Origin: Neobacillus sp. OS1-2
GTDB lineage: Bacteria > Bacillota > Bacilli > Bacillales > Cytobacillaceae
Assembly: GCF_030915505.1 (NCBI RefSeq)
Contig: NZ_CP133265.1
Span: 3,686,001-3,750,000, forward strand
Direction of reading: 5' to 3'
Length of the DNA stretch: 64,000 nucleotides
The translations under genes and the position numbers were made by a program. Shown here in pieces: positions 1-64,000 of this stretch; the first letter of the stretch is position 1, and every line of letters begins with the position of its first letter. A model generated the notes under the pieces. The model was not told the origin of the DNA. It worked only from the letters and a program-made list of their open reading frames with translations, and searched no databases.

Positions 1-34
1 GGTGGAAGAATTAGAACCGGTAGAGGTGAAATAA
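1..34 (+). CDS. miaB: 3' end of the gene upstream of ricA, probably miaB
   Basis: Only the last ten codons (reading VEELEPVEVK, stop TAA at 32-34) lie in the window. In Bacillus the gene directly upstream of ricA is miaB, the tRNA-2-methylthio-N6-dimethylallyladenosine synthase, and the 1-bp gap to the ricA GTG fits one operon. The assignment rests on gene order alone; ten residues are too few to recognise a protein. Confidence 0.45.
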   Translation, partial: VEELEPVEVK

Positions 35-35
35 A

Positions 36-491
36 GTGGCAAAATATACAAAAGACGATATCGTCGCTCGTGCGACAGATCTAGCACGGATGATAGCAGA
101 AACTGAGGAAGTTGACTTCTTCAAACGGGCAGAAGCACATATTCATGATAATCAAAAGGTGAAGACGCTCATTGCCGATATTAAAGGGTTGCAAAAGCAA
201 GCTGTTAACTTACAGCATTATGGAAAACCAGAAGCGTTAAAGAAAGTAGAAAATAAAATTGCTACTATTGAACAAGAGTTGGATGACATTCCGGTGGTAC
301 AGGATTTCAAACAATCACAAGTTGAAGTGAATGAACTACTTCAACTCATTGCATCAACTATATCTAATACGGTTACTGATGAAATTATCCTTTCAACAGG
401 TGGCGACGTGTTACTCGGTGAAACGGGAGCTAGCATGCAAAATGGCGGCGGATCTTGTGAAGGTCATGATGATTGTGACCATGATCATTAA
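36..491 (+). CDS. ricA: RicA (YmcA), subunit of the RicAFT complex
   Basis: 151-residue protein opening with a segment typical of YmcA (EEVDFFKRAEA near residue 25, then a long helical region with KQAVNLQHY). RicA works with RicF (YlbF) and RicT (YaaT); the complex acts on RNase Y-dependent mRNA maturation and is needed for competence, sporulation and biofilm formation. The start is a GTG two bases after the preceding stop. The sequence after STGGDVLLGETG is unusual: a glycine hinge and a Cys/His/Asp-rich tail (CEGHDDCDHDH) that could bind metal, which is of interest because RicAFT carries Fe-S clusters. An intrinsic terminator follows, so cotE has its own promoter. Identity is secure; the function of the tail is inference. 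Confidence 0.93.
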   Translation: MAKYTKDDIVARATDLARMIAETEEVDFFKRAEAHIHDNQKVKTLIADIKGLQKQAVNLQHYGKPEALKKVENKIATIEQELDDIPVVQDFKQSQVEVNELLQLIASTISNTVTDEIILSTGGDVLLGETGASMQNGGGSCEGHDDCDHDH

Positions 492-496
492 CCACA

Positions 497-536
497 AAAA
501 CCAGACTTCTAAATGAAGCCTGGTTTTCTTTTTTTT
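497..536 (+). terminator. Intrinsic terminator after ricA
   Basis: Stem AAAACCAGACTTC / GAAGCCTGGTTTT with loop TAAAT, one mismatched pair, followed by CTTTTTTTT. It ends the miaB-ricA transcript. Confidence 0.9.
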
Positions 537-729
537 ACCCATACCCCCGAATGATTCAGCCCCACATTCCTTCATTTTAAAGTACATGCATGAAAGGCAC
601 ACACCTATAAATCCCGCATAAAATGAACTATGACTAAACTTTTAACCAGTATTCGCAAAATTATATATCACACTAGTCTACAATTTAGCATACGATGAAA
701 TGAAAATGAATGAGGAGGGTTCGCGCGAA

Positions 730-1275
730 ATGGGAGAATATAGAGAGATAATTACCAAGGCCGTAGTAGCGAAAGGACGGAAATTTACCCAGTCCAATCA
801 TACAATTAGCCCGGCACACAGTCCAACAAGTATTCTTGGCTGTTGGATCATCAACCATAAATATAACGCGAAAAAGGTTGGCAAGACCGTAGAGATACAT
901 GGCTCATATGACATCAACGTTTGGTACTCATTTAATGATAATACCAAAACAGAAGTAGTGACCGAACGTGTCCAATATACGGATGTCATCAAGTTAAAGT
1001 ATCGTGACCATGATTGCCTCGATGACAACGAAATTTGTGCTCGAGTGCTGCAACAGCCTAACTGCTGTGAAGCTGTTATTTCCCCTAACGGTAACCGAAT
1101 CATTGTCCATGTCGAAAGGGAATTCCTTGTTGAAGTGATTGGCGAGACAAAGGTTTGTGTCCGTGTCAGCTCTGAGGGCTGTAAAGACAATGACGAAGAT
1201 TGGGGACTGGATGTGGACGATGAAGAATTCGAAGAACTAAACCCAGATTTCTTGGTCGGCTCTGAAGAGGAATAA
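730..1275 (+). CDS. cotE: CotE, outer spore coat morphogenetic protein
   Basis: 181-residue protein beginning [16 protein letters not shown] and ending in a very acidic tail ([12 protein letters not shown]...GSEEE), the usual CotE layout and length. CotE is the morphogenetic protein on which the outer coat and crust are assembled during sporulation; its acidic C-terminus recruits other coat proteins. I start it at ATG 730 because GAGGAGGG ends about 10 bases upstream; an in-frame ATG at 700 has no such site. In B. subtilis mutS follows directly; here a terminator and about 43 kb of other genes intervene. The promoter is expected to be sporulation-specific (SigE/SigK), but I could not place it. 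Confidence 0.95.
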
Positions 1276-1279
1276 AGAC

Positions 1280-1315
1280 ACTAGGAAGGTAATACTTCCT
1301 AGTTTTTTTCTTTTT
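1280..1315 (+). terminator. Intrinsic terminator after cotE
   Basis: Perfect 9-bp stem ACTAGGAAG / CTTCCTAGT with a six-base loop and a T-rich tail. It separates cotE from the accessory region. Confidence 0.9.
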
Positions 1316-1385
1316 AGACGACACCAGAAATTAGGTGAATGTTTACCTGCTAAAAATAGCAAGCTATTTTCTAGGAGGTGTTTGT

Positions 1386-1586
1386 ATGGAACCAAAACAA
1401 CCTGGAAATAAAAAGCTGCCTGATTTTGATCAATTAAACGACCGGATCATTGCTGAAAATTCGCCCGCGCCAATGTTGGTAATTAAAACAAATCTTGATC
1501 CAAAGGATGCTGCAGAAAATAACCCGTATTATCAAGAGGGAGAGGTTAAAGATCCGAAAGCGCTCAAAGAGTATTTTGAGGAATGA
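1386..1586 (+). CDS. Small hypothetical protein, 66 aa
   Basis: Starts at ATG 1386 behind a strong TAGGAGGTG site six bases upstream; the frame stays open further upstream but without such a site. The product (MEPKQPGNKKLPDFDQLND...) is short, hydrophilic and rich in Lys, Asp, Glu, Pro and Asn, with no Cys, no signal peptide and no membrane segment. It ends with an acidic Glu-rich tail and is followed by a terminator. I do not recognise the family. The strong ribosome binding site and its own terminator support a real gene; its position next to cotE makes a sporulation link possible but unproven. Confidence 0.7.
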   Translation: MEPKQPGNKKLPDFDQLNDRIIAENSPAPMLVIKTNLDPKDAAENNPYYQEGEVKDPKALKEYFEE

Positions 1587-1588
1587 AA

Positions 1589-1619
1589 ATAGCCAGGAGA
1601 TTTACTCTTGGCTGTTTTT
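1589..1619. terminator. Terminator between convergent genes
   Basis: Stem AGCCAGGAG / CTCTTGGCT (one mismatch) with TTTTT on the plus side and an A-rich left flank, so it could serve both the small plus-strand gene and the minus-strand acetyltransferase, whose last codons overlap it. Confidence 0.75.
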
Positions 1620-2153
1620 CCATTCCTGCTGTAAAAGTGATAATACATATGTATCATGAAATTGTTCATTTTGATGAATGTAACCGCGAAGTATTCCTTC
1701 CTTCGAAAAGCCAAGCTTCATAAGTAAATTTACGGATGCCTCATTTTCTGGATAAACCACTGCTCCAATACGAAATAAATCTAATTGATTAAAACTAAAG
1801 CGCAGTACCTCTTTGATGGCCTCTGAGGCAAAGCCCCTCTTCCAAAAAGCTGGATGGAGTTCATACCCGATCTCTGCACGTTTATTTTTCAGATGTAATG
1901 CATTGAGACCGACTGTGCCGATGATTTGTTGGTTTTCTTTTAACTTAATTCCCCAACGAAGCCCTCGTTTATCAAGGAAATTCTTGTGAAACATATCTAT
2001 TAATCTTGATGCTTCCGCTGGCAAAATAAAGCGATTGGTACCGTAAAACTGCGTCACTTCCTCTAATGACAAAATTTCATATAATGGCTCAACATGTTGA
2101 TGAGTTAATTCAATTAATTTCAATCTTTTTGTTTCTAAAAGTGGAAAAGCCAT
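1602..2153 (-). CDS. GNAT-family N-acetyltransferase (RimJ/RimL-like)
   Basis: 183 residues matching the Acetyltransf_3 pattern. An N-terminal TKRLKLIELT strand is followed by a central region IGTVGLNAL, the acetyl-CoA binding stretch FWKRGFASEA around residue 100, and a C-terminal NEASVNLLMKLGFSKEG motif typical of RimJ-like enzymes that acetylate amino termini or small amines. I start at the ATG whose complement is at 2153, six bases after AAAGGAG; an upstream in-frame ATG at 2168 sits ahead of that site. The gene stands alone on the minus strand between cotE and the catabolic island and shares a terminator with the convergent small gene. The substrate cannot be predicted. Confidence 0.88.
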   Translation of the reverse strand: MAFPLLETKRLKLIELTHQHVEPLYEILSLEEVTQFYGTNRFILPAEASRLIDMFHKNFLDKRGLRWGIKLKENQQIIGTVGLNALHLKNKRAEIGYELHPAFWKRGFASEAIKEVLRFSFNQLDLFRIGAVVYPENEASVNLLMKLGFSKEGILRGYIHQNEQFHDTYVLSLLQQEWKNSQE

Positions 2154-2212
2154 GGCAGCTCCTTTCATAAAGACCCTAAGTCAGATTCACTTTTGAGGTG
2201 TGAGAATTTTAG

Positions 2213-2227
2213 TATTCTTTATTCTCA
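2213..2227. promoter_or_regulatory. Candidate operator upstream of the first flavin reductase gene
   Basis: TGAGAAT at about 2211 and ATTCTCA at about 2221 form a short dyad enclosing ATTTTAGT, the same half-site found in the palindromes upstream of the MFS and hydrolase genes. It lies about 110 bases before the flavin reductase start. No clean -35/-10 pair is visible. Confidence 0.3.
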
Positions 2228-2331
2228 GTTTATATTGGTAGTAAAGAAATTTCCATATTATTATTTATTTGTAGCTAATATTCAGATAATATAGAAGGGA
2301 TACTTAGGTGTTTGAAAAGGAGGTAAATGAA

Positions 2332-2796
2332 ATGGAAGTTCGTCAATTTCGTCATGCAATGGGTAAATTTGCAACAGGGGTAACAGTCATCGCCACAGAG
2401 GTAGATGGAAATGTTCACGGAATGACGGCGAATGCTTTCATGTCCGTGTCACTTAGTCCACAACTTGTTGTAATCTCAATTGCAGAAAAAGCACAAATGT
2501 TGGAAAAGATTAAACAAAGCGGGACATTCTCCGTCAATATACTGTCGGCTGACCAAAAGGAGCTATCAATGGTCTTTGCGGGGCAGTTGAAGGATCACGA
2601 TGAAGTGGTGTTTGAACGTCTTCAGGGAGTCCCGGTATTACCTAATGCATTGACACAAATTTCCTGTGAGGTCACAGCTGCACATGTTGAGGGTGATCAT
2701 ACACTATTTATTGGGCGTGTTACAGACATTTGTGTGAATGATGCTGAACCACTAATTTATTATAGTGGAAAGTATCGTCGCTTGGTGAAGGAGTAA
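2332..2796 (+). CDS. Flavin reductase of a two-component monooxygenase (HsaB/HpaC-like), copy 1
   Basis: 154-residue flavin-reductase-domain protein. The RQFRHAMGKFATGVTVIAT opening and the HGMTANAFMSVSLSP motif are the flavin-binding signature of the HpaC/HsaB group, and a GDHTLFIGRV strand lies near the C-terminus. These enzymes use NAD(P)H to reduce FMN or FAD and release it to a partner oxygenase. Start chosen at ATG 2332, seven bases after AAAGGAGGT; an upstream in-frame ATG at 2308 overlaps the ribosome binding site. A closely similar second copy lies at 8808, and their likely partners are the acyl-CoA-dehydrogenase-fold oxygenases at 6534 and 15863. The gene is monocistronic, with a terminator at 2911. 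Confidence 0.9.
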   Translation: MEVRQFRHAMGKFATGVTVIATEVDGNVHGMTANAFMSVSLSPQLVVISIAEKAQMLEKIKQSGTFSVNILSADQKELSMVFAGQLKDHDEVVFERLQGVPVLPNALTQISCEVTAAHVEGDHTLFIGRVTDICVNDAEPLIYYSGKYRRLVKE

Positions 2797-2910
2797 TGGA
2801 TAAATAATCCAATATAGATAGTTTTATATGGTTTTTTCGTTTTGTTGTTTAAAAAAAGATTCAATAAGGAAGGATTCATAGTAAAATTTTACTTGAATAT
2901 GGATGTTAGA

Positions 2911-2940
2911 AAAATACGCTGATAGTTTCAGCGTATTTTT
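2911..2940 (+). terminator. Intrinsic terminator
   Basis: 12-bp stem AAAATACGCTGA / TCAGCGTATTTT with TAGTT loop and T tail, ending the first flavin reductase transcript. Confidence 0.9.
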
Positions 2941-2979
2941 CTGTGTTTTTGTGAAATAATAACCTATTTTTTATAAAAT

Positions 2980-3129
2980 AAAAAATATTTAGAATATATT
3001 GACAAGTAATTTTTGGCTATGTAGAATTACAGTTAGTGAATGAGGGCGCCTTTTTTATCACTTTCGACAGTGTATAAGGTATAAAATGTAAAATTGAAAT
3101 TTTAGTGTGAATAATACTAAAATTTTAGA
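2980..3129 (+). promoter_or_regulatory. SigA promoter and palindromic operator for the MFS gene
   Basis: TTGACA at 2999-3004 and TAGAAT at 3022-3027 are 17 bases apart. The 19 bases before the -35 (AAAAAATATTTAGAATATA) recur almost unchanged before the promoter at 4658. Downstream, AAATTTTAGT at 3097 and ACTAAAATTT at 3116 form a large inverted repeat, and 3116-3129 is itself nearly palindromic. The interval 2797-3253 holds nothing else I can recognise besides the terminator at 2911. Confidence 0.65.
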
Positions 3130-3253
3130 TGTTGCTTTTGATGGCCACAAAAGCTACAGGAACAGTTGCAACCTTTGTTCTATTTTGAAAGCGGATTCAT
3201 TTCCTATTTTCCATCAATGCTAAAGCAATATAAACAAAAGGGAGGTTTTTCTA

Positions 3254-4450
3254 TTGGCAGTAAAAACAATCAGTAGAAATTTCTTAAAGTTTTTGGTTGT
3301 CATTCTTGCTTTCCAGGATGTTGCTGCAGGGGTAGCAGGATCCATAATGGCAGACATCATAAAGGCATTTCCACAATATGACCCTACCATAGTGATGATG
3401 GTTGCAACCTTTCCTGGATTAATCCAAATTATCCCCGCATTATTTTATGGAAAACTTACTAAAATGTTCAAGAAGCGAACATTGTTATTTACGGGCTTAA
3501 GTCTTTTCATAATTGGTGGAGTACTTCCTACGTTTATTGACAGTCTGCCGCTTATTATTGTCATGCGTGGTATATTAGGGCTTGGTGTTGGGATAACAAT
3601 GCCATTGTCGGTGGACGTTATTACCGATTTCTTTGAAGGGAGAGAAAGAGATTTCTTAATCGGTTTTGGAACTTCAACCATCGCTTGTATTGGAGCAATA
3701 TTCTTTCAATTAGTAGGTGGAATTCTAGCAGATTCTTTTGGCTGGCATTATGGGTTCTTAACCTATTTATTCCCAATCTGGATTCTAGCAGTTACCATAC
3801 TTTATCTTCCTGAGCCTGAAAGGAAACAGCAGGCTGCGGTAAGTGACACCAAGGGACAGCATAAGATTAAACTACCGAAAGCAATCTATTGGGTATGCCT
3901 AGGACAGGTAATCTATTCCGGTTTGATTTTTGGCTATGTAACGAATATTTCGGTTGTAATCCAAGGGGATAAGTTAGGGAATGCTACCGAGGCTGGGCTT
4001 GCGATCTCAGTTTTCACCTTTGGAACACTGATTGCAGGGTTTTTATTTGGAAAAATAAAACACAGACTCCCCAATTATTACCTGCCGATTGCTGTTGCAG
4101 CAACGGGATTAGGAATGGCCGTTTGTTATTTATCACCAAGCTTAGTGTTGATTTTTGTGGGAAGCATTATTGGTGGTTTCGGAATGGGAATTGGCCTTCC
4201 TGGAGTATTCACTAAAGTTTCTGAACTATCTCCTGTTGGTGCATCTGCCGTGGGATTAGTGGTTGTGGGTCAAGGCCTTGGTGGGATCTTGGGACCTTTT
4301 GGATTTCAACTCGTCCAAACCATATTTAAGCAGGATATTGGTAGATTTCCATTGGCTGTAAGTACAGTTGGATTAATCATTTTGGCACTAATTTGGGCAC
4401 TGACAGTGCGGACATCTAAAAGAGATTTAGAGATAACTATAGGTCAATAA
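3254..4450 (+). CDS. MFS transporter, probable uptake of the island's substrate
   Basis: 398 residues with about twelve hydrophobic segments arranged as two six-helix halves separated by a charged loop (PEPERKQQ...). Features typical of MFS are the FYGKLTKMFKKR loop 2-3 motif near residue 70 and glycine-rich helices (GFGMGIGLPG). Translation starts at TTG 3254, eight bases after GGGAGG; no ATG is better placed. The gene has its own promoter, palindromic operator and terminator, and shares the operator type with the ring-cleavage hydrolase downstream, so it probably imports the aromatic or alicyclic substrate. Export cannot be excluded, and the substrate is unknown. Confidence 0.88.
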   Translation: MAVKTISRNFLKFLVVILAFQDVAAGVAGSIMADIIKAFPQYDPTIVMMVATFPGLIQIIPALFYGKLTKMFKKRTLLFTGLSLFIIGGVLPTFIDSLPLIIVMRGILGLGVGITMPLSVDVITDFFEGRERDFLIGFGTSTIACIGAIFFQLVGGILADSFGWHYGFLTYLFPIWILAVTILYLPEPERKQQAAVSDTKGQHKIKLPKAIYWVCLGQVIYSGLIFGYVTNISVVIQGDKLGNATEAGLAISVFTFGTLIAGFLFGKIKHRLPNYYLPIAVAATGLGMAVCYLSPSLVLIFVGSIIGGFGMGIGLPGVFTKVSELSPVGASAVGLVVVGQGLGGILGPFGFQLVQTIFKQDIGRFPLAVSTVGLIILALIWALTVRTSKRDLEITIGQ

Positions 4451-4458
4451 CAAAACCG

Positions 4459-4501
4459 AAGCTAAAATGATGAGATTGATTTTTCGTCATTTTAGCTTTT
4501 T
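4459..4501 (+). terminator. Intrinsic terminator after the MFS gene
   Basis: AAGCTAAAATGA / TCATTTTAGCTT stem with an 18-base loop and a short T run. Confidence 0.8.
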
Positions 4502-4633
4502 AGGATTTTTCTAAGACAAAATAAGAAAGCAAATATATTGACACGTCTATTAAAAATAGGAAAAGGGGAGAATGCGGGCGAAGTTCTTTGTGTACATCCT
4601 TTTTCTGGTTGCTGAATAGAACGAAAAATTCAC

Positions 4634-4768
4634 CGAATAAAAAATATTTAGAATTCATTGACAAAGGTGAATATCCAAAGGTAGAATTATAGTTAGGGGA
4701 TGTAAACGGTTTATATTGGTGTTTTCAGTAGTATTTGTAGAAAAATAGAAAAACTAAAATTTTAGTTT
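4634..4768 (+). promoter_or_regulatory. SigA promoter and perfect 18-bp palindrome for the hydrolase gene
   Basis: TTGACA at 4658-4663 and TAGAAT at 4682-4687 (18-base spacer) are preceded by the same AAAAATATTTAGAATT block as the promoter at 2999. The start region GTAGAATTA-AGTTAG is also shared. At 4751-4768, AAACTAAAATTTTAGTTT is a perfect palindrome, positioned like the one at 3116-3129 as a roadblock or repressor site. The interval 4451-4820 otherwise holds only the MFS terminator. Confidence 0.65.
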
Positions 4769-4820
4769 AAAGCAACCACGATATGTGAAAATTATTTTGA
4801 CAAAGTGAGGGTAAAAAAGG

Positions 4821-5666
4821 ATGACTGAAATTTTATCTAGAAAAATCCAAACTGGAAACTATCAAACATTTTTCCATGAGGGTGGTGAACCTTCATCTGA
4901 AACAATTATTTTTCTTCATGGCAGCGGACCTGGAGTAAGTGCAAAGTCAAATTGGCAGCATGTCCTGCCCCATTTCAAAGAAAAGTTTCATGTTGTGGCA
5001 CCTGATATTTTCGGATTTGCCAACACAGACCATCCTGAAACCTATCCAAACAATGGTGTTGAATGGATGAATGTGCGGATTAAACAGGTTCTAGCATTAA
5101 TGGATCAATTAGGAGTCGAAAAAGCCCATTTAGTCGGAAACTCCCTTGGGGGTGTTATTGCCTTGAATCTTCTTATGTATGCTCCCGAGAGATTCGATCG
5201 TGTGGTATTGATGGGGGCCGGCGGTGGTTTAACAGAACCAACTCCAGAACTGGCTAAATTAGCAAACTTCCATAAGGATCCAAATCCTGTTGCGTTTAAG
5301 AATCTTTTAAGCTGGTTTTTATTTGATCAAAACATTTTGGAAGATGAGCTTGAGGCAATTGTTGCCGAGCGATTGGAGCTCTTTTTAAAACCGGAAGTCC
5401 GCAGGTCTTATGAAGAAAATTTCTCAAAATCGCATTTATCAGATATGTTGGTTCCACCATCTGCACTAAAACAAATGGACCAGTCTATTTTATTGATTCA
5501 TGGACATCAAGACCGTTTCGTTCCTCTTCAAAGCAGTCTGTATGTAATGGATTACCTGCCAAATGCCCAACTCCATATCTTTAAGCGTTGCGGACATTGG
5601 GCCCAGGTAGAGCAAAAGGAAAGGTTCGTTAAACTGACATCCGATTTTTTCAACGGTGAACTTTGA
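4821..5666 (+). CDS. Alpha/beta hydrolase, meta-cleavage-product hydrolase (HsaD/BphD-like), copy 1
   Basis: 281 residues with a complete C-C bond hydrolase layout. The HGSGPGVS oxyanion-hole motif is at residues 33-40, the nucleophile Ser108 sits in GNSLGG, the acid is Asp231 in GHQDRFVP, and the base is His259 in CGHWAQVE. Family members cleave the dienone made by extradiol ring opening into a carboxylic acid and a 2-hydroxydienoate. Residues 135-215 form the variable lid that sets substrate range. A second copy with the same spacing of triad residues is at 12474. The gene is transcribed alone from its own promoter, ahead of the GntR regulator. Family assignment is strong; the exact substrate is unknown. 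Confidence 0.9.
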   Translation: MTEILSRKIQTGNYQTFFHEGGEPSSETIIFLHGSGPGVSAKSNWQHVLPHFKEKFHVVAPDIFGFANTDHPETYPNNGVEWMNVRIKQVLALMDQLGVEKAHLVGNSLGGVIALNLLMYAPERFDRVVLMGAGGGLTEPTPELAKLANFHKDPNPVAFKNLLSWFLFDQNILEDELEAIVAERLELFLKPEVRRSYEENFSKSHLSDMLVPPSALKQMDQSILLIHGHQDRFVPLQSSLYVMDYLPNAQLHIFKRCGHWAQVEQKERFVKLTSDFFNGEL

Positions 5667-5733
5667 AAGGTAAGGAAAATGAGGCAATTTTAGTAGGAAA
5701 TAAATGCACCGTTGATTCCCTATTAGTATGACC

Positions 5734-5780
5734 GTCTATTATATTTTTGGTAGACAATTACATGTTCATTACCATACTAT
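5734..5780 (+). promoter_or_regulatory. Promoter with overlapping inverted repeat for the GntR gene
   Basis: TAGACA at 5751-5756 and TACTAT at 5775-5780 (18-base spacer) look like a SigA promoter. GTCTA at 5734 and TAGAC at 5751 form an inverted repeat overlapping the -35, a position suited to autorepression by the gene's own product. Confidence 0.45.
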
Positions 5781-5822
5781 AGGGATAAAATAACAAGCCT
5801 AGAGAATCGAGGGTGTATAAAA

Positions 5823-6476
5823 ATGAAAATAGATAAGGCCTATCGTTATATTAAAAGACAAATTATTGAGGGCACATGGGAACCGGAAACAGCCATCAAT
5901 GTGAATGAACTTGCTGATATACTAAACATTAGTAGAACGCCCATCCACAAGGCGTTGTCGAAACTAGAACAAGAAGGATTTCTTACCATAATTCCTCAAG
6001 TAGGGGTATTTGTAAAAAGACCCGATCCAAATGAAGTAATCGAGCGCTTATTAGTTTGTGCAAATCTTGATGCATTGATGACGGAGCAGGCAGCCATACA
6101 TTTGACTAAGGAAGAATTCCGCTATATGGAAACAACTTTACTAAAAATGGATAATCCAGGATTATCCGCGGATGAATATTCCAGCTTGAATATTGATTTT
6201 CATAAGACAATTTATGTAGCTTCAAAGTTAACCTATACATTCAATTTGGCTAACCAGCTTTGGGATTACTTGAATTTTGTTGGGAATCCGGAAGATTTAT
6301 TCACCGATGAACGAAGGAAACAATCTCAAACAGAGCATTGGATTATTTTTTATAGTCTGATGGAAAAGGATAGTAAGATGGCAAAGAGGTTAATGGAAAA
6401 GCATATGCGTCGGGTGTCACAGTTGGTAGGGGAAAAATATCAGAGCATCGAAATAAATCAGCGAGTGTTTAACTAG
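5823..6476 (+). CDS. GntR-family transcriptional regulator, FCD (FadR-like) type
   Basis: 217 residues. The N-terminal winged helix (about 10-68) has the usual helix-turn-helix ELADILNISRTPIHKALSKL and the wing GFLTIIPQVGVFV. The rest is an all-helical FCD ligand-binding domain containing a conserved DFHKTIY stretch near residue 126. FCD regulators usually repress catabolic genes and release DNA when they bind a carboxylate substrate or intermediate. It sits between the first hydrolase and the first monooxygenase, in the same direction, and is the best candidate to bind the palindromes upstream of the MFS and hydrolase genes, which is inference. Start ATG 5823 follows GAGGGT. Confidence 0.9.
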   Translation: MKIDKAYRYIKRQIIEGTWEPETAINVNELADILNISRTPIHKALSKLEQEGFLTIIPQVGVFVKRPDPNEVIERLLVCANLDALMTEQAAIHLTKEEFRYMETTLLKMDNPGLSADEYSSLNIDFHKTIYVASKLTYTFNLANQLWDYLNFVGNPEDLFTDERRKQSQTEHWIIFYSLMEKDSKMAKRLMEKHMRRVSQLVGEKYQSIEINQRVFN

Positions 6477-6533
6477 TCATATTTTTTCACTAGATAAAAA
6501 GGCTTGGTCATTATTATAACAGGGGGTATCCTG

Positions 6534-7727
6534 ATGGAACAAAGTGTGCTGGATATAAAAAAAGAATTGGTAGATAAGGCGCGGTCACTGATCCCCAAAT
6601 TAAGGGAATATAGTGAAGAAATTGAGAAAACTAATACATTACCTAAAACAATTATTGAGGATTTACAAAGTGAAGGTACGTTAAAGGTCTTACGTCCCCA
6701 TTTATTTGGCGGCTATCAAACAAATATGCGGACCTATACAGAGGTTGTAACCGAGATTGCCCGGGGGAATGGATCTGCAGGGTGGTTTGTCGCCCTTAGT
6801 AATATTAGAGATTATATGATTTCCTATACTTTTGGGGAAAAAGCCTTAAATGAAATTTATCAACATGGAAAAGATGTTGTTTTAGCCGGAAACTTCAAGC
6901 CTATTAAGTGTGATATCAAGAAGGTGGAGGGTGGATATTATATAGAAGAAGCCCAGTGGCCGTTTGTTTCTGGCAGCCCGCATGCTGACTGGTGTTACTT
7001 TGGATTTCCAATCGAGGATGATAATGGCGGCGTAGAGATGGCGATTATGATTATTCCACGTGACGAGTTAGAGGTTCTTGATGATTGGTATGTTATGGGG
7101 TTAAAGGGCTCTGGCAGTAACAGCTGCAAAATTAAAAATGTCTTTGTCCCTGATCACCACGTGTCGTTGGACCGCTTAGCAAGCAAAGGACACTATCTAA
7201 TTGAGCCGTTAAAGGATGTTGCATTGTATCGTTCTTCCTTTGTACCTTCCCTAACATTGTCAATTGTGGCACCTGCATTAGGACTCGCTCAGGCGGCAAT
7301 GGATTTATATATGGAAAGGCTCCCAAAAGCAGGGATTGGAAATACCTTCTATAGAAAACAAAGCGAAGCGGCTGTTACACATCACCAGGTAGCACAGGCA
7401 CAGCTTAAAATTGACTCTGCAGAACTCCATCTATATCGAGCTGTAGACAAAATTGACAGCTATGCTGAACGTGGTGAAGTGATGGATAAAGCAGAAATTG
7501 TGAAAGTGAAGGCAGATTTTGGATATGTCAATCAATTATGTAAGGAAGCAATTGATCTTCTAGTAGCTGGAGTCGGCTCAATGTTCACCTACGAGACAAA
7601 TCCACTTCAAGTGGTGTATCGTGATTTTCTAACGATGCATTTACATGGTTTCATCACACCATCAAGTTTAATCGAAACCTATGGACGGGTGCTCTGTGGT
7701 CAGGAACCAAATACCTACTTTGTATAA
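6534..7727 (+). CDS. Acyl-CoA-dehydrogenase-fold flavin monooxygenase (HsaA-like), copy 1
   Basis: 397 residues with the acyl-CoA dehydrogenase fold: a helical N-terminal domain (about 1-115), a middle beta domain with WPFVSGSPHADW and a GLKGSGSNS loop (about 140-225), then a helical C-terminal domain. This combination is typical of HsaA and related reduced-flavin oxygenases (group D monooxygenases) that hydroxylate phenols ortho to an existing OH, rather than of true dehydrogenases. The reductant would come from the flavin reductases at 2332 or 8808. Start ATG 6534 has CAGGGGG just upstream; an in-frame ATG at 6504 lacks a site. It is followed by extradiol dioxygenase and flavin reductase, the order expected for hydroxylation then ring cleavage. 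Confidence 0.85.
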   Translation: MEQSVLDIKKELVDKARSLIPKLREYSEEIEKTNTLPKTIIEDLQSEGTLKVLRPHLFGGYQTNMRTYTEVVTEIARGNGSAGWFVALSNIRDYMISYTFGEKALNEIYQHGKDVVLAGNFKPIKCDIKKVEGGYYIEEAQWPFVSGSPHADWCYFGFPIEDDNGGVEMAIMIIPRDELEVLDDWYVMGLKGSGSNSCKIKNVFVPDHHVSLDRLASKGHYLIEPLKDVALYRSSFVPSLTLSIVAPALGLAQAAMDLYMERLPKAGIGNTFYRKQSEAAVTHHQVAQAQLKIDSAELHLYRAVDKIDSYAERGEVMDKAEIVKVKADFGYVNQLCKEAIDLLVAGVGSMFTYETNPLQVVYRDFLTMHLHGFITPSSLIETYGRVLCGQEPNTYFV

Positions 7728-7787
7728 CATAGGCTATCAATAAAATGGAAGGGCTTTCATGCCAAAAAAAATAAGAGGAGGATTCAT

Positions 7788-8741
7788 ATGAGTTTACCAG
7801 AGATTGCAAAGTTAGGGCACGTTGCTTTAGTAACAACAGATCTTGAAAAATCCCTTTGGTTTTATAAAGAAGTGATTGGTCTAGAAGAAACAGAAGTTGT
7901 AGACGGTACCCATTATTTACGTGCTTGGGGGGATTTCGAACACCATACCCTTTCCGTAAAAGCTGGAGATAAACCGCATCTTGACCATATCGCTTGGCGG
8001 GCTAAACGGCCTGAAGATGTGGAAGGCTTTGCCAAACTTCTCGAAGAAGCCGGTACAGAAGTAACTTGGGTGGAAGCACAAGAAGAGGCAGGACAAGGAA
8101 GAGCGATTCGTTTTCAATTACCTAGTGAACATCGTTTCGAAATTTATTACGACATGGAGAAAACATTAGCGGATCCTTCCAGACGTTCCGTTTTAAAAAA
8201 TCAGACGTATAAATCATGGGCACGAGGTGTTTCACCGAGAAGAATAGATCATGTTAATCTCCTGACATCCTTAAAGGCAAATGTCATTTCTGATTATTTA
8301 CAGGAGAAATTAGGATTTAAAATGCGCGAATATGTTAAAGCACCTGACGAATCATTAGTTGGTGCATGGTTAAGCGTCACACCTTTAGTACATGATATTG
8401 CTGTCAGTCATGACCCATTCGCACCAACTACACACCAAATTCATCACATATCCTACTGGCTAGATAATGCCCAAGACCTTCTAAGAGCTGCAGATATTTT
8501 AAAAGAACATGGAATTTTCTTCAAAGGACCTGGTAAACACGGAATCTCACAAGCGATGTATATTTACGCGATTGATCCTGGAAGCGGTTTACGCGTAGAA
8601 TTATTCACAAATGGCTATTTAATCTTTGAACCGGATTGGGAACCAATCGAGTGGACTGTGGATGAAATGGATATCGGTTTCACCTTCTGGGGTGACCAAA
8701 TGGATACACTGCCGGAAAACAATCCAACCATTGAGGCATAA
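7788..8741 (+). CDS. Type I extradiol dioxygenase (VOC superfamily, HsaC/BphC-like), copy 1
   Basis: 317 residues forming two tandem vicinal-oxygen-chelate domains. The N-terminal domain (about 1-125) is structural. The C-terminal domain (about 150-280) carries the likely Fe(II) ligands His155 in RRIDHVN, His219 or His220 in QIHHISYW, and Glu271 in RVELF. These enzymes open catechol rings next to the diol using O2. A second copy at 13328 has the same length and the same ligand positions. It lies between the HsaA-like monooxygenase and the second flavin reductase, 60 bases from the former, so the three are probably co-transcribed. Ring cleavage is secure; the catechol identity is not. Confidence 0.9.
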   Translation: MSLPEIAKLGHVALVTTDLEKSLWFYKEVIGLEETEVVDGTHYLRAWGDFEHHTLSVKAGDKPHLDHIAWRAKRPEDVEGFAKLLEEAGTEVTWVEAQEEAGQGRAIRFQLPSEHRFEIYYDMEKTLADPSRRSVLKNQTYKSWARGVSPRRIDHVNLLTSLKANVISDYLQEKLGFKMREYVKAPDESLVGAWLSVTPLVHDIAVSHDPFAPTTHQIHHISYWLDNAQDLLRAADILKEHGIFFKGPGKHGISQAMYIYAIDPGSGLRVELFTNGYLIFEPDWEPIEWTVDEMDIGFTFWGDQMDTLPENNPTIEA

Positions 8742-8807
8742 GTGAGATAGAGTTTACTAGAATACTATTTTCAAAACCGATTTTAAATACAGAAAGGGGT
8801 ACTAAGA

Positions 8808-9287
8808 ATGGATGACCGTCAATTTCGTACAGCAATGGGAAGATTCGCAACAGGTGTAACCGTTATTGCCACAGATGTTGAAGGGGATGTGCATGGCATG
8901 ACAGCTAATGCCTTCATGTCTGTTTCACTAAGTCCGAAACTTGTTGTAATCTCAATTGCAGAAAAAGCACAAATGTTGGAGAAAATTAAACGAAGCAATA
9001 CATTTTCGGTAAATATTCTAGCGGCTGACCAACAAGAACTATCGATGATTTTTGCGGGACAGATAAAAGAACCCCGTGAGGTGAAGTTTGACCGTCTTGA
9101 TGGAAAGCCCGTGTTGGCCGGCGCTGTCGCACAAATTGCCTGCGAGGTTTCAGCGGAGCATGTAGAAGGCGACCATACACTGTTTATCGGCAAAGTTACC
9201 GATATTCACCTAGAAGACATAGAACCATTAATTTTTTACAGTGGACGATACAGGGCACTGACGGAAGAGAATGCTGTTACGATTTAA
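8808..9287 (+). CDS. Flavin reductase (HsaB/HpaC-like), copy 2
   Basis: 159 residues, clearly a close paralogue of the protein at 2332: the RQFRTAMGRFATGVTVIATD opening, the HGMTANAFMSVSLSP flavin motif and the SIAEKAQMLEKIK helix are nearly identical. Differences concentrate in the loop after residue 90 and at the C-terminus. It should reduce free FMN or FAD with NAD(P)H for the monooxygenase encoded two genes upstream. Start ATG 8808 follows AAAGGGG. The unit 6534-9287 ends at a good terminator. The near identity of the two copies suggests a recent duplication, perhaps of a larger module. Confidence 0.92.
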   Translation: MDDRQFRTAMGRFATGVTVIATDVEGDVHGMTANAFMSVSLSPKLVVISIAEKAQMLEKIKRSNTFSVNILAADQQELSMIFAGQIKEPREVKFDRLDGKPVLAGAVAQIACEVSAEHVEGDHTLFIGKVTDIHLEDIEPLIFYSGRYRALTEENAVTI

Positions 9288-9316
9288 GGAAGATCATTTG
9301 TAAGTTCATACTGGAC

Positions 9317-9350
9317 AAAGACTCCTTTCCGAAACTGAAGGAGTCTTTCT
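9317..9350 (+). terminator. Intrinsic terminator after flavin reductase copy 2
   Basis: 11-bp stem AAAGACTCCTT / AAGGAGTCTTT with a ten-base loop, followed by CTC rather than a long T run, so termination may be partial and allow readthrough to the next gene. Confidence 0.7.
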
Positions 9351-9373
9351 CGTGAAATTTCAGGAGGTGCGAA

Positions 9374-10294
9374 ATGGGAATCAATGTGGTTAGATTTGAA
9401 AGGGAAAACAAAGAGCAGTGGGGCGTTGTATCTGATGAACAAATACTAGTTCTTACAAATTCATATAGGAGTTTAGCAGAGTTTTTAGAAAAGGGGAAAG
9501 AAGAAGCTGCATCGATTCATGCTAAGGAAAATGTTGAAACCATTCCGATCAATGAAGTCACTATTTTAAGTCCAGTTACAAAGCCCGCTAGAATTATTTG
9601 TCAAGGTGTAAATTATTCAGCACATCGTTCTGAAACAGGGATGGAAGCATCGAGACCGCCTTTTAACATGATCTTTAGTAAGGCTGATAGTTCTCTAACT
9701 GGAGCTTACACTGAAATCGTAAGACCTTCTCAAGTAAAATTGCTGGATTATGAATTAGAGCTTGGAGTTGTGATTGGAGCGGAAATTTCTGAACAAGTTA
9801 TGGTAACAAATGAAAATCTATATCAATATATTGCTGGTTTGGTGATTGTAAATGACGTTTCTGCACGAGATGTTCAGCTTCCTCAAGGCCAATGGTTAAA
9901 GGGAAAAAGCTATCGTACTTTTTGCCCAACAGGTCCGTATTTTTATCTGCTAGATAAGGAAGAACTGCCATTGATCCATGACCTGGAGCTTGATTTATGG
10001 GTGAATGATGAACTTAGGCAATCTGCCAACTCCAGCCAGCTTCTTTTTAAACCAGCTGAGACATTATCGGAGCTTTCAAAAGTAATGGATCTGTCACCAG
10101 GGGATCTGCTTGTGACCGGAACCGCCGGTGGGGTCGCGTTAAATCTAACTCCAGCAGTAAATGCACTTATTGCAAACCTGTCTATTTCATATCAACAGAA
10201 ACTAGAATTATTGGTGGAGAATCAATTAAAAAGTGGAAAATACCTAAAGGATGGCGAACCATTCGCTGCAAAATTAAAAGTGCAAATGGTGTAA
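9374..10294 (+). CDS. Fumarylacetoacetate-hydrolase-family protein
   Basis: 306 residues. The C-terminal two thirds is a FAH catalytic domain with the metal-binding acidic residues in DYELELGVVIG (near residue 120) and VNDVSARD (near residue 160), the GKSYRTFCPTGP substrate loop, and the closing GDLLVTGTAGGVALN. The N-terminal 60 residues form the small cap domain seen in HpaG and YcgM relatives. Family members hydrolyse, hydrate, isomerise or decarboxylate 2-oxo or 2-hydroxydienoate acids, which are products of meta cleavage, so this is the best candidate for processing the dienoate released by the two hydrolases. No separate MhpD-like hydratase is visible. Start ATG 9374 follows AGGAGG. Confidence 0.88.
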   Translation: MGINVVRFERENKEQWGVVSDEQILVLTNSYRSLAEFLEKGKEEAASIHAKENVETIPINEVTILSPVTKPARIICQGVNYSAHRSETGMEASRPPFNMIFSKADSSLTGAYTEIVRPSQVKLLDYELELGVVIGAEISEQVMVTNENLYQYIAGLVIVNDVSARDVQLPQGQWLKGKSYRTFCPTGPYFYLLDKEELPLIHDLELDLWVNDELRQSANSSQLLFKPAETLSELSKVMDLSPGDLLVTGTAGGVALNLTPAVNALIANLSISYQQKLELLVENQLKSGKYLKDGEPFAAKLKVQMV

Positions 10295-10408
10295 TCGATT
10301 TGGGAGAACAACTAAATTCCGTGGTCAGGAGTAAGGAAAAAAACGTGTCGATTTCTAATAGATAGATTATTTTCTATTGAAAATCCATAAAAGGAAATGG
10401 GTGAGAGT

Positions 10409-12262
10409 ATGAACGGTCACCAAGCTACTATACCGGAACCTAGCGACATCAAAGATAATAAAAAGATTCTAACCACGACCAGTGCATTTGGTCTTTTACG
10501 CAAGGGTATAATCGAAAATTTAGGTACAAAAAGGGCTAAGGGATTTCTTCTTCGTTATGGCTGGAGCTTAGGGGCAACCGATGCAGAGGAAGCAATGAAA
10601 ACGATTACCTCGATTGACGAACTTTTAAGTCAAGCTTCCATTCTACATTTGAGTACTGGGCATATTAAAGATATTCAATCTGAAAGAATACTTGAAATGA
10701 GTGATTCGGAAACAATTAAATCGATTCTTGGAAAGGGAAAATGGATTGATTCGTTTGAAGCAAATGAGCACCTAAAGCATCATGGTACATCTGACATTCC
10801 GGTTTGCCATACCTTGACGGGTTATGCAAGCGGTTATATGACAACTGTTTGCAAGAAGGGCGTCATTGTTAAGGAAATTAGCTGCATTGCTAAGGGAGAC
10901 GCCGAATGTTGCTTTGAAGCAAGGCTCCTGGAGGATTGGGGAAGTGAAATTCATGAGGAGCAAAAATTTTATAATGAAGCAAATATTATCGAAGAATTAG
11001 AGTATACGTACGAGCAATTGATTGAACAACGAAATTATATCGAAAAGGTTTCAAAATTTCATAAGAAATTAACGGATAGCGTTTCAAATGGCAGCAATTT
11101 GCAGGATATTGCTGACAGTACATGTAAATTGTTGGGCATTCCCATATCGATTGAAGATCTGAGTTTTCAAAAAATCGTATTCTCTGGGATGAGTGAAAAG
11201 GAATATTCCAGACTTAATAAAGAATTAAAAGAAAGTCTCATTCGAAAAAATAGAAAAAGCAATAAAATTCTTCCGCTATTTAATGAAACAACTAGATTAA
11301 AAACAGAAAATCAGGAACGCCTAATCACTCCTATTATTGTCCAGAAAAAGGTAATAGGATATGGCACATTTCTTTATGTAAAGGGAGCAGTAACAACAAT
11401 TGAAAATAATATCATGTTTATTGAGCGGTTCGCAAATGCTGCTTCTTTGTACCTTTTAAATGAAAAAACCAGTTTTGAAGCATTGGAAAAAATGAAGGGC
11501 TATTTCCTGGAACAAATCCTAAAAGGGCAGTATTCTTCAAATGAAGAAATTATTAAACGTGGTCGCTATATGGGATTTGATCTTGATCAGTCATTTTATA
11601 TTGCAGCAATTGACTATAAAGAAAAGGGAAGCGCAACAAAGAATCCCCTTCATCATCATGACCAAGTCTTGGAGACCATCGCAAAGTATCTTGATATTCA
11701 GGGGCATAAAGTGTTGATTAGCCAGTATGAAGGTCAAATTATCATGCTGATTCCCGAAATGAATCATCTCTTATCAATGATGGAAAAAATATTGAAACAC
11801 CTAGAAACAAGCGATGATTCCTACCAATATAAAATGGGGATTAGTGATCAGGCAGAGGAATTGAAGAATATAGTAGATTGCTATGAGGAATCCTTGATTG
11901 CTTTAAGAATGGCCACAGATAAAAAGATCATTTGTTTTAAAGAATTAGGAATTGTCGGTGTGTTAATAAACTCCAAAAATAGTAGTGGTATTAAAAAAAT
12001 TGCTAAACAGGAATTAGGGCAGCTTTATAAGCAGAAAGATATAAAACAAAAGGAATTAATGAAGACTCTCTATGTTTTTTTAGCAAATGGCGGCAAACTC
12101 CAACAAACTATGGATGACCTCTCTTTATCGATGAGTGGACTTATGTATCGGATTAATAAAATTGAAACGTTAATCAACAAAAATCTGCGGGATGCCACGC
12201 AGAGTTATCAACTTCTACTCATTCTTGATTCATTGCTGGCTTTGGGAGAGCTGGAGATATAG
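10409..12262 (+). CDS. XylR_N/V4R-type sensor with PucR-type C-terminal helix-turn-helix regulator
   Basis: 617 residues in three parts. Residues about 15-190 look like the XylR_N plus V4R sensor of aromatic-responsive activators (LLRYGWSLGATDAEEA, then CHTLTGYASGYM and ISCIAKGDAECCFEARL, the V4R cysteine region). Residues about 215-490 form a GAF-like and GGDEF-like linker as in PucR/CdaR regulators. The last 70 residues are a PucR-type HTH (TLYVFLANGGKLQQTMDDLSLS...YRINKIE). Unlike proteobacterial XylR or DmpR there is no AAA+ SigL-activating domain, so it should act with SigA polymerase. Start: ATG 10409 behind GGGTGAGAG is preferred to ATG 10397, which is only two bases after AAAGGA. It probably activates island promoters in response to an aromatic ligand (inference). 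Confidence 0.82.
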   Translation: MNGHQATIPEPSDIKDNKKILTTTSAFGLLRKGIIENLGTKRAKGFLLRYGWSLGATDAEEAMKTITSIDELLSQASILHLSTGHIKDIQSERILEMSDSETIKSILGKGKWIDSFEANEHLKHHGTSDIPVCHTLTGYASGYMTTVCKKGVIVKEISCIAKGDAECCFEARLLEDWGSEIHEEQKFYNEANIIEELEYTYEQLIEQRNYIEKVSKFHKKLTDSVSNGSNLQDIADSTCKLLGIPISIEDLSFQKIVFSGMSEKEYSRLNKELKESLIRKNRKSNKILPLFNETTRLKTENQERLITPIIVQKKVIGYGTFLYVKGAVTTIENNIMFIERFANAASLYLLNEKTSFEALEKMKGYFLEQILKGQYSSNEEIIKRGRYMGFDLDQSFYIAAIDYKEKGSATKNPLHHHDQVLETIAKYLDIQGHKVLISQYEGQIIMLIPEMNHLLSMMEKILKHLETSDDSYQYKMGISDQAEELKNIVDCYEESLIALRMATDKKIICFKELGIVGVLINSKNSSGIKKIAKQELGQLYKQKDIKQKELMKTLYVFLANGGKLQQTMDDLSLSMSGLMYRINKIETLINKNLRDATQSYQLLLILDSLLALGELEI

Positions 12263-12302
12263 AAAAAAAACAATCCATTTACGGGGGGATTGTTTTTTTT
12301 TG
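12263..12302 (+). terminator. Intrinsic terminator after the regulator
   Basis: Stem AAAAACAATCC / GGATTGTTTTT with an eleven-base loop and a run of ten T. It separates the regulator from the second hydrolase; the 12303-12473 interval contains a short CTAC...GTAG dyad but no clear promoter. Confidence 0.85.
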
Positions 12303-12473
12303 GTTTGCTTCGGGGAAAACCAATAAAAACTACCGAAAAAGTAGTGCGATTCAAATGATTTTTTCTCTAGAAACAGAATAGTGAATTTTCTAAAATTAAG
12401 GAAAGGTAACGATTTTTCAGAAAGTAATTGGAAGGGCTTTCAACTTTTGAAAATAAGGAGGAACAAATCTGGT

Positions 12474-13313
12474 ATGTCAAATATTATGCAAGAATTAATT
12501 AAAACCAAAAACTATGAAACCTATTTAAATCGCTCTGGTGAGGGCAATTCTGAAGTTATTTTATTTTTACATGGTTCCGGACCAGGTGTGTTCGCATGGG
12601 CCAATTGGCGATATGCTTTGGATGCATGCAGTGAACAGTATGACTGCTTGGCACCGGATCTCCTGGGCTTCGGAAATAGCAGTCATCCAAATCCAATTCC
12701 GAAGAATAGACAGGGATGGATGGATCATTGGGTCAATCAGTTGATCGAACTGCTTGAACAGTTGGGAATTCAAAAAGCCCATGTTGTAGGGAACTCATTA
12801 GGCTGCTCCGTAGCACTCGAACTGCTCCTGGAGTATCCTGAACGATTCGGGAAAGTGGTTCTAATGGGACCAGGTGGGACTCCTAATACAAAGCTTAGTA
12901 CAGAGCTTGCCCGTGCGAAAGGTTTTTACGACAATCCATCCGAAAAGAAGATGCGTCAAATTATGAGCTGGTTTGTGTATGATGATGAAAAATTGGCACC
13001 GGAAATTGACGCTCTCGCACAGACTCGTTATGAAACTGCCATGCGATCTGAAATCCACATTTCCAACGAATCTATATTTGCAACAGCTGCAGTACCAGTC
13101 CCGGTGACGGCTCTTAAGCGAATCAAAAACCCAGTTCTACTTGTACATGGGCGGGATGACATGGTTTGTTCAGTCGAGTCCAGCTACTATCTATTATCCT
13201 ATTTGCCAAATGTCCAGCTGCATGTTTACGGGCAAACCGGCCACTGGACACAAATTGAACAGAAAAATAGCTTTAATCTTTTAATTCAAAATTACTTTTC
13301 TAATAAACTCTAA
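12474..13313 (+). CDS. Alpha/beta hydrolase, meta-cleavage-product hydrolase, copy 2
   Basis: 279 residues, a clear paralogue of the protein at 4821. It has HGSGPGVF at 33-40, Ser108 in GNSLGC, Asp228 or Asp229 in HGRDDM and His257 in TGHWTQ. The lid region (about 135-215) differs most, suggesting a different ring-cleavage product. I start at ATG 12474, thirteen bases after AAGGAGG; the frame is open to 12381 but the upstream codons lack a site and do not resemble copy 1. The long spacing may lower translation. The next gene's ribosome binding site overlaps the stop codon, so this hydrolase and the following dioxygenase are translationally linked. Confidence 0.88.
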   Translation: MSNIMQELIKTKNYETYLNRSGEGNSEVILFLHGSGPGVFAWANWRYALDACSEQYDCLAPDLLGFGNSSHPNPIPKNRQGWMDHWVNQLIELLEQLGIQKAHVVGNSLGCSVALELLLEYPERFGKVVLMGPGGTPNTKLSTELARAKGFYDNPSEKKMRQIMSWFVYDDEKLAPEIDALAQTRYETAMRSEIHISNESIFATAAVPVPVTALKRIKNPVLLVHGRDDMVCSVESSYYLLSYLPNVQLHVYGQTGHWTQIEQKNSFNLLIQNYFSNKL

Positions 13314-13327
13314 TGGAGGTTGGAAAT

Positions 13328-14281
13328 ATGTCATTACCAGAGATTGCAAAGTTGGGACACGTAGCCCTTGTCACACCCAATCTTGAAAAATCACTATGGT
13401 TTTTCAGGGATGTAATTGGATTGGAAGTAACAGAAGAAGTAAATGGAACCTATTATCTCCGGGCATGGGGAGACTTTGAACATCACAGCCTTTTATTAAC
13501 AGCAGGAGACCACGGCTATGTTGATCATATTGCTTGGCGAACGAAGCGGCCTGAGGATGTGGAAGGGTTCGCCCAGTTACTTGAAAAAGCAGGTACAGAA
13601 GTCAGGTGGATCGAAGCTGGGGAAGAGACAGGGCAAGGAAGGGCAATCCGCTTTAAACTGCCTAGTCAGCATTCCTTTGAAATCTATTATGATGTGGAAA
13701 AACCTAAGGCTGATGAAAAAAGACGGTCGGTTTTGAAAAACCAAACATACAAGGCATGGGCCCGCGGCTGCTCCCCACGAAGATTTGACCATGTTAATAT
13801 TGCGACCTCTATGGATGTTGGTGAAATTCTAGATTATTTGGGGAGCCAATTAGGGTTTAAGCTTCGTGAATATGTAAAGTATCATCAGAAAACGGTTGTC
13901 GCTGGTTGGATGAGTGTCACGCCATTAGTTCATGACATTGCGGTCATTTCAAGACCACATGCAGAAACGCCAAATCAGCTTCATCATATTTCTTATTGGC
14001 ATGATAACGCCCAGGATATATTAAGAGCTGCTGATATTTTAAAAGAAAATGGCATCAACTTTATCGGACCTGGAAAGCATGGGGTTTCTCAAGCCTTTTA
14101 TCTTTATGTAATCGATCCGGGAAGCGGCTGCCGTGTTGAATTATTCAGCGGTTCCTATTTAATCTTTGAACCGGATTGGGAGCCTGTTGAATGGACAGAG
14201 GAGGAGCACTCCATTGGCAACACCTATTGGGGCGATTCCGTGATGGATAAGGAAATGAATAAACCAACTATTGAAGCGTAA
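13328..14281 (+). CDS. Type I extradiol dioxygenase (VOC superfamily), copy 2
   Basis: 317 residues, identical in length to the copy at 7788 and alike throughout, with the iron ligands at the same positions: His155 in RRFDHVN, His219 or His220 in QLHHISYW and Glu271 in RVELF. The conserved tail EPDWEPVEW is shared as well. The two differ mainly around residues 160-190 and 205-215, near the substrate pocket, so they may accept different catechols. Start ATG 13328 lies nine bases after GGAGG; an ATG at 13313 overlaps the preceding stop and lacks a site. It is the second gene of a hydrolase-dioxygenase pair and is followed by a terminator-like hairpin. Confidence 0.9.
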   Translation: MSLPEIAKLGHVALVTPNLEKSLWFFRDVIGLEVTEEVNGTYYLRAWGDFEHHSLLLTAGDHGYVDHIAWRTKRPEDVEGFAQLLEKAGTEVRWIEAGEETGQGRAIRFKLPSQHSFEIYYDVEKPKADEKRRSVLKNQTYKAWARGCSPRRFDHVNIATSMDVGEILDYLGSQLGFKLREYVKYHQKTVVAGWMSVTPLVHDIAVISRPHAETPNQLHHISYWHDNAQDILRAADILKENGINFIGPGKHGVSQAFYLYVIDPGSGCRVELFSGSYLIFEPDWEPVEWTEEEHSIGNTYWGDSVMDKEMNKPTIEA

Positions 14282-14289
14282 GTAAAGTG

Positions 14290-14321
14290 CTGGCTCAACA
14301 CCAAATTGAGTCAGTTTTTTT
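14290..14321 (+). terminator. Intrinsic terminator, possibly partial, within the gene run
   Basis: Stem CTGGCTCAA / TTGAGTCAG with one mismatch and seven-base loop, followed by TTTTTTT. It would end the hydrolase-dioxygenase transcript. No promoter is obvious between here and 14342, so readthrough or a cryptic promoter must serve the genes that follow. Confidence 0.75.
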
Positions 14322-14341
14322 AAAAAGAAAGGAAGAGGTCT

Positions 14342-15838
14342 GTGACTGAAATGAGAAGGTATGAAGCAGACATTGTGGTCGTCGGAGCAGGAAATGCTGC
14401 CATGTGTGCAGCTATTGCGGCAGGGGAAAATGGTGCTTCGGTCATCGTACTAGAAAAGGCACCTGAGGCGAAGAAAGGTGGTAACAGCACCTATACACAT
14501 GGATCTATCCGGTTTGCCTATGACGGGAATGAGGACTTAAAACAAATCATGCCTGATTTGACAATGGAAGATTTTGCGATTACTGACTTTGGATCCTACA
14601 CAGAAGAGGAATTCTTTCATGATATGTGCCGAATGACGGATTACCGAACCGATCCAGAGCTGGCTTCTCTCCTTACTGGAAAAAGTTTGGATACGATGAA
14701 ATGGCTCGTGTCTCATAGGGTAAGATTTGTCCCAATTTATGGCCGTCAAGCCTTTAAAATCGATGGTAAATTCAAATTTTGGGGTAGTATGATTGCTGAA
14801 TCGGTCGGTGGCGGCCCAGGTTTAGTCGACTCACTGCATGTGGAAGCAGCAAGGCTAGGTGTGCAAGTATTATTCGATGCTATGGCAACAGAGCTCATTC
14901 ATGACGATGGCGGGGTTCACGGGGTTATTTTTAAACATAAAGGGAAAACGACGGAAGTCCATGCGAAAGCAGTGATTTTAGCTTCCGGCGGCTTTCATGC
15001 CAATCCAGAAATGCGGACGCGGTATCTAGGACCGAAATGGGATTTAGCTCATGTAAGAGGCAGCCGTTATAACACGGGTGAGGGGATTCAAATGGCATTA
15101 AAGATTGGTGCGATTGCCAGTGGAAACTGGTCTGGGTGCCATTCGGTAGGCGGAGACCGTTATTTACCGGAGTTCACAGAAGGCTTCCAAAAGCTAAGCT
15201 ATCCATTTGGGATTATGGTGAACGCTGAAGGGAAACGCTTTGTGGATGAGGGTGCAGACTTTCGCAACTATACGTATGCAAAGTATGGCAAGCTGATTCT
15301 CGAACAACCTGGCCAATTTGCCTGGCAGATATTTGATCAAAAAGTGTCTGGACTTCTTCGGGAAGAATATCGCGGCAAACAGGTAACAAAGGTTAAAGCA
15401 AATACACTAGAAGAGTTGGCAGAGAAACTTGAAGGTGTTGATAGAGACGGATTTTTACAGACGGTGAAGGAATACAATGAGGCTGTTGCTAAGGATATCC
15501 CTTTCAACCCTAATGAAAAGGATGGGCGGTGTACCAATGGATTAGCGGTTAAAAAATCCAACTGGGCCAATACCTTGGATGAAGGTCCATTTGAAGCATA
15601 CGCGGTTACATGCGGCATTACCTTTACTTTTGGGGGCTTGAAAATAAATTCGAACGGCGAAGTGCAGGATGTTTTATATCAATCGATCCCAGGATTGTAT
15701 GCGGCCGGTGAACTAGTGGGCGGGTTATTCTATTTTAATTATCCTGGCGGGGCTGGATTAATGGCAGGATCTGTCTTTGGGAAAATAGCCGGTGAAAATG
15801 CTTTACTTTATATTCAGCAAGTAAATATGAACGTGTAG
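14342..15838 (+). CDS. FAD-dependent oxidoreductase, fumarate-reductase/TcuA-like, copy 1
   Basis: 498 residues. The N-terminal FAD-binding Rossmann motif VVVGAGNAAMCAA (residues 12-24) and the acidic strand end VIVLEKA match the FAD_binding_2 family. GKRFVDEG near residue 300 and a C-terminal LYAAGELVGG...NYPGGAGLMAG are shared with tricarballylate dehydrogenase TcuA and, more loosely, with 3-ketosteroid dehydrogenases. Such enzymes introduce or reduce a C=C bond next to a carbonyl or carboxyl group. The start is GTG 14342 after GGAAGAGG. It is the first of three related flavoproteins here (others at 18912 and 21575), so three different desaturation or reduction steps are likely. It could pass electrons to EtfBA at the end of the run, but this is inference. 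Confidence 0.85.
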   Translation: MTEMRRYEADIVVVGAGNAAMCAAIAAGENGASVIVLEKAPEAKKGGNSTYTHGSIRFAYDGNEDLKQIMPDLTMEDFAITDFGSYTEEEFFHDMCRMTDYRTDPELASLLTGKSLDTMKWLVSHRVRFVPIYGRQAFKIDGKFKFWGSMIAESVGGGPGLVDSLHVEAARLGVQVLFDAMATELIHDDGGVHGVIFKHKGKTTEVHAKAVILASGGFHANPEMRTRYLGPKWDLAHVRGSRYNTGEGIQMALKIGAIASGNWSGCHSVGGDRYLPEFTEGFQKLSYPFGIMVNAEGKRFVDEGADFRNYTYAKYGKLILEQPGQFAWQIFDQKVSGLLREEYRGKQVTKVKANTLEELAEKLEGVDRDGFLQTVKEYNEAVAKDIPFNPNEKDGRCTNGLAVKKSNWANTLDEGPFEAYAVTCGITFTFGGLKINSNGEVQDVLYQSIPGLYAAGELVGGLFYFNYPGGAGLMAGSVFGKIAGENALLYIQQVNMNV

Positions 15839-15862
15839 ATTAATGAAAAAGGGGTGCGAAAT

Positions 15863-17035
15863 ATGGTAAACAATGTACTGGATGAGAATATATCCGATTT
15901 GGGCTTGTTATTAAAAGGGGCCGAAAAGGTTGGGAAAATTGCAGAATCGGAAGCGCTAGAAGCAGATCAAAACAAAACCGTTTCTAAGAATGTTATAGAT
16001 GCAATAGTAGAAGCTCGATTATCTAAGTTGTTGCTGCCAAAAAAATATGGGGAGCCACAAGTAAATTTAAGAGAGTATTCTCAAATTATCCGCATGGTTG
16101 GAAAATATAATACTTCTGCTGCTTGGTTAACCTTTCTTTATTCCATTCATAATAGTTTAGTAGCTTTTATGACGAAAGAGGGAGCAGAAGAGGTGATGAA
16201 TCAGGGGGGATTAATAGCCGATATTTTTGCGCCCATTGGAAAAGTAGAAACAGATGGGGATGGTTATCGGATAACGGGTAAGTATAGTTTTGTAAGCGGT
16301 ATTTTATATAGTGATTGGGTGGCTCTGGCAGTGAAAATGAAAATGGAGGACAGTGGAGAAACTGAACTATGCATGCTAAATATACCGATATCTGATGTGG
16401 AAATAGTAGAAAATTGGGATACGTTAGGGCTAAGAGGAACGGGAAGCAATCAGGTAATTGTCGATCATGTCTATGTTCCCAAGCACCATCTAATCCGGCT
16501 TACGGTTGCCGACCGCACAGGCAGACCACCACATGGTTATGATTCAGACTACCCTCTTTATGATGTTCCTTTTTTCTCATCTTTTTGTGTTGGATTTCCA
16601 ATGGTAGCATTGGGAGGTGCTGAGCGTTTACTGCAGGAATTTAAGAATCGAACGGAAAAACGAGTTCGAATGGGAGGAAATTTTGCTAAAGATTCCCGGC
16701 ATCAGGGGGTATTGGCAGAATTAACGATTAAATATTACGAATCAGAGGGTCTACTAGATAAATATATCTCTTTATTAGAAAACTATGAAATGGGAAAAGA
16801 AGATAAACGTGGTGAATTCGCGGCGATTAGAGCAAAAATCACCAAGAACGTAACAGATATTGCGGTAAAGGTTTTGTTGACTTTAGGCGGATTCTCAATG
16901 TTTAAAGGAGATCCAATTGAAATGTTCGTACGTGATCTTTTGGCCGTTTGTACACATCGATCCAATCTTTACGAAGACTCTGTTGAGTCTTTTGGAAAGG
17001 CACAATTCGGCTTTGATCTATCCATTAATGGGTAA
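15863..17035 (+). CDS. Acyl-CoA-dehydrogenase-fold flavin monooxygenase (HsaA-like), copy 2
   Basis: 390 residues with the same fold and landmarks as the protein at 6534 (YSFVSGILYSDW around residue 145, GLRGTGSNQ around 195), but otherwise quite diverged, far more than the dioxygenase or reductase pairs. It probably hydroxylates a different substrate and would draw reduced flavin from the reductases at 2332 and 8808, because no reductase lies next to it. Start ATG 15863 is eight bases after AAGGGG; a GTG nine bases upstream overlaps that site. A dehydrogenase role is possible but less likely without the usual catalytic Glu context and with no CoA ligase or thiolase anywhere in the island. 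Confidence 0.8.
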   Translation: MVNNVLDENISDLGLLLKGAEKVGKIAESEALEADQNKTVSKNVIDAIVEARLSKLLLPKKYGEPQVNLREYSQIIRMVGKYNTSAAWLTFLYSIHNSLVAFMTKEGAEEVMNQGGLIADIFAPIGKVETDGDGYRITGKYSFVSGILYSDWVALAVKMKMEDSGETELCMLNIPISDVEIVENWDTLGLRGTGSNQVIVDHVYVPKHHLIRLTVADRTGRPPHGYDSDYPLYDVPFFSSFCVGFPMVALGGAERLLQEFKNRTEKRVRMGGNFAKDSRHQGVLAELTIKYYESEGLLDKYISLLENYEMGKEDKRGEFAAIRAKITKNVTDIAVKVLLTLGGFSMFKGDPIEMFVRDLLAVCTHRSNLYEDSVESFGKAQFGFDLSING

Positions 17036-17088
17036 TAAGGAACTGCACCAGTAATACCACTATTTTTATCACGGAGTGAGGCGGCTGC

Positions 17089-17958
17089 ATGGAAACGATT
17101 TATTTGAATCCCGAAAATCTGAAGTACTGGCAGGAAAAAGCAAAATCAAGTGTCATGGCGCTAGGATTCTTTGACGGCATTCATATCGGCCACCGCGAGG
17201 TCATTCAAACGGCTGGTATAAAGGCAAAAGAAGAAAACCTACTTTTAACAGTAATGAGTTTTTTCCCACATCCCAAAACCGTTTTATCAAATGGACAAAC
17301 AAGGGTAGATTATCTCATGCCATTAGCTGAAAAAGAGAAACTATTCTCTGAACTTGGTGTCGATATCTTTTATATTGTTGAATTTGATCGGGGATTTGCA
17401 TCGCTGTCACCAGAAACATTTGCTGCTAAGTATTTGCTTGATCTTGGGGTTGTCCATGCAGTGGCGGGTTTTGATTATACGTATGGCTTTCGCGGCGAGG
17501 GGAATATGGATCGGTTGCAAAAGGATTCCGGGGGAATTCTCAAGGTAACGAAAGTTAAAAAAGTGGAATGCTTTGGTGAGAAAATTAGTTCTAGCAGCAT
17601 CCGTGAAAAATTGTCTAAAGGAAGTGTGGGTGACTTACCTGCCCTTTTAGGGCGTTCCTATGCAGTTGACTGCGAATGGGATGGCGGTGCCTTAAAGGTT
17701 AAGCCTTACTTTACCCTGCCTGCTTATGGAACATATTCAGTTACGTTAACAGGAGGATGTCATTCACAAGAAATGGATGTAATCGTCGTAGATGAAAAAA
17801 AACTAATTCCGCTTCTAAGTGTGTCGGATTTAGTCTTAAATAACGAAAATGCTGTATCAGTCACTTGGCACCAGCGGATTGTAGAAGAAGGAAAGAAAAC
17901 AATTTCTGAAAATAAGTGGTTACGCTCTTCAAAATTTGGATTCGTTTGGAGTGGGTGA
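17089..17958 (+). CDS. RibF-like FMN adenylyltransferase (FAD synthetase) with a degenerate kinase half
   Basis: 289 residues. Residues about 15-185 are a complete FAD-synthetase nucleotidyltransferase domain, with GFFDGIHIGHREVI (HIGH motif 32-35), SFFPHPKTVL and SSSSIREKLSKG (167-178). In bifunctional RibF the next 120 residues are riboflavin kinase, recognised by a glycine-rich GxVxxGxxxGRxxGFPTAN stretch. Here only a shortened GRSY...LPAYGTYSV remnant remains and the GFPTAN-like motif is absent, so kinase activity is unlikely. The gene would convert FMN plus ATP into FAD, serving the many flavoproteins around it, which is rare inside a catabolic operon. Start ATG 17089 follows GGAGTGAGG. 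Confidence 0.87.
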   Translation: METIYLNPENLKYWQEKAKSSVMALGFFDGIHIGHREVIQTAGIKAKEENLLLTVMSFFPHPKTVLSNGQTRVDYLMPLAEKEKLFSELGVDIFYIVEFDRGFASLSPETFAAKYLLDLGVVHAVAGFDYTYGFRGEGNMDRLQKDSGGILKVTKVKKVECFGEKISSSSIREKLSKGSVGDLPALLGRSYAVDCEWDGGALKVKPYFTLPAYGTYSVTLTGGCHSQEMDVIVVDEKKLIPLLSVSDLVLNNENAVSVTWHQRIVEEGKKTISENKWLRSSKFGFVWSG

Positions 17959-17999
17959 GAATAATTGAAGCATATTTTTGAAAAAGGGGACAGTGTGTA

Positions 18000-18878
18000 A
18001 TGAGTAAACCATTTGAGCTCCAAAAGCTAATAAGAGACCCAGGCTCCTTTATTTTGCCTGGGGCGTATGATGCTATGTCTGCCAGATTAATAGAAGAAAT
18101 CGGCTTTAAGGCGATTTACGCAACAGGGGCAGGTATATCCAATGCCCAACTAGGCTGGGCCGATGTTGGTTTAACTTCTTTAAAGGAAGTAGTGGATATC
18201 GTTGCCCGAATGACAGAAGTCACGACTATTCCGATTGTTGTGGACGGAGACACAGGATTTGGCAACGCTATTAATGTAATGCGGACTGTCCGCGAGTTTG
18301 AACGAGCCGGAGTGGCGGCCATTCAAATGGAAGACCAAGTCTCACCAAAGAAATGCGGTCATTTCAATGGAAAGGACGTCATTTCCAAAGAAGAAATGGT
18401 GGGAAAGATCAAGGCGGCGGTTGACACAAGGCAAGATTCGAACCTAGCAATTATTGCCCGTACAGATGCTTTAGCTGTTAAGGGAATGGAGGATGCATTA
18501 GACCGGGCACATGCTTACAAAGAAGCTGGTGCTGATATCATTTTTGTGGAAGCGCCAACAACAATTGAACAATTAAAGCAAATTACCAGTTCTTTAAAAG
18601 GGATTCCCCAAGTGATTAACTTAGTGGAAGGTGGTAAAACACCTCTAGTTTCTTTAAAAGAAGCAGAAGAAATCGGCTTTAAAATCATGCTTTGCGCCAA
18701 TACCGTTCTTCGTTCTGCCATTAAAGGAATCACGGAAACATTAAAAATATTAAAAGAAGAAGAATCGCAAGAAAATGTTCACAACCTAATCTGTACATGG
18801 GAAGAAAGACAATCACTCTTCAAACTCAACCAAATTAAAGAGTGGGAAGAAAAGTATTCAGATAATCAAGCGTTATAA
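18000..18878 (+). CDS. Isocitrate-lyase/PEP-mutase-superfamily lyase
   Basis: 292 residues forming the TIM barrel of this superfamily. The metal site DGDTGFGN is near residues 83-90, IQMEDQ near 108-113, and the lyase signature KKCGH at 117-121 contains the catalytic cysteine. KKCGH marks C-C lyases (methylisocitrate, dimethylmalate or 2-hydroxy-acid cleaving types), and family members cleave 2-hydroxy di- or tricarboxylates into pyruvate-like and dicarboxylic products. In this setting it could split the carbon skeleton after ring opening, in place of the usual MhpE-type aldolase (inference). It belongs to the co-oriented run 14342-25689. Start ATG 18000 follows AAAAGGGG. Confidence 0.85.
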   Translation: MSKPFELQKLIRDPGSFILPGAYDAMSARLIEEIGFKAIYATGAGISNAQLGWADVGLTSLKEVVDIVARMTEVTTIPIVVDGDTGFGNAINVMRTVREFERAGVAAIQMEDQVSPKKCGHFNGKDVISKEEMVGKIKAAVDTRQDSNLAIIARTDALAVKGMEDALDRAHAYKEAGADIIFVEAPTTIEQLKQITSSLKGIPQVINLVEGGKTPLVSLKEAEEIGFKIMLCANTVLRSAIKGITETLKILKEEESQENVHNLICTWEERQSLFKLNQIKEWEEKYSDNQAL

Positions 18879-18911
18879 AAAAAGTAATTCACTTAGAAGG
18901 AGGATACCAAT

Positions 18912-20333
18912 TTGGGTAAAGAAGTAGATTATGACATTGTAGTAATTGGCTGCGGGGTAGCCGGAACCTCTGCTGCATTATCTGCAGCGGAGGCAGCAAA
19001 AAAAGCGGATAAAAACTTGAAAATTGCCATCTTAGAACGGGCTGATTATGACCATCGGGGCGGAAATTCAAGGTGGACCGCATCTTATATGCGGATGAAA
19101 AATCTCGATGAGGTTGCTGATAATTTTGTTGAAGATATGATGGCATTTTCAGACAACTTTTCGGATCGAGAGTACATAGAAACTCTCGCCAGGGATGCTG
19201 GACGCACCTTGAGATGGGTAGAGGAAAAGGGCGTTGAATTTGATTACCTACCGACGATGTTCTTAACAGCCGCAAGGCCGCGGTTATTGCCTGTAGGAGG
19301 AGGCCGTGCCATCGTTGACACCTTATCACGCCGGGCCGGTGGACTTGGTGTAGAGATTATTTACGAGGCAACTGCCTGGAAATTACTGGTTGACGATGAA
19401 GGGGCTGTGAATGGGCTTAATGTCCGTGTAAAAGGCGGAACGTCACTTCAATTAATGGTAGGCGCTGTTGTGCTGGCAAGCGGGGGCTTCCAAGGAAATC
19501 AAGAAATGATGGCACAATATGTTGGCCGGGATGCCCATAAAATTCCGACTGTTGCAGAGGGTGGACTATTTAACAAGGGTGAAGGCATTCGGATGGCAAT
19601 GGAGATTGGGGCCAAAACGGCAGGACAGTTTGATTCTTTCCATGCCGAACCGGTTGATCCAAGAAGCAAACGTGAAGAAGCAGCCGTTATGACATTCCCT
19701 TACTTTATTTTAGTCGATCAAAATGGCAAGCGCTTTGTAGATGAAGGAAAAACCACAATCGACGAGCAATACGAGGAGGTTGCCAGGCAGATCTTCTACG
19801 ATCTGCCTGGTCACGTGGCCTATATGATCGGTGATCAAAAGATGTATGAGATTCCAAATTATGAACGGGCAGTGGAGACGGATAAACCTGCTATTGTAGC
19901 TGAGAGGCTTGAAGAGCTGGCAGAAAAAATTGGGGTGCCTGTTGATCAACTGGCTTCGACAGTTAAGGAGTTTAATGCCGCAGTTCAGCCGGGTGAATTT
20001 CACTGGGATAAAAAGGACGGTAAACAAGCTGTTGGTATTATGCCGCCAAAATCAAACTGGGCGATCCCAATTGACAAGGCACCCTATATTGCCTATCCAA
20101 TTGTCTGCTCTAATGTATTTACAAATGGCGGGTTAGCAACAGATACAAACGGGCGGGTTTTATCAAATGATGATGATGCAATTCCGGGTTTATATGCGGT
20201 TGGGGAAACGGCTGGTCTTTATTACGGAAAATATCCTGGAGGAACGTCGGTGCTTAGAGGGCTAGTCTTCGGCCGGCGTGCTGGTGCCCATGCTGTATCA
20301 TATGTAACGGATTCAGCCAAGCTTGAGGTATAA
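18912..20333 (+). CDS. FAD-dependent oxidoreductase, fumarate-reductase/TcuA-like, copy 2
   Basis: 473 residues, FAD_binding_2 family, with VVIGCGVAGTSAALSAA at residues about 9-25. A GGNSRWTASYMRM segment aligns with the substrate-side loop of TcuA-like proteins, NGKRFVDEG lies mid-protein, and LYAVGETAG...YPGGTSVLRG binds FAD at the C-terminus. No heme, Fe-S or membrane segment is present, so it should be a soluble single-subunit flavoprotein. Start is TTG 18912, nine bases after AAGGAGGA. It is the second of three such proteins; all three are distinct in sequence, so they are unlikely to be redundant. It follows the lyase gene by 33 bases in one transcription unit. Confidence 0.85.
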   Translation: MGKEVDYDIVVIGCGVAGTSAALSAAEAAKKADKNLKIAILERADYDHRGGNSRWTASYMRMKNLDEVADNFVEDMMAFSDNFSDREYIETLARDAGRTLRWVEEKGVEFDYLPTMFLTAARPRLLPVGGGRAIVDTLSRRAGGLGVEIIYEATAWKLLVDDEGAVNGLNVRVKGGTSLQLMVGAVVLASGGFQGNQEMMAQYVGRDAHKIPTVAEGGLFNKGEGIRMAMEIGAKTAGQFDSFHAEPVDPRSKREEAAVMTFPYFILVDQNGKRFVDEGKTTIDEQYEEVARQIFYDLPGHVAYMIGDQKMYEIPNYERAVETDKPAIVAERLEELAEKIGVPVDQLASTVKEFNAAVQPGEFHWDKKDGKQAVGIMPPKSNWAIPIDKAPYIAYPIVCSNVFTNGGLATDTNGRVLSNDDDAIPGLYAVGETAGLYYGKYPGGTSVLRGLVFGRRAGAHAVSYVTDSAKLEV

Positions 20334-20369
20334 GCAGTAATTATTGTGTTTAAGGAAGGGGATGTCTTT

Positions 20370-21098
20370 TTGGAATTAAAAAATAAGGTAGCCTTTGTCA
20401 CAGGAGGCGGTAGAGGAATCGGCAGGGAGACCTGCATTCTGTTGGCGAAGCAAGGCGCTAAAGTTGCTGTTTTTTCCAATAATCAGTCCGAAGGTGAAGA
20501 AACAGCGAGATTTATCATTACCGAACTGGGTGGGGAAGCCGTCTCCGTTGCAGGAGATGTTCGCAATGAAGAAGATGTTACGAGTGCAGTCCAAGGGGCA
20601 CAAAAATTGGGCTCATCAGTCGATATCTTAATAAACAATGCCGGTGTGATGCTTCTGAAACCATTCCATGAAACAACGGTAGAAGAATGGGATTTTGTTC
20701 AAGATGTAAATGTACGAGGCGGATTTTTATGTGCCCGGGCAGTTGTACCGCAAATGAGAGAAAAACAAGATGGAGTAATTATCAATCTTTCATCGATTTG
20801 GGGAACAAAGGGCGGCCCGGACAGGAGCGCCTACATTGCCTCAAAATATGCAGTCATTGGTTTTTCAAAAGCATTAGGTGAAGAATTGAAGCCGTACAAG
20901 ATTAGAGTGAATGCTGTCTGTCCGGGGCCTGTCGATACGAAAATGATGGAGGAGCTTGCACCCGATGTAAATAAAGAAAATTGGCTGCGGCCAATTGATC
21001 TTGCAAATGTAATCGTTGATTTATGTCTGCCGAAGAGTAAAGCCGTAACTGCTACAGCCATTGAAGCATTTGGAAATGGCAGGCCAGTAAATCTATAA
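20370..21098 (+). CDS. Short-chain dehydrogenase/reductase
   Basis: 242 residues of the classical SDR family, with the cofactor motif TGGGRGIGRE at 12-21, the NNAG strand motif, and the catalytic Ser ... Tyr-x-x-x-Lys in YIASKYAVIG. CPGPVDTKMM closes the substrate side. It would oxidise or reduce an alcohol/ketone of a pathway intermediate with NAD(P). I start at TTG 20370, which has GGAAGGGG eight bases upstream; a GTG at 20346 in the same frame lacks a site. The spacing to neighbours (36 and 23 bases) supports co-transcription. The substrate is unknown. Confidence 0.88.
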   Translation: MELKNKVAFVTGGGRGIGRETCILLAKQGAKVAVFSNNQSEGEETARFIITELGGEAVSVAGDVRNEEDVTSAVQGAQKLGSSVDILINNAGVMLLKPFHETTVEEWDFVQDVNVRGGFLCARAVVPQMREKQDGVIINLSSIWGTKGGPDRSAYIASKYAVIGFSKALGEELKPYKIRVNAVCPGPVDTKMMEELAPDVNKENWLRPIDLANVIVDLCLPKSKAVTATAIEAFGNGRPVNL

Positions 21099-21121
21099 AA
21101 ATAGGAAAAGAGGTTATATAA

Positions 21122-21559
21122 ATGGAAAAATTAATTGCAGCAATCGAATCAAAAAATATTAGTCTTGCTTTAGCACAAAAAATGCTAGAAGCAGCTTTAG
21201 TAAAGGGGAACGAACTTGGGATGCCATTTAGCATTGCCATTGTGGATAGGGTTGGAAATATTAAAGCATTTGCGGCAATGGATGGGGCACCAGTGTTAAG
21301 TTTAGAAATTGCCCAAAATAAAGCATTTTCGGCTGCAACCTATAATCGAGCAACACATGAATGGTATGACAGACTTAAGGATGATCCGCCGTTATTACAT
21401 GGAATTGTCCATACACCTAGATTAGTCATTTTTGGCGGTGGTTACCCCATTAAAGTGGATAATGAACTAATTGGCGGTGTAGGAGTAAGCGGTGGACACT
21501 ATACTCATGACATGCAGGTATGTGAGGCGGCATTAGAAGTGTTAAATACAATTGAGTAA
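21122..21559 (+). CDS. GlcG/HbpS-family protein
   Basis: 145 residues, one GlcG/HbpS (Haem_degrading) domain. SIAIVDRVGNIKAFAAMDGA forms the first strands and GGVGVSGG closes the core. The family includes HbpS, a heme-binding sensor, and GlcG, an uncharacterised protein of the glycolate locus; homologues are often found next to catabolic flavoenzymes, with no settled function. It lies 23 bases after the SDR gene and 15 before the third flavoprotein, so it is part of the operon, perhaps as a cofactor-binding helper or a stabiliser of a flavoprotein. Start ATG 21122 follows AAAGAGG. Confidence 0.82.
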   Translation: MEKLIAAIESKNISLALAQKMLEAALVKGNELGMPFSIAIVDRVGNIKAFAAMDGAPVLSLEIAQNKAFSAATYNRATHEWYDRLKDDPPLLHGIVHTPRLVIFGGGYPIKVDNELIGGVGVSGGHYTHDMQVCEAALEVLNTIE

Positions 21560-21574
21560 GAGGTGTGAATTCCA

Positions 21575-22951
21575 ATGGAAACCTATGATTTAGTCATTTT
21601 GGGCGGCGGCTTAGCAGGGATGTGTGCTGCGGTAGAGGCTGGTGAGATGGGGGCACATGTACTCCTACTTGAAAAACAGGATGAACTTGGCGGCAGCACT
21701 GTCCTGAGTTCTGGGTATATGGCATTTGCTGGGACGGATATGCAAGATGCAGCAGGCATTAGTGATTCCACTGAATCACTTTTGGCCGACATGATTGAAG
21801 TTGGTGGGGGCGTGAATGTTCCCTCGCTGGTCCATACCTACGGCCTCCATCAGCTTGAGACCTATTCATGGCTAGTGGAACATGGGATTGAGTTCCGTGC
21901 ACTTGAAGCAGTAAGTGGTCATAGTGTTCCACGAGGGCACATTATTGATCCGCACCAAGCCATTCAGTCTCTGTATCGCAAGGTAAAAGACCTTCCAAAC
22001 GCAACAATTCGTTTTTGTGCCTCGGCAAAACGGTTATTTAAGAATAAGGACGGCAGAATCAATCAAATTGTATATGATTTTGATGGTGTGGAACATATGG
22101 TTGTTGCTGTTAAAGGGGTTATTCTCGCTTCCGGTGGTTTTGCGAAAAGTGAGGAGTTATTGCAGCAGTTTGCTCCTCGGCTAAGTGGCGCATTACGGAT
22201 TGGCGGCGCGGGAAATAAGGGGGACGGTTTACAAATGGCTTGGGAGCACGGTGCATGGGTACAAGACCTGCCATACTTAAATGGAACATATGGTTTCCAT
22301 CCGTCTGCAACTGGCTCGGTTAAATCCCAGGGACTAGCTTTTTACAAGGGCGGCATAATGGTGAATCAGCTAGGAAAGCGGTTTGTAAACGAATCGATTT
22401 CTTATAAGTTATTAGGTAAAGCGGCATTCGAGCAGCCAGACCAAATCAGTTATCAGGTTTGGGATCAAACGGTCATGGATAAAAGTGTGTTTGACGACCC
22501 GCTTTATGATTTTGAATTACTTCGACGCCGTCGCCTACTATATGTGGTGGACACATTAGCAGAATTGGCAGAGTGCATCGATGTTCCATTGGAAGTTCTC
22601 GAAGATACCATTTCAAGATACAACCAGGGGATTCAAAACGGTGAGGATCCAGACTTCGGACGTAAGACATTAACACATCATTACGGTATGCCGACTCCCA
22701 TTGAAAATCCTCCATTTTATGCATTTGAATCGACAGTCGCCATGCTGGCAACGTATGCAGGGCTTGCTGTTAATGCTGCGGGGCAGGTCGTCAATCCATA
22801 TGCGGAGCCAATTCCTGGCTTGTATGCAGCTGGCGAAATTACTGGCGGATTTCATGGCGCCGGTTACATGACGGGTAGTTCACTAGGGAAAGCTGCCGTG
22901 TTTGGCCGAGTTGCGGTTCAGGCTGCGTTAGCTGAAGTATCGGTAAAATAG
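21575..22951 (+). CDS. FAD-dependent oxidoreductase, fumarate-reductase/TcuA-like, copy 3
   Basis: 458 residues, FAD_binding_2 family, with VILGGGLAGMCAAVEA at residues 6-21, ELGGSTVLSSGYMAFAG near 40-55, GKRFVNES mid-protein, and LYAAGEITGGFHGAGYMTGSSLG near the C-terminus. It diverges from copies 1 and 2 at the C-terminal motif (GAGYMTGSS instead of YPGG), closer to general fumarate-reductase-like flavoproteins that contain a 3-oxo-steroid-dehydrogenase-like fold. No signal peptide is present, so it is cytoplasmic. It starts at ATG 21575 after GAGGTG and is separated from GlcG by 15 bases. Substrate and direction are unknown. Confidence 0.85.
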   Translation: METYDLVILGGGLAGMCAAVEAGEMGAHVLLLEKQDELGGSTVLSSGYMAFAGTDMQDAAGISDSTESLLADMIEVGGGVNVPSLVHTYGLHQLETYSWLVEHGIEFRALEAVSGHSVPRGHIIDPHQAIQSLYRKVKDLPNATIRFCASAKRLFKNKDGRINQIVYDFDGVEHMVVAVKGVILASGGFAKSEELLQQFAPRLSGALRIGGAGNKGDGLQMAWEHGAWVQDLPYLNGTYGFHPSATGSVKSQGLAFYKGGIMVNQLGKRFVNESISYKLLGKAAFEQPDQISYQVWDQTVMDKSVFDDPLYDFELLRRRRLLYVVDTLAELAECIDVPLEVLEDTISRYNQGIQNGEDPDFGRKTLTHHYGMPTPIENPPFYAFESTVAMLATYAGLAVNAAGQVVNPYAEPIPGLYAAGEITGGFHGAGYMTGSSLGKAAVFGRVAVQAALAEVSVK

Positions 22952-22999
22952 AATGAAACTTTGGTGTAGTTTTCACGTTAAAAAAGGAGGGTTCATGAA

Positions 23000-23860
23000 A
23001 TGAAAATTTGGCATCAAAGTCTTACCACGATAGATCTGGTACCGCAATATCGAGATGCAATCATCAATCACGTAAACCGGATTGCCCGTCCGGACGTAGA
23101 GGTTGTTTTGCATGGAATGACGGAAGAAACCTATCCTACCCATTATCCGGGAATCTTTATCACCCATGCCTACTTACAAAACTTGCATCGCGAACAGTTT
23201 ATCCGCGCTGCACTTACGGCTGAAGCGGCAGGCTACGATGCGATGTTCATTGCAACGATTCCAGATGTGGGTCTTTTAGAGGCACGAACATTGGTGGATA
23301 TCCCTGTGGTAGGGTATGGGCAAGCTTCTTTCCATATAGCCTCCATGCTAGGCGATTGTATCGGTGTCGTTAACTTCCTAGCACCACTCGCAGATGAACT
23401 CAGGCAAAACGCCGCCCGCTATGGGCTTGGTGGGAAATTGGGACCGATTGTTCAGACAGAAGTAGGATTTGATGCTGTCCTCGCTGGTTTTAATGATCCA
23501 GAACCTGTTATTGCATCATTTATGAAGGCTGCTGAAAAGGCCATCTCTGAAGGTGCTGATGTCATTGTCCCTGGTGAAGGTCCGATGAATGTATTCTTAG
23601 CCACTCATGGCATTTCGAGGATTGGAGACGTGCCGATTGTCGATTCGTTTGGAGCGGGAATTAAAGTGTGTGAATCGCTGGCAGATTTGCGGAGAGTGTC
23701 CGGGGTATATATGACCAGACGAGGCTATTTCAATGCAAAACCGCCTGCTGATGCAGTTGCAAGATTAAGAGAAATGTATGGGCTGGAGCCAACCCCAAAT
23801 CCCAAAAATGATCGTGGGCTGTCTTCGAAGGCCGTGGAAAAGTCATTTTCAGATTCCTAA
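23000..23860 (+). CDS. Asp/Glu/hydantoin-racemase-fold protein lacking both catalytic cysteines
   Basis: 286 residues with the two-domain Asp/Glu racemase fold. The strand that normally carries the first catalytic cysteine reads MFIATIPDVGL (Thr86 where hydantoin racemases have Cys), and the second reads VIVPGEGPMN (Glu193 where GC is expected). With both cysteines absent it cannot work as a two-base racemase; a decarboxylase, isomerase or binding role is possible. The protein also has an unusual, basic C-terminal tail after residue 265. It lies between the third flavoprotein and EtfB, 48 and 42 bases away, in the same direction. Start ATG 23000 follows AAAAAGGAGGG. Confidence 0.8.
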   Translation: MKIWHQSLTTIDLVPQYRDAIINHVNRIARPDVEVVLHGMTEETYPTHYPGIFITHAYLQNLHREQFIRAALTAEAAGYDAMFIATIPDVGLLEARTLVDIPVVGYGQASFHIASMLGDCIGVVNFLAPLADELRQNAARYGLGGKLGPIVQTEVGFDAVLAGFNDPEPVIASFMKAAEKAISEGADVIVPGEGPMNVFLATHGISRIGDVPIVDSFGAGIKVCESLADLRRVSGVYMTRRGYFNAKPPADAVARLREMYGLEPTPNPKNDRGLSSKAVEKSFSDS

Positions 23861-23902
23861 TTTTATAGAAAAAGTGTAACTAAAGAAAGAGGTGAACGAG
23901 AA

Positions 23903-24697
23903 TTGCATATCGTTGTCTGCCTAAAATATGTCCTCGATCCGGAGATAACACCACGGTATTTTCAAATTAATCCCGAAACCAATCGTCCTGATCATAGCGA
24001 TTCCGACATGGTGCTAGATTCTTTCGCTGAGAATGCGCTTGAACTCGCCATTCAACTGCGGGATAAAACACCGGGTGCCTCGGTAACAGCTCTTTGTCTT
24101 GGGGATGAGGATTCAGAGGAAGTACTCCGTCGGGCCCTTGCTTTTACCGCAAATGCTGCCGTCCGTGTTTGGGAGGAGGACTGGGAAGAGCTTGATGGTC
24201 TACCAGTTGGACACATCCTGGCTCAAGCAATCAAGACACTTGGTGGTGCGAAGCTAGTATTGACCGGGTACCAAGCTAGTGATATTGAGGAAGGTCTGGT
24301 CGGCCCTGTTATGGCAGAAGAGCTTGGGGTGCCATGTGTAACAAGGGTTTCCGACCTAGAATTGGTTGGGGATCAGATAAAAGCATCAAGTGAGGCTGAG
24401 GGAGGGTACACAGTAGTAAGCGTGCCTTCACCTGCGGTCCTTACCATCATAAGTGCAGAGACAAATGTTCCCCGCCTCCCGAAGGTCAAGGATATTAGGC
24501 TTGCCAGAAGTAAGAAGATTACACTTTTTGAAAGAGATGATCTCCATTTAGATAGTGAACGGTGTCAACCAGGGGCCAAACTGGTGAAAGCCTATATTTC
24601 AAATAGGGAAGTGAACTGCGAAGTATTGCCCGGCAATGATGGTGCTGAACTTGCAGGCGAGTTGGCTGACAGGCTCGTGGCACTGAAGATTTTATAG
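23903..24697 (+). CDS. etfB: Electron transfer flavoprotein, beta subunit
   Basis: 264 residues. It opens with HIVVCLKYVLDPE and contains the conserved DxxAxExAL-type segment (DSFAENALELAIQL) and the AMP-binding stretch LVLTGYQASDIEEGLVGPVMAEELGVP near residues 115-145. EtfB pairs with EtfA to carry electrons from dehydrogenases to the membrane quinone pool through ETF-quinone oxidoreductase, which is not present in the window. The start is TTG 23903, seven bases after AAAGAGGTGA. It and etfA close the catabolic operon. Being separate from any fatty acid oxidation genes suggests a dedicated ETF for the pathway's flavoproteins. Confidence 0.9.
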   Translation: MHIVVCLKYVLDPEITPRYFQINPETNRPDHSDSDMVLDSFAENALELAIQLRDKTPGASVTALCLGDEDSEEVLRRALAFTANAAVRVWEEDWEELDGLPVGHILAQAIKTLGGAKLVLTGYQASDIEEGLVGPVMAEELGVPCVTRVSDLELVGDQIKASSEAEGGYTVVSVPSPAVLTIISAETNVPRLPKVKDIRLARSKKITLFERDDLHLDSERCQPGAKLVKAYISNREVNCEVLPGNDGAELAGELADRLVALKIL

Positions 24698-24708
24698 GAG
24701 GTGTCGAC

Positions 24709-25689
24709 ATGTCCAATATTCTTGTTTTTACACATCAACAGGGAGAATCCTTGACACCTGGAGGTAGAGAGGCGGTTGTCTTTAGTTCCCGATTAGCAAG
24801 TTCCACGGGAGGTGAGGTCCGTGCTGTATTATTAGGCTCCAAGTCTGAACAAAGTGCTAAGGAGGCAATTGCATGCGGGGCGAATATAGCATACACCGTT
24901 GATAAACTGTTGCTCGCAGAATACGATGTAGAATTATATGTGAATTGTCTCTGCCATGTGTTCGAACAAACGGATGCCGATACGATGATAGTTTCGTTTG
25001 ACCGGATGGGGAAGGATCTGGTTGGCAGGCTGGCAGCCCGCCTAAACGCATCTGCTATTACAGAGGTAGTCGATTTCAAAACTGATTGCGAAAAACTAAC
25101 ATGGATTCGCCCTATTTATGGTGATAAAGCGTTTGGTGAATATCAGACAACCCGTTCAAAGGTAGTAGTAGGGCTACGTCAAAAGAGTCAAAATGTGACT
25201 AAATTCACTGAGCATCATGGTGGGGAAATCATTCCACTTGAATATGCTGCAACGGAGGAGGAAATGGTGATCAAGCTTGTTGTGAAAATCCAGGCTGCAC
25301 TTTCAGATGTCCGTCTTGAAGATGCTCGGATTATTGTTTCCGGAGGACGTGGTCTTGGTGGTCCTGAAGGATTTAGCGAACTTCAAACTCTAGCAAGTCT
25401 GCTTGGTGGTACTGTTGGGGCATCACGTGCGGCCTGTGACGCGGGATGGGTTCCTGCAAACCTCCAGGTAGGGCAAACTGGGGCCGTTGTCGCACCAGAC
25501 CTCTATATTGCCGTCGGTATTTCCGGGGCAAGTCAGCATCTGGCGGGCATCACAAATGCAAAGACCGTTGTTGCTATTAATACTGATCCGGAGTCTCCAA
25601 TTTTTAAACGTGCTAATATCGGGGTAGTTGCTGACTGCAGGACAGTAATACCAGCATTAACGGAAAAACTAAGAAAGGTGCTTCTTTAG
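24709..25689 (+). CDS. etfA: Electron transfer flavoprotein, alpha subunit
   Basis: 326 residues. The C-terminal half is the canonical EtfA FAD domain, with SGGRGLGGPEGF near residue 210, GASRAACDAGWVP near 240, VGQTGAVVAPDLYIAVGISGASQH near 255-280, and the INTDPESPIF tail. The N-terminal half is the alpha-type nucleotide-binding-like domain. It starts at ATG 24709, eleven bases after the etfB stop, behind TAGGAGGTG. It is the last gene of the island; its terminator hairpin follows and has been entered by a group II intron right after the first part of its T tract. FAD supply may depend on the RibF-like gene upstream. Confidence 0.92.
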   Translation: MSNILVFTHQQGESLTPGGREAVVFSSRLASSTGGEVRAVLLGSKSEQSAKEAIACGANIAYTVDKLLLAEYDVELYVNCLCHVFEQTDADTMIVSFDRMGKDLVGRLAARLNASAITEVVDFKTDCEKLTWIRPIYGDKAFGEYQTTRSKVVVGLRQKSQNVTKFTEHHGGEIIPLEYAATEEEMVIKLVVKIQAALSDVRLEDARIIVSGGRGLGGPEGFSELQTLASLLGGTVGASRAACDAGWVPANLQVGQTGAVVAPDLYIAVGISGASQHLAGITNAKTVVAINTDPESPIFKRANIGVVADCRTVIPALTEKLRKVLL

Positions 25690-25725
25690 GAATGCCATCA
25701 AAAGCACTTTATCATAATGACAGGT

Positions 25726-25761
25726 AAAGAAACCCACATTTTTAAATGGGGTTCTTTATTT
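25726..25761 (+). terminator. Terminator of the island operon, split by the intron
   Basis: Stem AAAGAA-A-CCC-A-CATTT / AAATGGGGTTCTTT with two bulged A, loop of two T, then ATTT. The intron follows directly at 25762; the remaining T tract continues after the intron (27933-27947, TTTA followed by a run of T). Confidence 0.8.
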
Positions 25762-26409
25762 GTGCGACAGGCAGTCGTACCTTGTGCAGTAGAACTGCAC
25801 TGAATGAGTTGTTAAAGGTTGGAGTACGTTATTGCGATAAACACGGCTCCCGAATCCTAGAAGACTCGTTTTCCCGAAGGTGAAAATCCTTCCACTAGAG
25901 TGCTGATACAACTAGTGAAGACTAATCTAGGGCATCACCGTGAGGTGATGTCTGAAGGAGATGCGGACAATCGAGAGACCCGCAGTCGGATAAGCAGACC
26001 CAAATGCAATAAGTGTGAAGCACGGCGGCAGGGTAAGTTGGCGACTATGCGAATATAATGGGAAGCCCACTATAACATTAGTGGTCTCTATACCAATGAA
26101 TCAGCCGGATAGAGGCAATTTATCAAGTGATGGTGCTGGGTATGTTTAGAAGGAAGGTGCGATGACCCCGTGAGGTCTCCATTCCAACCCAAAGGGACAT
26201 CTACCTATAAGGGTAATCCGAAATGCTAGATGTGAATGGAGAAGTCAGACGTTCTCATAGTACGGAAGTAGTGTATGGACTAAACCATGCATGAACGGAA
26301 GGGGAACGACCTTGTGGCTCCACATCTGTAAAGATGTGTAATGTTAACAGAAAACGATACCTCGGTATAAACGAACTGAATGTACACAATGAAGGGTGCG
26401 GAATATGTA

Positions 26410-27846
26410 ATGAATCATACGTTAAAATTCAAATGGCATAGTATTTATGGACAAATACTTTTCGACAGAAGGCTAAAAGCTGCTTGGGAAAAGGTAGAAG
26501 CCAACAACGGGTCAGGTGGTATTGATGGCGAAACAATTGACAGCTATAGATATCACTTAGATGAAAATCTGGACTCGCTTCTACAGAGACTGAGAAATAA
26601 AGAGTATAAGCCGTCACCAGTAAGAAGACATTATATTCCTAAGAAAAATGGCAAAAAGCGACCCTTAGGCATTCCGAATATTGAAGATAGAATTGTCCAA
26701 CAGGCAATAGTAAATGTACTTCAGCCGAAATTCGAAAGGGATATCTTTCACAAATGGTCATGTGGATACAGACCAAATGTTGGTGCAGAACGTGTCCTGC
26801 AAATAATCATGGCGAATATCGAACAAGGATATAATTACATCTTCGATGCAGATATTAAAGGCTTTTTCGATAATATCCCACATAAGAAGCTGATGAGAGT
26901 ATTAAATAAATACATCGCAGATGGTACAGTGTTAGATATGATTTGGTTGTGGCTAAAAGCTGGTTATATGGAAGAAGGTAAATTTCACTCAACAGATACC
27001 GGCACTCCGCAAGGAGGGGTTATTTCTCCGTTACTAGCGAACGTATATTTAAATGAACTTGATTGGATCTGGGCTGAAAACAATATTCGTTTTGTAAGAT
27101 TCGCCGATGACTTTTTGTTATTCGCAAAAACCAAAGAAGACATAAAGAGAGCGGCAGATATTACGAAAAGGAAATTAGCCGAACTTGGGTTGGAACTTGC
27201 AACGGAGAAAACAAAATTTGTAAACTTCGATGATGATGACTTTGACTTTATGGGATTCACTTTCGAACACTGGAGAAAACGCAAGAAGGATGGTAAGCCA
27301 TACTATATAGCTAAACCGAAAGAATCAACTTGGAATGATTTTCGCCAGAAAATCAAAGTCAAGACGAAGAAAACACTCACTCTGAGTAAGGAAAAGTGGA
27401 TTGAGTATGTTAACCCAGTGATTCGAGGAAAAGTAAACTATTTTCTCAATATTTATAAAGCAATTAAGGCAAATGAAGAACACGGATTTAACAGTTCATG
27501 CTTCTTTAAAGCATTTGGGAAAGAACTACTTGCGATAGATGGCTATATTCGACAAAGGTTAAGAGTAGCCATGATTCACAAACACCCTAGCCAAAGAAAA
27601 GGTCATGCGATGAAAACAAAATGGAATAATGAGTTCTTTGCTATTATTGGACTTATCCCTTCATACTGGTATTACTACCACAAGATATATGGCTTTTCTC
27701 TAGAAAGTTACATTCTTCGAATGAAAGAAAAGCAAAAGAAAGAACAGGAAAGACGAATCCTAAAGGCAAAAGAAAAGGGTCAAGAGTATTATACTCCTGA
27801 CCGTGTCCGCAAAATGAAATATGCTCAAAGATTGGCAACGTATTGA
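26410..27846 (+). CDS. Group II intron reverse transcriptase/maturase
   Basis: 478 residues from ATG 26410 (an in-frame ATG at 26380 is also possible). Reverse transcriptase blocks are in order: KKNGKKRPLGIPNIEDRIVQ near residues 78-97, the first catalytic Asp in FDADIKGFFDNI (about 145-156), the TPQGGVISPLLAN block at 199-211, and FADD at 231-234 where YADD is usual. A thumb/maturase region (about 300-420) has the expected RGKVNYFLNIYK and TKWNN motifs. No HNH endonuclease domain follows; the C-terminus is basic and ends after RKMKYAQRLATY. It promotes splicing and target-primed insertion. The unusual F in place of Y at the active site does not remove the catalytic aspartates. Confidence 0.93.
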   Translation: MNHTLKFKWHSIYGQILFDRRLKAAWEKVEANNGSGGIDGETIDSYRYHLDENLDSLLQRLRNKEYKPSPVRRHYIPKKNGKKRPLGIPNIEDRIVQQAIVNVLQPKFERDIFHKWSCGYRPNVGAERVLQIIMANIEQGYNYIFDADIKGFFDNIPHKKLMRVLNKYIADGTVLDMIWLWLKAGYMEEGKFHSTDTGTPQGGVISPLLANVYLNELDWIWAENNIRFVRFADDFLLFAKTKEDIKRAADITKRKLAELGLELATEKTKFVNFDDDDFDFMGFTFEHWRKRKKDGKPYYIAKPKESTWNDFRQKIKVKTKKTLTLSKEKWIEYVNPVIRGKVNYFLNIYKAIKANEEHGFNSSCFFKAFGKELLAIDGYIRQRLRVAMIHKHPSQRKGHAMKTKWNNEFFAIIGLIPSYWYYYHKIYGFSLESYILRMKEKQKKEQERRILKAKEKGQEYYTPDRVRKMKYAQRLATY

Positions 27847-27866
27847 CCATTTGTAACACATTGGTA

Positions 27867-27932
27867 AGCCGTATGCCTTAATAGGGCACGTACGGTTTGA
27901 TAAGGGGGAAGCCTCGAAAGAGGTTTCCCTAC
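27867..27932 (+). ncRNA. Group II intron domains V and VI
   Basis: Domain V: AGCCGTA pairs with TACGGTT, then TGCC pairs with GGCA with a two-base CG bulge on the 3' side and a TTAATAG loop; the expected AGC triad is at 27867-27869. Domain VI: GGGAAGCCTC / GAGGTTTCCC with a GAAA tetraloop, leading to the 3' AC end. The pairing is by eye. Confidence 0.7.
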
Positions 27933-28032
27933 TTTATTTTTTTTTTGGAGATATTTAACGTTTAATTCTCTGAAAAGTTTGATACTATAAAAATATAAAA
28001 AAACTCTTCTGAAGATAGAAAGGAGCCATAAA

Positions 28033-28824
28033 ATGGTTGTGCAGCTTGAAAATGTCTCATTAAAACGTGATGGAAAGTGGATTTTACAGGATATCAATTG
28101 GAAAATCCAAAAAGGGGAAAATTGGGCTTTGTTCGGCTTAAATGGCTCTGGAAAGACCGCAATATTAAATTTACTAAATGCCTACAACTTCCCGACTAAA
28201 GGGAAAATAGCGATTTTAGGAATGGAATTTGGGAAAACATATCTTGGGGAAAAACTTCGAAAACGGATTGGCTTTGTATCATCCTCGCTGCAAGAGAGGT
28301 TTTATCCAGGTGATAACGCATTTGAGGTGGTTTTAAGTGGTGCCTTTGCCTCTATAGGATTGTATGAAAAACCAACAGATCAAATTAGGAGTAAGGCAGT
28401 AAGCCTGCTTCAGAACCTTGGATGCATGGAATATGCAAACAGAAATTATGAAACGTTGTCTCAAGGGGAAAAACAACGTGTCTTAATAGCAAGGGCTTTA
28501 ATGCCGGATCCATCACTGCTAATTCTTGACGAGCCTACAAACGGACTTGATTTTATTGCACGCGAGCGGTTGTTAGAGTCCATTGACAGAATGGCAAAAA
28601 GCCCTGGTGCACCCACATTGATTTACGTCACGCACCACGTTGAAGAAATATTACCTGTTTTTAATAAAACATTATTACTGAAAGAGGGACAAGTTTTTTC
28701 GAAGGGAAATACAAAGACCATGATAGCAAGCGAACAGTTGAGTTCATACTTTGATCTTCCTGTTCAAGTTTTCTGGGAAAATAATCGGCCAATGCTATCA
28801 AAACTTCAAACAATAGAACAATAA
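28033..28824 (+). CDS. ylmA: YlmA-type ABC transporter ATP-binding protein
   Basis: 263 residues, single ABC ATPase domain. Walker A is GLNGSGKT near residue 37, signature LSQGEKQR near 140, Walker B LLILDEP near 160, and an H-loop THHVEEILP. It closely follows the pattern of B. subtilis YlmA. No permease gene is adjacent, so it may act with a membrane partner elsewhere or in a soluble role. Its start ATG 28033 is preceded by AAGGAGCC. It sits directly after the group II intron and is followed by a terminator, so it is its own transcription unit. Transported molecule unknown. Confidence 0.85.
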   Translation: MVVQLENVSLKRDGKWILQDINWKIQKGENWALFGLNGSGKTAILNLLNAYNFPTKGKIAILGMEFGKTYLGEKLRKRIGFVSSSLQERFYPGDNAFEVVLSGAFASIGLYEKPTDQIRSKAVSLLQNLGCMEYANRNYETLSQGEKQRVLIARALMPDPSLLILDEPTNGLDFIARERLLESIDRMAKSPGAPTLIYVTHHVEEILPVFNKTLLLKEGQVFSKGNTKTMIASEQLSSYFDLPVQVFWENNRPMLSKLQTIEQ

Positions 28825-28828
28825 AGAC

Positions 28829-28857
28829 AAAAAGGGACTTCCATTGAAGTCCTTTTT
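28829..28857 (+). terminator. Intrinsic terminator after ylmA
   Basis: AAAAAGGGACTTC / GAAGTCCTTTTT stem around CATT with a T run. A dyad TGGTGCCTGACACCA at 28860 follows it. Confidence 0.85.
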
Positions 28858-28927
28858 ACATGGTGCCTGACACCATTTCTACTCCTACCATTGTGCAAAT
28901 AGTGCTCTTGCTACCCTCTACCCTCTA

Positions 28928-29557
28928 TCAATGTGATTTTTCAAGGGCTAGTTTTAGACCAAAGCCGAGTAGGGCTATCCCGGTTATTCCTTGAACAACT
29001 TTTTGAGTGGACGGCTTTTTCATAAATGCGCTGATTTGATTAATTAAATAGATAAATAGAATGAACCAAAAAAGCGTAAGCACTGTATAGGTGATGCCCA
29101 TAATTAGAAAGGGAAAAAAGGTGTCACTCCCTCTGTCCACAAATTGCGGTAAAAAGGTTAAAAAGAAGATGGCAACCTTTGGATTCAGGAGATTGGTGAG
29201 AAACCCTTGACGGAAACATGATTTTTTTCCGTATTTATTTTCCCCATTTGTGTCAACACTCGCCGCCACTTCGCCGCTTCTTAAGGACCACAATGTTTTA
29301 AAGCCAATGTACGCTAAATAAATAGCACCGGCATATTTAAAAATAGAAAATAATAATGCTGATTTTACAATAATAGCAGAAAGACCGACAACGGCTGCAA
29401 AGGTGTGAATCAATAAAGCGCAACACGTTCCAAAAAGGGTCTTCATGCCGCCAGACCTGCCGACGGTAAGTGTATTTTTAGTAGTCATCGCGGTATCCGG
29501 GCCAGGTAAAATGATGAGAAGAATACACATCAGGATAAATAAGTAAAAATGCTGCAT
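28928..29557 (-). CDS. LysE/RhtB-family amino acid exporter
   Basis: 209 residues with six hydrophobic segments. The family signature is the N-terminal LPGPDTAMTTKNTL (near residue 20), then FKYAGAIYLAYIGFKTL, LTNLLNPKVAIFFLTFLPQF and the C-terminal repeat helix. Members export amino acids or related compounds to relieve overaccumulation. Start is the ATG complementary to 29555-29557, eight bases after GGAGG; a GTG two codons upstream overlaps the site. The gene is divergent from the SCO1-like gene and stands alone. Substrate not predictable from sequence. Confidence 0.9.
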   Translation of the reverse strand: MQHFYLFILMCILLIILPGPDTAMTTKNTLTVGRSGGMKTLFGTCCALLIHTFAAVVGLSAIIVKSALLFSIFKYAGAIYLAYIGFKTLWSLRSGEVAASVDTNGENKYGKKSCFRQGFLTNLLNPKVAIFFLTFLPQFVDRGSDTFFPFLIMGITYTVLTLFWFILFIYLINQISAFMKKPSTQKVVQGITGIALLGFGLKLALEKSH

Positions 29558-29701
29558 AAGCACAACCTCCTTCGGATTATTCTGAAAACTCCGTTTTTAT
29601 TAATTTAACATATATGGAATCGTTCGTGTAGATAAAGAAGGTTTTTTAACAAATAAAAATAGAAGTACGGATGTGAAAAATAATTAGTATAGTTCGTTAA
29701 G

Positions 29702-29731
29702 AGATTCATGACAAGTTTATGAATCTTTTTA
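29702..29731 (+). terminator. Orphan terminator-like hairpin upstream of the SCO1-like gene
   Basis: AGATTCAT / ATGAATCT stem with a nine-base loop and TTTTT. No plus-strand gene precedes it, so it might be a leader attenuator or a relic. Low certainty. Confidence 0.4.
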
Positions 29732-29839
29732 TATGGAAAGATAAATCGTGAACAACTTCACAGATAAACCAATGATAGAGGGATATAGTGAAATTAGTTG
29801 GAATTAACTATGCGGGATTGTTGAAAGGTTGGTTTTTAC

Positions 29840-30727
29840 ATGAAAAAAATATCTATTTTCATCATAAGTCTTCTCCTCGTATTTGTTGCCGCTGGCTGCG
29901 GGGCATCAAATAATGTAAACGTAAAGCTCTCAGCACCAAAAACGTTTACTCCCGGAAAACCATATGCCATGCAAATTAAAGTTACAGATAAGGCGGGTAA
30001 TCCCGTAAAAGGTGCCAAAGTAAGCGCTAATTTAAATATGAAAAATATGGATCATGGAACCATTTCTGTAACCGTAGAAGAGATTGGTGATGGAAAATAT
30101 ATTGGAACGGCAGATTTACCGATGAATGGCGACTGGCTAGCTACTATCCTCGTCGAACATGAGGGTGCTAAAGTTGAGGAAGAAAAACAGTTTTCGGTTG
30201 AGATAAAAACGGCAGAAAATGCTCATAAGGTTTCAAAAGATGTCACAATGCCCGATTTTAACTTAATCGATGAAAAGGGGAACAAAGTGTCCAAACAAAA
30301 TCTCTTGGGAAAAACAGTGGTATTGACCTTTACCTATGTGAACTGCATCGATCCAAATGCTTGCCCAATATTATTGGGCAATTATAGTAACCTGCAGCAG
30401 GATCTTAAAGCGAATGGGAGTAAGACAGATAATCTCGTACTCGTTTCTGTGTCGCTTGATCCAGAAAACGATTCACCTGAAGCAATGAAAGAGCATGCAC
30501 AGAAAATGAATTTTGATATGTCCTATTTAAAATTGCTAACGGGGGACATGAATGATATTCAAAAATTAACTGATGCATTAGAGGTACATTTTGAAAAACA
30601 TGGAACGGAAGTAATTCATGATAACAAGACATTTATTTTTAATGAAAATGGAAAGCTGACACATGAATTCACTGGCAGTTATATTGACCGCAATGAATTA
30701 CTGCAAGTTGTAACCGCAAGCAATTAG
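29840..30727 (+). CDS. Lipoprotein with N-terminal YtkA-like and C-terminal SCO1/SenC domains
   Basis: 295 residues. A signal peptide ends at the lipobox VAAGC with lipid-modified Cys20. Residues about 25-125 resemble a YtkA/FixH-type immunoglobulin-like copper domain. Residues about 133-292 are a SCO1 thioredoxin-fold domain (MPDFNLIDEKGN, VVLTFTYVNC, LVSVSLDPENDSPE, and His260 in IHDNKTFI). In canonical SCO1 the copper cysteines are spaced CX3CP; here they are Cys169 and Cys175, CX5CP, and His260 supplies the third ligand. SCO1 proteins deliver copper to the CuA site of cytochrome oxidase or act as thiol reductants. Start ATG 29840 follows GAAAGGTTGG. The two-domain fusion is notable; function is by family inference. 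Confidence 0.85.
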   Translation: MKKISIFIISLLLVFVAAGCGASNNVNVKLSAPKTFTPGKPYAMQIKVTDKAGNPVKGAKVSANLNMKNMDHGTISVTVEEIGDGKYIGTADLPMNGDWLATILVEHEGAKVEEEKQFSVEIKTAENAHKVSKDVTMPDFNLIDEKGNKVSKQNLLGKTVVLTFTYVNCIDPNACPILLGNYSNLQQDLKANGSKTDNLVLVSVSLDPENDSPEAMKEHAQKMNFDMSYLKLLTGDMNDIQKLTDALEVHFEKHGTEVIHDNKTFIFNENGKLTHEFTGSYIDRNELLQVVTASN

Positions 30728-30819
30728 GAAAAACAGCTCCCGTTTTTCTTGATTCTTTCACCGAAAAAAGCCGAACACATAAAATGGTTATAGCAGGGGA
30801 AAGGATAGGGGGAAATAGG

Positions 30820-31068
30820 GTGCCTTCCGTAATTAATTTAGGTGTATTGAACGTTAATACACCACAGCAAAACTCAGCTGTTACTGTTGGCCAGTCAATT
30901 GTTACCGGGATGGATGCCAACCGGAAATACAATTTGGCATTTGGGGGTACATTTGGTCTGTTTAATATAGTCTCAATGAATGTAGGAAATAATATCGACA
31001 GTTTAGATGGCATTGATGGAGTAATCTTGGATCAGGATTTCAAGCCAAATTTAGGCGGGAATATCTAA
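30820..31068 (+). CDS. Small GerPA/GerPF-like spore protein, 82 aa
   Basis: The start is GTG 30820, behind ATAGGGGGA; the product begins MPSVINLGVLNVN. The NSAVTVGQS...GMDAN pattern and overall size resemble GerPA/GerPF-family spore germination proteins, which form part of the coat and help germinants reach receptors. The sequence is clearly related to the second half of the 172-residue protein at 31775 (shared NVN...QNS/A...VGQ/GE...TGMDAN). No signal peptide, no Cys. It is followed by a terminator. The GerP assignment is moderate; homology to the neighbour is visible directly. Confidence 0.55.
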   Translation: MPSVINLGVLNVNTPQQNSAVTVGQSIVTGMDANRKYNLAFGGTFGLFNIVSMNVGNNIDSLDGIDGVILDQDFKPNLGGNI

Positions 31069-31079
31069 AAGCTTTTTAT

Positions 31080-31125
31080 AGCCATTCAAAGCGAGGAGCT
31101 TTCCCTCAGTTTAAATGGCTTTTTC
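31080..31125 (+). terminator. Intrinsic terminator
   Basis: AGCCATT...GAGG / CCTC...AATGGCT, a two-part stem with an internal loop, followed by TTTTT; it ends the 30820 transcript. Confidence 0.7.
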
Positions 31126-31135
31126 TGTACATAAA

Positions 31136-31160
31136 GAAAAACCCTTTTACTTAAGGGTTT
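31136..31160 (-). terminator. Minus-strand terminator overlapping a stop codon
   Basis: On the minus strand AAACCCTT / AAGGGTTT with AAGTA loop region and a following T run. It includes the last codons of the gene at 31151-31399. Confidence 0.75.
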
Positions 31161-31399
31161 GGGGAGGTATTGTTGTGGTTCCCTTCCATTTGAGAAGGGT
31201 CATGATGTGTTAATGAGGCGGTCGAATGAGAAAAGTTGTTGTTGTCACCGTGAAGATTGCCTAATCCTTGATAATGTTTTTTATTACTCTTAAAGTCCTC
31301 AATGAAGTTATTTCCAATACTAAAGCAAGATGCTGCTTCAATGCTTCCGATTTTGATGGTGCCGATATGAAATGTAGGAGAAAGAATTGGGGATGCCAC
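31151..31399 (-). CDS. Small GerP-like spore protein, 82 aa
   Basis: Starts at GTG (complement of 31397-31399) behind GGGAGG and reads MASPILSPTFHIGTIKIGSIEAASCFSIGNNF..., a pattern seen in GerPD/GerPE-type spore proteins (short hydrophobic beta strands followed by I-G-N/D). The C-terminal half (about 45-82) is polar and rich in His, Asn and Ser. It is the second gene of a two-gene minus-strand unit with the 63-residue gene at 31407 and ends in a terminator. Assignment to a specific GerP subunit is not possible by eye. Exact role unknown. Confidence 0.5.
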   Translation of the reverse strand: MASPILSPTFHIGTIKIGSIEAASCFSIGNNFIEDFKSNKKHYQGLGNLHGDNNNFSHSTASLTHHDPSQMEGNHNNTSPNP

Positions 31400-31406
31400 G
31401 TATGAT

Positions 31407-31598
31407 TCAACCTCCCTTCACTTTGTTGGTAATCCAAACACTTTGAGTTAACTTATTTTTGCTTCCCGTTAGGCTTCCAACGACCTCATTTACGCATGTT
31501 TCATGATGAAATTGTTGAATGGTATTGGTTTTTCCAATAAAAACACCTGAAGATTTCCCGATTTTTGAAATGGAGATATTCTCTAAAGAAAGTTTCAT
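31407..31598 (-). CDS. Small GerP-like spore protein, 63 aa
   Basis: 63 residues beginning MKLSLENISISKIGKSSGVFIGK. The SGVFIGK...NTI...VNEVVGSLTGSKNKLTQSVWI pattern is shared with the first half of the 172-residue protein at 31775 (SGIFIGK, KVNQVIGEIGGQSNLLYQNVSI). Start follows AAAAGGA. Eight bases separate its stop from the next gene's GTG start on the same strand, so the two are one transcript. Homology within the cluster is visible; the spore/GerP link rests on resemblance to the GerP family. Confidence 0.55.
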   Translation of the reverse strand: MKLSLENISISKIGKSSGVFIGKTNTIQQFHHETCVNEVVGSLTGSKNKLTQSVWITNKVKGG

Positions 31599-31774
31599 CT
31601 ACCGATCATCCTTTTTTTGCTAAAAATAAAATAACATCACTGAGGCTGCCGCTTTCTTATTAGCCTATTCAATTTCCTGGGCGGATGATACAAATATTTC
31701 TCTGTTATCTGTCGGCATCACAATGCCAGGGCTCCAATCATAAGGTAATGTAAGAAAACGGTAAATGGAGAAAT

Positions 31775-32293
31775 GTGGTGAAGAGAATGATTCAGTCATT
31801 TGAATTTAAATTTTCCGGGAATATTAATGTCCAGTCCATGGAGCGGCAATCCGGCATTTTTATAGGTAAACGAAATAATGCTGTTGGCTGGAGTGCTCAT
31901 GGCAAAGTAAATCAGGTTATTGGAGAAATAGGCGGACAATCTAATCTTCTTTATCAAAACGTATCCATTTTAAATGACCCGGATTATATCGATACCCCGA
32001 TTGATGATCGTGACATCAATATTTCGTTTGAAGATCCGGGGGCAGACAAGACATCAAACCTTACATTCGATAGTGTAAACGTCAACACAATGCTGCAAAA
32101 TGCGATGGTATCGATTGGGGAAGGACATATAACCGGGATGGATGCAAACGAGAAGGTGAACCAAGCACAAGGAAGTACGTACGGGAATCAAAATCAATTA
32201 TTATGTAATGTAAATATAACCAACGATAATGATACGGTGGATGCAATTATTGAGGATGCAGATGTAAAAATCGCCAATGTCAACCAGGAATGA
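31775..32293 (+). CDS. GerP-like spore protein made of two fused small-protein modules
   Basis: 172 residues (168 if it starts at ATG 31787; GTG 31775 and 31778 are alternatives behind GGAG). The first half (about 5-75) matches the 63-residue protein encoded at 31407, and the second half (about 95-170) matches the 82-residue protein at 30820. The modules are joined by an acidic stretch (DPDYIDTPIDDRDINISFEDPGAD). Both halves carry the short beta-strand pattern of GerPA-like proteins. No signal peptide or Cys. It lies between the small genes and the GerPC-like gene, whose stop codon is one base away on the opposite strand. Its role is probably spore coat permeability, by family inference. Confidence 0.6.
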   Translation: MVKRMIQSFEFKFSGNINVQSMERQSGIFIGKRNNAVGWSAHGKVNQVIGEIGGQSNLLYQNVSILNDPDYIDTPIDDRDINISFEDPGADKTSNLTFDSVNVNTMLQNAMVSIGEGHITGMDANEKVNQAQGSTYGNQNQLLCNVNITNDNDTVDAIIEDADVKIANVNQE

Positions 32294-32686
32294 TTAAAGT
32301 CCGCTATGAAAACGAAAGCCTTTCTCAGTCTGCGTCATTTTTTGCTGTGAGGCCATGTTTTCCTCTGCAGCCTCTTTTTTTGTACTTTCTTTGTCAATTT
32401 TCCCGAGAAGTGAAACGGCTAGGTCGTCGGAGCCGGTAATATTTGTCCCAATCAGTAACTTCCCGCTTAACTGATCAATTTCGATATGATCTAAGCGAAA
32501 AATAATATTTTCCAAATGTTCAATCTGAACATGTTCAAGATGAATATTCTTTCCATTTCCAGTAGATTCTTGCGGCTGCTGTTCCAAAAGCTCAATCATC
32601 CGGTCTAATTTTTCTAAAATCAGAGAGTTTATTTTTTCATCTTTTTCCATTGGTTTCTGCTTTTTTAAAGAAAAAAATTTAAACAT
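32294..32686 (-). CDS. GerPC-like coat protein, 130 aa
   Basis: 130 residues. A basic start is followed by a coiled-coil-like region (about 16-40, ILEKLDRMIELLEQQ). Repeats LEHVQIEHLENIIFRLDHIEIDQLSGKLLIGTN follow, the FRLDHIEIDxLxGxLxIG pattern resembling GerPC, the coiled-coil member of the gerP spore-germination group. The C-terminal 45 residues are polar. The start ATG at 32686 follows AAGGGGGG. It is convergent with the 31775 gene, with no gap between stops. Together with the small proteins it forms a compact gerP-like cluster, arranged differently from the single gerPABCDEF operon of B. subtilis. Confidence 0.55.
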   Translation of the reverse strand: MFKFFSLKKQKPMEKDEKINSLILEKLDRMIELLEQQPQESTGNGKNIHLEHVQIEHLENIIFRLDHIEIDQLSGKLLIGTNITGSDDLAVSLLGKIDKESTKKEAAEENMASQQKMTQTEKGFRFHSGL

Positions 32687-32887
32687 AAACTCCCCCCTTT
32701 ACGAAAATGTAGACTACCCCATTCTTAACTATATGAAGGTAGGGCTGTTCTTATTCGGTAAGCTGAACATAGCAAAAAAGGGGCTGTTATCCGAAGGTAG
32801 CGTCCTTTTTACAATGGAAAATATTGTACCTGATACATTGTGTTTGATATACTTTTAACAAATACATAAGAATAAGAGGTAGCTATT

Positions 32888-33997
32888 TTGCGAAAGTCAA
32901 AATTACAATTCTGGCTGATTCAAATCTTACTTTTCTTCACCATCATTTTAGTCTCAACAAAAATTTCATTTTTGTTCGCACCGATTGGCATTTTTTTCTC
33001 CACGATATTCTTTCCGATTTTAATTACAGGCTTCCTATTTTTTATGCTGAATCCAATTGTGAATTTCCTGTCACGGCGAAAGATACCAAGGATTGTGGCA
33101 ATTCTGATTATCTATGTTGTTTTTGCAGGAATCCTAGTTTTAGCCATTAGTAATTTGGTGCCCGCTATTACCAAGCAGATAACAGCCCTTGCTAATGAAA
33201 TCCCAGGCTATGCGGATAGAACCATGAAGTTTGTTGATAACTTGGCGCATTCTTCTGAGTTTAAACGATTTATGACCCAGCAAAGCGATTTGATTGAATC
33301 AATGCAAAAAAGACTAATGCAGTTTGGAAACACACTCCCAAACCGAATTACAGGCGCTATTGGGAATATATTTGGCGTCATTGCTAATATTGCGATTATT
33401 TTAGTCACTGTCCCCTTTTTATTATTTTACATGTTTAAGGATGGACACAAGTTCCCTAAAGCGGTAGGGAAATTTATACCGCATGTGTACAGAGAGGAAG
33501 GCTTATCTATTTTAAAAGAAACTGGAGAGACGCTTTCGGCCTACATTCAAGGTCAGGTGACAGTAGCTATAGCTGTAGGGACACTTGCGTTCATTGGCTA
33601 CTTGATCATTGACATGCCCTTTGCGCTCGTTTTGGCTCTAACCGTGGCCTTTACCAACATCATCCCATATGTCGGCCCAATTATTGGCGGCGCACCTGCA
33701 GTATTAATCGCACTCTTTGATTCCCCGACAAAGGCCTTGCTGGTTGTGGTGGTAATAGTCATAGCACAACAAATTGAAGGGAATGTTTTATCACCGCTTA
33801 TTCTTGGCAAAACCCTAGATACGCACCCGGCAACCATTATTATTATTTTGTTAGCAGCTGGAAACCTTGCTGGCGTGCTTGGAATGGTATTAGCCGTCCC
33901 AACCTATGCCGTATCAAAAACAATTGTTTTAAATGTGGTGAAATTTTTACGGGCGAGGAAGAGGGCAGCTAATAGTATAGTGGAGGAGAATTGTTAG
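32888..33997 (+). CDS. AI-2E-family (PerM/YueF-like) membrane permease
   Basis: 369 residues with eight hydrophobic segments. The long N-terminal hairpin and an extended polar loop (about 80-150) are followed by the family core (YFMFKDGHKFPKAVGKFIP-like stretch, GQVTVAIAVG, LTNIIPYVGPIIGG, GNVLSPLILGKTLDTHP), as in PF01594 proteins. Family members include TqsA/AI-2E exporters and Na+/H+ antiporter-like YtvI/YueF proteins; the specific substrate is unknown. The start is TTG 32888 behind AAGAGGTAG. It is monocistronic and ends in a strong terminator. Not linked to its neighbours. Confidence 0.88.
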   Translation: MRKSKLQFWLIQILLFFTIILVSTKISFLFAPIGIFFSTIFFPILITGFLFFMLNPIVNFLSRRKIPRIVAILIIYVVFAGILVLAISNLVPAITKQITALANEIPGYADRTMKFVDNLAHSSEFKRFMTQQSDLIESMQKRLMQFGNTLPNRITGAIGNIFGVIANIAIILVTVPFLLFYMFKDGHKFPKAVGKFIPHVYREEGLSILKETGETLSAYIQGQVTVAIAVGTLAFIGYLIIDMPFALVLALTVAFTNIIPYVGPIIGGAPAVLIALFDSPTKALLVVVVIVIAQQIEGNVLSPLILGKTLDTHPATIIIILLAAGNLAGVLGMVLAVPTYAVSKTIVLNVVKFLRARKRAANSIVEENC

Positions 33998-34020
33998 AAT
34001 ACTTTATAGGAGAAGTTGAG

Positions 34021-34046
34021 GCAAGGTTTCAAAACCTTGCTTTTTC
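34021..34046 (+). terminator. Intrinsic terminator after the AI-2E permease
   Basis: GCAAGGTTT / AAACCTTGC stem with CA loop, followed by TTTTT. Confidence 0.85.
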
Positions 34047-34211
34047 TCTTATTAGCATTTGAATGATAAATGGAGGACAGATCACATGACAAATTCAAAA
34101 TATCTACTATTATTTGCGTCGTTCAAGAGGATGGTTCCCAGGTGTAGAATAAGTAAATTGAAGTTGAATCATTTAATTAAACCCAAATATATTAATTTTC
34201 AGAATAATAGA

Positions 34212-34241
34212 TTGACACTATGAAATGAAAAATGATATAAA
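34212..34241 (+). promoter_or_regulatory. SigA promoter for the aldolase-like gene
   Basis: TTGACA at 34212-34217 and TATAAA at 34236-34241, 18 bases apart, about 70 bases before the start codon. The rest of the 33998-34313 interval holds only the preceding terminator. Confidence 0.6.
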
Positions 34242-34313
34242 CACAATAAGATTTTATTAAATAAAAGCGTTAAAGTTTAAAAAATCAGTAAATGAGGAAT
34301 AGGGGGTTACATT

Positions 34314-35273
34314 ATGGAACGTAATAGCAAAATTTTAGACTGTACCATTCGTGATGGTGGTTTGGTTAATAATTGGGATTTTAGTGTCGAATTTGTTCAA
34401 GACTTATATAATGGTCTGAGTGCTGCAGGTGTTGAATACATGGAGATTGGTTACAAAAATTCTCCTAAGCTCCTTAACGCAACAGAACCTAATCCATGGA
34501 GATTTCTTGACGATCACTTCCTAAAAGAAATTATTCCGGAGAAAAAGTTCACGAAGTTGTCTGCTTTAGTAGATATTGGCCGTGTTGATCCAAATGATAT
34601 TCTGCCCCGTGAGCAAAGTGTCTTAGATATGATTCGTGTAGCATGTTACATACGTGAAGTAGATAAAGGCTTAGAACTTGTGCAAATGTTTCATGATTTA
34701 GGGTATGAGACTTCCCTAAACATTATGGCTTTATCAAGTGTCCCTGAAAAGAAACTTATTGAAGCATTTGAATTAGTACGAAATAGTCCTGTAGATGTGG
34801 TCTATATCGTGGATTCATTTGGAAGTTTAGATCCAGCAGATATTGAGCATCAAGTGAAAAAGTTTAAAGAAATGATTCCTAATAAACAACTCGGAATACA
34901 CACTCATAACAACATGCAATTGGCATTCGCCAATACACTATCTGCTATGAAAAACGGAGTAACATTCCTAGATTCTTCTGTTTACGGTATGGGGCGTGCT
35001 GCAGGTAACTGTCATACAGAACTTCTCGTTAGCTACATCCAAAAAACAAGGTATGAGCTCAAGCCAGTTCTGGGAATAATTGAAAAGCATATGCTTGAGA
35101 TGCGTCAAAGGTGGGAATGGGGCTATATCATTCCTTATATGATTTCAGGTGTCCTGAATGAACATCCACGTGTCGCTATGGCATACCGTGATAGCGCCGA
35201 GCGTGATCAATTCGTTGATTTTTATGATAAGGTAACATCACCTGAAGTTGCCTTGGCAACAGCGACAAAATAG
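34314..35273 (+). CDS. DRE-TIM metallolyase-type aldolase-like protein
   Basis: 319 residues forming a HMGL-like TIM barrel. The signature LDCTIRDGG at residues 8-16 provides the metal-binding Asp, followed by HTHNNMQLA near residue 202 (the second metal site, HxH) and GRAAGNCHTELL near 227-238. Related proteins include 4-hydroxy-2-oxovalerate aldolases and homocitrate synthase-like enzymes, but the family here, annotated in Bacillus simply as an aldolase catalytic domain protein, has no defined substrate. It is an isolated, own-promoter gene about 9 kb from the ring-cleavage island, so using it as the missing aldolase of that pathway is only speculation. Start ATG 34314 follows ATAGGGGG. Confidence 0.8.
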   Translation: MERNSKILDCTIRDGGLVNNWDFSVEFVQDLYNGLSAAGVEYMEIGYKNSPKLLNATEPNPWRFLDDHFLKEIIPEKKFTKLSALVDIGRVDPNDILPREQSVLDMIRVACYIREVDKGLELVQMFHDLGYETSLNIMALSSVPEKKLIEAFELVRNSPVDVVYIVDSFGSLDPADIEHQVKKFKEMIPNKQLGIHTHNNMQLAFANTLSAMKNGVTFLDSSVYGMGRAAGNCHTELLVSYIQKTRYELKPVLGIIEKHMLEMRQRWEWGYIIPYMISGVLNEHPRVAMAYRDSAERDQFVDFYDKVTSPEVALATATK

Positions 35274-35289
35274 GAAGATATGTCAAATA

Positions 35290-35320
35290 GGAGCTACCTT
35301 TTTATAAGGTCGCTCCTTTT
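35290..35320 (+). terminator. Intrinsic terminator after the aldolase-like gene
   Basis: GGAGCTACCTT / AAGGTCGCTCC stem with one mismatch, followed by TTTT. Confidence 0.75.
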
Positions 35321-35426
35321 AATTCATGTTATATAACCTTTACTGAATAGATGGGATCGCCTTGTACCGTTTCGGGCTGGAAATTCAGATTTTCCTTACT
35401 AGCAATTAATGGTTCGAGAAATCGTT

Positions 35427-36836
35427 CTATCCTCTAAATTTTTTTGCAATACCCCAGCATTGCATTAATTGGTGAATGCCTTCCTCAATTTTCCCAATTG
35501 GGATGCCGCCAAACCCTAACAGAAATGTTGGATACTTATATTCTACTGGCTTTAACAGGTAATCGGTTACAGGGTAAATGGCGATAGAGCTTTCTGCCGC
35601 GATTATTTTTAACTCATGTTCACTTTTTTTTAGTGGGAGGGAAATTAAAATGTGCATCCCGGCATGGTTTCCAGTGATGATGACTTCAGAATAATACGTT
35701 TTAAAAAAATGGGTCAGTTTATTAAGTTTTTTGTGATAAATTTTCCGCATACGATTTAAGTGTTTTGAAAAATTGCCGTCTCTCATGAAGCTGGCTACAA
35801 TATGCTGGTCGAATCTCGGGACAGTAGCTGAATAATAACTGAATGATTCCTTATATTTTTTCAGCAATGTTGTGGGCAAAACAAAATACGCCACTCGCAA
35901 TGACGGCATTAATGACTTGGTAAAAGTACTCAGATAAATGACCTTATTGTTCTGGTCCATCCCTTGTAATGCGGGAATGGGTTTTCCGGTGTAACGGAAT
36001 TCACTGTCGTAATCGTCTTCAATAATGTAGCGATTTTCAGCTTTTGCTGCCCAATGCAAAAGCTGTGTTCTTCTTGTTGCGGAAAGGACCGCACCGGTCG
36101 GAAATTGGTGGGATGGCGTAATGTAAACCACATTCGCATTTGTTTCTTCAAGTTCATCTACAATCAATCCATCTTCATCAACCGGAATTGGGATTGCTTT
36201 ATTTTGCAAGTGGATTCTAGGGATTGCCGAATATCCGGGATTCTCGAGTGCGAAGTTTAAATCATTTTCAAGCAGCCTTAAAATCATTGGAAGGAGTTGC
36301 TCCGTTCCCGAACCAATCACAATTTGATCCGGCTTACACACAATCCCCCGCGATTGATAAAGGTATTTTGCTATTTCAGTCCGTAACATATATTCACCCT
36401 GGGATTCTCCAATCTGTAACAACTCTTTTGATGGATAATCAAATAAATCTTTAGCATATTTCCTCCACTGTGAAAAAGGGAAGGAGTCTGTATCAATTTT
36501 TCCGGGGTGAAAGTCAAATTGGATTATTTTTTCATCCGAGTCCTCTACAGGCAACTCTACCCGTTCTGTTTCGATATATGGTAATTCATTAATATCCTCT
36601 ACAAAAAATCCAATCCGCGGTTTTGACATAATAAAGCCCTCTGCAATCAGTTGGGCATAGGCAACTTCAATGGTTGTTTGGCTGATGTTTAAAAAATCGG
36701 CTAATTTTTTTTTGGAGGGTAGTTTCGTACCAACTTCAATTTGTTTGCTCATAATGGCAGTTTTGATACCAACATAAAGCTGTTCATACAAGGGTTTTGT
36801 TGTGTCTTTATTCAATTCAAACATAAGCATATCCAT
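35427..36836 (-). CDS. MocR-family PLP-dependent transcriptional regulator
   Basis: 469 residues. The N-terminal GntR helix-turn-helix (about 10-80) includes LYEQLYVGIKTAIMSKQI and KLPSKKKLADFLNISQTTIE. The rest is a fold-type I aminotransferase domain with the PLP lysine in STFTKSLMPSLR near residue 304 and DDYDSEFRY near 270. MocR proteins (PdxR, GabR, and others) sense PLP or amino compounds. The start is the ATG complementary to 36834-36836, nine bases after GAGGAGG; an ATG at 36860 lies before that site. The gene is divergent from an ECF S-component, typical for a regulator of vitamin uptake (PdxR-like). The ligand is inferred, not visible. Confidence 0.88.
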   Translation of the reverse strand: MDMLMFELNKDTTKPLYEQLYVGIKTAIMSKQIEVGTKLPSKKKLADFLNISQTTIEVAYAQLIAEGFIMSKPRIGFFVEDINELPYIETERVELPVEDSDEKIIQFDFHPGKIDTDSFPFSQWRKYAKDLFDYPSKELLQIGESQGEYMLRTEIAKYLYQSRGIVCKPDQIVIGSGTEQLLPMILRLLENDLNFALENPGYSAIPRIHLQNKAIPIPVDEDGLIVDELEETNANVVYITPSHQFPTGAVLSATRRTQLLHWAAKAENRYIIEDDYDSEFRYTGKPIPALQGMDQNNKVIYLSTFTKSLMPSLRVAYFVLPTTLLKKYKESFSYYSATVPRFDQHIVASFMRDGNFSKHLNRMRKIYHKKLNKLTHFFKTYYSEVIITGNHAGMHILISLPLKKSEHELKIIAAESSIAIYPVTDYLLKPVEYKYPTFLLGFGGIPIGKIEEGIHQLMQCWGIAKKFRG

Positions 36837-36983
36837 TTGGGATTCCTCCTCTCTGACCATGGAGATTATTTAAAAAGTGACACTTTTTATATTGTCAGAT
36901 TTTATTATACTAGTAATCATTAAAGAAGATAAGATTCATTTTTAAACAAAACACTAGCACTTGAAATGACAAGGGGGATTTAC

Positions 36984-37511
36984 ATGTTTACGCAAGAACA
37001 AAACAAAACGAGAATCCTGGTTCTCAATGCACTATTTATCACTTTAACATTTCTGGCCACAATGTTTATCAACATCAGGCTGCCGCTGATGGGAAATGGG
37101 GGTCTGATCCATTTGGGCAACGTGCCGCTTTTAATTGCCGCGTTTGTTTTTGGCAAAAAAACAGGTGCGATAGCAGGTGCCTTCGGAATGGCTTTGTTTG
37201 ATATTGTTTCAGGATGGGCATTATGGGCTCCGTTTACGTTTGTTATCGTTGGGGCAATGGGATATGTAGCTGGCCTTATTGCTGAAAAGATACCCGGCAA
37301 AAAGGTTTTCGTACATGTACTGGCAGTGGCTGCTGCCCTGATCATAAAAGTTGTCGGCTATTATTTTACAGAAGTTATCCTTTTTGGTAACTGGATCCAG
37401 CCGTTCGGCTCCGTCCCAGGTAATATCATGCAGATCGTCATCGCCGCCATCATTGTCGTCCCACTTGCAAATGGGTTTAAGAAAAGGGTTGGGCGTGCGA
37501 ATTCAATATAG
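36984..37511 (+). CDS. ECF transporter S component (substrate-specific membrane subunit)
   Basis: 175 residues, six hydrophobic helices, with patterns seen in the ECF S-component family PF07155 (GGLIHLGNVPLLIAAFVFGKKTGAIAGAFGMALFDIVSG, early, and IIVVPLANGFKK, late). S components bind a vitamin or metal and dock with a shared EcfA1A2T module encoded elsewhere. The start is ATG 36984 after AAGGGGG; an ATG at 36966 lies upstream of that site. It is divergent from the MocR gene, suggesting its substrate is a B6 vitamer or another compound sensed by that regulator (inference). It ends in a strong terminator. Confidence 0.85.
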   Translation: MFTQEQNKTRILVLNALFITLTFLATMFINIRLPLMGNGGLIHLGNVPLLIAAFVFGKKTGAIAGAFGMALFDIVSGWALWAPFTFVIVGAMGYVAGLIAEKIPGKKVFVHVLAVAAALIIKVVGYYFTEVILFGNWIQPFGSVPGNIMQIVIAAIIVVPLANGFKKRVGRANSI

Positions 37512-37516
37512 CACTG

Positions 37517-37542
37517 AAGACCGGCGCTGGCCGGTCTTTTTA
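37517..37542 (+). terminator. Intrinsic terminator after the ECF S component
   Basis: AAGACCGG / CCGGTCTT stem with CGCTGG loop and TTT. Confidence 0.85.
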
Positions 37543-37631
37543 TGTAAAGGGGATTTCGCATCCGGTGCTAGAAATATCAATCTATCTATATTGATAATTT
37601 AAAGGTACCGCGATTATAACCGAATTACTAC

Positions 37632-37660
37632 TTGACAGAATGTTACATTAATAGTAAAAT
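37632..37660 (+). promoter_or_regulatory. SigA promoter of the dabBA operon
   Basis: TTGACA at 37632-37637 and TAAAAT at 37655-37660 with an ideal 17-base spacer. It is preceded by the ECF gene's terminator, so it should serve the downstream leader and dabBA. The 37661-37856 stretch is AT-rich leader RNA with a possible GTAAAT/ATTTAC hairpin and a CCTCCTT anti-ribosome-binding-site-like stretch near 37786. Confidence 0.7.
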
Positions 37661-37856
37661 TCATTTCATCAATAATTTGAATAAATCTTTTCTTCAATTA
37701 AATAGATTTCTTTAGCATTATGTTAATAACTTTATTGATTCAATGAAAAAGTAAATCTATAACTAAAAGGTAATCGTAAATTTACCTCCTTAGGAATGAA
37801 TACAAAATTACATATTTAGGTAGACAATTAAAAGGCCTGAATGGCCCGTTAAAAGT

Positions 37857-37919
37857 AAACCGACGATTTTCAAAGTGTAATGGTTTTGACCATTATGCTT
37901 AAAAATTGTCGGTTTTTTT
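37857..37919 (+). terminator. Leader terminator-like hairpin (candidate attenuator) before dabBA
   Basis: A roughly 26-bp stem: AAACCGAC pairs with GTCGGTTT, GATTTT with AAAATT, and AAGTGTAATGGT with ACCATTATGCTT, around a TTTG loop, followed by seven T (37913-37919). It lies about 190 bases after the promoter start region and about 30 before the leader ORF, with no gene upstream of it to terminate, so it is well placed to cut the transcript before dabB. Confidence 0.65.
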
Positions 37920-37950
37920 GTTTTTTATAAACAGAAAGGAATGCAGTGTA

Positions 37951-38028
37951 ATGAAGGAAATCAATCAAAGTCATATTTTCATAATGTCGGATGATTCTAT
38001 TGGCAGAAAGAGGGAAGCAAAATGGTAA
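37951..38028 (+). CDS. 25-codon leader ORF overlapping the dabB start
   Basis: ATG 37951 follows AGAAAGGA by ten bases; the product reads MKEINQSHIFIMSDDSIGRKR-EAKW and stops at 38026-38028. The dabB ATG lies at 38022, inside the tail of this ORF, so the two overlap by seven bases. Ribosomes finishing the leader ORF could re-initiate at dabB. Peptide composition shows no stalling pattern such as a run of one amino acid. Whether it is translated is not visible from sequence. Confidence 0.5.
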   Translation: MKEINQSHIFIMSDDSIGRKREAKW

Positions 38029-39545
38029 ATTCCCTGCCAGAAATATTTTTTGTATTGCTTGCGGTTTCTGTACTTAGTGCACTATTCCTATTATACCCAA
38101 GGGTTCCACTGTCTTATGTTCGACTTCACGTCGGTTTTACATTGTTGCCGCCACTAGCTGCCCTACTGATTCTTTTTACCACCCAGGAGACCACCATTTA
38201 TGGCCCCTGGTTGCTTGATTCGTTATCATGGCTGCTGGTATCGTTTGTTCTTACCATCGGTTTTATCGTGCAACGCTATTCTGTTCGTTACTTCCTTGGT
38301 GAACGGTCCTATAGAAAATATTTTGCTTTGCTGACTATTACTACTACTGCTGATTCAGTTGTCTGGCTTTGTAATGATCTTCGCCTGTTACTGATTTGCT
38401 GGGGGACAACACTCTTTGGGCTGATACTGCTGATAAGATTAAATAAAGATTGGAGTGTTGCTAGAAACGCAGCTAAACAATCAGGACTACTATTTGCAAT
38501 AAGCTGGCTTATATTGCTGGGAGCTGTCATCTGGATAACCCAATCCACTGGGCATTGGCAGTTGTCGCTTGTCCTCGCAAAAAGAAGTCTTACACAGCTT
38601 GGTTTATGGGAAAGGACTTGTATTAGCCTGATGCTAATCTTATCTGTCGTCATTCCGGCAGCACAGTGGCCTTTCCACCGCTGGTTAGTAAATACAGTAG
38701 TAGCTCCTACTCCTGTATCCGCGGTAATGCATGCGGGATTAGTGAACGCAGGTGGAATGATCTTGACACGGTTCTCTCCGATTTTTAGCGGAAATATAGC
38801 CCAAATTATTTTACTTATATTGTCTAGTGTTTCAGTCATGATAGGTACAGGAATTATGCTGGTCCAGGTAGATTATAAACGGCAGCTGGTAGGGTCTACG
38901 ATTGCACAGATGGGGTTCATGTTCATCCAATGTGCGTTAGGTGCTTTTTTGGCAGCCATTATCCACGCAGTCTTACATGGTCTATTTAAGTCAACTCTTT
39001 TCTTACAGTCTGGTTCCGCGCTTGACCATCACAAGAAGCAAACTCCCGGGGCAAACCAGCCACGGTCATTATTATGGACAATCACAGGAGGGATTTTAGG
39101 ACTCCTGGCGGCAATTGGTCTTTGGCTATCTTCTTCTGGGGAGAATTATCAATTCATAAGCGCCCTTACCTTAGGGTGGTCAGTTTCATTAGCCTGGACC
39201 CAGCTCGTGGCTTTTGGAAATGGACATATCGCGCGAATTGTAGGCTTTTCTTTAGTTGCAGTAGTGGCAATTGTATATCATTTCGTCCATGATGCTTTTT
39301 ATGGTGTATTACAAAATTCAATCCCAAAGGGAATTCAACCACCGGAACCAGCGGCAATATTACTTTTGATTATTTTATTGGCCGGAAGTGCTGCAGGTGT
39401 ATGGCTTGCTCGTCATCGTTCATCAGCTGCCTATACTGTTATTTATCTTTGGCTTGTACGATTGGGTGAACCTCAAAATAATTTGATAGAAAGTCATCCT
39501 AAGTATTTGACAAAATCATTCTTTAAGGGAGGTCATTTACAATGA
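38022..39545 (+). CDS. dabB: DabB, NuoL/MrpA-like membrane subunit of an inorganic-carbon pump
   Basis: 507 residues, about 14 hydrophobic segments, with the proton-pumping antiporter-type (Proton_antipo_M) core, for example QWPFHRWLVNTVVAPTPVSAVMHAGLVNAGG near residues 220-250 and HAVLHGLFKSTLF near 315. In NDH-1-like complexes this fold moves protons; in DabAB it is thought to energise carbon dioxide capture by DabA. The lack of other NADH dehydrogenase genes and the adjacent dabA (DUF2309) make DabB secure. It follows the 25-codon leader ORF and overlaps dabA by four bases (ATGA), so the two are translationally coupled. Confidence 0.92.
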   Translation: MVNSLPEIFFVLLAVSVLSALFLLYPRVPLSYVRLHVGFTLLPPLAALLILFTTQETTIYGPWLLDSLSWLLVSFVLTIGFIVQRYSVRYFLGERSYRKYFALLTITTTADSVVWLCNDLRLLLICWGTTLFGLILLIRLNKDWSVARNAAKQSGLLFAISWLILLGAVIWITQSTGHWQLSLVLAKRSLTQLGLWERTCISLMLILSVVIPAAQWPFHRWLVNTVVAPTPVSAVMHAGLVNAGGMILTRFSPIFSGNIAQIILLILSSVSVMIGTGIMLVQVDYKRQLVGSTIAQMGFMFIQCALGAFLAAIIHAVLHGLFKSTLFLQSGSALDHHKKQTPGANQPRSLLWTITGGILGLLAAIGLWLSSSGENYQFISALTLGWSVSLAWTQLVAFGNGHIARIVGFSLVAVVAIVYHFVHDAFYGVLQNSIPKGIQPPEPAAILLLIILLAGSAAGVWLARHRSSAAYTVIYLWLVRLGEPQNNLIESHPKYLTKSFFKGGHLQ

Positions 39546-42154
39546 ATTCAACATCTGCAAGAACCTTACATTGGGAAAGTATCCCTGATAGCCTTGATTT
39601 TGATCTTATTGACTTGGTGAACACCGCCAGTAGCGTTATTGTACCGCTCGGGCCTATTAACACATTTGCAGCACGTAGCCCCTGGGTAGGTTTTGAGGGA
39701 CAAACGTTTGAAAAAACGGCCTATTGGCTCAAAGATACTTGTGATATAGATATCTATCCGAATGACTCTTTACTTCAATCTGCATGGGAACGCGGTGAGA
39801 TCCATCAAGATTTTTTAAAAAATGGACTTCAACATTGGCTAAACACACAATCTTTGGAGTTGCCGCGTAAGGTCGCAGAGCAGTTCTGCCTAGCTGCGCT
39901 CATGCAAAAGCAACTACCTTCCAATACTTTGGATGAATCTGAGTTAAAAAGTCTTGTAAGAGAACTAAGCCGTTTTGCACCCGAAATGGCCGAAAAACAT
40001 TCGGTTAAAACCTATAGCCAACGCTTGGAACAGCTAGGAAGGGTAAATGCTGCTCACGATCTTAACAGCCACATGATTAAATGGTGTAAATTATTTCTTG
40101 ATGAGTCCCAAGCAGTTTGGTCGATGCCAAATCGTGAAGAAGGTTTCTATCGTGCATGGCGGAAACTAGTCCAGCATGACCCGGCACTTAGCCGTAATCA
40201 GCGTAAACAATTAAGTTATTTGCCGGAAGAAGCTGCTGCGGCATTAAGGGAAGTATTGTCCGCTCTAGAAATTCAATTTTCAGAAATTCAAGCCTATTTT
40301 GAAATGCATTTCCTTGCTTTACCGGGCTGGAGTGGCATGATGCTATGGCGTTCGCAGCAATCAGCCGAAGAAAGTTCGCTGCTGCTAGAGTATTTAGCCG
40401 TTAGAATATCAATGGAATGGGCATTAGTTAAACCCTTTCTTCCCTTGCCTGAAAAAAGAAAGAATAAAGTACATGTAGAACCATTAATTGCGGCCTGGGC
40501 CAAATGGGGTAACCTGCCAATCAATGCTTGGTCTCAGTTATCCTCTACAGAAATAAAGGCATATTTGATCCTTGCCTACCGTTTTGATAAGATTCAACGC
40601 AATCGCCTATGGCTTGAAGCATGGGAGAAAACATATGAAGACCAATTAAAGAAAATGCTTATATCCCAACATAAGGAAGAAACGGCGGAAAACATAAGTC
40701 AGGCACTAGCCCAGTTTGTATTTTGTATCGATGTTCGTTCAGAGCCTTTTCGCCGCAGCCTTGAAAAAAGAGGAGATTTTCAGACTTTTGGCACAGCAGG
40801 ATTTTTCGGATTACCAATAGCAACCTGCGAGCTTGGCAGTAACCATGCACATAACTCTTTGCCTGTCATGTTTAAACCGCAACACAAAATAAAAGAGTTT
40901 TCACCTGAGTCTGAATCCTATCAACAAAGGCATCATGCAGTCAATTCAATAGGTTATACATTTGCTGCTATGAAGCATAATCTGATTTCCAGTATGGTAT
41001 TGCCGGAAATTAGTGGTCCTTGGCTCAGCCTGCAAACACTCGCTCGCAGCTTTGTGCCAAGAAGTGCAGGCCAGACATTAAGGAAAATGCACCAAAGCTG
41101 GCTCCATAAACCATCCGCAGAACTCTCGCTAAACCATACGCAAATATCTGAAACAGCTTTGCCAACTGGTTTTTCGGTGAAAGAAAAAGTCCACTACGTA
41201 AGGCAGGCTCTACTAATGATGGGGCTCACTGATCATTTTGCACCCCTAGTGGTTATTTGCGGACATGGAAGTCACAGCACGAATAATCCATATAGTTCTG
41301 CACTCGATTGTGGTGCGTGTGGAGGAGCATCAGGCGCATTCAATGCAAGGGTGCTGGCAGAATTGTGCAATCTTCCAACCGTAAGGATGAGCCTTGAAAA
41401 TGAGGGAATAATCATTCCGAAAGATACCGTTTTTGCAGCTGCTGAGCATATTACCACACTTGATGAGCTACGCTTTCTTTACCTTCCGGAACTATTAAAT
41501 GAAGCTAAACAAGCATTTAAGCGTGTCCAAACCGAGTTGCCAAAGGTAAGTGAGGAAGCCAATTTCGAGCGGATTTCACAATTGCCAAATCTCGGTACCC
41601 ATTTGAAAAATCCGAAGGCTGAGGCCCAGCGGCTTTCAGAAGATTGGAGTGAGGTGCGTCCGGAATGGGGTTTGGCGCGCAATGCTGCGTTTATCATTGG
41701 GGAACGGAGGCTCACCCAAGGGTGCAATCTGGAGGGAAGGGTCTTCCTCAATAATTATAACTGGAAGAAGGATAAAAATGGTGGTATTCTCGCAAACATC
41801 ATATCCGGACCAGCAACGGTAGCTCAATGGATTAACCTGCAATATTATGCGTCTACTGTTGCCCCACATTATTATGGAAGCGGGAATAAAACAACCCAAA
41901 CCGTCACTGCAGGGCTCGGGGTCATGCAGGGAAACGCCAGTGACTTATTATCGGGACTTCCCTGGCAGTCTGTAATGAAATCAGATGGAGAGGCTTATCA
42001 TGAACCACTACGTTTGCTGGTGGTCATCCAGGCGCCGAGGGAATATGTAAAACGGATGCTGAACCACGATCATGCCTTTCAGCAAAAAGTGAAAAATGGA
42101 TGGATTCGGCTATCGTCCATTGACCCGGAAGGACACTGGGAGAGCTGGTCTTAA
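39542..42154 (+). CDS. dabA: DabA, carbonic-anhydrase-like subunit of an inorganic-carbon pump (DUF2309)
   Basis: 870 residues. The zinc site described for DabA is present with correct spacing: Cys395 and Asp397 in FCIDVRSEPFRR, His575 in CGHGSHS, and Cys590 in LDCGACGG. The CID pair is two residues apart and H575 to C590 is 15 apart, matching the published DabA spacing. DabA is proposed to hydrate CO2 one-way on the cytoplasmic face, coupled to DabB, accumulating bicarbonate. It starts at ATG 39542, overlapping dabB. Bacilli without CO2-fixation use such pumps to supply carboxylases (anaplerosis, biotin enzymes, urea/arginine) at low CO2. Function by family knowledge; motif residues are read directly. 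Confidence 0.93.
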   Translation: MNSTSARTLHWESIPDSLDFDLIDLVNTASSVIVPLGPINTFAARSPWVGFEGQTFEKTAYWLKDTCDIDIYPNDSLLQSAWERGEIHQDFLKNGLQHWLNTQSLELPRKVAEQFCLAALMQKQLPSNTLDESELKSLVRELSRFAPEMAEKHSVKTYSQRLEQLGRVNAAHDLNSHMIKWCKLFLDESQAVWSMPNREEGFYRAWRKLVQHDPALSRNQRKQLSYLPEEAAAALREVLSALEIQFSEIQAYFEMHFLALPGWSGMMLWRSQQSAEESSLLLEYLAVRISMEWALVKPFLPLPEKRKNKVHVEPLIAAWAKWGNLPINAWSQLSSTEIKAYLILAYRFDKIQRNRLWLEAWEKTYEDQLKKMLISQHKEETAENISQALAQFVFCIDVRSEPFRRSLEKRGDFQTFGTAGFFGLPIATCELGSNHAHNSLPVMFKPQHKIKEFSPESESYQQRHHAVNSIGYTFAAMKHNLISSMVLPEISGPWLSLQTLARSFVPRSAGQTLRKMHQSWLHKPSAELSLNHTQISETALPTGFSVKEKVHYVRQALLMMGLTDHFAPLVVICGHGSHSTNNPYSSALDCGACGGASGAFNARVLAELCNLPTVRMSLENEGIIIPKDTVFAAAEHITTLDELRFLYLPELLNEAKQAFKRVQTELPKVSEEANFERISQLPNLGTHLKNPKAEAQRLSEDWSEVRPEWGLARNAAFIIGERRLTQGCNLEGRVFLNNYNWKKDKNGGILANIISGPATVAQWINLQYYASTVAPHYYGSGNKTTQTVTAGLGVMQGNASDLLSGLPWQSVMKSDGEAYHEPLRLLVVIQAPREYVKRMLNHDHAFQQKVKNGWIRLSSIDPEGHWESWS

Positions 42155-42181
42155 ACTTTGAATAAAGGGAAAGGAATCGAT

Positions 42182-42547
42182 ATGGAAAAATCAAAAGGAA
42201 TGCTTGAAGCTGAAATAAGCAAAGCTTTAACACATTGGGAGAAAAATTATCTTGGACGAGGCTCCGTATCAGTTAAATCAGATATATTACGCGATATGGT
42301 GATTGTGAATCTTGGCGCAATTTTAACTCCAGCAGAATATGAAGTATGTCGGGATAAAGAAGGCTTGTTATCGGTAAAAGAATATCGCCATAGTTTAGTG
42401 GAATCCGGACTGAATGATTTAAAGGAAATTATCTTAAAGTTAACAGGGGAAGAAGTAATTAGCTTTCACACCGATCTTAGTACACAAACTGGAGAACGAG
42501 CAATGATCTTTAAGCTTGCCAGCAATCTTCAAAGTAAATTATGTTAA
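42182..42547 (+). CDS. DUF2294-like protein of the dab operon
   Basis: 121 residues from ATG 42182 (AAAGGAATC upstream; TTG 42158 is in frame but without a site). Hydrophilic, with ISKALTHWEKNYLGRGSVSVKSDILRDMVIVNLGAILTPAEYEV, a pattern I associate with DUF2294, and KLTGEEVISFHTDLSTQTGERAMIFKL near the C-terminus. In Bacillus, small proteins of this type lie beside DUF2309 genes. It is 28 bases after dabA and 51 before the next gene, so it belongs to the operon. Function unknown; possibly a regulator or assembly factor for DabAB (inference). Confidence 0.7.
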   Translation: MEKSKGMLEAEISKALTHWEKNYLGRGSVSVKSDILRDMVIVNLGAILTPAEYEVCRDKEGLLSVKEYRHSLVESGLNDLKEIILKLTGEEVISFHTDLSTQTGERAMIFKLASNLQSKLC

Positions 42548-42598
42548 AGCATCAGAATTTGTATAGAGTACGATATAAATGAAGAAAGAGGTGATTTG

Positions 42599-43096
42599 AT
42601 GTCTAGAGATGAAAAGAAAAAAGTACTATATGTGATTGGTATGGATCATAGAGTAGAACGTTTTATTAAAAAAGAAACCAATGTCAATCCGGAAAATATA
42701 ATAATCTTACAAAGATATCAACCACTCATTTCACACCCCCTCGACGAAATAATGAGGGACATCATCATTGCGGTCTTTAAGGAAAATGTTGAAGAAATCG
42801 TTGTTGCCTTCACAGATGATTATCAAAAAAACACGGAGGATATACTAATCCATATTAATAAAAACAAAGAAACAAAGGATAAGATTAAAACACTGGAGTA
42901 TCTTTTTAATAATACCAAGCCGGAATTTCCCGCGGGTACGGTAAGTGAATGGTTACAGGGAGGCAAAACATTAAGGGATGGTGTCCAAAAAACAGTTCAC
43001 ACCATTCGCCATCATCCGCTGCTCCCATCGCATGTAAAGGTCAAGGAATTATTTATTAAACAGGATAATGAAAAGCTAACTGGAATTGTTGTCTAA
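42599..43096 (+). CDS. Beta-carbonic-anhydrase-like protein without zinc ligands (YbcF-like)
   Basis: 165 residues from ATG 42599, five bases after AAGAGGTG. The N-terminal YVIGMDHRVERF aligns by eye with the CxDxR motif of beta-carbonic anhydrases but has Gly in place of the Cys ligand, although the Asp-Arg dyad is kept. The expected HxxC second site is replaced (VVAFTDDY). The C-terminal IRHHPLLPSHVKVKELFI matches the family's closing strand. It is therefore probably not a zinc enzyme. It lies last in the dabBA operon and may bind bicarbonate or CO2 or regulate the pump (inference). Similar YbcF-like proteins occur with ybcC in B. subtilis. Confidence 0.6.
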   Translation: MSRDEKKKVLYVIGMDHRVERFIKKETNVNPENIIILQRYQPLISHPLDEIMRDIIIAVFKENVEEIVVAFTDDYQKNTEDILIHINKNKETKDKIKTLEYLFNNTKPEFPAGTVSEWLQGGKTLRDGVQKTVHTIRHHPLLPSHVKVKELFIKQDNEKLTGIVV

Positions 43097-43181
43097 GAAA
43101 TTATTTAACTAACTGAAAACACAGTTTAATAGTAGATATGGATGAAAGATATGCTCATATTTTTAAAACTATAATAGTTAA

Positions 43182-43214
43182 AACAAAAAAACCTTGCAAT
43201 GGCAAGGTTTTTTA
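43182..43214. terminator. Bidirectional terminator between the dab operon and tRNA-Arg
   Basis: AAAAAACCTTGC / GCAAGGTTTTTT with loop AATG. It ends the dab operon on plus and the tRNA transcript on minus. Confidence 0.9.
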
Positions 43215-43216
43215 AA

Positions 43217-43290
43217 CGTCCCGAAGAGGATTCGAACCTCCGACCTACAGTTTAGGAAACTGTTGCTCTATCCTGCTGAGCTATCGGGAC
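43217..43290 (-). tRNA. tRNA-Arg (anticodon CCU)
   Basis: 74 bases on the minus strand: acceptor GTCCCGA / TCGGGAC with discriminator G, D arm with AGCTCAGCAGGATAGAGC, anticodon arm ACAGT / ACTGT with loop TTCCTAA (anticodon CCT), and T arm GGAGGTTCGAATCCTC. No CCA is encoded, so it is added after transcription. It reads the rare AGG codon. A terminator follows immediately. Confidence 0.95.
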
Positions 43291-43408
43291 AAGGTAAAAC
43301 TAATATATTTTGTTTTTCACACATAAAAAGTATTTCCCGTCCTGATCTCAGAAAGATGAATCAGGAAGTGGTTCGATCAGTACGCTGAAGCAAAATCACT
43401 GGAGCATA

Positions 43409-43434
43409 TTCGAACGTGCTGAGCTATCGGGACA
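43409..43434 (-). pseudogene. Fragment of a second tRNA-Arg copy
   Basis: Bases 43417-43434 (TGCTGAGCTATCGGGACA) are identical to the tRNA-Arg 5' end region at 43274-43291, and ATTCGAAC at 43408-43415 next to it resembles the T loop. The anticodon and 3' acceptor half are missing, so this is a decayed or truncated duplicate joined T loop to D arm. Confidence 0.65.
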
Positions 43435-43495
43435 CTTATTAGGAACGTTTCTTATTATAATGATTTTATCGAAAAAGGTCAATAAAAAGATGTAA

Positions 43496-44239
43496 TTATT
43501 GGAATGGTTCGTCCCTAGACACTTCTATTCTTACAGCGGCCTTTTCCCTGAATATAGCCCAAATGATTAAACTTAATGATAGTAACAATCCCTCAAGAGA
43601 TAAAATATACCAAGGGTACGGCCCCAGAACATCTAATAAACTGGCACTGTCTGGCTTGTGGCTTAGAAACATATAATTTCCGCCAACTAGTTTATTGATG
43701 AACATAATAATTGGCATCAATACATTCAAAAAGATAAATAATTTTACTACAGACCAAATTGTTGGCCGATATCCTTTTGCCCACGTAAAATAGAGTGGAA
43801 CCCAGATGATGATTAAATGAGTATAAAAGAAATGAAAAAATCGAAAGTGTGGGAAGTCATAATTTAATAAGGGAGTGAATATTGCCTGAGATGCACCTAA
43901 TATTGCGGTAAATAATAGAATTTCATAAATGATTTTTTTTCTTGTCAGTAATAAAGACACAGTTAATATAAGACTAATGCTGCATAATTCCAATGGGATG
44001 GCATGGCTGACATTCCAGCTGCCATTAATCAACATCCAAATATGATAAGTTGTTTCTATTAATAGTAACGAAATGGCAATCCCGATTTCAGCAGCGCGCC
44101 ATTTCTCTGTTTTTAATTTATCTCTATATATAAATAGTAGTGCCGAACCCGAAATACAAATGGATATAATCACAAAATGGCTGACGGAATACATTTCAAA
44201 GTCATAGTTTTTGTAACTGCGGGCAAACCAACCTGACAT
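43496..44239 (-). CDS. YwaF-like integral membrane protein (TIGR02206 family)
   Basis: 247 residues with seven hydrophobic segments. Family landmarks are IPLELCSISLILTVSLLL, GASQAIFTPLLNYDFPHFRFFHFFYTHLIIIW, and the late LGPYPWYILSLEGL. The family (TIGR02206, YwaF) has no known function. Start is the ATG complementary to 44237-44239, after a GAGGTGG site. It is a single gene facing away from mutS and forms the last accessory-type gene before the core block resumes. No clear operon partner. Confidence 0.85.
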   Translation of the reverse strand: MSGWFARSYKNYDFEMYSVSHFVIISICISGSALLFIYRDKLKTEKWRAAEIGIAISLLLIETTYHIWMLINGSWNVSHAIPLELCSISLILTVSLLLTRKKIIYEILLFTAILGASQAIFTPLLNYDFPHFRFFHFFYTHLIIIWVPLYFTWAKGYRPTIWSVVKLFIFLNVLMPIIMFINKLVGGNYMFLSHKPDSASLLDVLGPYPWYILSLEGLLLSLSLIIWAIFREKAAVRIEVSRDEPFQ

Positions 44240-44414
44240 GTAACCACCTCAAATTTAATAATAGTTAATAAATATTATTCGATAAAGCCGGTCTCTATCC
44301 TCTAATTAAATTTATGGAGGATTTTCTGATTCTTATTTTCCTTATAAGATTAAAAAGTATAGGTTTCCGTTATTATGGAAAATATTCGACGGGTCTGATG
44401 TTCCTGATTTATGT

Positions 44415-44420
44415 TATAAT
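44415..44420 (+). promoter_or_regulatory. Likely -10 of the mutSL promoter
   Basis: A TATAAT box at 44415-44420, about 45 bases before the mutS start, in ATGTTATAATAGT. No convincing -35 is present at the expected spacing. Confidence 0.45.
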
Positions 44421-44465
44421 AGTTTGTCGAAGTAAGTAGAAATGAATATAATCGTGGAGGTCATT

Positions 44466-47057
44466 ATGGCTGGTTATACGCCGATGATACAACAATATTT
44501 AACCGTAAAGGCAGATTATCAAGATGCCTTTTTATTTTTTCGCTTAGGCGATTTTTACGAAATGTTTTTTGACGATGCAATTAAGGCATCCCAGGAATTA
44601 GAAATAACACTAACTAGCCGCGATGGCGGTACTATTCCGATGTGCGGAGTCCCATACCATGCTGCTGCTACCTATATAGAGCAACTGATTTCTAGAGGGT
44701 ACAAAGTGGCGATTGCCGAACAAATGGAAGACGCCAAACAAACTAAAGGTATGGTGAGACGCGAAGTTGTTCAGTTGATTACACCGGGAACGGTCATGGA
44801 TGGTAAGGGGTTAAATGATAAAGAGAATAATTATATTGCCTCTATTACTGCATTTGACGATCAAACCTTTGGTTTTGCATATAACGACATCTCAACGGGC
44901 GAAAGCAGGGTAACCTTGCTTTCAAGTAATTTTGATGATGTATTAAATGAACTTTCGGTATTAAGTGCTAAAGAGGTAGTCATTGCAAGCAGCTTTGACG
45001 AGAATCTGCAGAAGAAAATGCAGGAGCGTAATGTCCTCGCTATTTCAATTGAGGATAATAGTTCACTAGATATAAATTTTTCACATCTTCTGGAAGACCT
45101 TAATCAAGATAAATTGAAGCAAACAGCTGCAAGGCTGTTTAACTATTTATACAGATCACAGAAGAGAAGTCTAGACCATCTACAAGTAGTTACCACCTAT
45201 CAAATTCATCAATATATGAAAATTGATTACTATTCAAAGCGCAATCTAGAATTAACAGAGACGATCCGTTCCAAAGGGAAAAAGGGCTCATTATTATGGC
45301 TGCTTGATGAGACAATGACCGCCATGGGCGGCAGGATGTTAAAGCACTGGATTGATCGTCCGTTAATTAATCAGTCCGAAATTGAGCATCGCCAACAAAT
45401 TGTTGAAGTGTTAATGAATCAATATTTTGAACGCCAGGAGCTTCGAGAAAAATTAAAAGAAGTATACGATTTGGAGCGATTAGCAGGTCGGGTGGCATTT
45501 GGCAATGTCAATGCCCGGGATTTAGTGCAACTAAAGCGCTCCTTACCGCAAGTACCATTTTTAAAAGAAATCCTGCAGCAAATGCAAAATGAAGAAGTAG
45601 CAAAAATCGCTGCAGATCTTGATCCATGTGAAGAAGTCACCGATTTGTTAGAGCAGGCGATTGTTGAAAATCCTCCATTATCTTTAAAAGAAGGTAATAT
45701 GATTCGTGACGGGTACAATGACCAGCTTGATCAATATCGAGATGCCAGCCGTAACGGAAAAACATGGATTGCCCAGCTTGAACGGGAAGAGCGCGAAAAA
45801 ACAGGGATTAAATCATTGAAAGTTGGTTATAACCGCGTTTTTGGCTATTATATCGAGGTTACGCGTGCAAATCTGCATCTTTTGGAAGAGGGTCAGTATG
45901 AGCGCAAGCAAACATTAACGAATGCGGAGCGTTATATTACTCCTGCCTTAAAAGAAAAAGAGGCGTTAATATTACAAGCGGAAGAAAAATGCGGAGAGCT
46001 TGAGTATGATTTGTTTACCGAGATTCGCGAGATTGTGAAGGAACAGATTCCGCGCCTACAGGCATTGGCAAAATCAGTAAGCGAGCTTGATGTACTTCAA
46101 TGTTTTGCGCAAGTCAGTGAGGAGCGGCACTATGTGAAACCGCAGTTTTCATCGGAACGTCGTGTAGCCATTAAGGACGGGCGTCATCCTGTTGTTGAAA
46201 AAGTATTAAACTCCCAAGAATATGTTCCGAATGACTGTCAGATGGATAGTGATCGGGAAGTCTTGCTGATTACAGGCCCAAATATGTCAGGTAAAAGTAC
46301 GTACATGCGGCAGGTAGCCTTGACGGCCATCCTAGCGCAAATAGGCTGTTATGTGCCGGCATCTGAGGCTGTATTGCCAATATTTGATCAGGTATTTACA
46401 CGAATTGGCGCAGCCGACGATCTGATTTCCGGTCAAAGTACGTTCATGGTTGAAATGTTAGAAGCGAAAAATGCGATTACGAATGCAACACAAAACAGCT
46501 TAATTTTGTTTGATGAAATCGGCCGTGGAACGTCTACCTATGATGGAATGGCGTTGGCGCAGGCAATTATTGAATATATTCATGAGCGGATTGGGGCGAA
46601 AACCTTATTTTCTACCCATTATCATGAACTAACGGTGTTGAATGAAGAGCTTTCAAAATTGAAAAATGTTCATGTCAGTGCCATTGAACACAATGGGAAG
46701 GTCGTCTTCCTTCACAAAATTAAAGAGGGGCCAGCAGATAAAAGTTACGGAATTCATGTGGCCCAACTTGCGGAGCTGCCTGCGGAATTAATCAGCAGGG
46801 CAAATGAAATTTTAACTGCATTGGAGCAGTCGGATGAACAACCTATTCCTGTTAAAATAGCAGAAGTAATCAAAGAAAAACCGCAAGTGCAGCCGGCGCA
46901 GCTTTCATTTTTTGATGAACCGAAAGAGCCAAAAAAGCACGAATTTACAACTAAGGAAAAACGGGTGTTAGAGAAAATAAAAGAATTGGATTTATTAGAT
47001 GTTACACCACTTCATGCGATAAATGTCTTATTTGAGCTTCAGAAAAAGTTAAAGTAG
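44466..47057 (+). CDS. mutS: MutS, mismatch recognition ATPase
   Basis: 863 residues. The N-terminal mismatch-binding motif is [11 protein letters not shown] (Phe-x-Glu near residue 27), MutS connector, lever and clamp regions follow, then Walker [10 protein letters not shown] (604-612), [12 protein letters not shown] (signature and Walker B) and [11 protein letters not shown]-terminal LSFFDEP resembles the beta-clamp-binding motif. MutS recognises mismatches and recruits MutL. Start ATG 44466 follows GGAGGTC; an ATG at 44442 overlaps that site. mutL follows 12 bases after the stop. Its upstream neighbour in B. subtilis, cotE, is about 43 kb away here. Confidence 0.97.
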
Positions 47058-47069
47058 GGGGTAATGGCG

Positions 47070-48947
47070 ATGGGAAGGATTATCCAATTAGATGATGCCC
47101 TATCCAATAAAATAGCGGCGGGCGAAGTGGTTGAACGTCCCGCCTCCGTTGTGAAAGAACTTGTTGAAAATGCGATTGATGCTGGCAGTACTGTCATTGA
47201 AATAGAAGTTGAGGAAGCAGGACTTGCCAAAATACGCATTACCGATAATGGATACGGAATTGACGAAGAGGATGTGTTAATCGCCTTCCAGCGCCATGCT
47301 ACCAGTAAAATCAAGGACGAAAATGATTTGTTCCGCATCCGTACCCTTGGTTTCCGAGGTGAAGCATTGCCAAGTATTGCCTCTGTTTCACGGCTTGAAA
47401 TGAAGACCTCCACTGGAGAGGGTGCTGGTAATCGAGTGGTGATAGAGGGCGGAAAAGTAGTTGTGTTTGAAAAAGCATCCGCTAGACGGGGCACAGACCT
47501 TACGATTACCGATTTATTTTTCAATACGCCTGCACGCTTAAAATACATGAAGACCATTCATACAGAGCTCGGGAATATAACCGATGTCGTCAACCGGCTA
47601 GCTCTGTCCCATCCTGAGGTTGCCTTCCGTTTAATTCATAATGAACGGAAACTATTGCAAACAAACGGGAACGGCGATGTTCGACAGGTTCTTGCAGCGA
47701 TTTACGGGATGGCGATAGCTAAGCAGCTTGTTCCTATTGAGGGGAAGTCACTTGATTATAAAATCAGCGGATTTGCTTCGATGCCGGAGGTAACAAGGGC
47801 CTCAAGAAATTATATTTCGACAATGATTAATGGCCGCTTTATCAAAAATTATCCGTTAGCGAAAGCAATACAGGAAGGCTATCATACGCTGTTGCCAATT
47901 GGCAGATTTCCAATTGTGCTCCTGAATATTGAGATGGATCCGTTGCTCGTGGATGTCAATGTGCATCCTTCGAAAATGGAGGTTCGAATCAGTAAGGAAG
48001 CGGAACTAGATGAGCTAGTATCGACCATTATTAAAGATACCTTTAAATCGAAGATCTTAATTCCTACCGCCTACACACATGTGAAAAAAGATGAAGCTAA
48101 ATCCGAACAGACTTCGTTGATTTTGGATGAAGGCACTTCTAGTACGAAAGACATTCAAAGGGAATGGCAGGATCGTGTGCAAACAGTTCAGGAGTCTAGG
48201 ATAATTCCAGTTTCACCGATACCTGTAGGACCGGAAATTGAAGAGGAAGAAATGGCTTGGGAACCACCAATGTCGTATTTTGAATCAGAAGAGAATGTTG
48301 TCAAATCAAATAGGGATTCACTTGAAAATGAACAAATAAAAACAACTAGCGATCAAGCTGAGAGTAGAATTCCACGTCTCTATCCAATCGGGCAAATGCA
48401 CGGGACATATATTTTTGCCCAAAATGAAAACGGCTTATATATCATTGACCAGCACGCGGCCCAGGAACGTCTGAAGTATGAGTATTTTCGGGAAAAGGTG
48501 GGACAGGTTCAATCTGAACTGCAGGAAATGCTCGTACCGATTACTTTCGAATACTCTACTGATGAATATGTGAAAATAATGGAGAATTTAACTGAACTTG
48601 AAAAAGTGGGCGTGTTTCTTGAAGAATTCGGTATGAATAGTTTCATTGTCCGATCGCATCCCCAATGGTTACCAAAAGGGGATGAAAAGCAGATTATTGA
48701 AGATATGATTGAACAGATGTTATCAATGAAAAAGGTAGATATCAAAAAGCTCCGGGAAGAAGCGGCGATCATGATGAGCTGTAAAGCATCGATCAAAGCG
48801 AACCGCCATTTGCGGACTGATGAAATCCAAGCACTTCTGGATGATTTGCGTAAGGCATCTGACCCGTTTACTTGTCCGCATGGGAGACCGATCATCGTGC
48901 ATTATAGTGTTTATGAAATGGAAAAGATGTTTAAACGTGTAATGTAA
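47070..48947 (+). CDS. mutL: MutL, mismatch repair endonuclease
   Basis: 625 residues. The N-terminal GHKL ATPase motifs are [11 protein letters not shown] (about 30-40), ITDNGYGI, and [13 protein letters not shown]. The C-terminal domain carries the [12 protein letters not shown] endonuclease stretch (DQHAxxExxxxE) and [12 protein letters not shown] (zinc-type motif), so it is an endonuclease-type MutL as in bacteria without MutH. Start ATG 47070 lies eight bases after TAGGGGG; an ATG at 47064 is only two bases from it. It is co-transcribed with mutS and ends before a bidirectional terminator. Confidence 0.97.
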
Positions 48948-48951
48948 TTAA

Positions 48952-48992
48952 TTGTTACCGAGAACCTTAAATTGGAGGTAAATCGGTAACAA
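48952..48992. repeat. Inverted repeat after mutL
   Basis: TTGTTACCGA and TCGGTAACAA (10 bp, perfect) flank a 21-base loop that contains GGAGG. The plus side is followed by A not T, so it is not an intrinsic terminator for mutL. A third GTTACC copy lies near 49057. Confidence 0.6.
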
Positions 48993-49093
48993 AAAAAGGT
49001 TAATGTGATCACGAGCTCAAAAAAATCACTGCAATGGGAACAATAATGTGTCCTTTGTTACCAAAAATCCAAAAAATGATATACTGGTCACAT

Positions 49094-49131
49094 ACAAAAG
49101 GCTGAAGGGCAAATGTCCCTTCAGCCTTTGT
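49094..49131. terminator. Bidirectional terminator between mutL and mreBH
   Basis: ACAAAAGGCTGAAGGG / CCCTTCAGCCTTTGT stem (one bulged A) with a loop of about 7, and T runs on both sides; it should end both convergent transcripts. Confidence 0.9.
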
Positions 49132-49141
49132 TGTATCCTCA

Positions 49142-50149
49142 TTATTTTACAGCCGCAAGCAATTTACTCATATATTGCAAGGCTTGTCCGGTTCCTACTG
49201 CTACAGATTCAAGAGGGCTTGGCGCAAGCTGCACTGGTACCACAATTTCTTCACTGAGCCATTTTTCCATTCCATTCAAAAGCGCGCCTCCGCCAGTTAG
49301 AATAACACCACGGTCAACAATGTCACCGCTAAGTTCAGCAGGACAATCTTCGAGCGTAGCCCTGATGGCTTCTAAAATTTGCAAAAGTGATTCCCTTATG
49401 GCTTTACGAATTTCATATGATGATAGGTTAATAGTTTTTGGCAATCCAGTCACAAGATCACGACCGCGAACATCCATGAAAAGTTCCTCATGGTCAATAA
49501 GGGCATATCCAATTTCCATTTTGATATTTTCCGCCGTGCGTTCGCCGATTAACACATTATATTCCTTGCGCACATGCTGAATGATTTCATCATCGAGGCG
49601 GTCACCGCCCACTTTAATTGAATGGCAGGCCACTACGCCGCCGAAGGAAATAATCGCAACCTCGGTATTACCGCCGCCGATGTCGACCACCACGTTAGCC
49701 ACCGGTTCATCAACAGGTAAGCCCGCGCCAATCGCTGCCGCAACTGGTTCCTCGATTAAGGAGATTTTTTTAGCACCAGCGTTTCTTACGGCATCATGGA
49801 TCGCTCTTCGTTCCACACTTGTTGAACCAGATGGAATACAAACGACCACATTCGGTTTACGAATCGCAAAGCCCGCTTTTTTAGATGCTTTTTTCATTAC
49901 GTGCTTCAACATTTCAGTTGTTAAATCAAAATCAGCAATGACCCCATCCTTTAATGGGCGGATAGCCATGATTTTTTCCGGAGTTTTCCCGATCATTTCT
50001 TTTGCCTCAAGTCCAACAGCTACCACATTTTTTGTTTCTGTATCGATAGCCACAACGGAGGGCTCGTTAAGGGCGATTCCTTTGTTTTTGCTATATACCA
50101 ATATATTTGCTGTTCCTAAATCAATTCCAATTTCAAATGTAGAAAGCAT
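49142..50149 (-). CDS. mreBH: MreBH, actin-like cell-shape protein
   Basis: 335 residues, exactly the length of B. subtilis MreBH, with the actin-fold phosphate motifs [25 protein letters not shown], and [26 protein letters not shown] and [14 protein letters not shown] are typical MreB-family sequence. MreBH guides the autolysin LytE and elongation along the sidewall. I take the ATG complementary to 50147-50149 behind AAGGTGA; an upstream in-frame ATG at 50182 is unlikely. The hexamer ACCCCC (minus strand, 50219-50214) matches the SigI -35 element, but no CGAA lies at a suitable distance. It is convergent with mutL; in B. subtilis mreBH is elsewhere on the chromosome. Confidence 0.93.
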
Positions 50150-50447
50150 AAAATTCACCTTATTCCTATTTTTTTCATTCAAAATACACTACGAATAAGC
50201 CTAACATGAATGTGGGGGTATGGAGCCGTTTGTAAATGAACCGTTATTGAATTGTAACCATACAAGAAATATTTCACATCTTTGTGACATAAAGGGATTT
50301 CATATTATATACGTTAAAAACGCATAGAAAAATAAAACTTTGACCATACTTAATTGATGTTCAACTGCTTATCAAAATATGTGGTACGATAGAATAGTGA
50401 GAAAGGGATACGAGAACCCTGATTCGCTGAAAACGGAATAAGGCAGT

Positions 50448-51410
50448 GTGAAAATAGTGGATGTAAAACAAAATTTATTGGTCATCATTGGCCCTACAGC
50501 AGTTGGAAAAACAAAATTAAGTATCGAAATGGCCAAACGTTATAATGGTGAAATTATCAGTGGGGATTCTATGCAGATTTATCGGGGCATGGATATTGGT
50601 ACTGCAAAGATCACGAAGTGTGAAATGGAAGGAATTCCTCATTATTTAATCGATATCAAGGAGCCTTCAGAAAATTTTTCTGTCGCTGAATTTCAACAAC
50701 TTGTTCGGGATAGAATAGATGAGATCGCCAAAAAGGGAAAGCTTCCCATCATTGTCGGGGGGACAGGGTTATATATCCAGTCTGTTATTTATGATTATCA
50801 ATTTTCCGATGTTCCTGGAGATGAATCATTTCGACATAGACAAGAGGAAAGAGTAAAGGAAATTGGTAATGAAGCCCTCTACACTGAATTAAAAGAGGTT
50901 GATCCAGAAAGTGCTGCACAAATTCATCCCAATAATATTAGAAGGGTGATTCGCGCCCTAGAAATAGTTCATCTGACGGGGAAAACGATGCAAGATTACC
51001 AAAGTACACAACAGCGTGACCTTTTGTACAATACGGCACTTGTTGGTTTGACAATGGACCGGGAGAAACTTTATGAACGAATCAATGCCCGTGTTGATTT
51101 GATGATGGATGAAGGTCTATTGGAAGAGGTAAAGAGGTTATATCAACAAGGCCTGCGTGATTGTCAATCTATCCAAGCAATTGGGTACAAAGAAATGTAT
51201 GACTATTTGGATGGGAAATTGCCATTGGTGGAAGCAGTAGAAAATCTAAAACAAAATTCAAGAAGATATGCCAAAAGGCAATTGACTTGGTTTCGCAACA
51301 AAATGGATGTACAATGGTATGACATGACGGATGTGAATAATTTCTCAAAAAAAATAGCGGAAATTTCACATTATGTTGAAGGAAAGCTTCAACTAAAATC
51401 GAATACATAG
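50448..51410 (+). CDS. miaA: MiaA, tRNA dimethylallyltransferase
   Basis: 320 residues (GTG 50448 after AATAAGG; GTG 50457 is an alternative). P-loop GPTAVGKTKLSIEMA near residue 16, then SGDSMQIYRGMDIGTAK, a classic MiaA segment, DIKEPSENFSVAEFQ, and LIVGGTGLY-type IVGGTGLYIQS. MiaA transfers the dimethylallyl group to A37 of UNN-reading tRNAs, the first step of the modification that MiaB, whose gene end lies at the window start, continues. Followed by hfq 28 bases later, as in many bacteria, and likely co-transcribed. Confidence 0.95.
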   Translation: MKIVDVKQNLLVIIGPTAVGKTKLSIEMAKRYNGEIISGDSMQIYRGMDIGTAKITKCEMEGIPHYLIDIKEPSENFSVAEFQQLVRDRIDEIAKKGKLPIIVGGTGLYIQSVIYDYQFSDVPGDESFRHRQEERVKEIGNEALYTELKEVDPESAAQIHPNNIRRVIRALEIVHLTGKTMQDYQSTQQRDLLYNTALVGLTMDREKLYERINARVDLMMDEGLLEEVKRLYQQGLRDCQSIQAIGYKEMYDYLDGKLPLVEAVENLKQNSRRYAKRQLTWFRNKMDVQWYDMTDVNNFSKKIAEISHYVEGKLQLKSNT

Positions 51411-51438
51411 TAGTAGAGATTAAAGAGGAGGATATACA

Positions 51439-51669
51439 ATGAAAACAACCATTAATATTCAAGACCAATTCTTAAACCAGTGCCGTAAAGACAACACTCA
51501 CGTAACGGTGTTCCTTCTAAACGGTTTTCAATTAAGAGGGCAGATTAAAGGGTTTGATAATTTTACCGTGCTTTTTGAATCAGAGGGGAAACAGCAATTA
51601 GTATTTAAACATGCCATTTCAACCTTTGCACCACAAAGAAATGTCCAACTGGAATTGGATAATCAATAA
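51439..51669 (+). CDS. hfq: Hfq, RNA chaperone
   Basis: 76 residues containing the Sm1 motif ([25 protein letters not shown]) and Sm2 ([10 protein letters not shown]), with Sm-fold residues conserved. Hfq forms a hexamer binding A- and U-rich RNA; in Bacillus its role in small RNA regulation is limited. The start ATG 51439 follows AGAGGAGG. Position behind miaA is conserved. A strong terminator follows. Confidence 0.96.
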
Positions 51670-51691
51670 TCGATAACCCATTCGTGTAAAT

Positions 51692-51722
51692 GGAGTCCAC
51701 ACTGCGTGGACTCTTTTTTTTC
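51692..51722 (+). terminator. Intrinsic terminator after hfq
   Basis: GAGTCCAC / GTGGACTC stem with ACTGC loop, followed by eight T. Confidence 0.9.
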
Positions 51723-51876
51723 AAGAATGTAACTTTCGCTAGAAAATCTTTTTTAATGAATTTCAATAGTTGTGAATACATATTAGAATGAAGGATTTTG
51801 TCTAATCGAATACACTTCTGAGTAGCTTAAACTTGCTACCTTACGTATACTGTTTGCAGAATGAGAGGTGATAGCT

Positions 51877-52824
51877 TTGGATCAACCATTCCGAATGAAA
51901 AGTAACGGCCAAATTAGAGTTGTTCTTAATTCGCAAAAGAAGAAAGCTGTTACAAAGGAGTTACCTGACTTTCAAGTTGTTCCAAAGGACATTCCCCCTG
52001 AACACGCTGCTCTTAAGGAAATCGAGGAGGAGCTCGGGTCTTTGGTTGGCATGGAAGAAATGAAAAGGATGATAAAGGAAATTTATGCCTGGATTTATGT
52101 TAACAAGAAGCGAGAGGAAATGGGGCTAAAGGCTCGGAAACAAGCCCTGCATATGATGTTTAAAGGGAATCCAGGAACGGGCAAAACAACCGTAGCCAGG
52201 ATAATTGGAAAGCTGTTTCAAAAAATGAATGTCCTGACAAAGGGCCACTTAATTGAGGCAGAGCGTGCTGATCTTGTTGGCGAATATATTGGCCATACAG
52301 CACAAAAGACGAGGGATTTGATCAAAAAGGCGCAAGGTGGAATTCTGTTTATTGATGAGGCCTATTCATTAGGCCGGGGCGGGGAAAAGGATTTCGGCAA
52401 AGAGGCAATCGATACATTGGTAAAGCATATGGAGGATAAACAACATGAATTTATCCTGATACTCGCTGGTTATTCCCGTGAAATGGATTATTTTTTAACC
52501 TTAAATCCAGGTCTTCATTCTCGCTTTCCGTTAGTGATTGATTTCCCTGACTATAATATTGAACAGCTGATGGATATTGCGGGTAGGATGTTGAATGAAA
52601 GGGAATACACGTTTAGTCATGAAGCTGAAAAGAAATTAAGGGATCATCTAATTTGGGTGAAGGCCGTGTTAAATCCAAATAGTTTTTCAAACGGCAGATA
52701 TGTTCGCAATGTGATTGAAAAATCGGTTCGGGCGCAGGCGATGAGGTTGTTACTGTTAAATAGCTATGACAGGCATGAATTGATGACGCTAAGAAGCAAT
52801 GATTTGGTATTTGAGGAGGATTAA
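51877..52824 (+). CDS. spoVK: SpoVK, AAA ATPase of sporulation stage V
   Basis: 315 residues of the CbxX/CfqX-type AAA family. Walker A is FKGNPGTGKTTVAR near residue 93, ERADLVGEYIGHTAQKTRDLI near 126-146, Walker B ILFIDEAYSLGRG near 152-164, and FILILAGYSREMDYFL near 190-205. It closely matches SpoVK of B. subtilis, needed for spore maturation in the mother cell. I start at TTG 51877, seven bases after AGAGGTGA; a GTG at 51868 in the same frame overlaps this site. It is a single gene with a terminator shared with the convergent membrane protein gene. Confidence 0.93.
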   Translation: MDQPFRMKSNGQIRVVLNSQKKKAVTKELPDFQVVPKDIPPEHAALKEIEEELGSLVGMEEMKRMIKEIYAWIYVNKKREEMGLKARKQALHMMFKGNPGTGKTTVARIIGKLFQKMNVLTKGHLIEAERADLVGEYIGHTAQKTRDLIKKAQGGILFIDEAYSLGRGGEKDFGKEAIDTLVKHMEDKQHEFILILAGYSREMDYFLTLNPGLHSRFPLVIDFPDYNIEQLMDIAGRMLNEREYTFSHEAEKKLRDHLIWVKAVLNPNSFSNGRYVRNVIEKSVRAQAMRLLLLNSYDRHELMTLRSNDLVFEED

Positions 52825-52825
52825 A

Positions 52826-52858
52826 AAAATCGGCGGATGAGGAATCCGTCGATTTCTT
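52826..52858. terminator. Terminator between spoVK and the convergent TRIC gene
   Basis: AAATCGGCGGAT / ATCCGTCGATTT stem with loop GAGGA, usable in both directions; it overlaps the stop codon of the minus-strand gene. Confidence 0.8.
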
Positions 52859-53462
52859 AATGTGTTCTAAGCTTTTTGGTTGGCAGCTTCCAATCAAAAG
52901 TATAAGATAGTACCCGCAAGACGGTTACCAGCGTAAAAAGTGTATACAATTGCCAAGGAAGTATGGCAATCTTAAGTCCGATAATCAAGCCTGCCAGAAT
53001 CGCCCATACCGCATAAATTTCAGCTCTTAAGACAATCGGTTTTCTCCCGGCTAATAAATCACGGATAATCCCGCCGCCAATCCCCGTCATAACCGCTGCA
53101 ACAATTACGGCACTAAGCGGGTGATTCATATTCGCGGCATACATGGCGCCTTGAATGGCAAAAGCGGATAAGCCGATTGCGTCGAACAGGTTTCCCCATT
53201 TTTGCCAATGCTTAAGCAGATTACTTGGAAATAAAAATACCGCAGTAATCGACAACAAGGCAATTTGAAAAAATAAACCTTGTTCCCATAAGGCGGAGAC
53301 CGGTACGCCGATTAACAAGTTTCGAATGGCACCGCCGCCAAAAGCGGTAACGATCCCTAATATATAAACACCTAAAATATCATATTCCTCTTCCATGGCC
53401 ACAATTGCGCCGCTGACGGCAAAGGCAATGGTGCCAATCATACTTAGTACTTCCCATGTCAT
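52857..53462 (-). CDS. TRIC-family (UPF0126) cation channel-like membrane protein
   Basis: 201 residues with seven hydrophobic segments. Two repeats each hold the glycine-rich motif: VTAFGGGAIRNLLIG (near 40-55) and MTGIGGGIIRDLLAGRKPI (near 125-145), diagnostic of the TRIC/UPF0126 family. Homologues are trimeric monovalent cation channels. Start ATG 53462 is followed by MTWEVLSMIGTIAFAVSGA. It is convergent with spoVK and divergent from hflX. Physiological role unknown in Bacilli. Confidence 0.9.
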   Translation of the reverse strand: MTWEVLSMIGTIAFAVSGAIVAMEEEYDILGVYILGIVTAFGGGAIRNLLIGVPVSALWEQGLFFQIALLSITAVFLFPSNLLKHWQKWGNLFDAIGLSAFAIQGAMYAANMNHPLSAVIVAAVMTGIGGGIIRDLLAGRKPIVLRAEIYAVWAILAGLIIGLKIAILPWQLYTLFTLVTVLRVLSYTFDWKLPTKKLRTH

Positions 53463-53775
53463 GATTATCTGATTTCTCCTCGTTGATCTATCTATAAAAA
53501 CACTATAACAATAGTAAAAAATGTTTTATCACAAACATTAACATTTTAACATGTAAGCGGAAAATTACAACCACATTTTATATGGAAAAGGGGCGGAGCG
53601 GTGCAAAAGCGAATCGGTAAAGCCTAATTTAGTGTTGATATGAATGGTTAGACAATGAATGAAGGGACCTTTTGCTCTGCTCACACCGCCTTTATTAAGT
53701 GACAAAGGCTTGTTTGCTGAAATTATTTCCGTGATAGTAGATAGGGTGGAACCTTTTATAGGTTTTCTGGGATAA

Positions 53776-53805
53776 TTAGTGATTATAGCTGTTTTTTGTT
53801 ATGAT
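53776..53805 (+). promoter_or_regulatory. Candidate hflX promoter in a 379-bp gap
   Basis: TATGAT at 53800-53805 is a fair -10, with a weak TTAGTG at 53776 about 18 bases upstream. The rest of the gap (53463-53841) shows no ORF, repeat or terminator I can support. Confidence 0.4.
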
Positions 53806-53841
53806 GAATGGTAGAGCTCAATTGGGAAGGAAGGATGCCTT

Positions 53842-55109
53842 TTGGAACAAAAGGAAACGAAAGAGAAAGCAATTCTTGTTGGCTGTCAAACCCAGGATAA
53901 TGATGATGTACGTTTTCACTATTCTATGGAAGAGTTAGGTTCGTTAACGGAAACAGCTCAGGGCGAAGTGTTGATCTCGGTTGTCCAAAAAGGGATCGGG
54001 TTCATAGGGCAACATATATAGGGAAAGGGAAAGTGGAGGAACTAAATGCGCTTGTTGAGGAACTTGAAGCTGATATAGTCATTTTTAATGATGAGCTTTC
54101 ACCAAGTCAAAAGCGAAATCTGGCCTCCGAAATAAATGCGCGGATCATTGATCGCACCCAGCTTATATTAGATATTTTTGCACAAAGGGCTCGCTCAAAA
54201 GAAGGGAAACTCCAGGTTGAACTTGCGCAGCTGCAATACATCCTACCACGGCTTGCCGGCCAAGGGATAGCGTTATCGCGACTTGGAGCCGGGATTGGGA
54301 CAAGAGGTCCCGGAGAAACAAAGTTGGAATCAGATCGAAGGCATATCCGCCGTAGAATAGATGATATTAAAACCCAGCTATCGGTCATTGTTCAGCACCG
54401 CGAGCGCTACAGGGAAAGAAGAAAGAAAAACAAAACTTTTCAGGTCGCGATTATCGGTTATACAAATGCAGGGAAATCAACCCTTTTTAATCGTTTATCT
54501 GAAGCGAATTCTTATGAAGAAAATCAATTGTTTGCGACCCTTGACCCAATGACACGTAAATTAATTTTACCAAGTGGATTCATATCTTTAATTACTGATA
54601 CCGTTGGATTTATTCAGGATCTCCCAACGGCGCTAATTGCGGCATTTCGCTCAACGCTTGAGGAGGTAAAGGAAGCGGACTTGCTCCTGCATGTGGTCGA
54701 TATGTCGAACCCGGATTATTTTCAACACGAAAAGACGGTAAAGAAACTGCTTGATGATTTGGAAGTAAAAGATATTCCACAGTTAACTGTTTATAATAAA
54801 AAGGACCAACAGCATCCTGATTTTGTTCCAACTGCCGATACGCCGACCGCCTTTATTAGTGCTTTTGATGAAAAAGATCGTCATGCGTTAAAAGAAAAAA
54901 TGGAGAAGGTAATCATTGAACGGATGACTCCATTTGAGGTCCAGGTTCCCTCGACTGAAGGTAAGCTGCTGTCGCAATTAAAGAATGAAACCATCCTTAG
55001 GGAACTAACATTTGAAGAAGAAGGACAGTTCTATCGCTGCAAAGGGTTTGCGTTAAAAGATCATCAAATTACAGGACAATTACAGAAATTTAACATAAGA
55101 TTGGAGTAA
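53842..55109 (+). pseudogene. hflX: hflX with a one-base deletion in an A run (frameshifted)
   Basis: The first 50 codons from TTG 53842 (after GGGAAGGAAGGA) read as the HflX start, MEQKETKEKAILVGCQTQ..., up to VVQK at 53987-53991, then run into a TAG at 54019. The correct frame resumes one base back: with one extra A in the A5 run (53987-53991) the sequence reads [23 protein letters not shown], the family's usual text, through the rest of the GTPase ([40 protein letters not shown]). Restored length is about 422 residues, as in B. subtilis HflX. HflX is a ribosome-splitting GTPase active in heat stress. A fragment starting at about 54033 could be made. Deletion or sequencing error; see findings. 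Confidence 0.9.
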
Positions 55110-55113
55110 CAAC

Positions 55114-56385
55114 ATGTTTCAACAGCTAAAAAATGGGGAAAACCTTCAGCCGCTTGTAAGTGAAGTCGAAAAACAAATTGCTAAGGTACATAAAGAAATC
55201 GATGAAAAAATTGAAATGAATCAGTTTCGGGTATTAAGAAGTTTTCAAAACAACCGGGTAAGTGATTCACACTTTATTCCGTCAACAGGGTATGGGTACG
55301 ATGATATTGGCAGAGACACCTTAGAGTCAGTCTATGCAGATGTATTTGGCGGAGAAGCAGGACTTGTCAGGCCGCAAATCATTTCTGGCACGCATGCCAT
55401 TTCGATTGCCTTATTCGGTGTGCTCCGCCCCGGCGATGAGCTTCTATATATCACAGGGAAACCTTATGATACCTTGGAAGAAATCGTAGGAATTCGTGGG
55501 AATGGAGTCGGATCGTTAAGAGAATTCGGCATTTCCTACGATAGCGTGGACCTTACCAATGATGGCGGTATTGATTGGGACAACGTCGCGAAGAAAATAA
55601 AACCGAATACGAAAATGATTGGCATTCAACGTTCCAAGGGCTATGCCACAAGACCTTCTTTTACCATAGCAGAAATCGGAGAAATGATTCATTTTGTTAA
55701 AGAAATCAACCAGGACTTGGTGGTATTTGTAGATAATTGCTACGGGGAATTTGTAGAAGGGCAGGAGCCATGCCATGTGGGAGCAGATCTAATGGCAGGT
55801 TCTTTGATTAAAAACCCGGGCGGTGGGATTGCCAAGACTGGTGGATACATTGTCGGCAAAAAAAAATGGGTAGAAGCTTGTTCGTATCGAATGACATCAC
55901 CGGGGATCGGGGCGGAAGCGGGTGCATCTCTTTATAGCTTGCAAGAAATGTATCAGGGCTTCTTCTTGGCTCCCCATGTAGTAGGCCAGGCTTTAAAGGG
56001 TGCAGTATTTACCGCGGCTATGCTGGAGAAATTAGGAATGAACTCCTCACCGAGATGGGATGCTAAGCGAACAGACCTAATTCAATCGGTACAGTTCAAT
56101 GACCCTGATAAAATGATCGCCTTTTGCCAAGCCATTCAATTTGCATCGCCCATTAATTCTTATGTGACGCCGCACCCAAGTTATATGCCCGGATATGAAG
56201 ATGATGTTATTATGGCAGCTGGGACGTTTATTCAAGGTGCGAGCATTGAGTTAACAGCAGACGGACCCATCAGACCACCATATGTAGCTTATGTTCAAGG
56301 TGGTTTAACCTATGCCCATGTGAAAATGGCCATTTGTCTTGCCGTCGATCTGTTAGTGGAAAAAGGGTTAATCGAACTGAATTAG
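55114..56385 (+). CDS. ynbB: YnbB, PLP-dependent Alu_resist-family protein (methionine gamma-lyase-like)
   Basis: 423 residues, PLP fold-type I. The PLP lysine lies in SLIKNPGGGIAKTGGY (near residue 230), preceded by GTHAISIALFGVLRPGDELLY near 92-113. PF06838 proteins, called aluminium-resistance proteins, are related to methionine gamma-lyase and cystathionine enzymes, but their substrate is unsettled. It starts at ATG 55114, four bases after the hflX stop, so it is co-transcribed with hflX; a frameshift in hflX could reduce its expression. In B. subtilis ynbB likewise follows ynbA (hflX). Confidence 0.93.
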   Translation: MFQQLKNGENLQPLVSEVEKQIAKVHKEIDEKIEMNQFRVLRSFQNNRVSDSHFIPSTGYGYDDIGRDTLESVYADVFGGEAGLVRPQIISGTHAISIALFGVLRPGDELLYITGKPYDTLEEIVGIRGNGVGSLREFGISYDSVDLTNDGGIDWDNVAKKIKPNTKMIGIQRSKGYATRPSFTIAEIGEMIHFVKEINQDLVVFVDNCYGEFVEGQEPCHVGADLMAGSLIKNPGGGIAKTGGYIVGKKKWVEACSYRMTSPGIGAEAGASLYSLQEMYQGFFLAPHVVGQALKGAVFTAAMLEKLGMNSSPRWDAKRTDLIQSVQFNDPDKMIAFCQAIQFASPINSYVTPHPSYMPGYEDDVIMAAGTFIQGASIELTADGPIRPPYVAYVQGGLTYAHVKMAICLAVDLLVEKGLIELN

Positions 56386-56445
56386 GTGAAAATGACTGTT
56401 ATGGATAACTCCAAATAGGGTTGTCCATTTTTTTATTAAATTCCA

Positions 56446-56496
56446 TGTCAGAAAACCTAACATAGGATTGACATCTTTTCTCACACGAAATATAAT
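56446..56496 (+). promoter_or_regulatory. glnRA promoter with two GlnR/TnrA operators
   Basis: -35 TTGACA at 56468-56473 and -10 TATAAT at 56491-56496, 17 bases apart. Operator 1 at 56446-56462 (TGTCA-GAAAACC-TAACA) fits TGTNA-N7-TNACA; operator 2 at 56469-56485 (TGACA-TCTTTTC-TCACA) fits except for one base and overlaps the -35. The two are 23 bases apart, about two helical turns, as in the autorepressed B. subtilis glnRA promoter. Confidence 0.85.
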
Positions 56497-56530
56497 ACAA
56501 ATATGAAAGAATAAAAGGAGGAGAAATTTG

Positions 56531-56932
56531 GTGAGTGGAAAGGAAATTCGTCGTTCCATGCCACTGTTTCCCATTGGAACTGTCATGCAGCTTACAGAAT
56601 TAACAGCGAGACAAATCCGCTATTACGAAGAACACCAATTGATTTCTCCAGCAAGAACCGAGGGGAACAGACGGCTTTTCAGTTTGATTGATATTGATAG
56701 GTTATTAGAAATCAAGGACTTAATTGACCAAGGTGTGAATATGGCAGGTATCAAGCAACTTCTTTTGGTCAAGGAACACCAGGCTAACTTGTTGGATCAG
56801 CAAGTGGAGAAAGCACAGCGTGATATTTCGGACGATCAGCTTAGAAAGCTATTACGGAACGAATTATTGCATTCTGGCAGATTAAATCGTTCCTCCTTAA
56901 GACAGGGCGATATCTCACGTTTTTTCCATTAA
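56531..56932 (+). CDS. glnR: GlnR, glutamine synthetase repressor
   Basis: 133 residues of the MerR family: the winged-helix region [40 protein letters not shown] and a C-terminal tail ending DISRFFH, the region that interacts with feedback-inhibited glutamine synthetase. The start is GTG 56531, eight bases after GGAGGA; TTG 56528 is also in frame. GlnR represses glnRA and other nitrogen genes when nitrogen is plentiful, and two binding sites are present in its own promoter. glnA follows 34 bases later. Confidence 0.95.
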
Positions 56933-56966
56933 ACGAATTGTTTATTTAAAATTGGAGGGTATGTAA

Positions 56967-58301
56967 ATGGCAAAGTATTCAAGAGAAGATATTAAACGTT
57001 TAGCATCAGAGGAAAACGTGAAATTTATTCGCTTACAATTTACTGATATTCTTGGAACTATTAAAAATGTTGAGATTCCTATCAGCCAATTGGAAAAGGC
57101 ACTTGATAACAAAATGATGTTTGATGGTTCTTCTATTGAAGGTTTCGTAAGGATTGAAGAATCTGATATGCAGCTTTATCCTGACCTAGATACATGGGTT
57201 GTATTCCCTTGGACAGCTGAAAAAGGCAAAGTAGCCCGATTAATTTGTGATATTTACACTCCAGATGGAAAACCGTTTGCTGGTGACCCCCGAAATAATT
57301 TAAGAAGAGTATTAAAGGAAATGGAAGATCTTGGCTTTACTAGCTTCAACCTTGGACCTGAACCTGAATTCTTTCTTTTTAAATTAGATCAAAAAGGTGA
57401 GCCGACATTAGAATTGAATGATCAAGGCGGTTATTTTGATCTAGCACCAACAGATTTAGGTGAAAACTGCCGTCGGGATATCGTTCTTGAGTTAGAAGAA
57501 ATGGGCTTTGAAATTGAGGCTTCTCACCATGAGGTAGCACCGGGCCAACACGAAATTGATTTTAAATATGCGGACGCATTAACAGCTTGTGACCAAATTC
57601 AAACATTTAAACTTGTAGTAAAAACAATTGCTCGTAAACATGGCTTGCATGCAACCTTCATGCCGAAACCATTATTCGGTGTCAATGGGTCTGGAATGCA
57701 TATGAATCTATCATTATTTAAAGGAGGAGAAAATGCCTTCTTTGAGCCAACAGGTGATTTGCAAATGAGTGACAATGCTCGTCATTTTATTGCCGGAATT
57801 TTAAAGCACGCACCAAGCTTTACAGCCGTAACGAATCCTACTGTTAACTCTTATAAGCGTCTAGTACCGGGTTATGAGGCTCCATGTTATGTTGCCTGGT
57901 CTGCACAAAACCGTTCACCTTTGATTCGTATCCCAGCATCACGCGGTTTAAGCACTCGTGTTGAAGTACGTAGTGTGGATCCTGCAGCAAACCCATACTT
58001 GGCAATGGCAGTACTCCTTAAAGCTGGCTTAGAAGGAATTAAAAATAAATTAACTCCTCCTGCACCAGTTGACCGTAACATTTATGTGATGAGCAAGGAA
58101 GAAAGAATCGAAGAAGGAATCATTGACCTTCCTGCAACATTAGCTCAAGCATTGGATAAGTTAAAAGCAGATGAAGTGATTGTCGCTGGTCTTGGAGAGC
58201 ATATTTTCGAACACTTCGTTGAGGCGAAAGAGATTGAATGGGATATGTTCCGCACAGTCGTCCATCAGTGGGAAAGAGATCAATATATGTCCATGTATTA
58301 A
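56967..58301 (+). CDS. glnA: Glutamine synthetase, type I alpha (feedback-regulated)
   Basis: 444 residues, the length of GSI-alpha (about 444) without the adenylylation-type insertion. Motifs: FDGSSIEGF near 51-59, the [10 protein letters not shown] loop, [15 protein letters not shown] metal site, and [16 protein letters not shown]-alpha makes glutamine from glutamate and ammonium and, when glutamine-inhibited, binds GlnR and TnrA. Start ATG 56967 follows TGGAGGGT. The gene forms an operon with glnR and ends at a strong terminator. Confidence 0.97.
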
Positions 58302-58309
58302 GAAAGAGG

Positions 58310-58342
58310 AAGCCTTGGCGCACGATGCGTCAGGCTTTTTCT
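58310..58342 (+). terminator. Intrinsic terminator after glnA
   Basis: AGCCTTGGCGCA / TGCGTCAGGCT stem with CGA loop, one mismatched dinucleotide, followed by TTTTT. Confidence 0.85.
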
Positions 58343-58370
58343 TTTTTGTTTATTCAGGTGTTTAATAATC

Positions 58371-58402
58371 AAAAAAGAGAGTCGTTGCGCCCGACTCTCT
58401 TA
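58371..58402 (-). terminator. Minus-strand terminator after lexA
   Basis: On minus: AAGAGAGTCG / CGACTCTCTT with loop GGCGCAA and TTTT. Confidence 0.85.
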
Positions 58403-58405
58403 AGC

Positions 58406-59029
58406 TTAATGAATATGTCGATAAACACCAATGACTTTTCCTAGAATCGAAACATTTCTTAATATAATAGGATCCATGGTGGAATTCTCGGGCTGCAGGC
58501 GGATATAATCCTTTTCCTTAAAAAATCGTTTACACGTTGCTTCGTCTTCCTCCGTCATCGCGACAACAATATCGCCGTTATTAGCAGTTTGCTGTTGTTT
58601 AACAATAACGTAATCACCATTAAGAATTCCTGCTTCTATCATACTTTCACCCATAATTTCAAGCATAAAGACATGTTCGTCAGCTGGAGCCATACTTTCG
58701 GGAAGAGGAAAATATTCTTCCACATTTTCAATTGCCGTAATGGGAAGACCTGCGGTAACTTTTCCGACCACTGGGACATTGACGACTTTGTTTCTTGGAA
58801 TATTTGCAGCCTCATCCACTTCTAAAATCTCTATGGCTCTTGGTTTAGTAGGATCTCGTCGAATTAATCCCTTGCTTTCCAATCGCGCCAAATGTCCGTG
58901 TACAGTAGAACTGGATGCAAGTCCAACTGCTTCACCGATTTCCCTGACAGATGGTGGATACCCCTTACCCTTTACCTCACTCTTAATGAAATCGAGGATA
59001 TCCTGCTGCCGTTTTGATATTTTTACCAT
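58406..59029 (-). CDS. lexA: LexA, SOS repressor
   Basis: 207 residues. N-terminal winged helix [16 protein letters not shown]...[27 protein letters not shown], the self-cleavage Ala-Gly in KVTAGLPIT, and a serine/lysine dyad in the [10 protein letters not shown] (Ser) and GDYVIVKQQ (Lys) motifs of the peptidase S24 domain. RecA filaments trigger its autocleavage, releasing SOS genes. Start ATG (complement of 59027-59029) lies nine bases after GAGGTG; the frame is open four residues upstream. It is divergent from yneA across two LexA boxes and the promoters described next. Confidence 0.97.
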
Positions 59030-59064
59030 GATAAAATGCACCTCGCCTGGTTAATGTTGACTAT

Positions 59065-59143
59065 ATTATAGCATGTTCCCCTATTTTATACAAACATAAG
59101 TTCGAAATAATAATTGACAACAAACAAACGTTCGAATTATAAT
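59065..59143. promoter_or_regulatory. Divergent lexA/yneA promoters with two LexA boxes
   Basis: Box 1 (59091-59104, CAAACATAAGTTCG) and box 2 (59121-59134, CAAACAAACGTTCG) match CGAAC-N4-GTTCG with one base changed each. lexA: -35 TTGTAT (59093-59088, minus) and -10 TATAAT (59070-59065), spacer 17, with box 1 over the -35. yneA: -35 TTGACA (59114-59119) and -10 TATAAT (59138-59143), spacer 18, box 2 in between. Confidence 0.85.
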
Positions 59144-59190
59144 GAAAACATCTTAAAGGGAACATACATTCTTAAAAGAGGTGCGGAATT

Positions 59191-59517
59191 ATGAAAAAAT
59201 TATGGAACAAATACTCTTATGCTATTACACTAATTATTTTAAGCTGCTCGCTTACTTTCATCCTATCATTTCAACATCATATCAACGACAGTGATCAATA
59301 TGTAAAGATCACAATTTCTGAAGGGGATTCATTATGGAAAATTTCTAATCAATATGCTAGTCAGCATTCCTTATCAAATGATGAGTTTATTAGTTGGATT
59401 AAGAAGCACAATGAAAATATCAGTGATCAAATTTTTCCGGGTGAAGAAATCATTATTCCAGTAAGTAAAAGGACTTCTACATCAGGGACAGAATTAGCGA
59501 GTGCCCCTCAAGAATAG
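59191..59517 (+). CDS. yneA: YneA, SOS cell division suppressor
   Basis: 108 residues: short cytoplasmic start, a hydrophobic segment at about 10-27, then a LysM-like domain (GDSLWKISNQYA...ISWIKKHNENISDQIFPGEEIIIPV). YneA delays septation during SOS, acting outside the membrane. Start ATG 59191 follows AGAGGTG. LexA-regulated promoter upstream. yneB follows 12 bases later. Confidence 0.92.
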   Translation: MKKLWNKYSYAITLIILSCSLTFILSFQHHINDSDQYVKITISEGDSLWKISNQYASQHSLSNDEFISWIKKHNENISDQIFPGEEIIIPVSKRTSTSGTELASAPQE

Positions 59518-60177
<660 letters not shown>

Positions 60178-60254
60178 ACCTTTTGCCTTGTCATAAGGTT
60201 TTTTTTTTAGTAAAATCAGGTATCTTATACTGCTGGAAAGGAAGGATCTTTGAA

Positions 60255-60485
60255 ATGCTATCAAAAGAAAAAATGGCACGAATTAATGAACTGGCGCGGA
60301 AATCAAAAGCAACGGGATTAACGGAATTAGAGGCAAAGGAACAATCGAAATTAAGAAGTGAGTATTTGGCAACTTTTCGTTCAAATATGCTTGATACCTT
60401 AACCAATACAAAGTTTATTGATCCTGAAGGCAAGGATGTAACACCTGAAAAACTGAAAGCAAGAAAGAGAAATACACTACATTAA
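60255..60485 (+). CDS. ynzC: YnzC (DUF896), third gene of the yneA SOS operon
   Basis: 76 residues of DUF896: a short helical start MLSKEKMARINELARKSKATGLTELEAKEQSKLRSEYL and a C-terminal part with the family's DPEGKDVTPEKLKARK. The DUF896 fold is a helical hairpin of unknown function, reported as SOS-induced in B. subtilis. Start ATG 60255 follows AAAGGAAGGA; the frame is open upstream but without a site. It ends in a terminator before tkt. Confidence 0.93.
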   Translation: MLSKEKMARINELARKSKATGLTELEAKEQSKLRSEYLATFRSNMLDTLTNTKFIDPEGKDVTPEKLKARKRNTLH

Positions 60486-60489
60486 AAAT

Positions 60490-60518
60490 AGGAATGCACT
60501 TGAATGGTATTCCTTTTT
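60490..60518 (+). terminator. Intrinsic terminator after ynzC
   Basis: AGGAATG / TATTCCT (one mismatched pair) with an eleven-base loop and TTTT, weak stem. Confidence 0.55.
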
Positions 60519-60579
60519 ACATATATCTACTTTTATAAGAAAAAATAAAAAAAATCTAACTTTTATATTTGTTTAGTAG

Positions 60580-60606
60580 TTGAATTAATTCAAATTGCAC
60601 TATAAT
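60580..60606 (+). promoter_or_regulatory. Likely tkt promoter
   Basis: TATAAT at 60601-60606 is a good -10, and TTGAAT at 60580-60585 a possible -35 with a short 15-base spacer, 45 bases before the start. Confidence 0.4.
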
Positions 60607-60650
60607 ATAAATGGTATGTAAGTAACTGTAGACAGGAAAGGATGTAATCC

Positions 60651-62657
60651 ATGTTTAATACTATTGATGATTTATCTGTTACCGCAATACGAACTCTAGC
60701 AATTGATGCAATCGAAAAGGCAAATTCAGGACACCCAGGGATGCCAATGGGTGCGGCACCAATGACTTATACATTATGGACACGGATTATGAATCATAAC
60801 CCAAAAAATCCGCATTGGTTTAACCGTGATCGTTTTGTCTTATCTGCAGGACATGGTTCTGCTTTGTTATACAGCATGCTACATTTATCTGGTTATAATT
60901 TATCTTTGGAAGATTTGAAGCAATTCCGTCAATGGGGGAGTAAAACACCTGGGCACCCAGAGTATGGTCACACTGAAGGTGTGGAAGCAACAACTGGTCC
61001 ACTTGGACAGGGAATTGCGATGGCTGTTGGGATGGCAATGGCTGAACGTCATGTCGCAAGCGTTTATAACAAAGATAACTTTGAACTTGTGAACCATTTT
61101 ACATATAGTATGTGTGGTGATGGTGATTTAATGGAGGGTGTTTCTGCAGAAGCAGCATCACTTGCAGGACATTTGAAATTAGGTCGTTTGGTTGTTCTTT
61201 ACGATTCAAATGATATTTCTCTTGATGGAGATTTGAATAAATCATTCTCTGAAAGTGTAAAAGAGCGATTCCAAGCCTATGGCTGGCAATATCTTCGCGT
61301 AGAAGATGGCAATAATCTTGAAGAAATTGCAAAAGCACTTGAAGAAGCAAAAAATGATTTAGACCGTCCGACAATGATTGAAGTAAGAACAGTTATCGGC
61401 TACGGCTCACCAAACCGTGCTGGAACATCAGGTGTTCATGGTTCACCACTTGGTGCCGAAGAGTTAAAGCTTACAAAAGAGGCATATAAATGGACATTTG
61501 AGGAAGATTTTCATGTACCACAGGAGGTCTATGATAACTTCCAAAAACTCATCGTCGAAAATGGTGAGAAGAAGGAAAAAGAGTGGAATGATCTTTTTGA
61601 ACAGTATAAGAAGGAATACCCTGGGTTAGCAACACAGCTAGAACAAGCTTTAAACAATGAACTTCCGGAAGGCTGGGATCGAGATGTGCCAGTTTATCCT
61701 GAAGGAAAAAGCCTTGCTAGCCGTGCTTCATCTGGTGAAGCCTTAAACGGTATTGCGAAAAACCTTCCTATTTTCATCGGAGGTTCTGCAGACCTTGCAG
61801 GGTCAAATAAAACGATGATTAAAGGTACAAAAGATTATATGCCTGGTTCATACGAAGGCCGTAATTTCTGGTTCGGAGTTCGGGAGTTTGCGATGGGTGC
61901 TGCCATGAACGGTATTGCCCTTCATGGCGGAGTAAAAGTTTTTGGTGGAACTTTCTTCGTTTTCTCTGATTACCTACGTCCAGCAATTCGCTTAGCAGCG
62001 TTAATGGGATTACCAGTTACCTATGTATTCACACATGATAGTATTGCTGTTGGTGAGGATGGTCCGACACATGAGCCAATCGAACAGCTTGCTGCATTAC
62101 GTGCAATGCCGGGATTATCTATCATTCGCCCAGCAGACGGTAATGAAACTGCTGCGGCATGGAAGCTTGCGGTTGAATCAACAAATAAACCAACAGCGCT
62201 TATATTGACACGTCAAGATTTACCGACATTAAAAGGAACCGATACAAATGCGTACGAAGGAGTGTCTAAAGGAGCATATGTTGTTTCACCTTCTGAGAGA
62301 GCAACTCCCGATGCCTTACTATTGGCAACTGGGTCGGAAGTAAGTCTTGCTGTTGAAGCACAAAAAGCCCTTGCAGGCGAGGGTGTACATGTTTCAGTTG
62401 TCAGCATGCCTTCATGGGATCGCTTCGATCAGCAATCGCAAGAATACAAAGATTCTGTTCTGCCAAAGACTGTGAAAAAACGTCTTGGTTTAGAAGTGGG
62501 AGCTTCATTCGGCTGGCACAAATACACCGGTGACGAGGGTGATGTTTTAGCGATAGATAAATTTGGAGCATCAGCACCTGGTGAAAAAATAATGGAAGAA
62601 TACGGTTTTTCAGTTAATAATGTAGTTGCCCGAGTGAAGGCGCTATTAGAAAAATAA
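60651..62657 (+). CDS. tkt: Transketolase
   Basis: 668 residues. The TPP-binding start contains [19 protein letters not shown] (about 20-38), and [38 protein letters not shown] holds the GDG...N motif. C-terminal: [19 protein letters not shown], the transketolase signature. It transfers two-carbon units between pentose-phosphate sugars (xylulose 5-P, ribose 5-P, erythrose 4-P). Start ATG 60651 follows AAAGGATG. It stands alone with a terminator after; the position behind ynzC is conserved in Bacillus. Confidence 0.97.
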
Positions 62658-62669
62658 GAATGGTAAAGG

Positions 62670-62697
62670 AGAGAACGGGTTTCCCGTTCTCTTTTTT
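62670..62697 (+). terminator. Intrinsic terminator after tkt
   Basis: GAGAACGGG / CCCGTTCTC stem with TTT loop and TTTTTT. Confidence 0.9.
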
Positions 62698-62874
62698 CTT
62701 GCCATTTTATGTAGGACCACAAAATATCATGGCTGTAATGCCCGGAAGTAGTTCGTAAAGCATATAAAGATATTAAATCGACAAAAATAGTGAAAGTTTT
62801 TGCCGCCGTAAGACAAAAGTTTTGCTTGTCTTTTTTTATAATAGGTAAAAGGGGTTTCAACGAAGGAGAGAACA

Positions 62875-63318
62875 GTGGTGAGAAAATATCAGCTATATTT
62901 AATAGAAGATGAATTTGCCGCCCATTACTTCGGAAGAGAGCGTTTATTTTTTCAGCTTTTTCAGGAACATCAAACAGCTGTCGGCGAGCTTAAATTTATA
63001 ACACAAAAACAAATTTCATATATAACGAAAAGAGTAGAAGTCCTTAAAATCCATCAACTGTTTCAAAAACAACTGGGGAAAATAAAGGGATTTAGTGCGG
63101 ACCATGGTGCATATACGATTTACCTAAGCGGAAAACTAAGTACGGCAAGGGTAGAAGTGTTTCAGGATTTAATTTTAGTTGAGGCAGTGGGTAGCTATGA
63201 AGCCGAAACAGCCTTTTTTGAAGTGCTGCGAAAATGCGAATCATCCTTTTTAGCTATCGATCTGGAACATGAGCGCTACGGCTGGTTAAAACCAATTAAA
63301 GAAAGAAAATTTATCTAA
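62875..63318 (+). CDS. sirA: SirA (YneE), sporulation inhibitor of replication
   Basis: 147 residues from GTG 62875 or the adjacent GTG 62878 (AAGGAGAG ends 5-8 bases upstream). It starts RKYQLYLIEDEFAAHYFGRERLFFQLF and ends YGWLKPIKERKF, closely matching SirA of B. subtilis. During sporulation Spo0A induces SirA, which binds DnaA domain I and prevents new rounds of replication. Spo0A boxes should be upstream, but I did not identify one with confidence. The intergenic stretch 62698-62874 has no other clear element. yneF follows. Confidence 0.92.
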   Translation: MVRKYQLYLIEDEFAAHYFGRERLFFQLFQEHQTAVGELKFITQKQISYITKRVEVLKIHQLFQKQLGKIKGFSADHGAYTIYLSGKLSTARVEVFQDLILVEAVGSYEAETAFFEVLRKCESSFLAIDLEHERYGWLKPIKERKFI

Positions 63319-63391
63319 TTGCAATGAGATATTGTCTTATCCCGTTTTATTTAGTAAACTGTATGGTAGACAACATGAAGGAGGAAGTTGA

Positions 63392-63607
63392 ATGGGTTAT
63401 TACATTCTAGTTGGTATACTAGCATTAGCAGCTGGTGTAGCGCTAGGATTTTTCATTGCTCGTAAATATATGATGAGCTACTTAAAGAAAAATCCGCCAA
63501 TCAATGAACAAATGTTAAAAATGATGATGATGCAAATGGGCATGAAACCTTCGCAGAAGAAGATCAATCAAATGATGCAAGCCATGAACAAGCAGCAATC
63601 TAAATAA
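63392..63607 (+). CDS. yneF: YneF, small membrane protein (UPF0154)
   Basis: 71 residues: a single N-terminal hydrophobic segment ([23 protein letters not shown]) and a polar tail ([29 protein letters not shown]), the UPF0154 family pattern. Members are conserved in Firmicutes with no assigned function. Start ATG 63392 follows AAGGAGG. It lies after sirA as in B. subtilis and ends in a terminator. Confidence 0.93.
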
Positions 63608-63613
63608 AACGGA

Positions 63614-63643
63614 CAAGCACTCATTTATAATGGGTGCTTTTTT
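63614..63643 (+). terminator. Intrinsic terminator after yneF
   Basis: AAGCACTCATT / AATGGGTGCTT stem (one mismatched pair) with TAT loop and TTTT. Confidence 0.85.
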
Positions 63644-63794
63644 CATGCAATCCTCCTCACTCAGCGGATCACCTCTCTAATAAGCGAATCCTGTTCTAAT
63701 TAAATTTCCAAATCTTTATTATTTTATAAATATTTGATAAAATATATTTTCGATAAGCTAACTCTATTTGGACTTAGCTGTTAAGGGGGTATTT

Positions 63795-64000
63795 ATGAAA
63801 GTATTTTTAGAATTGGGCTGGTTTTTTAAACAGGAGAAAAAAGCGTACATATCTGGTGTCTGTATTTTATTACTAGTCGCATTTCTACAACTGGTTCCGC
63901 CAAAGATAATTGGCATTATTGCCGACCATATAAACGAGGGAACGATTACAAAAGCGATATTAATCGAATGGATGCTTGTATTAATAATTGTTGGGTTTAC
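63795..64000 (+). CDS. ABC transporter, permease/ATPase fusion type (YheI-like), 5' end only
   Basis: ATG 63795, after AAGGGGG. The visible 68 codons read MKVFLELGWFFKQEKKAYISG, a hydrophobic helix (VCILLLVAFLQLVPP), KIIGIIADHINEG, and the start of a second helix. This is the start of the transmembrane domain of a MsbA/YheI-type exporter half; the ATPase domain lies outside the window. In Bacillus such genes often sit as pairs (YheI/YheH). Substrate unknown. Confidence 0.75.
   Translation, partial: MKVFLELGWFFKQEKKAYISGVCILLLVAFLQLVPPKIIGIIADHINEGTITKAILIEWMLVLIIVGF

Follow-up and report, generated by a model that had tools for sequence, protein, structure and literature searches.

The window, a 64,000-nt stretch of the Neobacillus sp. 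OS1-2 genome, contains a cluster of 22 ORFs between positions 2308 and 25689 in its ORF list, all intact and all encoded on the + strand (Table 1). Each gene family named in the earlier note was recovered as an intact ORF with a confirmed match, and its description of the locus as a ring-cleavage cluster rich in flavin enzymes, in which two branches open rings, is supported. Genes for a CoA ligase, a thiolase, a Rieske protein or MhpDEF are indeed absent among the 22 ORFs. FRd1 more probably starts at the in-frame ATG at 2332.

HsaD1 matched 1c4x best in the PDB (249 bits), and HsaA1 matched XiaF (143 bits) and 3-HSA hydroxylase (134 bits). The N-terminal half of the XylR_N-V4R-PucR regulator is MobR-like (NF041906, 88 bits, cut-off 999). 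In the series that follows, HsaD2-C23O2-Tcu1-HsaA2-RibF-PrpB-Tcu2-SDR-GlcG-Tcu3-Race-EtfBA, neighbouring genes are -1 to 60 bp apart. Pfam found the FAD-synthetase domain alone in the RibF-like protein, and no riboflavin-kinase domain. The PrpB-like protein retains the KKCGH motif and has petal death protein as its top PDB match (222 bits). Tcu1, Tcu2 and Tcu3 are all FAD_binding_2 flavoproteins.

Table 1 Features of the cluster, with positions in the window and model scores in bits
Feature	Position	Strand	Evidence
FRd1, flavin reductase	2308..2796	+	PF01613 139
Terminator-like hairpin	2907-2943		3' of FRd1
Promoter box	2984..3004	+	upstream of MFS gene; 0 mismatches
MFS transporter	3254..4450	+	PF07690 120; in 20/20 loci
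Promoter box, second copy	4643..4663	+	upstream of HsaD1; 0 mismatches
HsaD1, meta-cleavage-product C-C hydrolase (BphD/HsaD-like)	4821..5666	+	NF045632 195, cut-off 400
GntR/FCD regulator	5823..6476	+	PF00392, PF07729
HsaA1, ACAD-fold flavin-dependent oxygenase	6504..7727	+	NF045629 199, cut-off 450
C23O1, type I extradiol dioxygenase	7788..8741	+	TIGR03211 298, cut-off 320
FRd2, flavin reductase	8808..9287	+	PF01613 138
FAH-family protein, accessory	9374..10294	+	PF01557 175; in 7/20 loci
Regulator, XylR_N + V4R + GGDEF_2 + PucR-type HTH	10397..12262	+	
Terminator-like inverted repeat, regulator/operon 2 boundary	12263..12300	+	14-nt perfect arms; T run ends second
HsaD2, meta-cleavage-product hydrolase	12381..13313	+	NF045632 173, cut-off 400
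C23O2, type I extradiol dioxygenase	13313..14281	+	TIGR03211 300, cut-off 320
Tcu1, TcuA-like FAD dehydrogenase/desaturase	14342..15838	+	NF006130 571, above cut-off 369
HsaA2, diverged HsaA-like oxygenase	15854..17035	+	NF045629 158, cut-off 450
RibF-like FAD synthetase domain	17089..17958	+	PF06574
PrpB-like, PEP mutase/isocitrate lyase fold	18000..18878	+	TIGR02317 297, cut-off 354
Tcu2, TcuA/KstD-like flavoprotein	18912..20333	+	NF006130 344, cut-off 369
SDR oxidoreductase	20346..21098	+	PF00106 203
GlcG/HbpS-like protein	21122..21559	+	PF03928 125
Tcu3, flavocytochrome-c-type FAD protein	21575..22951	+	TIGR01813 275, cut-off 285
Race, Asp/Glu/hydantoin-racemase fold	23000..23860	+	PF01177 61
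EtfB	23903..24697	+	PF01012 104
EtfA	24709..25689	+	PF00766 117, PF01012 88.5

Conservation and a shared promoter box

Loci from relatives were selected by an extradiol gene of the cluster, which yielded 18 from the same genus and two from other genera. The search for the same gene order proposed in the earlier note was positive: the set recurred in all 20 loci, and barring insertions, losses and replacements the order was the same in 19, with G064 rearranged. Twelve genes were scored in every locus and seven more in 17-19 of them. Given this recurrence in extradiol-selected loci, the gene set is more than a chance assembly. Some relatives carry a sulfatase and the maturase belonging to it between the transporter and HsaD1, and six of the 20 have a PrpD gene. 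An Fe-S oxidoreductase adjoins the Etf genes in relatives; its homologue in this genome matches at 64% over 137 aa (160-aa piece). A literature search of open-licence PMC papers found no characterised Bacillus counterpart, in agreement with the earlier note, which knew of no characterised Bacillus pathway with such a set.

The MFS and HsaD1 promoters share the box AATATTTAGAAT-NN-ATTGACA, and these are the only two perfect copies in the whole genome; the MFS copy has TAGAATTACAG downstream. In all 21 loci, the window included, the box lies 5' of MFS (0-3 mismatches), and in 20 of the 21 also 5' of HsaD1 (0-2 mismatches); none was found upstream of HsaD1 in G064. At up to two mismatches it was absent from the 36 named Bacillales loci, the flanks of most of which stop short of the MFS gene, and also from the three that contain this gene (L088, L089 and L096). 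The lower-pathway genes of this genome have no copy. Both negatives count against the explanation given at the end.

Ring-cleavage branches and lower pathway

Two complete HsaABCD-like sets had been proposed. Two of each activity are present, but the copies are unequal: the reductases share 75% identity, the extradiol enzymes 71%, the hydrolases 41% and the oxygenases HsaA1 and HsaA2 only 26%, and operon 2 lacks a reductase of its own. The extradiol enzymes had been taken as HsaC-like, a view contradicted by scores of 45 and 35 bits against the HsaC model; they are catechol-2,3-dioxygenase-like instead (TIGR03211, 298 and 300 bits). The HsaA2 position holds an orthologue of at least 90% identity in nine of the 20 loci and an HsaA3-type protein in the other 11. 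In G064 and G065 a LigB-type enzyme occupies the C23O2 position, and for that of G065 the top-scoring model is 3-carboxyethylcatechol 2,3-dioxygenase (185 bits against a cut-off of 291). The replacement of C23O2 by an MhpB-like dioxygenase in two relatives hints at a carboxyalkyl catechol.

Like actinobacterial HsaABCD secosteroid cleavage, the cluster combines a two-component ACAD-fold hydroxylase, an extradiol enzyme and a C-C hydrolase, but its proteins score far below the Hsa equivalog cut-offs, its extradiol enzymes are nearer to catechol 2,3-dioxygenase, and a KshA-type Rieske gene is missing from the 22 ORFs. With the Mhp pathway for 3-(3-hydroxyphenyl)propionate it shares the ring-opening logic and the C-C hydrolase. 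This genome also has MhpE- and MhpF-type enzymes and a hydratase-like gene, and two relatives the MhpB-like enzyme. Unlike Mhp, the cluster has a two-component hydroxylase, type I extradiol enzymes, two branches and a flavoprotein module, and the lower-pathway genes lie outside it. In the accessible part of its description, the induced ipp cluster of Rhodococcus sp. D-6 likewise places an HsaA-like oxygenase and reductase with a RibBA-like flavin-biosynthesis gene and an FAH gene; however, ipp cleaves hydroquinone, and TcuA-like, Etf, PrpB and racemase-fold genes do not appear in its table (PMC12442392).

The earlier note had the island without a standard lower pathway, which is correct for the island but not for the genome. 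An aldolase (TIGR03217, 528 bits) and an acetaldehyde dehydrogenase (TIGR03215, 454 bits), both above cut-off, are encoded as a pair 1.1 Mb from the cluster, and a hydratase-like gene lies elsewhere (TIGR03220, 324 bits, below the cut-off of 408.8). For most of the final steps that had seemed to be missing, the same genome has candidate genes. These genes, together with relatives that carry all three in the cluster, speak against a C-C lyase replacing the classical route, as had been suggested; in N. niacini MER531 hydratase, dehydrogenase and aldolase stand together inside the cluster, and at least one of the three occurs in nine of the 36 named loci. With Race as marker gene for the cluster in a search of 150 genomes, the aldolase was present in 23 of 23 Race-positive versus 49 of 127 Race-negative genomes (Fisher one-sided p 5e-9, phylogeny ignored), and within the genus in 21 of 21 versus 24 of 39 (p 5e-4, phylogeny ignored). 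Two facts count against the explanation given at the end: many genomes that lack the cluster have the aldolase too, and the lower-pathway genes do not adjoin the cluster here.

The flavoprotein module

The racemase-fold protein had been described as Cys-less; it contains C120 and C224. In the alignment, T86 and E193 occupy the two catalytic Cys positions and are invariant in 13 sequences. Its AF2 model (pLDDT 79.5) had allantoin racemase as top Foldseek match. EcL-DER of the Asp/Glu racemase family is reported to have an unbalanced Thr83/Cys197 dyad (PMC12661438); Race shares its fold and the Thr at the first catalytic position, but at the second it has Glu where EcL-DER has Cys.

The module of Tcu1-3, Etf, PrpB-like lyase and Race is best read as separable from the ring-cleavage branches. 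Plasmid 3 of Variovorax sp. PBL-E5 (NZ_LR594673.1) carries one close homologue each of Tcu1 (51%), Tcu2 (48%), Tcu3 (47%) and Race (43%), Etf genes nearby and, as in the six relatives, PrpD (44%); unlike the cluster, it shows no gene annotated for ring cleavage in 40.8 kb of an incomplete gene table. Tricarboxylate-transporter genes lie near Tcu1 homologues in five of seven plasmid contexts (from 20 records with incomplete gene tables). These two observations point to side-chain acid chemistry. The Variovorax and Hydrogenophaga contexts carry less weight, however, because Comamonadaceae have very large numbers of tricarboxylate-transporter binding proteins. On a Citricoccus plasmid, a stretch of about 13 kb around a Tcu3-like gene includes SDR, citrate-lyase-family, TRAP and isocitrate lyase/PEP mutase-family genes. 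Near Tcu2/Tcu3 homologues, an extradiol gene lies at 7 kb in Rhodococcus and a 2,5-dihydroxypyridine dioxygenase at 5 kb in V. boronicumulans, which counts against the side-chain-acid reading. The Salmonella tcuABC operon for tricarballylate likewise has a TcuA-family FAD dehydrogenase (PMC10468695), and Tcu1 exceeds the NF006130 cut-off; however, Tcu1 fails TIGR02485 (270 bits, cut-off 372.55), no TcuB or TcuC gene was recognised among the 22 ORFs, and the cluster has three TcuA-like paralogues and EtfBA.

The occurrence of the flavoprotein set without annotated ring-cleavage genes would also suit an ordinary degradation of phenolic acids (3-hydroxyphenylpropionate or similar) beside an independently useful organic-acid operon placed there by chance, and Mhp-type meta cleavage uses branches and a lower pathway of these kinds. 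This is unlikely in view of the narrow gaps from HsaD2 to EtfBA and of the Bacillales Race loci, which usually have extradiol genes (within the fetched flanks in 28 of 36 named loci). Among the remaining eight, six match genomes with extradiol genes in 40-kb loci and two lie at contig ends.

The residues aligned to His504 and Arg544 of fumarate reductase are replaced in Tcu1, Tcu2 and Tcu3, so that the His and Arg that clamp the carboxylate in that enzyme are absent from all three. At Arg402, Tcu2 and Tcu3 have other residues, while Tcu1 has a nearby Arg in a five-residue insert. This loss counts against the side-chain-acid reading. The earlier note proposed that flavoproteins aromatise an alicyclic ring. 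On such a route, SDR, Tcu1-3 and Race would turn an alicyclic ketone into a phenol by oxidation, desaturation and isomerisation before the HsaA-extradiol-HsaD branches open it, on the models of ketosteroid dehydrogenases and 4-oxocyclohexanecarboxylate desaturases. Tcu2 ranks ketosteroid dehydrogenases (95.5 bits) above every fumarate reductase entry (83-91 bits) except 1qo8 (120 bits), with urocanate reductase at 114 bits, and Tcu1 sits between C23O2 and HsaA2 in a single tight operon. The fumarate reductase Arg position is taken in Tcu1 and Tcu2 by a YPGG motif resembling the Tyr-Pro-Gly of KstD; this motif is indecisive because the Variovorax tcuA homologue has it too. Aromatisation is nevertheless not favoured and appears rather doubtful: for Tcu1 and Tcu3 the fumarate reductases outscore the ketosteroid dehydrogenases, none of the three Tcu proteins passes the 3-oxosteroid 1-dehydrogenase model, the Variovorax and tricarboxylate-transporter contexts argue otherwise, and PrpB and PrpD are left without a role.

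VprA, a model for vinyl phenol reductase, also matches Tcu1-3 (140, 162 and 189 bits), and urocanate and fumarate reductases are among their top PDB matches, as expected if Tcu1-3 reduced unsaturated side chains in the manner of vinylphenol or caffeate reductases. Such a function is improbable: the VprA scores are far below the cut-off of 600, an oxygen-dependent pathway should need no such sink, and EtfBA next to TcuA-like proteins would fit dehydrogenation.

A putative pathway for phenolics with an acidic side chain

Going beyond the observed gene content, conservation, promoter box and lower-pathway genes, the reactions and substrate proposed here, and the side-chain step especially, are deduced from family and gene context. 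The substrate would be imported by the MFS transporter, its phenol converted to a catechol by the HsaA-type oxygenases with the flavin reductases, and the ring opened by the extradiol dioxygenases, the two branches perhaps serving two related rings or congeners. The HsaD-type hydrolases would release the side-chain acid and 2-hydroxypenta-2,4-dienoate; the dienoate would be degraded by the ordinary hydratase-aldolase-acetaldehyde dehydrogenase route, whose genes lie elsewhere in the genome. The acid, a di- or polycarboxylate, would be desaturated by Tcu1-3 with electrons passing via EtfBA. Race and SDR would rearrange it, PrpD would hydrate it in those loci that have the gene, and the PrpB-like lyase would cleave it, with CoA esters in none of these steps. 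It counts against this scheme that a search of the genome yielded nothing PrpD-like, which leaves the hydration step without a candidate gene here, and that only six of the 20 loci have PrpD. As the best, still tentative explanation, the locus may represent a conserved catabolic cluster of Bacillales for phenolics bearing a carboxylated side chain, in which a flavoprotein module would oxidise the side-chain acid.

Gene content and conservation of the cluster

The island is a real, conserved catabolic cluster, and no characterised cluster matching it was found in a search of open-licence literature, which covered mostly titles and the openings of abstracts. All 22 genes named in an earlier note on this DNA are intact ORFs, and Pfam and NCBIfam scans match the family names given there.

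Coordinates of the cluster and of other features in the window and genome
Feature	Position	Reference	Strand
cotE	700-1275	window	
Cluster, 22 ORFs	2308-25689	window	+
Operon 2, HsaD2 to EtfA	12381-25689	window	+
Group II intron with reverse transcriptase	25934-27937	window	
DabB-like antiporter subunit, DabA, MpsC and a small ORF	38022-43096	window	
mutS (identified by eye)	44442-47057	window	
4-Hydroxy-2-oxovalerate aldolase and acylating acetaldehyde dehydrogenase	2600599-2602506	genome	
Hydratase-like (DmpE-like) and decarboxylase-like (DmpH-like) genes	3995467-3997005 (stretch 3995419-3997026); 10419-12026	genome; fetched locus L112	

Two sets of HsaABCD-like activities had been described. 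The cluster does have two ACAD-fold oxygenases (HsaA1, HsaA2), two flavin reductases (FRd1, FRd2), two extradiol dioxygenases (C23O1, C23O2) and two C-C hydrolases (HsaD1, HsaD2), but the two branches are not equal copies, and operon 2 contains no reductase. The identity within each pair is 75% for the reductases, 71% for the extradiols, 41% for the hydrolases and just 26% for the oxygenases, and the last value rules out a simple tandem duplication of a single HsaABCD set. The extradiols are not HsaC-like, as had been proposed, but catechol 2,3-dioxygenase-like (298 and 300 bits, cut-off 320). All NCBIfam equivalog cut-offs for HsaABCD were missed, with 199 and 158 bits for HsaA (cut-off 450), 117 and 106 for HsaB (230), 45 and 35 for HsaC (450) and 195 and 173 for HsaD (400), which excludes membership in the steroid pathway. 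The extradiol dioxygenase and C-C hydrolase genes, two each in the cluster, belong to families of the Mhp-type meta-cleavage pathway; their Mhp-like roles are predicted from this family likeness.

The RibF-like FAD synthetase matched PF06574 only, and a riboflavin kinase domain was not found in the Pfam scan. PrpB, a protein of the PEP mutase/isocitrate lyase fold, scored below the methylisocitrate lyase equivalog (TIGR02317, 297 versus 354.4 bits). Its ORF contains KKCGH, and the two best PDB matches have KKCGH and KRCGH at the aligned positions; we take K-(K/R)-C-G-H to be the catalytic cysteine motif of C-C lyases of this fold.

Conservation was assessed in 20 loci of 40 kb from relatives (18 of the same genus, two others), picked for having an extradiol gene of the cluster. 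Genes were called there as ORFs of at least 90 aa after removal of overlapping ORFs and scored as present when a hit had 40% identity or more and covered 60% or more of the shorter sequence. Barring insertions, losses and replacements, 19 of these 20 loci, selected as they were on an extradiol gene, keep the gene order that the earlier note had suggested looking for in other Bacillaceae; the cluster of G064 is rearranged. The genes for MFS, HsaD1, GntR, HsaA1, C23O1, MobR (a regulator of XylR_N-V4R-PucR type), HsaD2, Tcu1, RibF, PrpB, GlcG and Tcu3 were scored in all 20 loci, Tcu2 and SDR in 19, and FRd2 and C23O2 in 18; FAH was seen in seven. For the Asp/Glu-racemase-fold protein Race and for EtfB and EtfA the count is 17, because the stretches of G010, G013 and G048 stop short of these genes, which lie just past their ends. 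Nine loci carry an orthologue 90% or more identical at the HsaA2 position, and 11 an HsaA3-type protein. G020 lacks Tcu2 and SDR. In its 40-kb locus (L039-L040) the cluster is broken by extra FAH, SDR, hydrolase, HsaA-like, SMP-30 and TRAP transporter genes.

Race occurs in 23 of 150 relatives, this genome (4.73 Mb, one contig) counted, 21 of them of the same genus and two of other genera. Eighteen of the 20 further same-genus genomes with Race were taken as 40-kb loci (G007 and G038 were left out). A search with the Race alignment returned 36 named loci, all Bacillales (10 Neobacillus, 8 Bacillus sp., 18 other genera). The gene order of the cluster is more variable in the other genera; an extradiol gene lies inside the fetched flank in 28 of the 36 loci and none lies within the flanks of the other eight. 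The cluster is patchy and uncommon, since at E 1e-30 Race was seen in this genome alone among 398 sampled Bacillota genomes.

In the comparison of flanking genes, which kept those above 45% identity, 13 of the 18 same-genus loci have ricA-cotE ahead of the cluster. The GC content of the cluster is 41.7%, against 39.6% in window positions 30001-64000. With the common flank and these GC values, we do not favour a recent insertion for the island. In this genome cotE and mutS, which are neighbours in Bacillus subtilis, are separated by 43 kb.

At the gathering threshold, a scan of window positions 1-45000 found no known RNA element in the cluster, including the FMN riboswitch; of its three matches, all outside the cluster, two are to group II intron models and one is to a tRNA. 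The intron with its reverse transcriptase stands directly downstream of etfA. Further along, the genes for a DabB-like antiporter subunit, DabA (856 bits), MpsC and a small ORF with no Pfam match probably encode an inorganic-carbon or membrane-potential system.

Genes for the lower pathway

The earlier note had found no lower pathway and had proposed that a C-C lyase replaces the classical route. Hydratase, aldolase and dehydrogenase are indeed absent from the 22 ORFs, but aldolase and dehydrogenase are encoded elsewhere in the genome. A 4-hydroxy-2-oxovalerate aldolase (528 bits) adjoins an acylating acetaldehyde dehydrogenase (454 bits), both above their cut-offs and with DmpG and AcetDehyd domains. 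In addition, a hydratase-like and a decarboxylase-like gene adjoin at another site, with DmpE and DmpH as best models, both under the cut-off. The hydratase-like protein reaches 324 bits with TIGR03220 (cut-off 408.8) and is 54% identical to an in-cluster protein of N. niacini, which itself scores 301 bits; the hydratase is the least certain of the three assignments. The DmpE-like/DmpH-like pair sits downstream of flagellar-type genes (identified by eye). The only C23O-type genes found in the genome are the two in the cluster, yet this pair lies elsewhere.

Among the 20 loci, a hydratase-like gene lies in the cluster in 13, an aldolase gene in two and a dehydrogenase gene in one. N. niacini MER531 and some other loci have all three in the cluster, and at least one of them lies inside the flanks of nine of the 36 named loci. 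All 23 genomes with Race have an aldolase above the cut-off, as do 49 of the 127 that lack Race (Fisher one-sided p 5e-9, uncorrected for shared ancestry); within the genus the counts are 21 of 21 versus 24 of 39 (Fisher p 5e-4, likewise uncorrected). The aldolase is also common in genomes without the cluster.

The island appears to miss its lower pathway because the genes sit elsewhere in the genome, and these genes rule out the isocitrate-lyase-fold lyase as a required substitute for the classical route. Our limited conclusion is that the lower-pathway enzymes would be available, and that their absence from the island is no evidence for a different route. This correction takes away the main reason that had been stated for postulating an alternative.

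The flavoprotein module and Race

The TcuA-like FAD flavoproteins Tcu1-3 resemble known dehydrogenases to different degrees. With the TcuA model NF006130 (cut-off 369), Tcu1 passes at 571 bits, whereas Tcu2 (344) and Tcu3 (200) fail. Tcu1 is like the tricarballylate dehydrogenase TcuA by this model, but unlike it by TIGR02485 (270 versus 372.55 bits) and by the lack of any recognised TcuB or TcuC partner among the 22 ORFs. Tcu1-3 also stay far below the ketosteroid dehydrogenase model NF005882 (143, 130 and 156 bits versus 788). For Tcu1 and Tcu3, fumarate reductases outscore ketosteroid dehydrogenase. For Tcu2, the PDB matches rank as fumarate reductase 1qo8 (120 bits), urocanate reductase (114), ketosteroid dehydrogenase (95.5) and other fumarate reductases (83-91). 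In HMMER alignments the positions of fumarate reductase His504 and Arg544, which we take to be the carboxylate clamp, are both replaced in Tcu1-3. Tcu2 and Tcu3 have another residue in place of Arg402, the general acid; the Tcu1 alignment has a gap at this point, with an Arg nearby in an insert. The YPGG motif of Tcu1 and Tcu2 is not decisive, since a Variovorax TcuA homologue has it too.

Close homologues of the module occur in a cluster on plasmid 3 of Variovorax sp. PBL-E5 (Tcu1 51%, Tcu2 48%, Tcu3 47%, Race 43% and the PrpD of the relatives 44%). This plasmid also has Etf genes, another Race-like gene (35%) and an SDR of generic similarity only; no annotated ring-cleavage gene was found in the 40.8-kb stretch of it that was covered. 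Close homologues of Tcu1 stand in 20 plasmid records, of which seven, chosen by hand, were examined: Variovorax and six others. Tripartite tricarboxylate transporter genes lie near the homologue in Shinella, Deinococcus, Paracoccus and Hydrogenophaga, the last two also with PrpD, PrpF or isopropylmalate dehydratase genes; Bradyrhizobium has Etf genes, and Ruegeria neither Etf nor tricarboxylate transporter genes. The stretches of these seven plasmids, whose gene tables are incomplete, contain no annotated ring-cleavage dioxygenase. The neighbours of a Tcu3-like gene in Citricoccus include SDR, citrate-lyase-family, TRAP and PEP mutase-family genes. Other Tcu2 and Tcu3 contexts are mixed, some with aldehyde dehydrogenase and CoA lyases or transferases, and within about 7 kb of such genes an extradiol dioxygenase (Rhodococcus qingshengii) and a dihydroxypyridine dioxygenase (V. 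boronicumulans) were found. On an unannotated Rhizobium gallicum plasmid record (L113), Tcu3-like and Race-like matches stand side by side.

The tricarboxylate transporter, PrpD/PrpF-type and citrate-lyase or PEP mutase-family neighbours favour acid chemistry for the flavoprotein module. The replaced clamp residues, the two ring-cleavage contexts and the incomplete plasmid tables weaken this assignment. The flavoprotein half looks like a separable module, and the ring-opening half resembles known meta-cleavage pathways.

Race had been called Cys-less. It contains C120 and C224, but both catalytic positions lack the Cys that the two-cysteine mechanism of Asp/Glu racemases would use. T86 and E193 align with the two Cys of the Klebsiella allantoin racemase 3qvj and are invariant in 13 orthologues. 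Among solved folds, those of allantoin and hydantoin racemases and of the fungal OpaE come closest to Race (AlphaFold2 model, mean pLDDT 79.5, 13-row alignment). A precedent exists for Thr at the first position, since PMC12661438 gives Thr83/Cys197 for an E. coli racemase, next to Cys79/Cys184 for the Klebsiella enzyme. For Glu at the second position, no report was found in the partial texts of the racemase literature surveyed. A Race-like gene of Streptomyces (30% identical) sits among arylmalonate decarboxylase and haem genes, and one of Variovorax RA8 (34%) among CoA-ester genes and tricarboxylate-transporter binding proteins. Race with Thr and Glu in place of the catalytic cysteines poses a concrete enzymology question.

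Promoter box, substrate clues and a proposed pathway

The MFS gene and HsaD1 are both preceded by a shared box, AATATTTAGAAT-NN-ATTGACA followed by TAGAATTAYAG at promoter-like spacing; the two promoters span window positions 2984-3035 and 4643-4695. These two copies are its only perfect matches in the whole genome; five further sites have three mismatches, and the reversed pattern has one match. If up to three mismatches are allowed, all 21 loci (window counted) have the box before MFS and 20 of them have it before HsaD1. The 40-kb loci contain three extra matches at three mismatches in other places, two of them in G065 and one in G053; a whole-genome search at this tolerance found no copy near the lower-pathway genes. 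At up to two mismatches it is absent from the 36 named loci, few of whose flanks extend to the MFS gene. L088, L089 and L096, the three named loci that do contain it, all outside Neobacillus, show no box either, so the cluster may have the box in only part of its range. Operon 2 follows a terminator-like repeat, has gaps of -1 to 60 bp and has no copy of the box before it. Promoter-like and terminator-like sites in positions 2100-13400 are no commoner than in shuffles (31 versus 33.6 and 8 versus 8.4), so the regulation argument comes from the conserved box alone, which we regard as a sign of joint regulation. The box offers a cheap route to the inducer, and hence to the substrate.

The best clue to the substrate comes from G064 and G065, where a LigB-type enzyme occupies the C23O2 position between HsaD2 and Tcu1. 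The G065 protein has a LigB domain and 3-carboxyethylcatechol 2,3-dioxygenase as best model (185 bits, cut-off 291); the G064 protein was scored homologous. Branch 2 may thus act on a catechol with a carboxyalkyl side chain. Sulfatase and maturase genes lie between the MFS gene and HsaD1 in six of the 20 loci. The sulfatase (PF00884; best equivalog arylsulfatase, 143 bits, cut-off 481) would be compatible with sulfated phenols, which is no proof. Homologues of the sulfatase and of PrpD were not found in this genome by searches run without a positive control.

One can imagine that the operon encodes a CoA-free analogue of beta-oxidation acting on the polycarboxylates that aromatic ring cleavage leaves behind, with an enterolignan-type substrate, although we consider it improbable. 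The TcuA-like enzymes would desaturate the polycarboxylate and pass electrons to EtfBA, Race would isomerise the desaturated acid before hydration, and the PrpB-like lyase would cut the hydrated acid by retro-aldol cleavage. An enterolignan-type substrate carries two 3-hydroxybenzyl rings on a four-carbon core. If both rings were opened Mhp-style, a butane-tetracarboxylate-like acid would remain, and the module could cut it to glyoxylate and tricarballylate. This choice of substrate is a conjecture drawn from chemical structure alone, put forward because it would explain the two branches, the sulfatase of the relatives and the polycarboxylate module together. Whatever its substrate, the cluster would provide the Bacillales with a defined pathway for aromatics built on two hydroxylase-extradiol branches, and would link flavoproteins found across phyla (Tcu1-3), together with Race and Etf, to metabolism.
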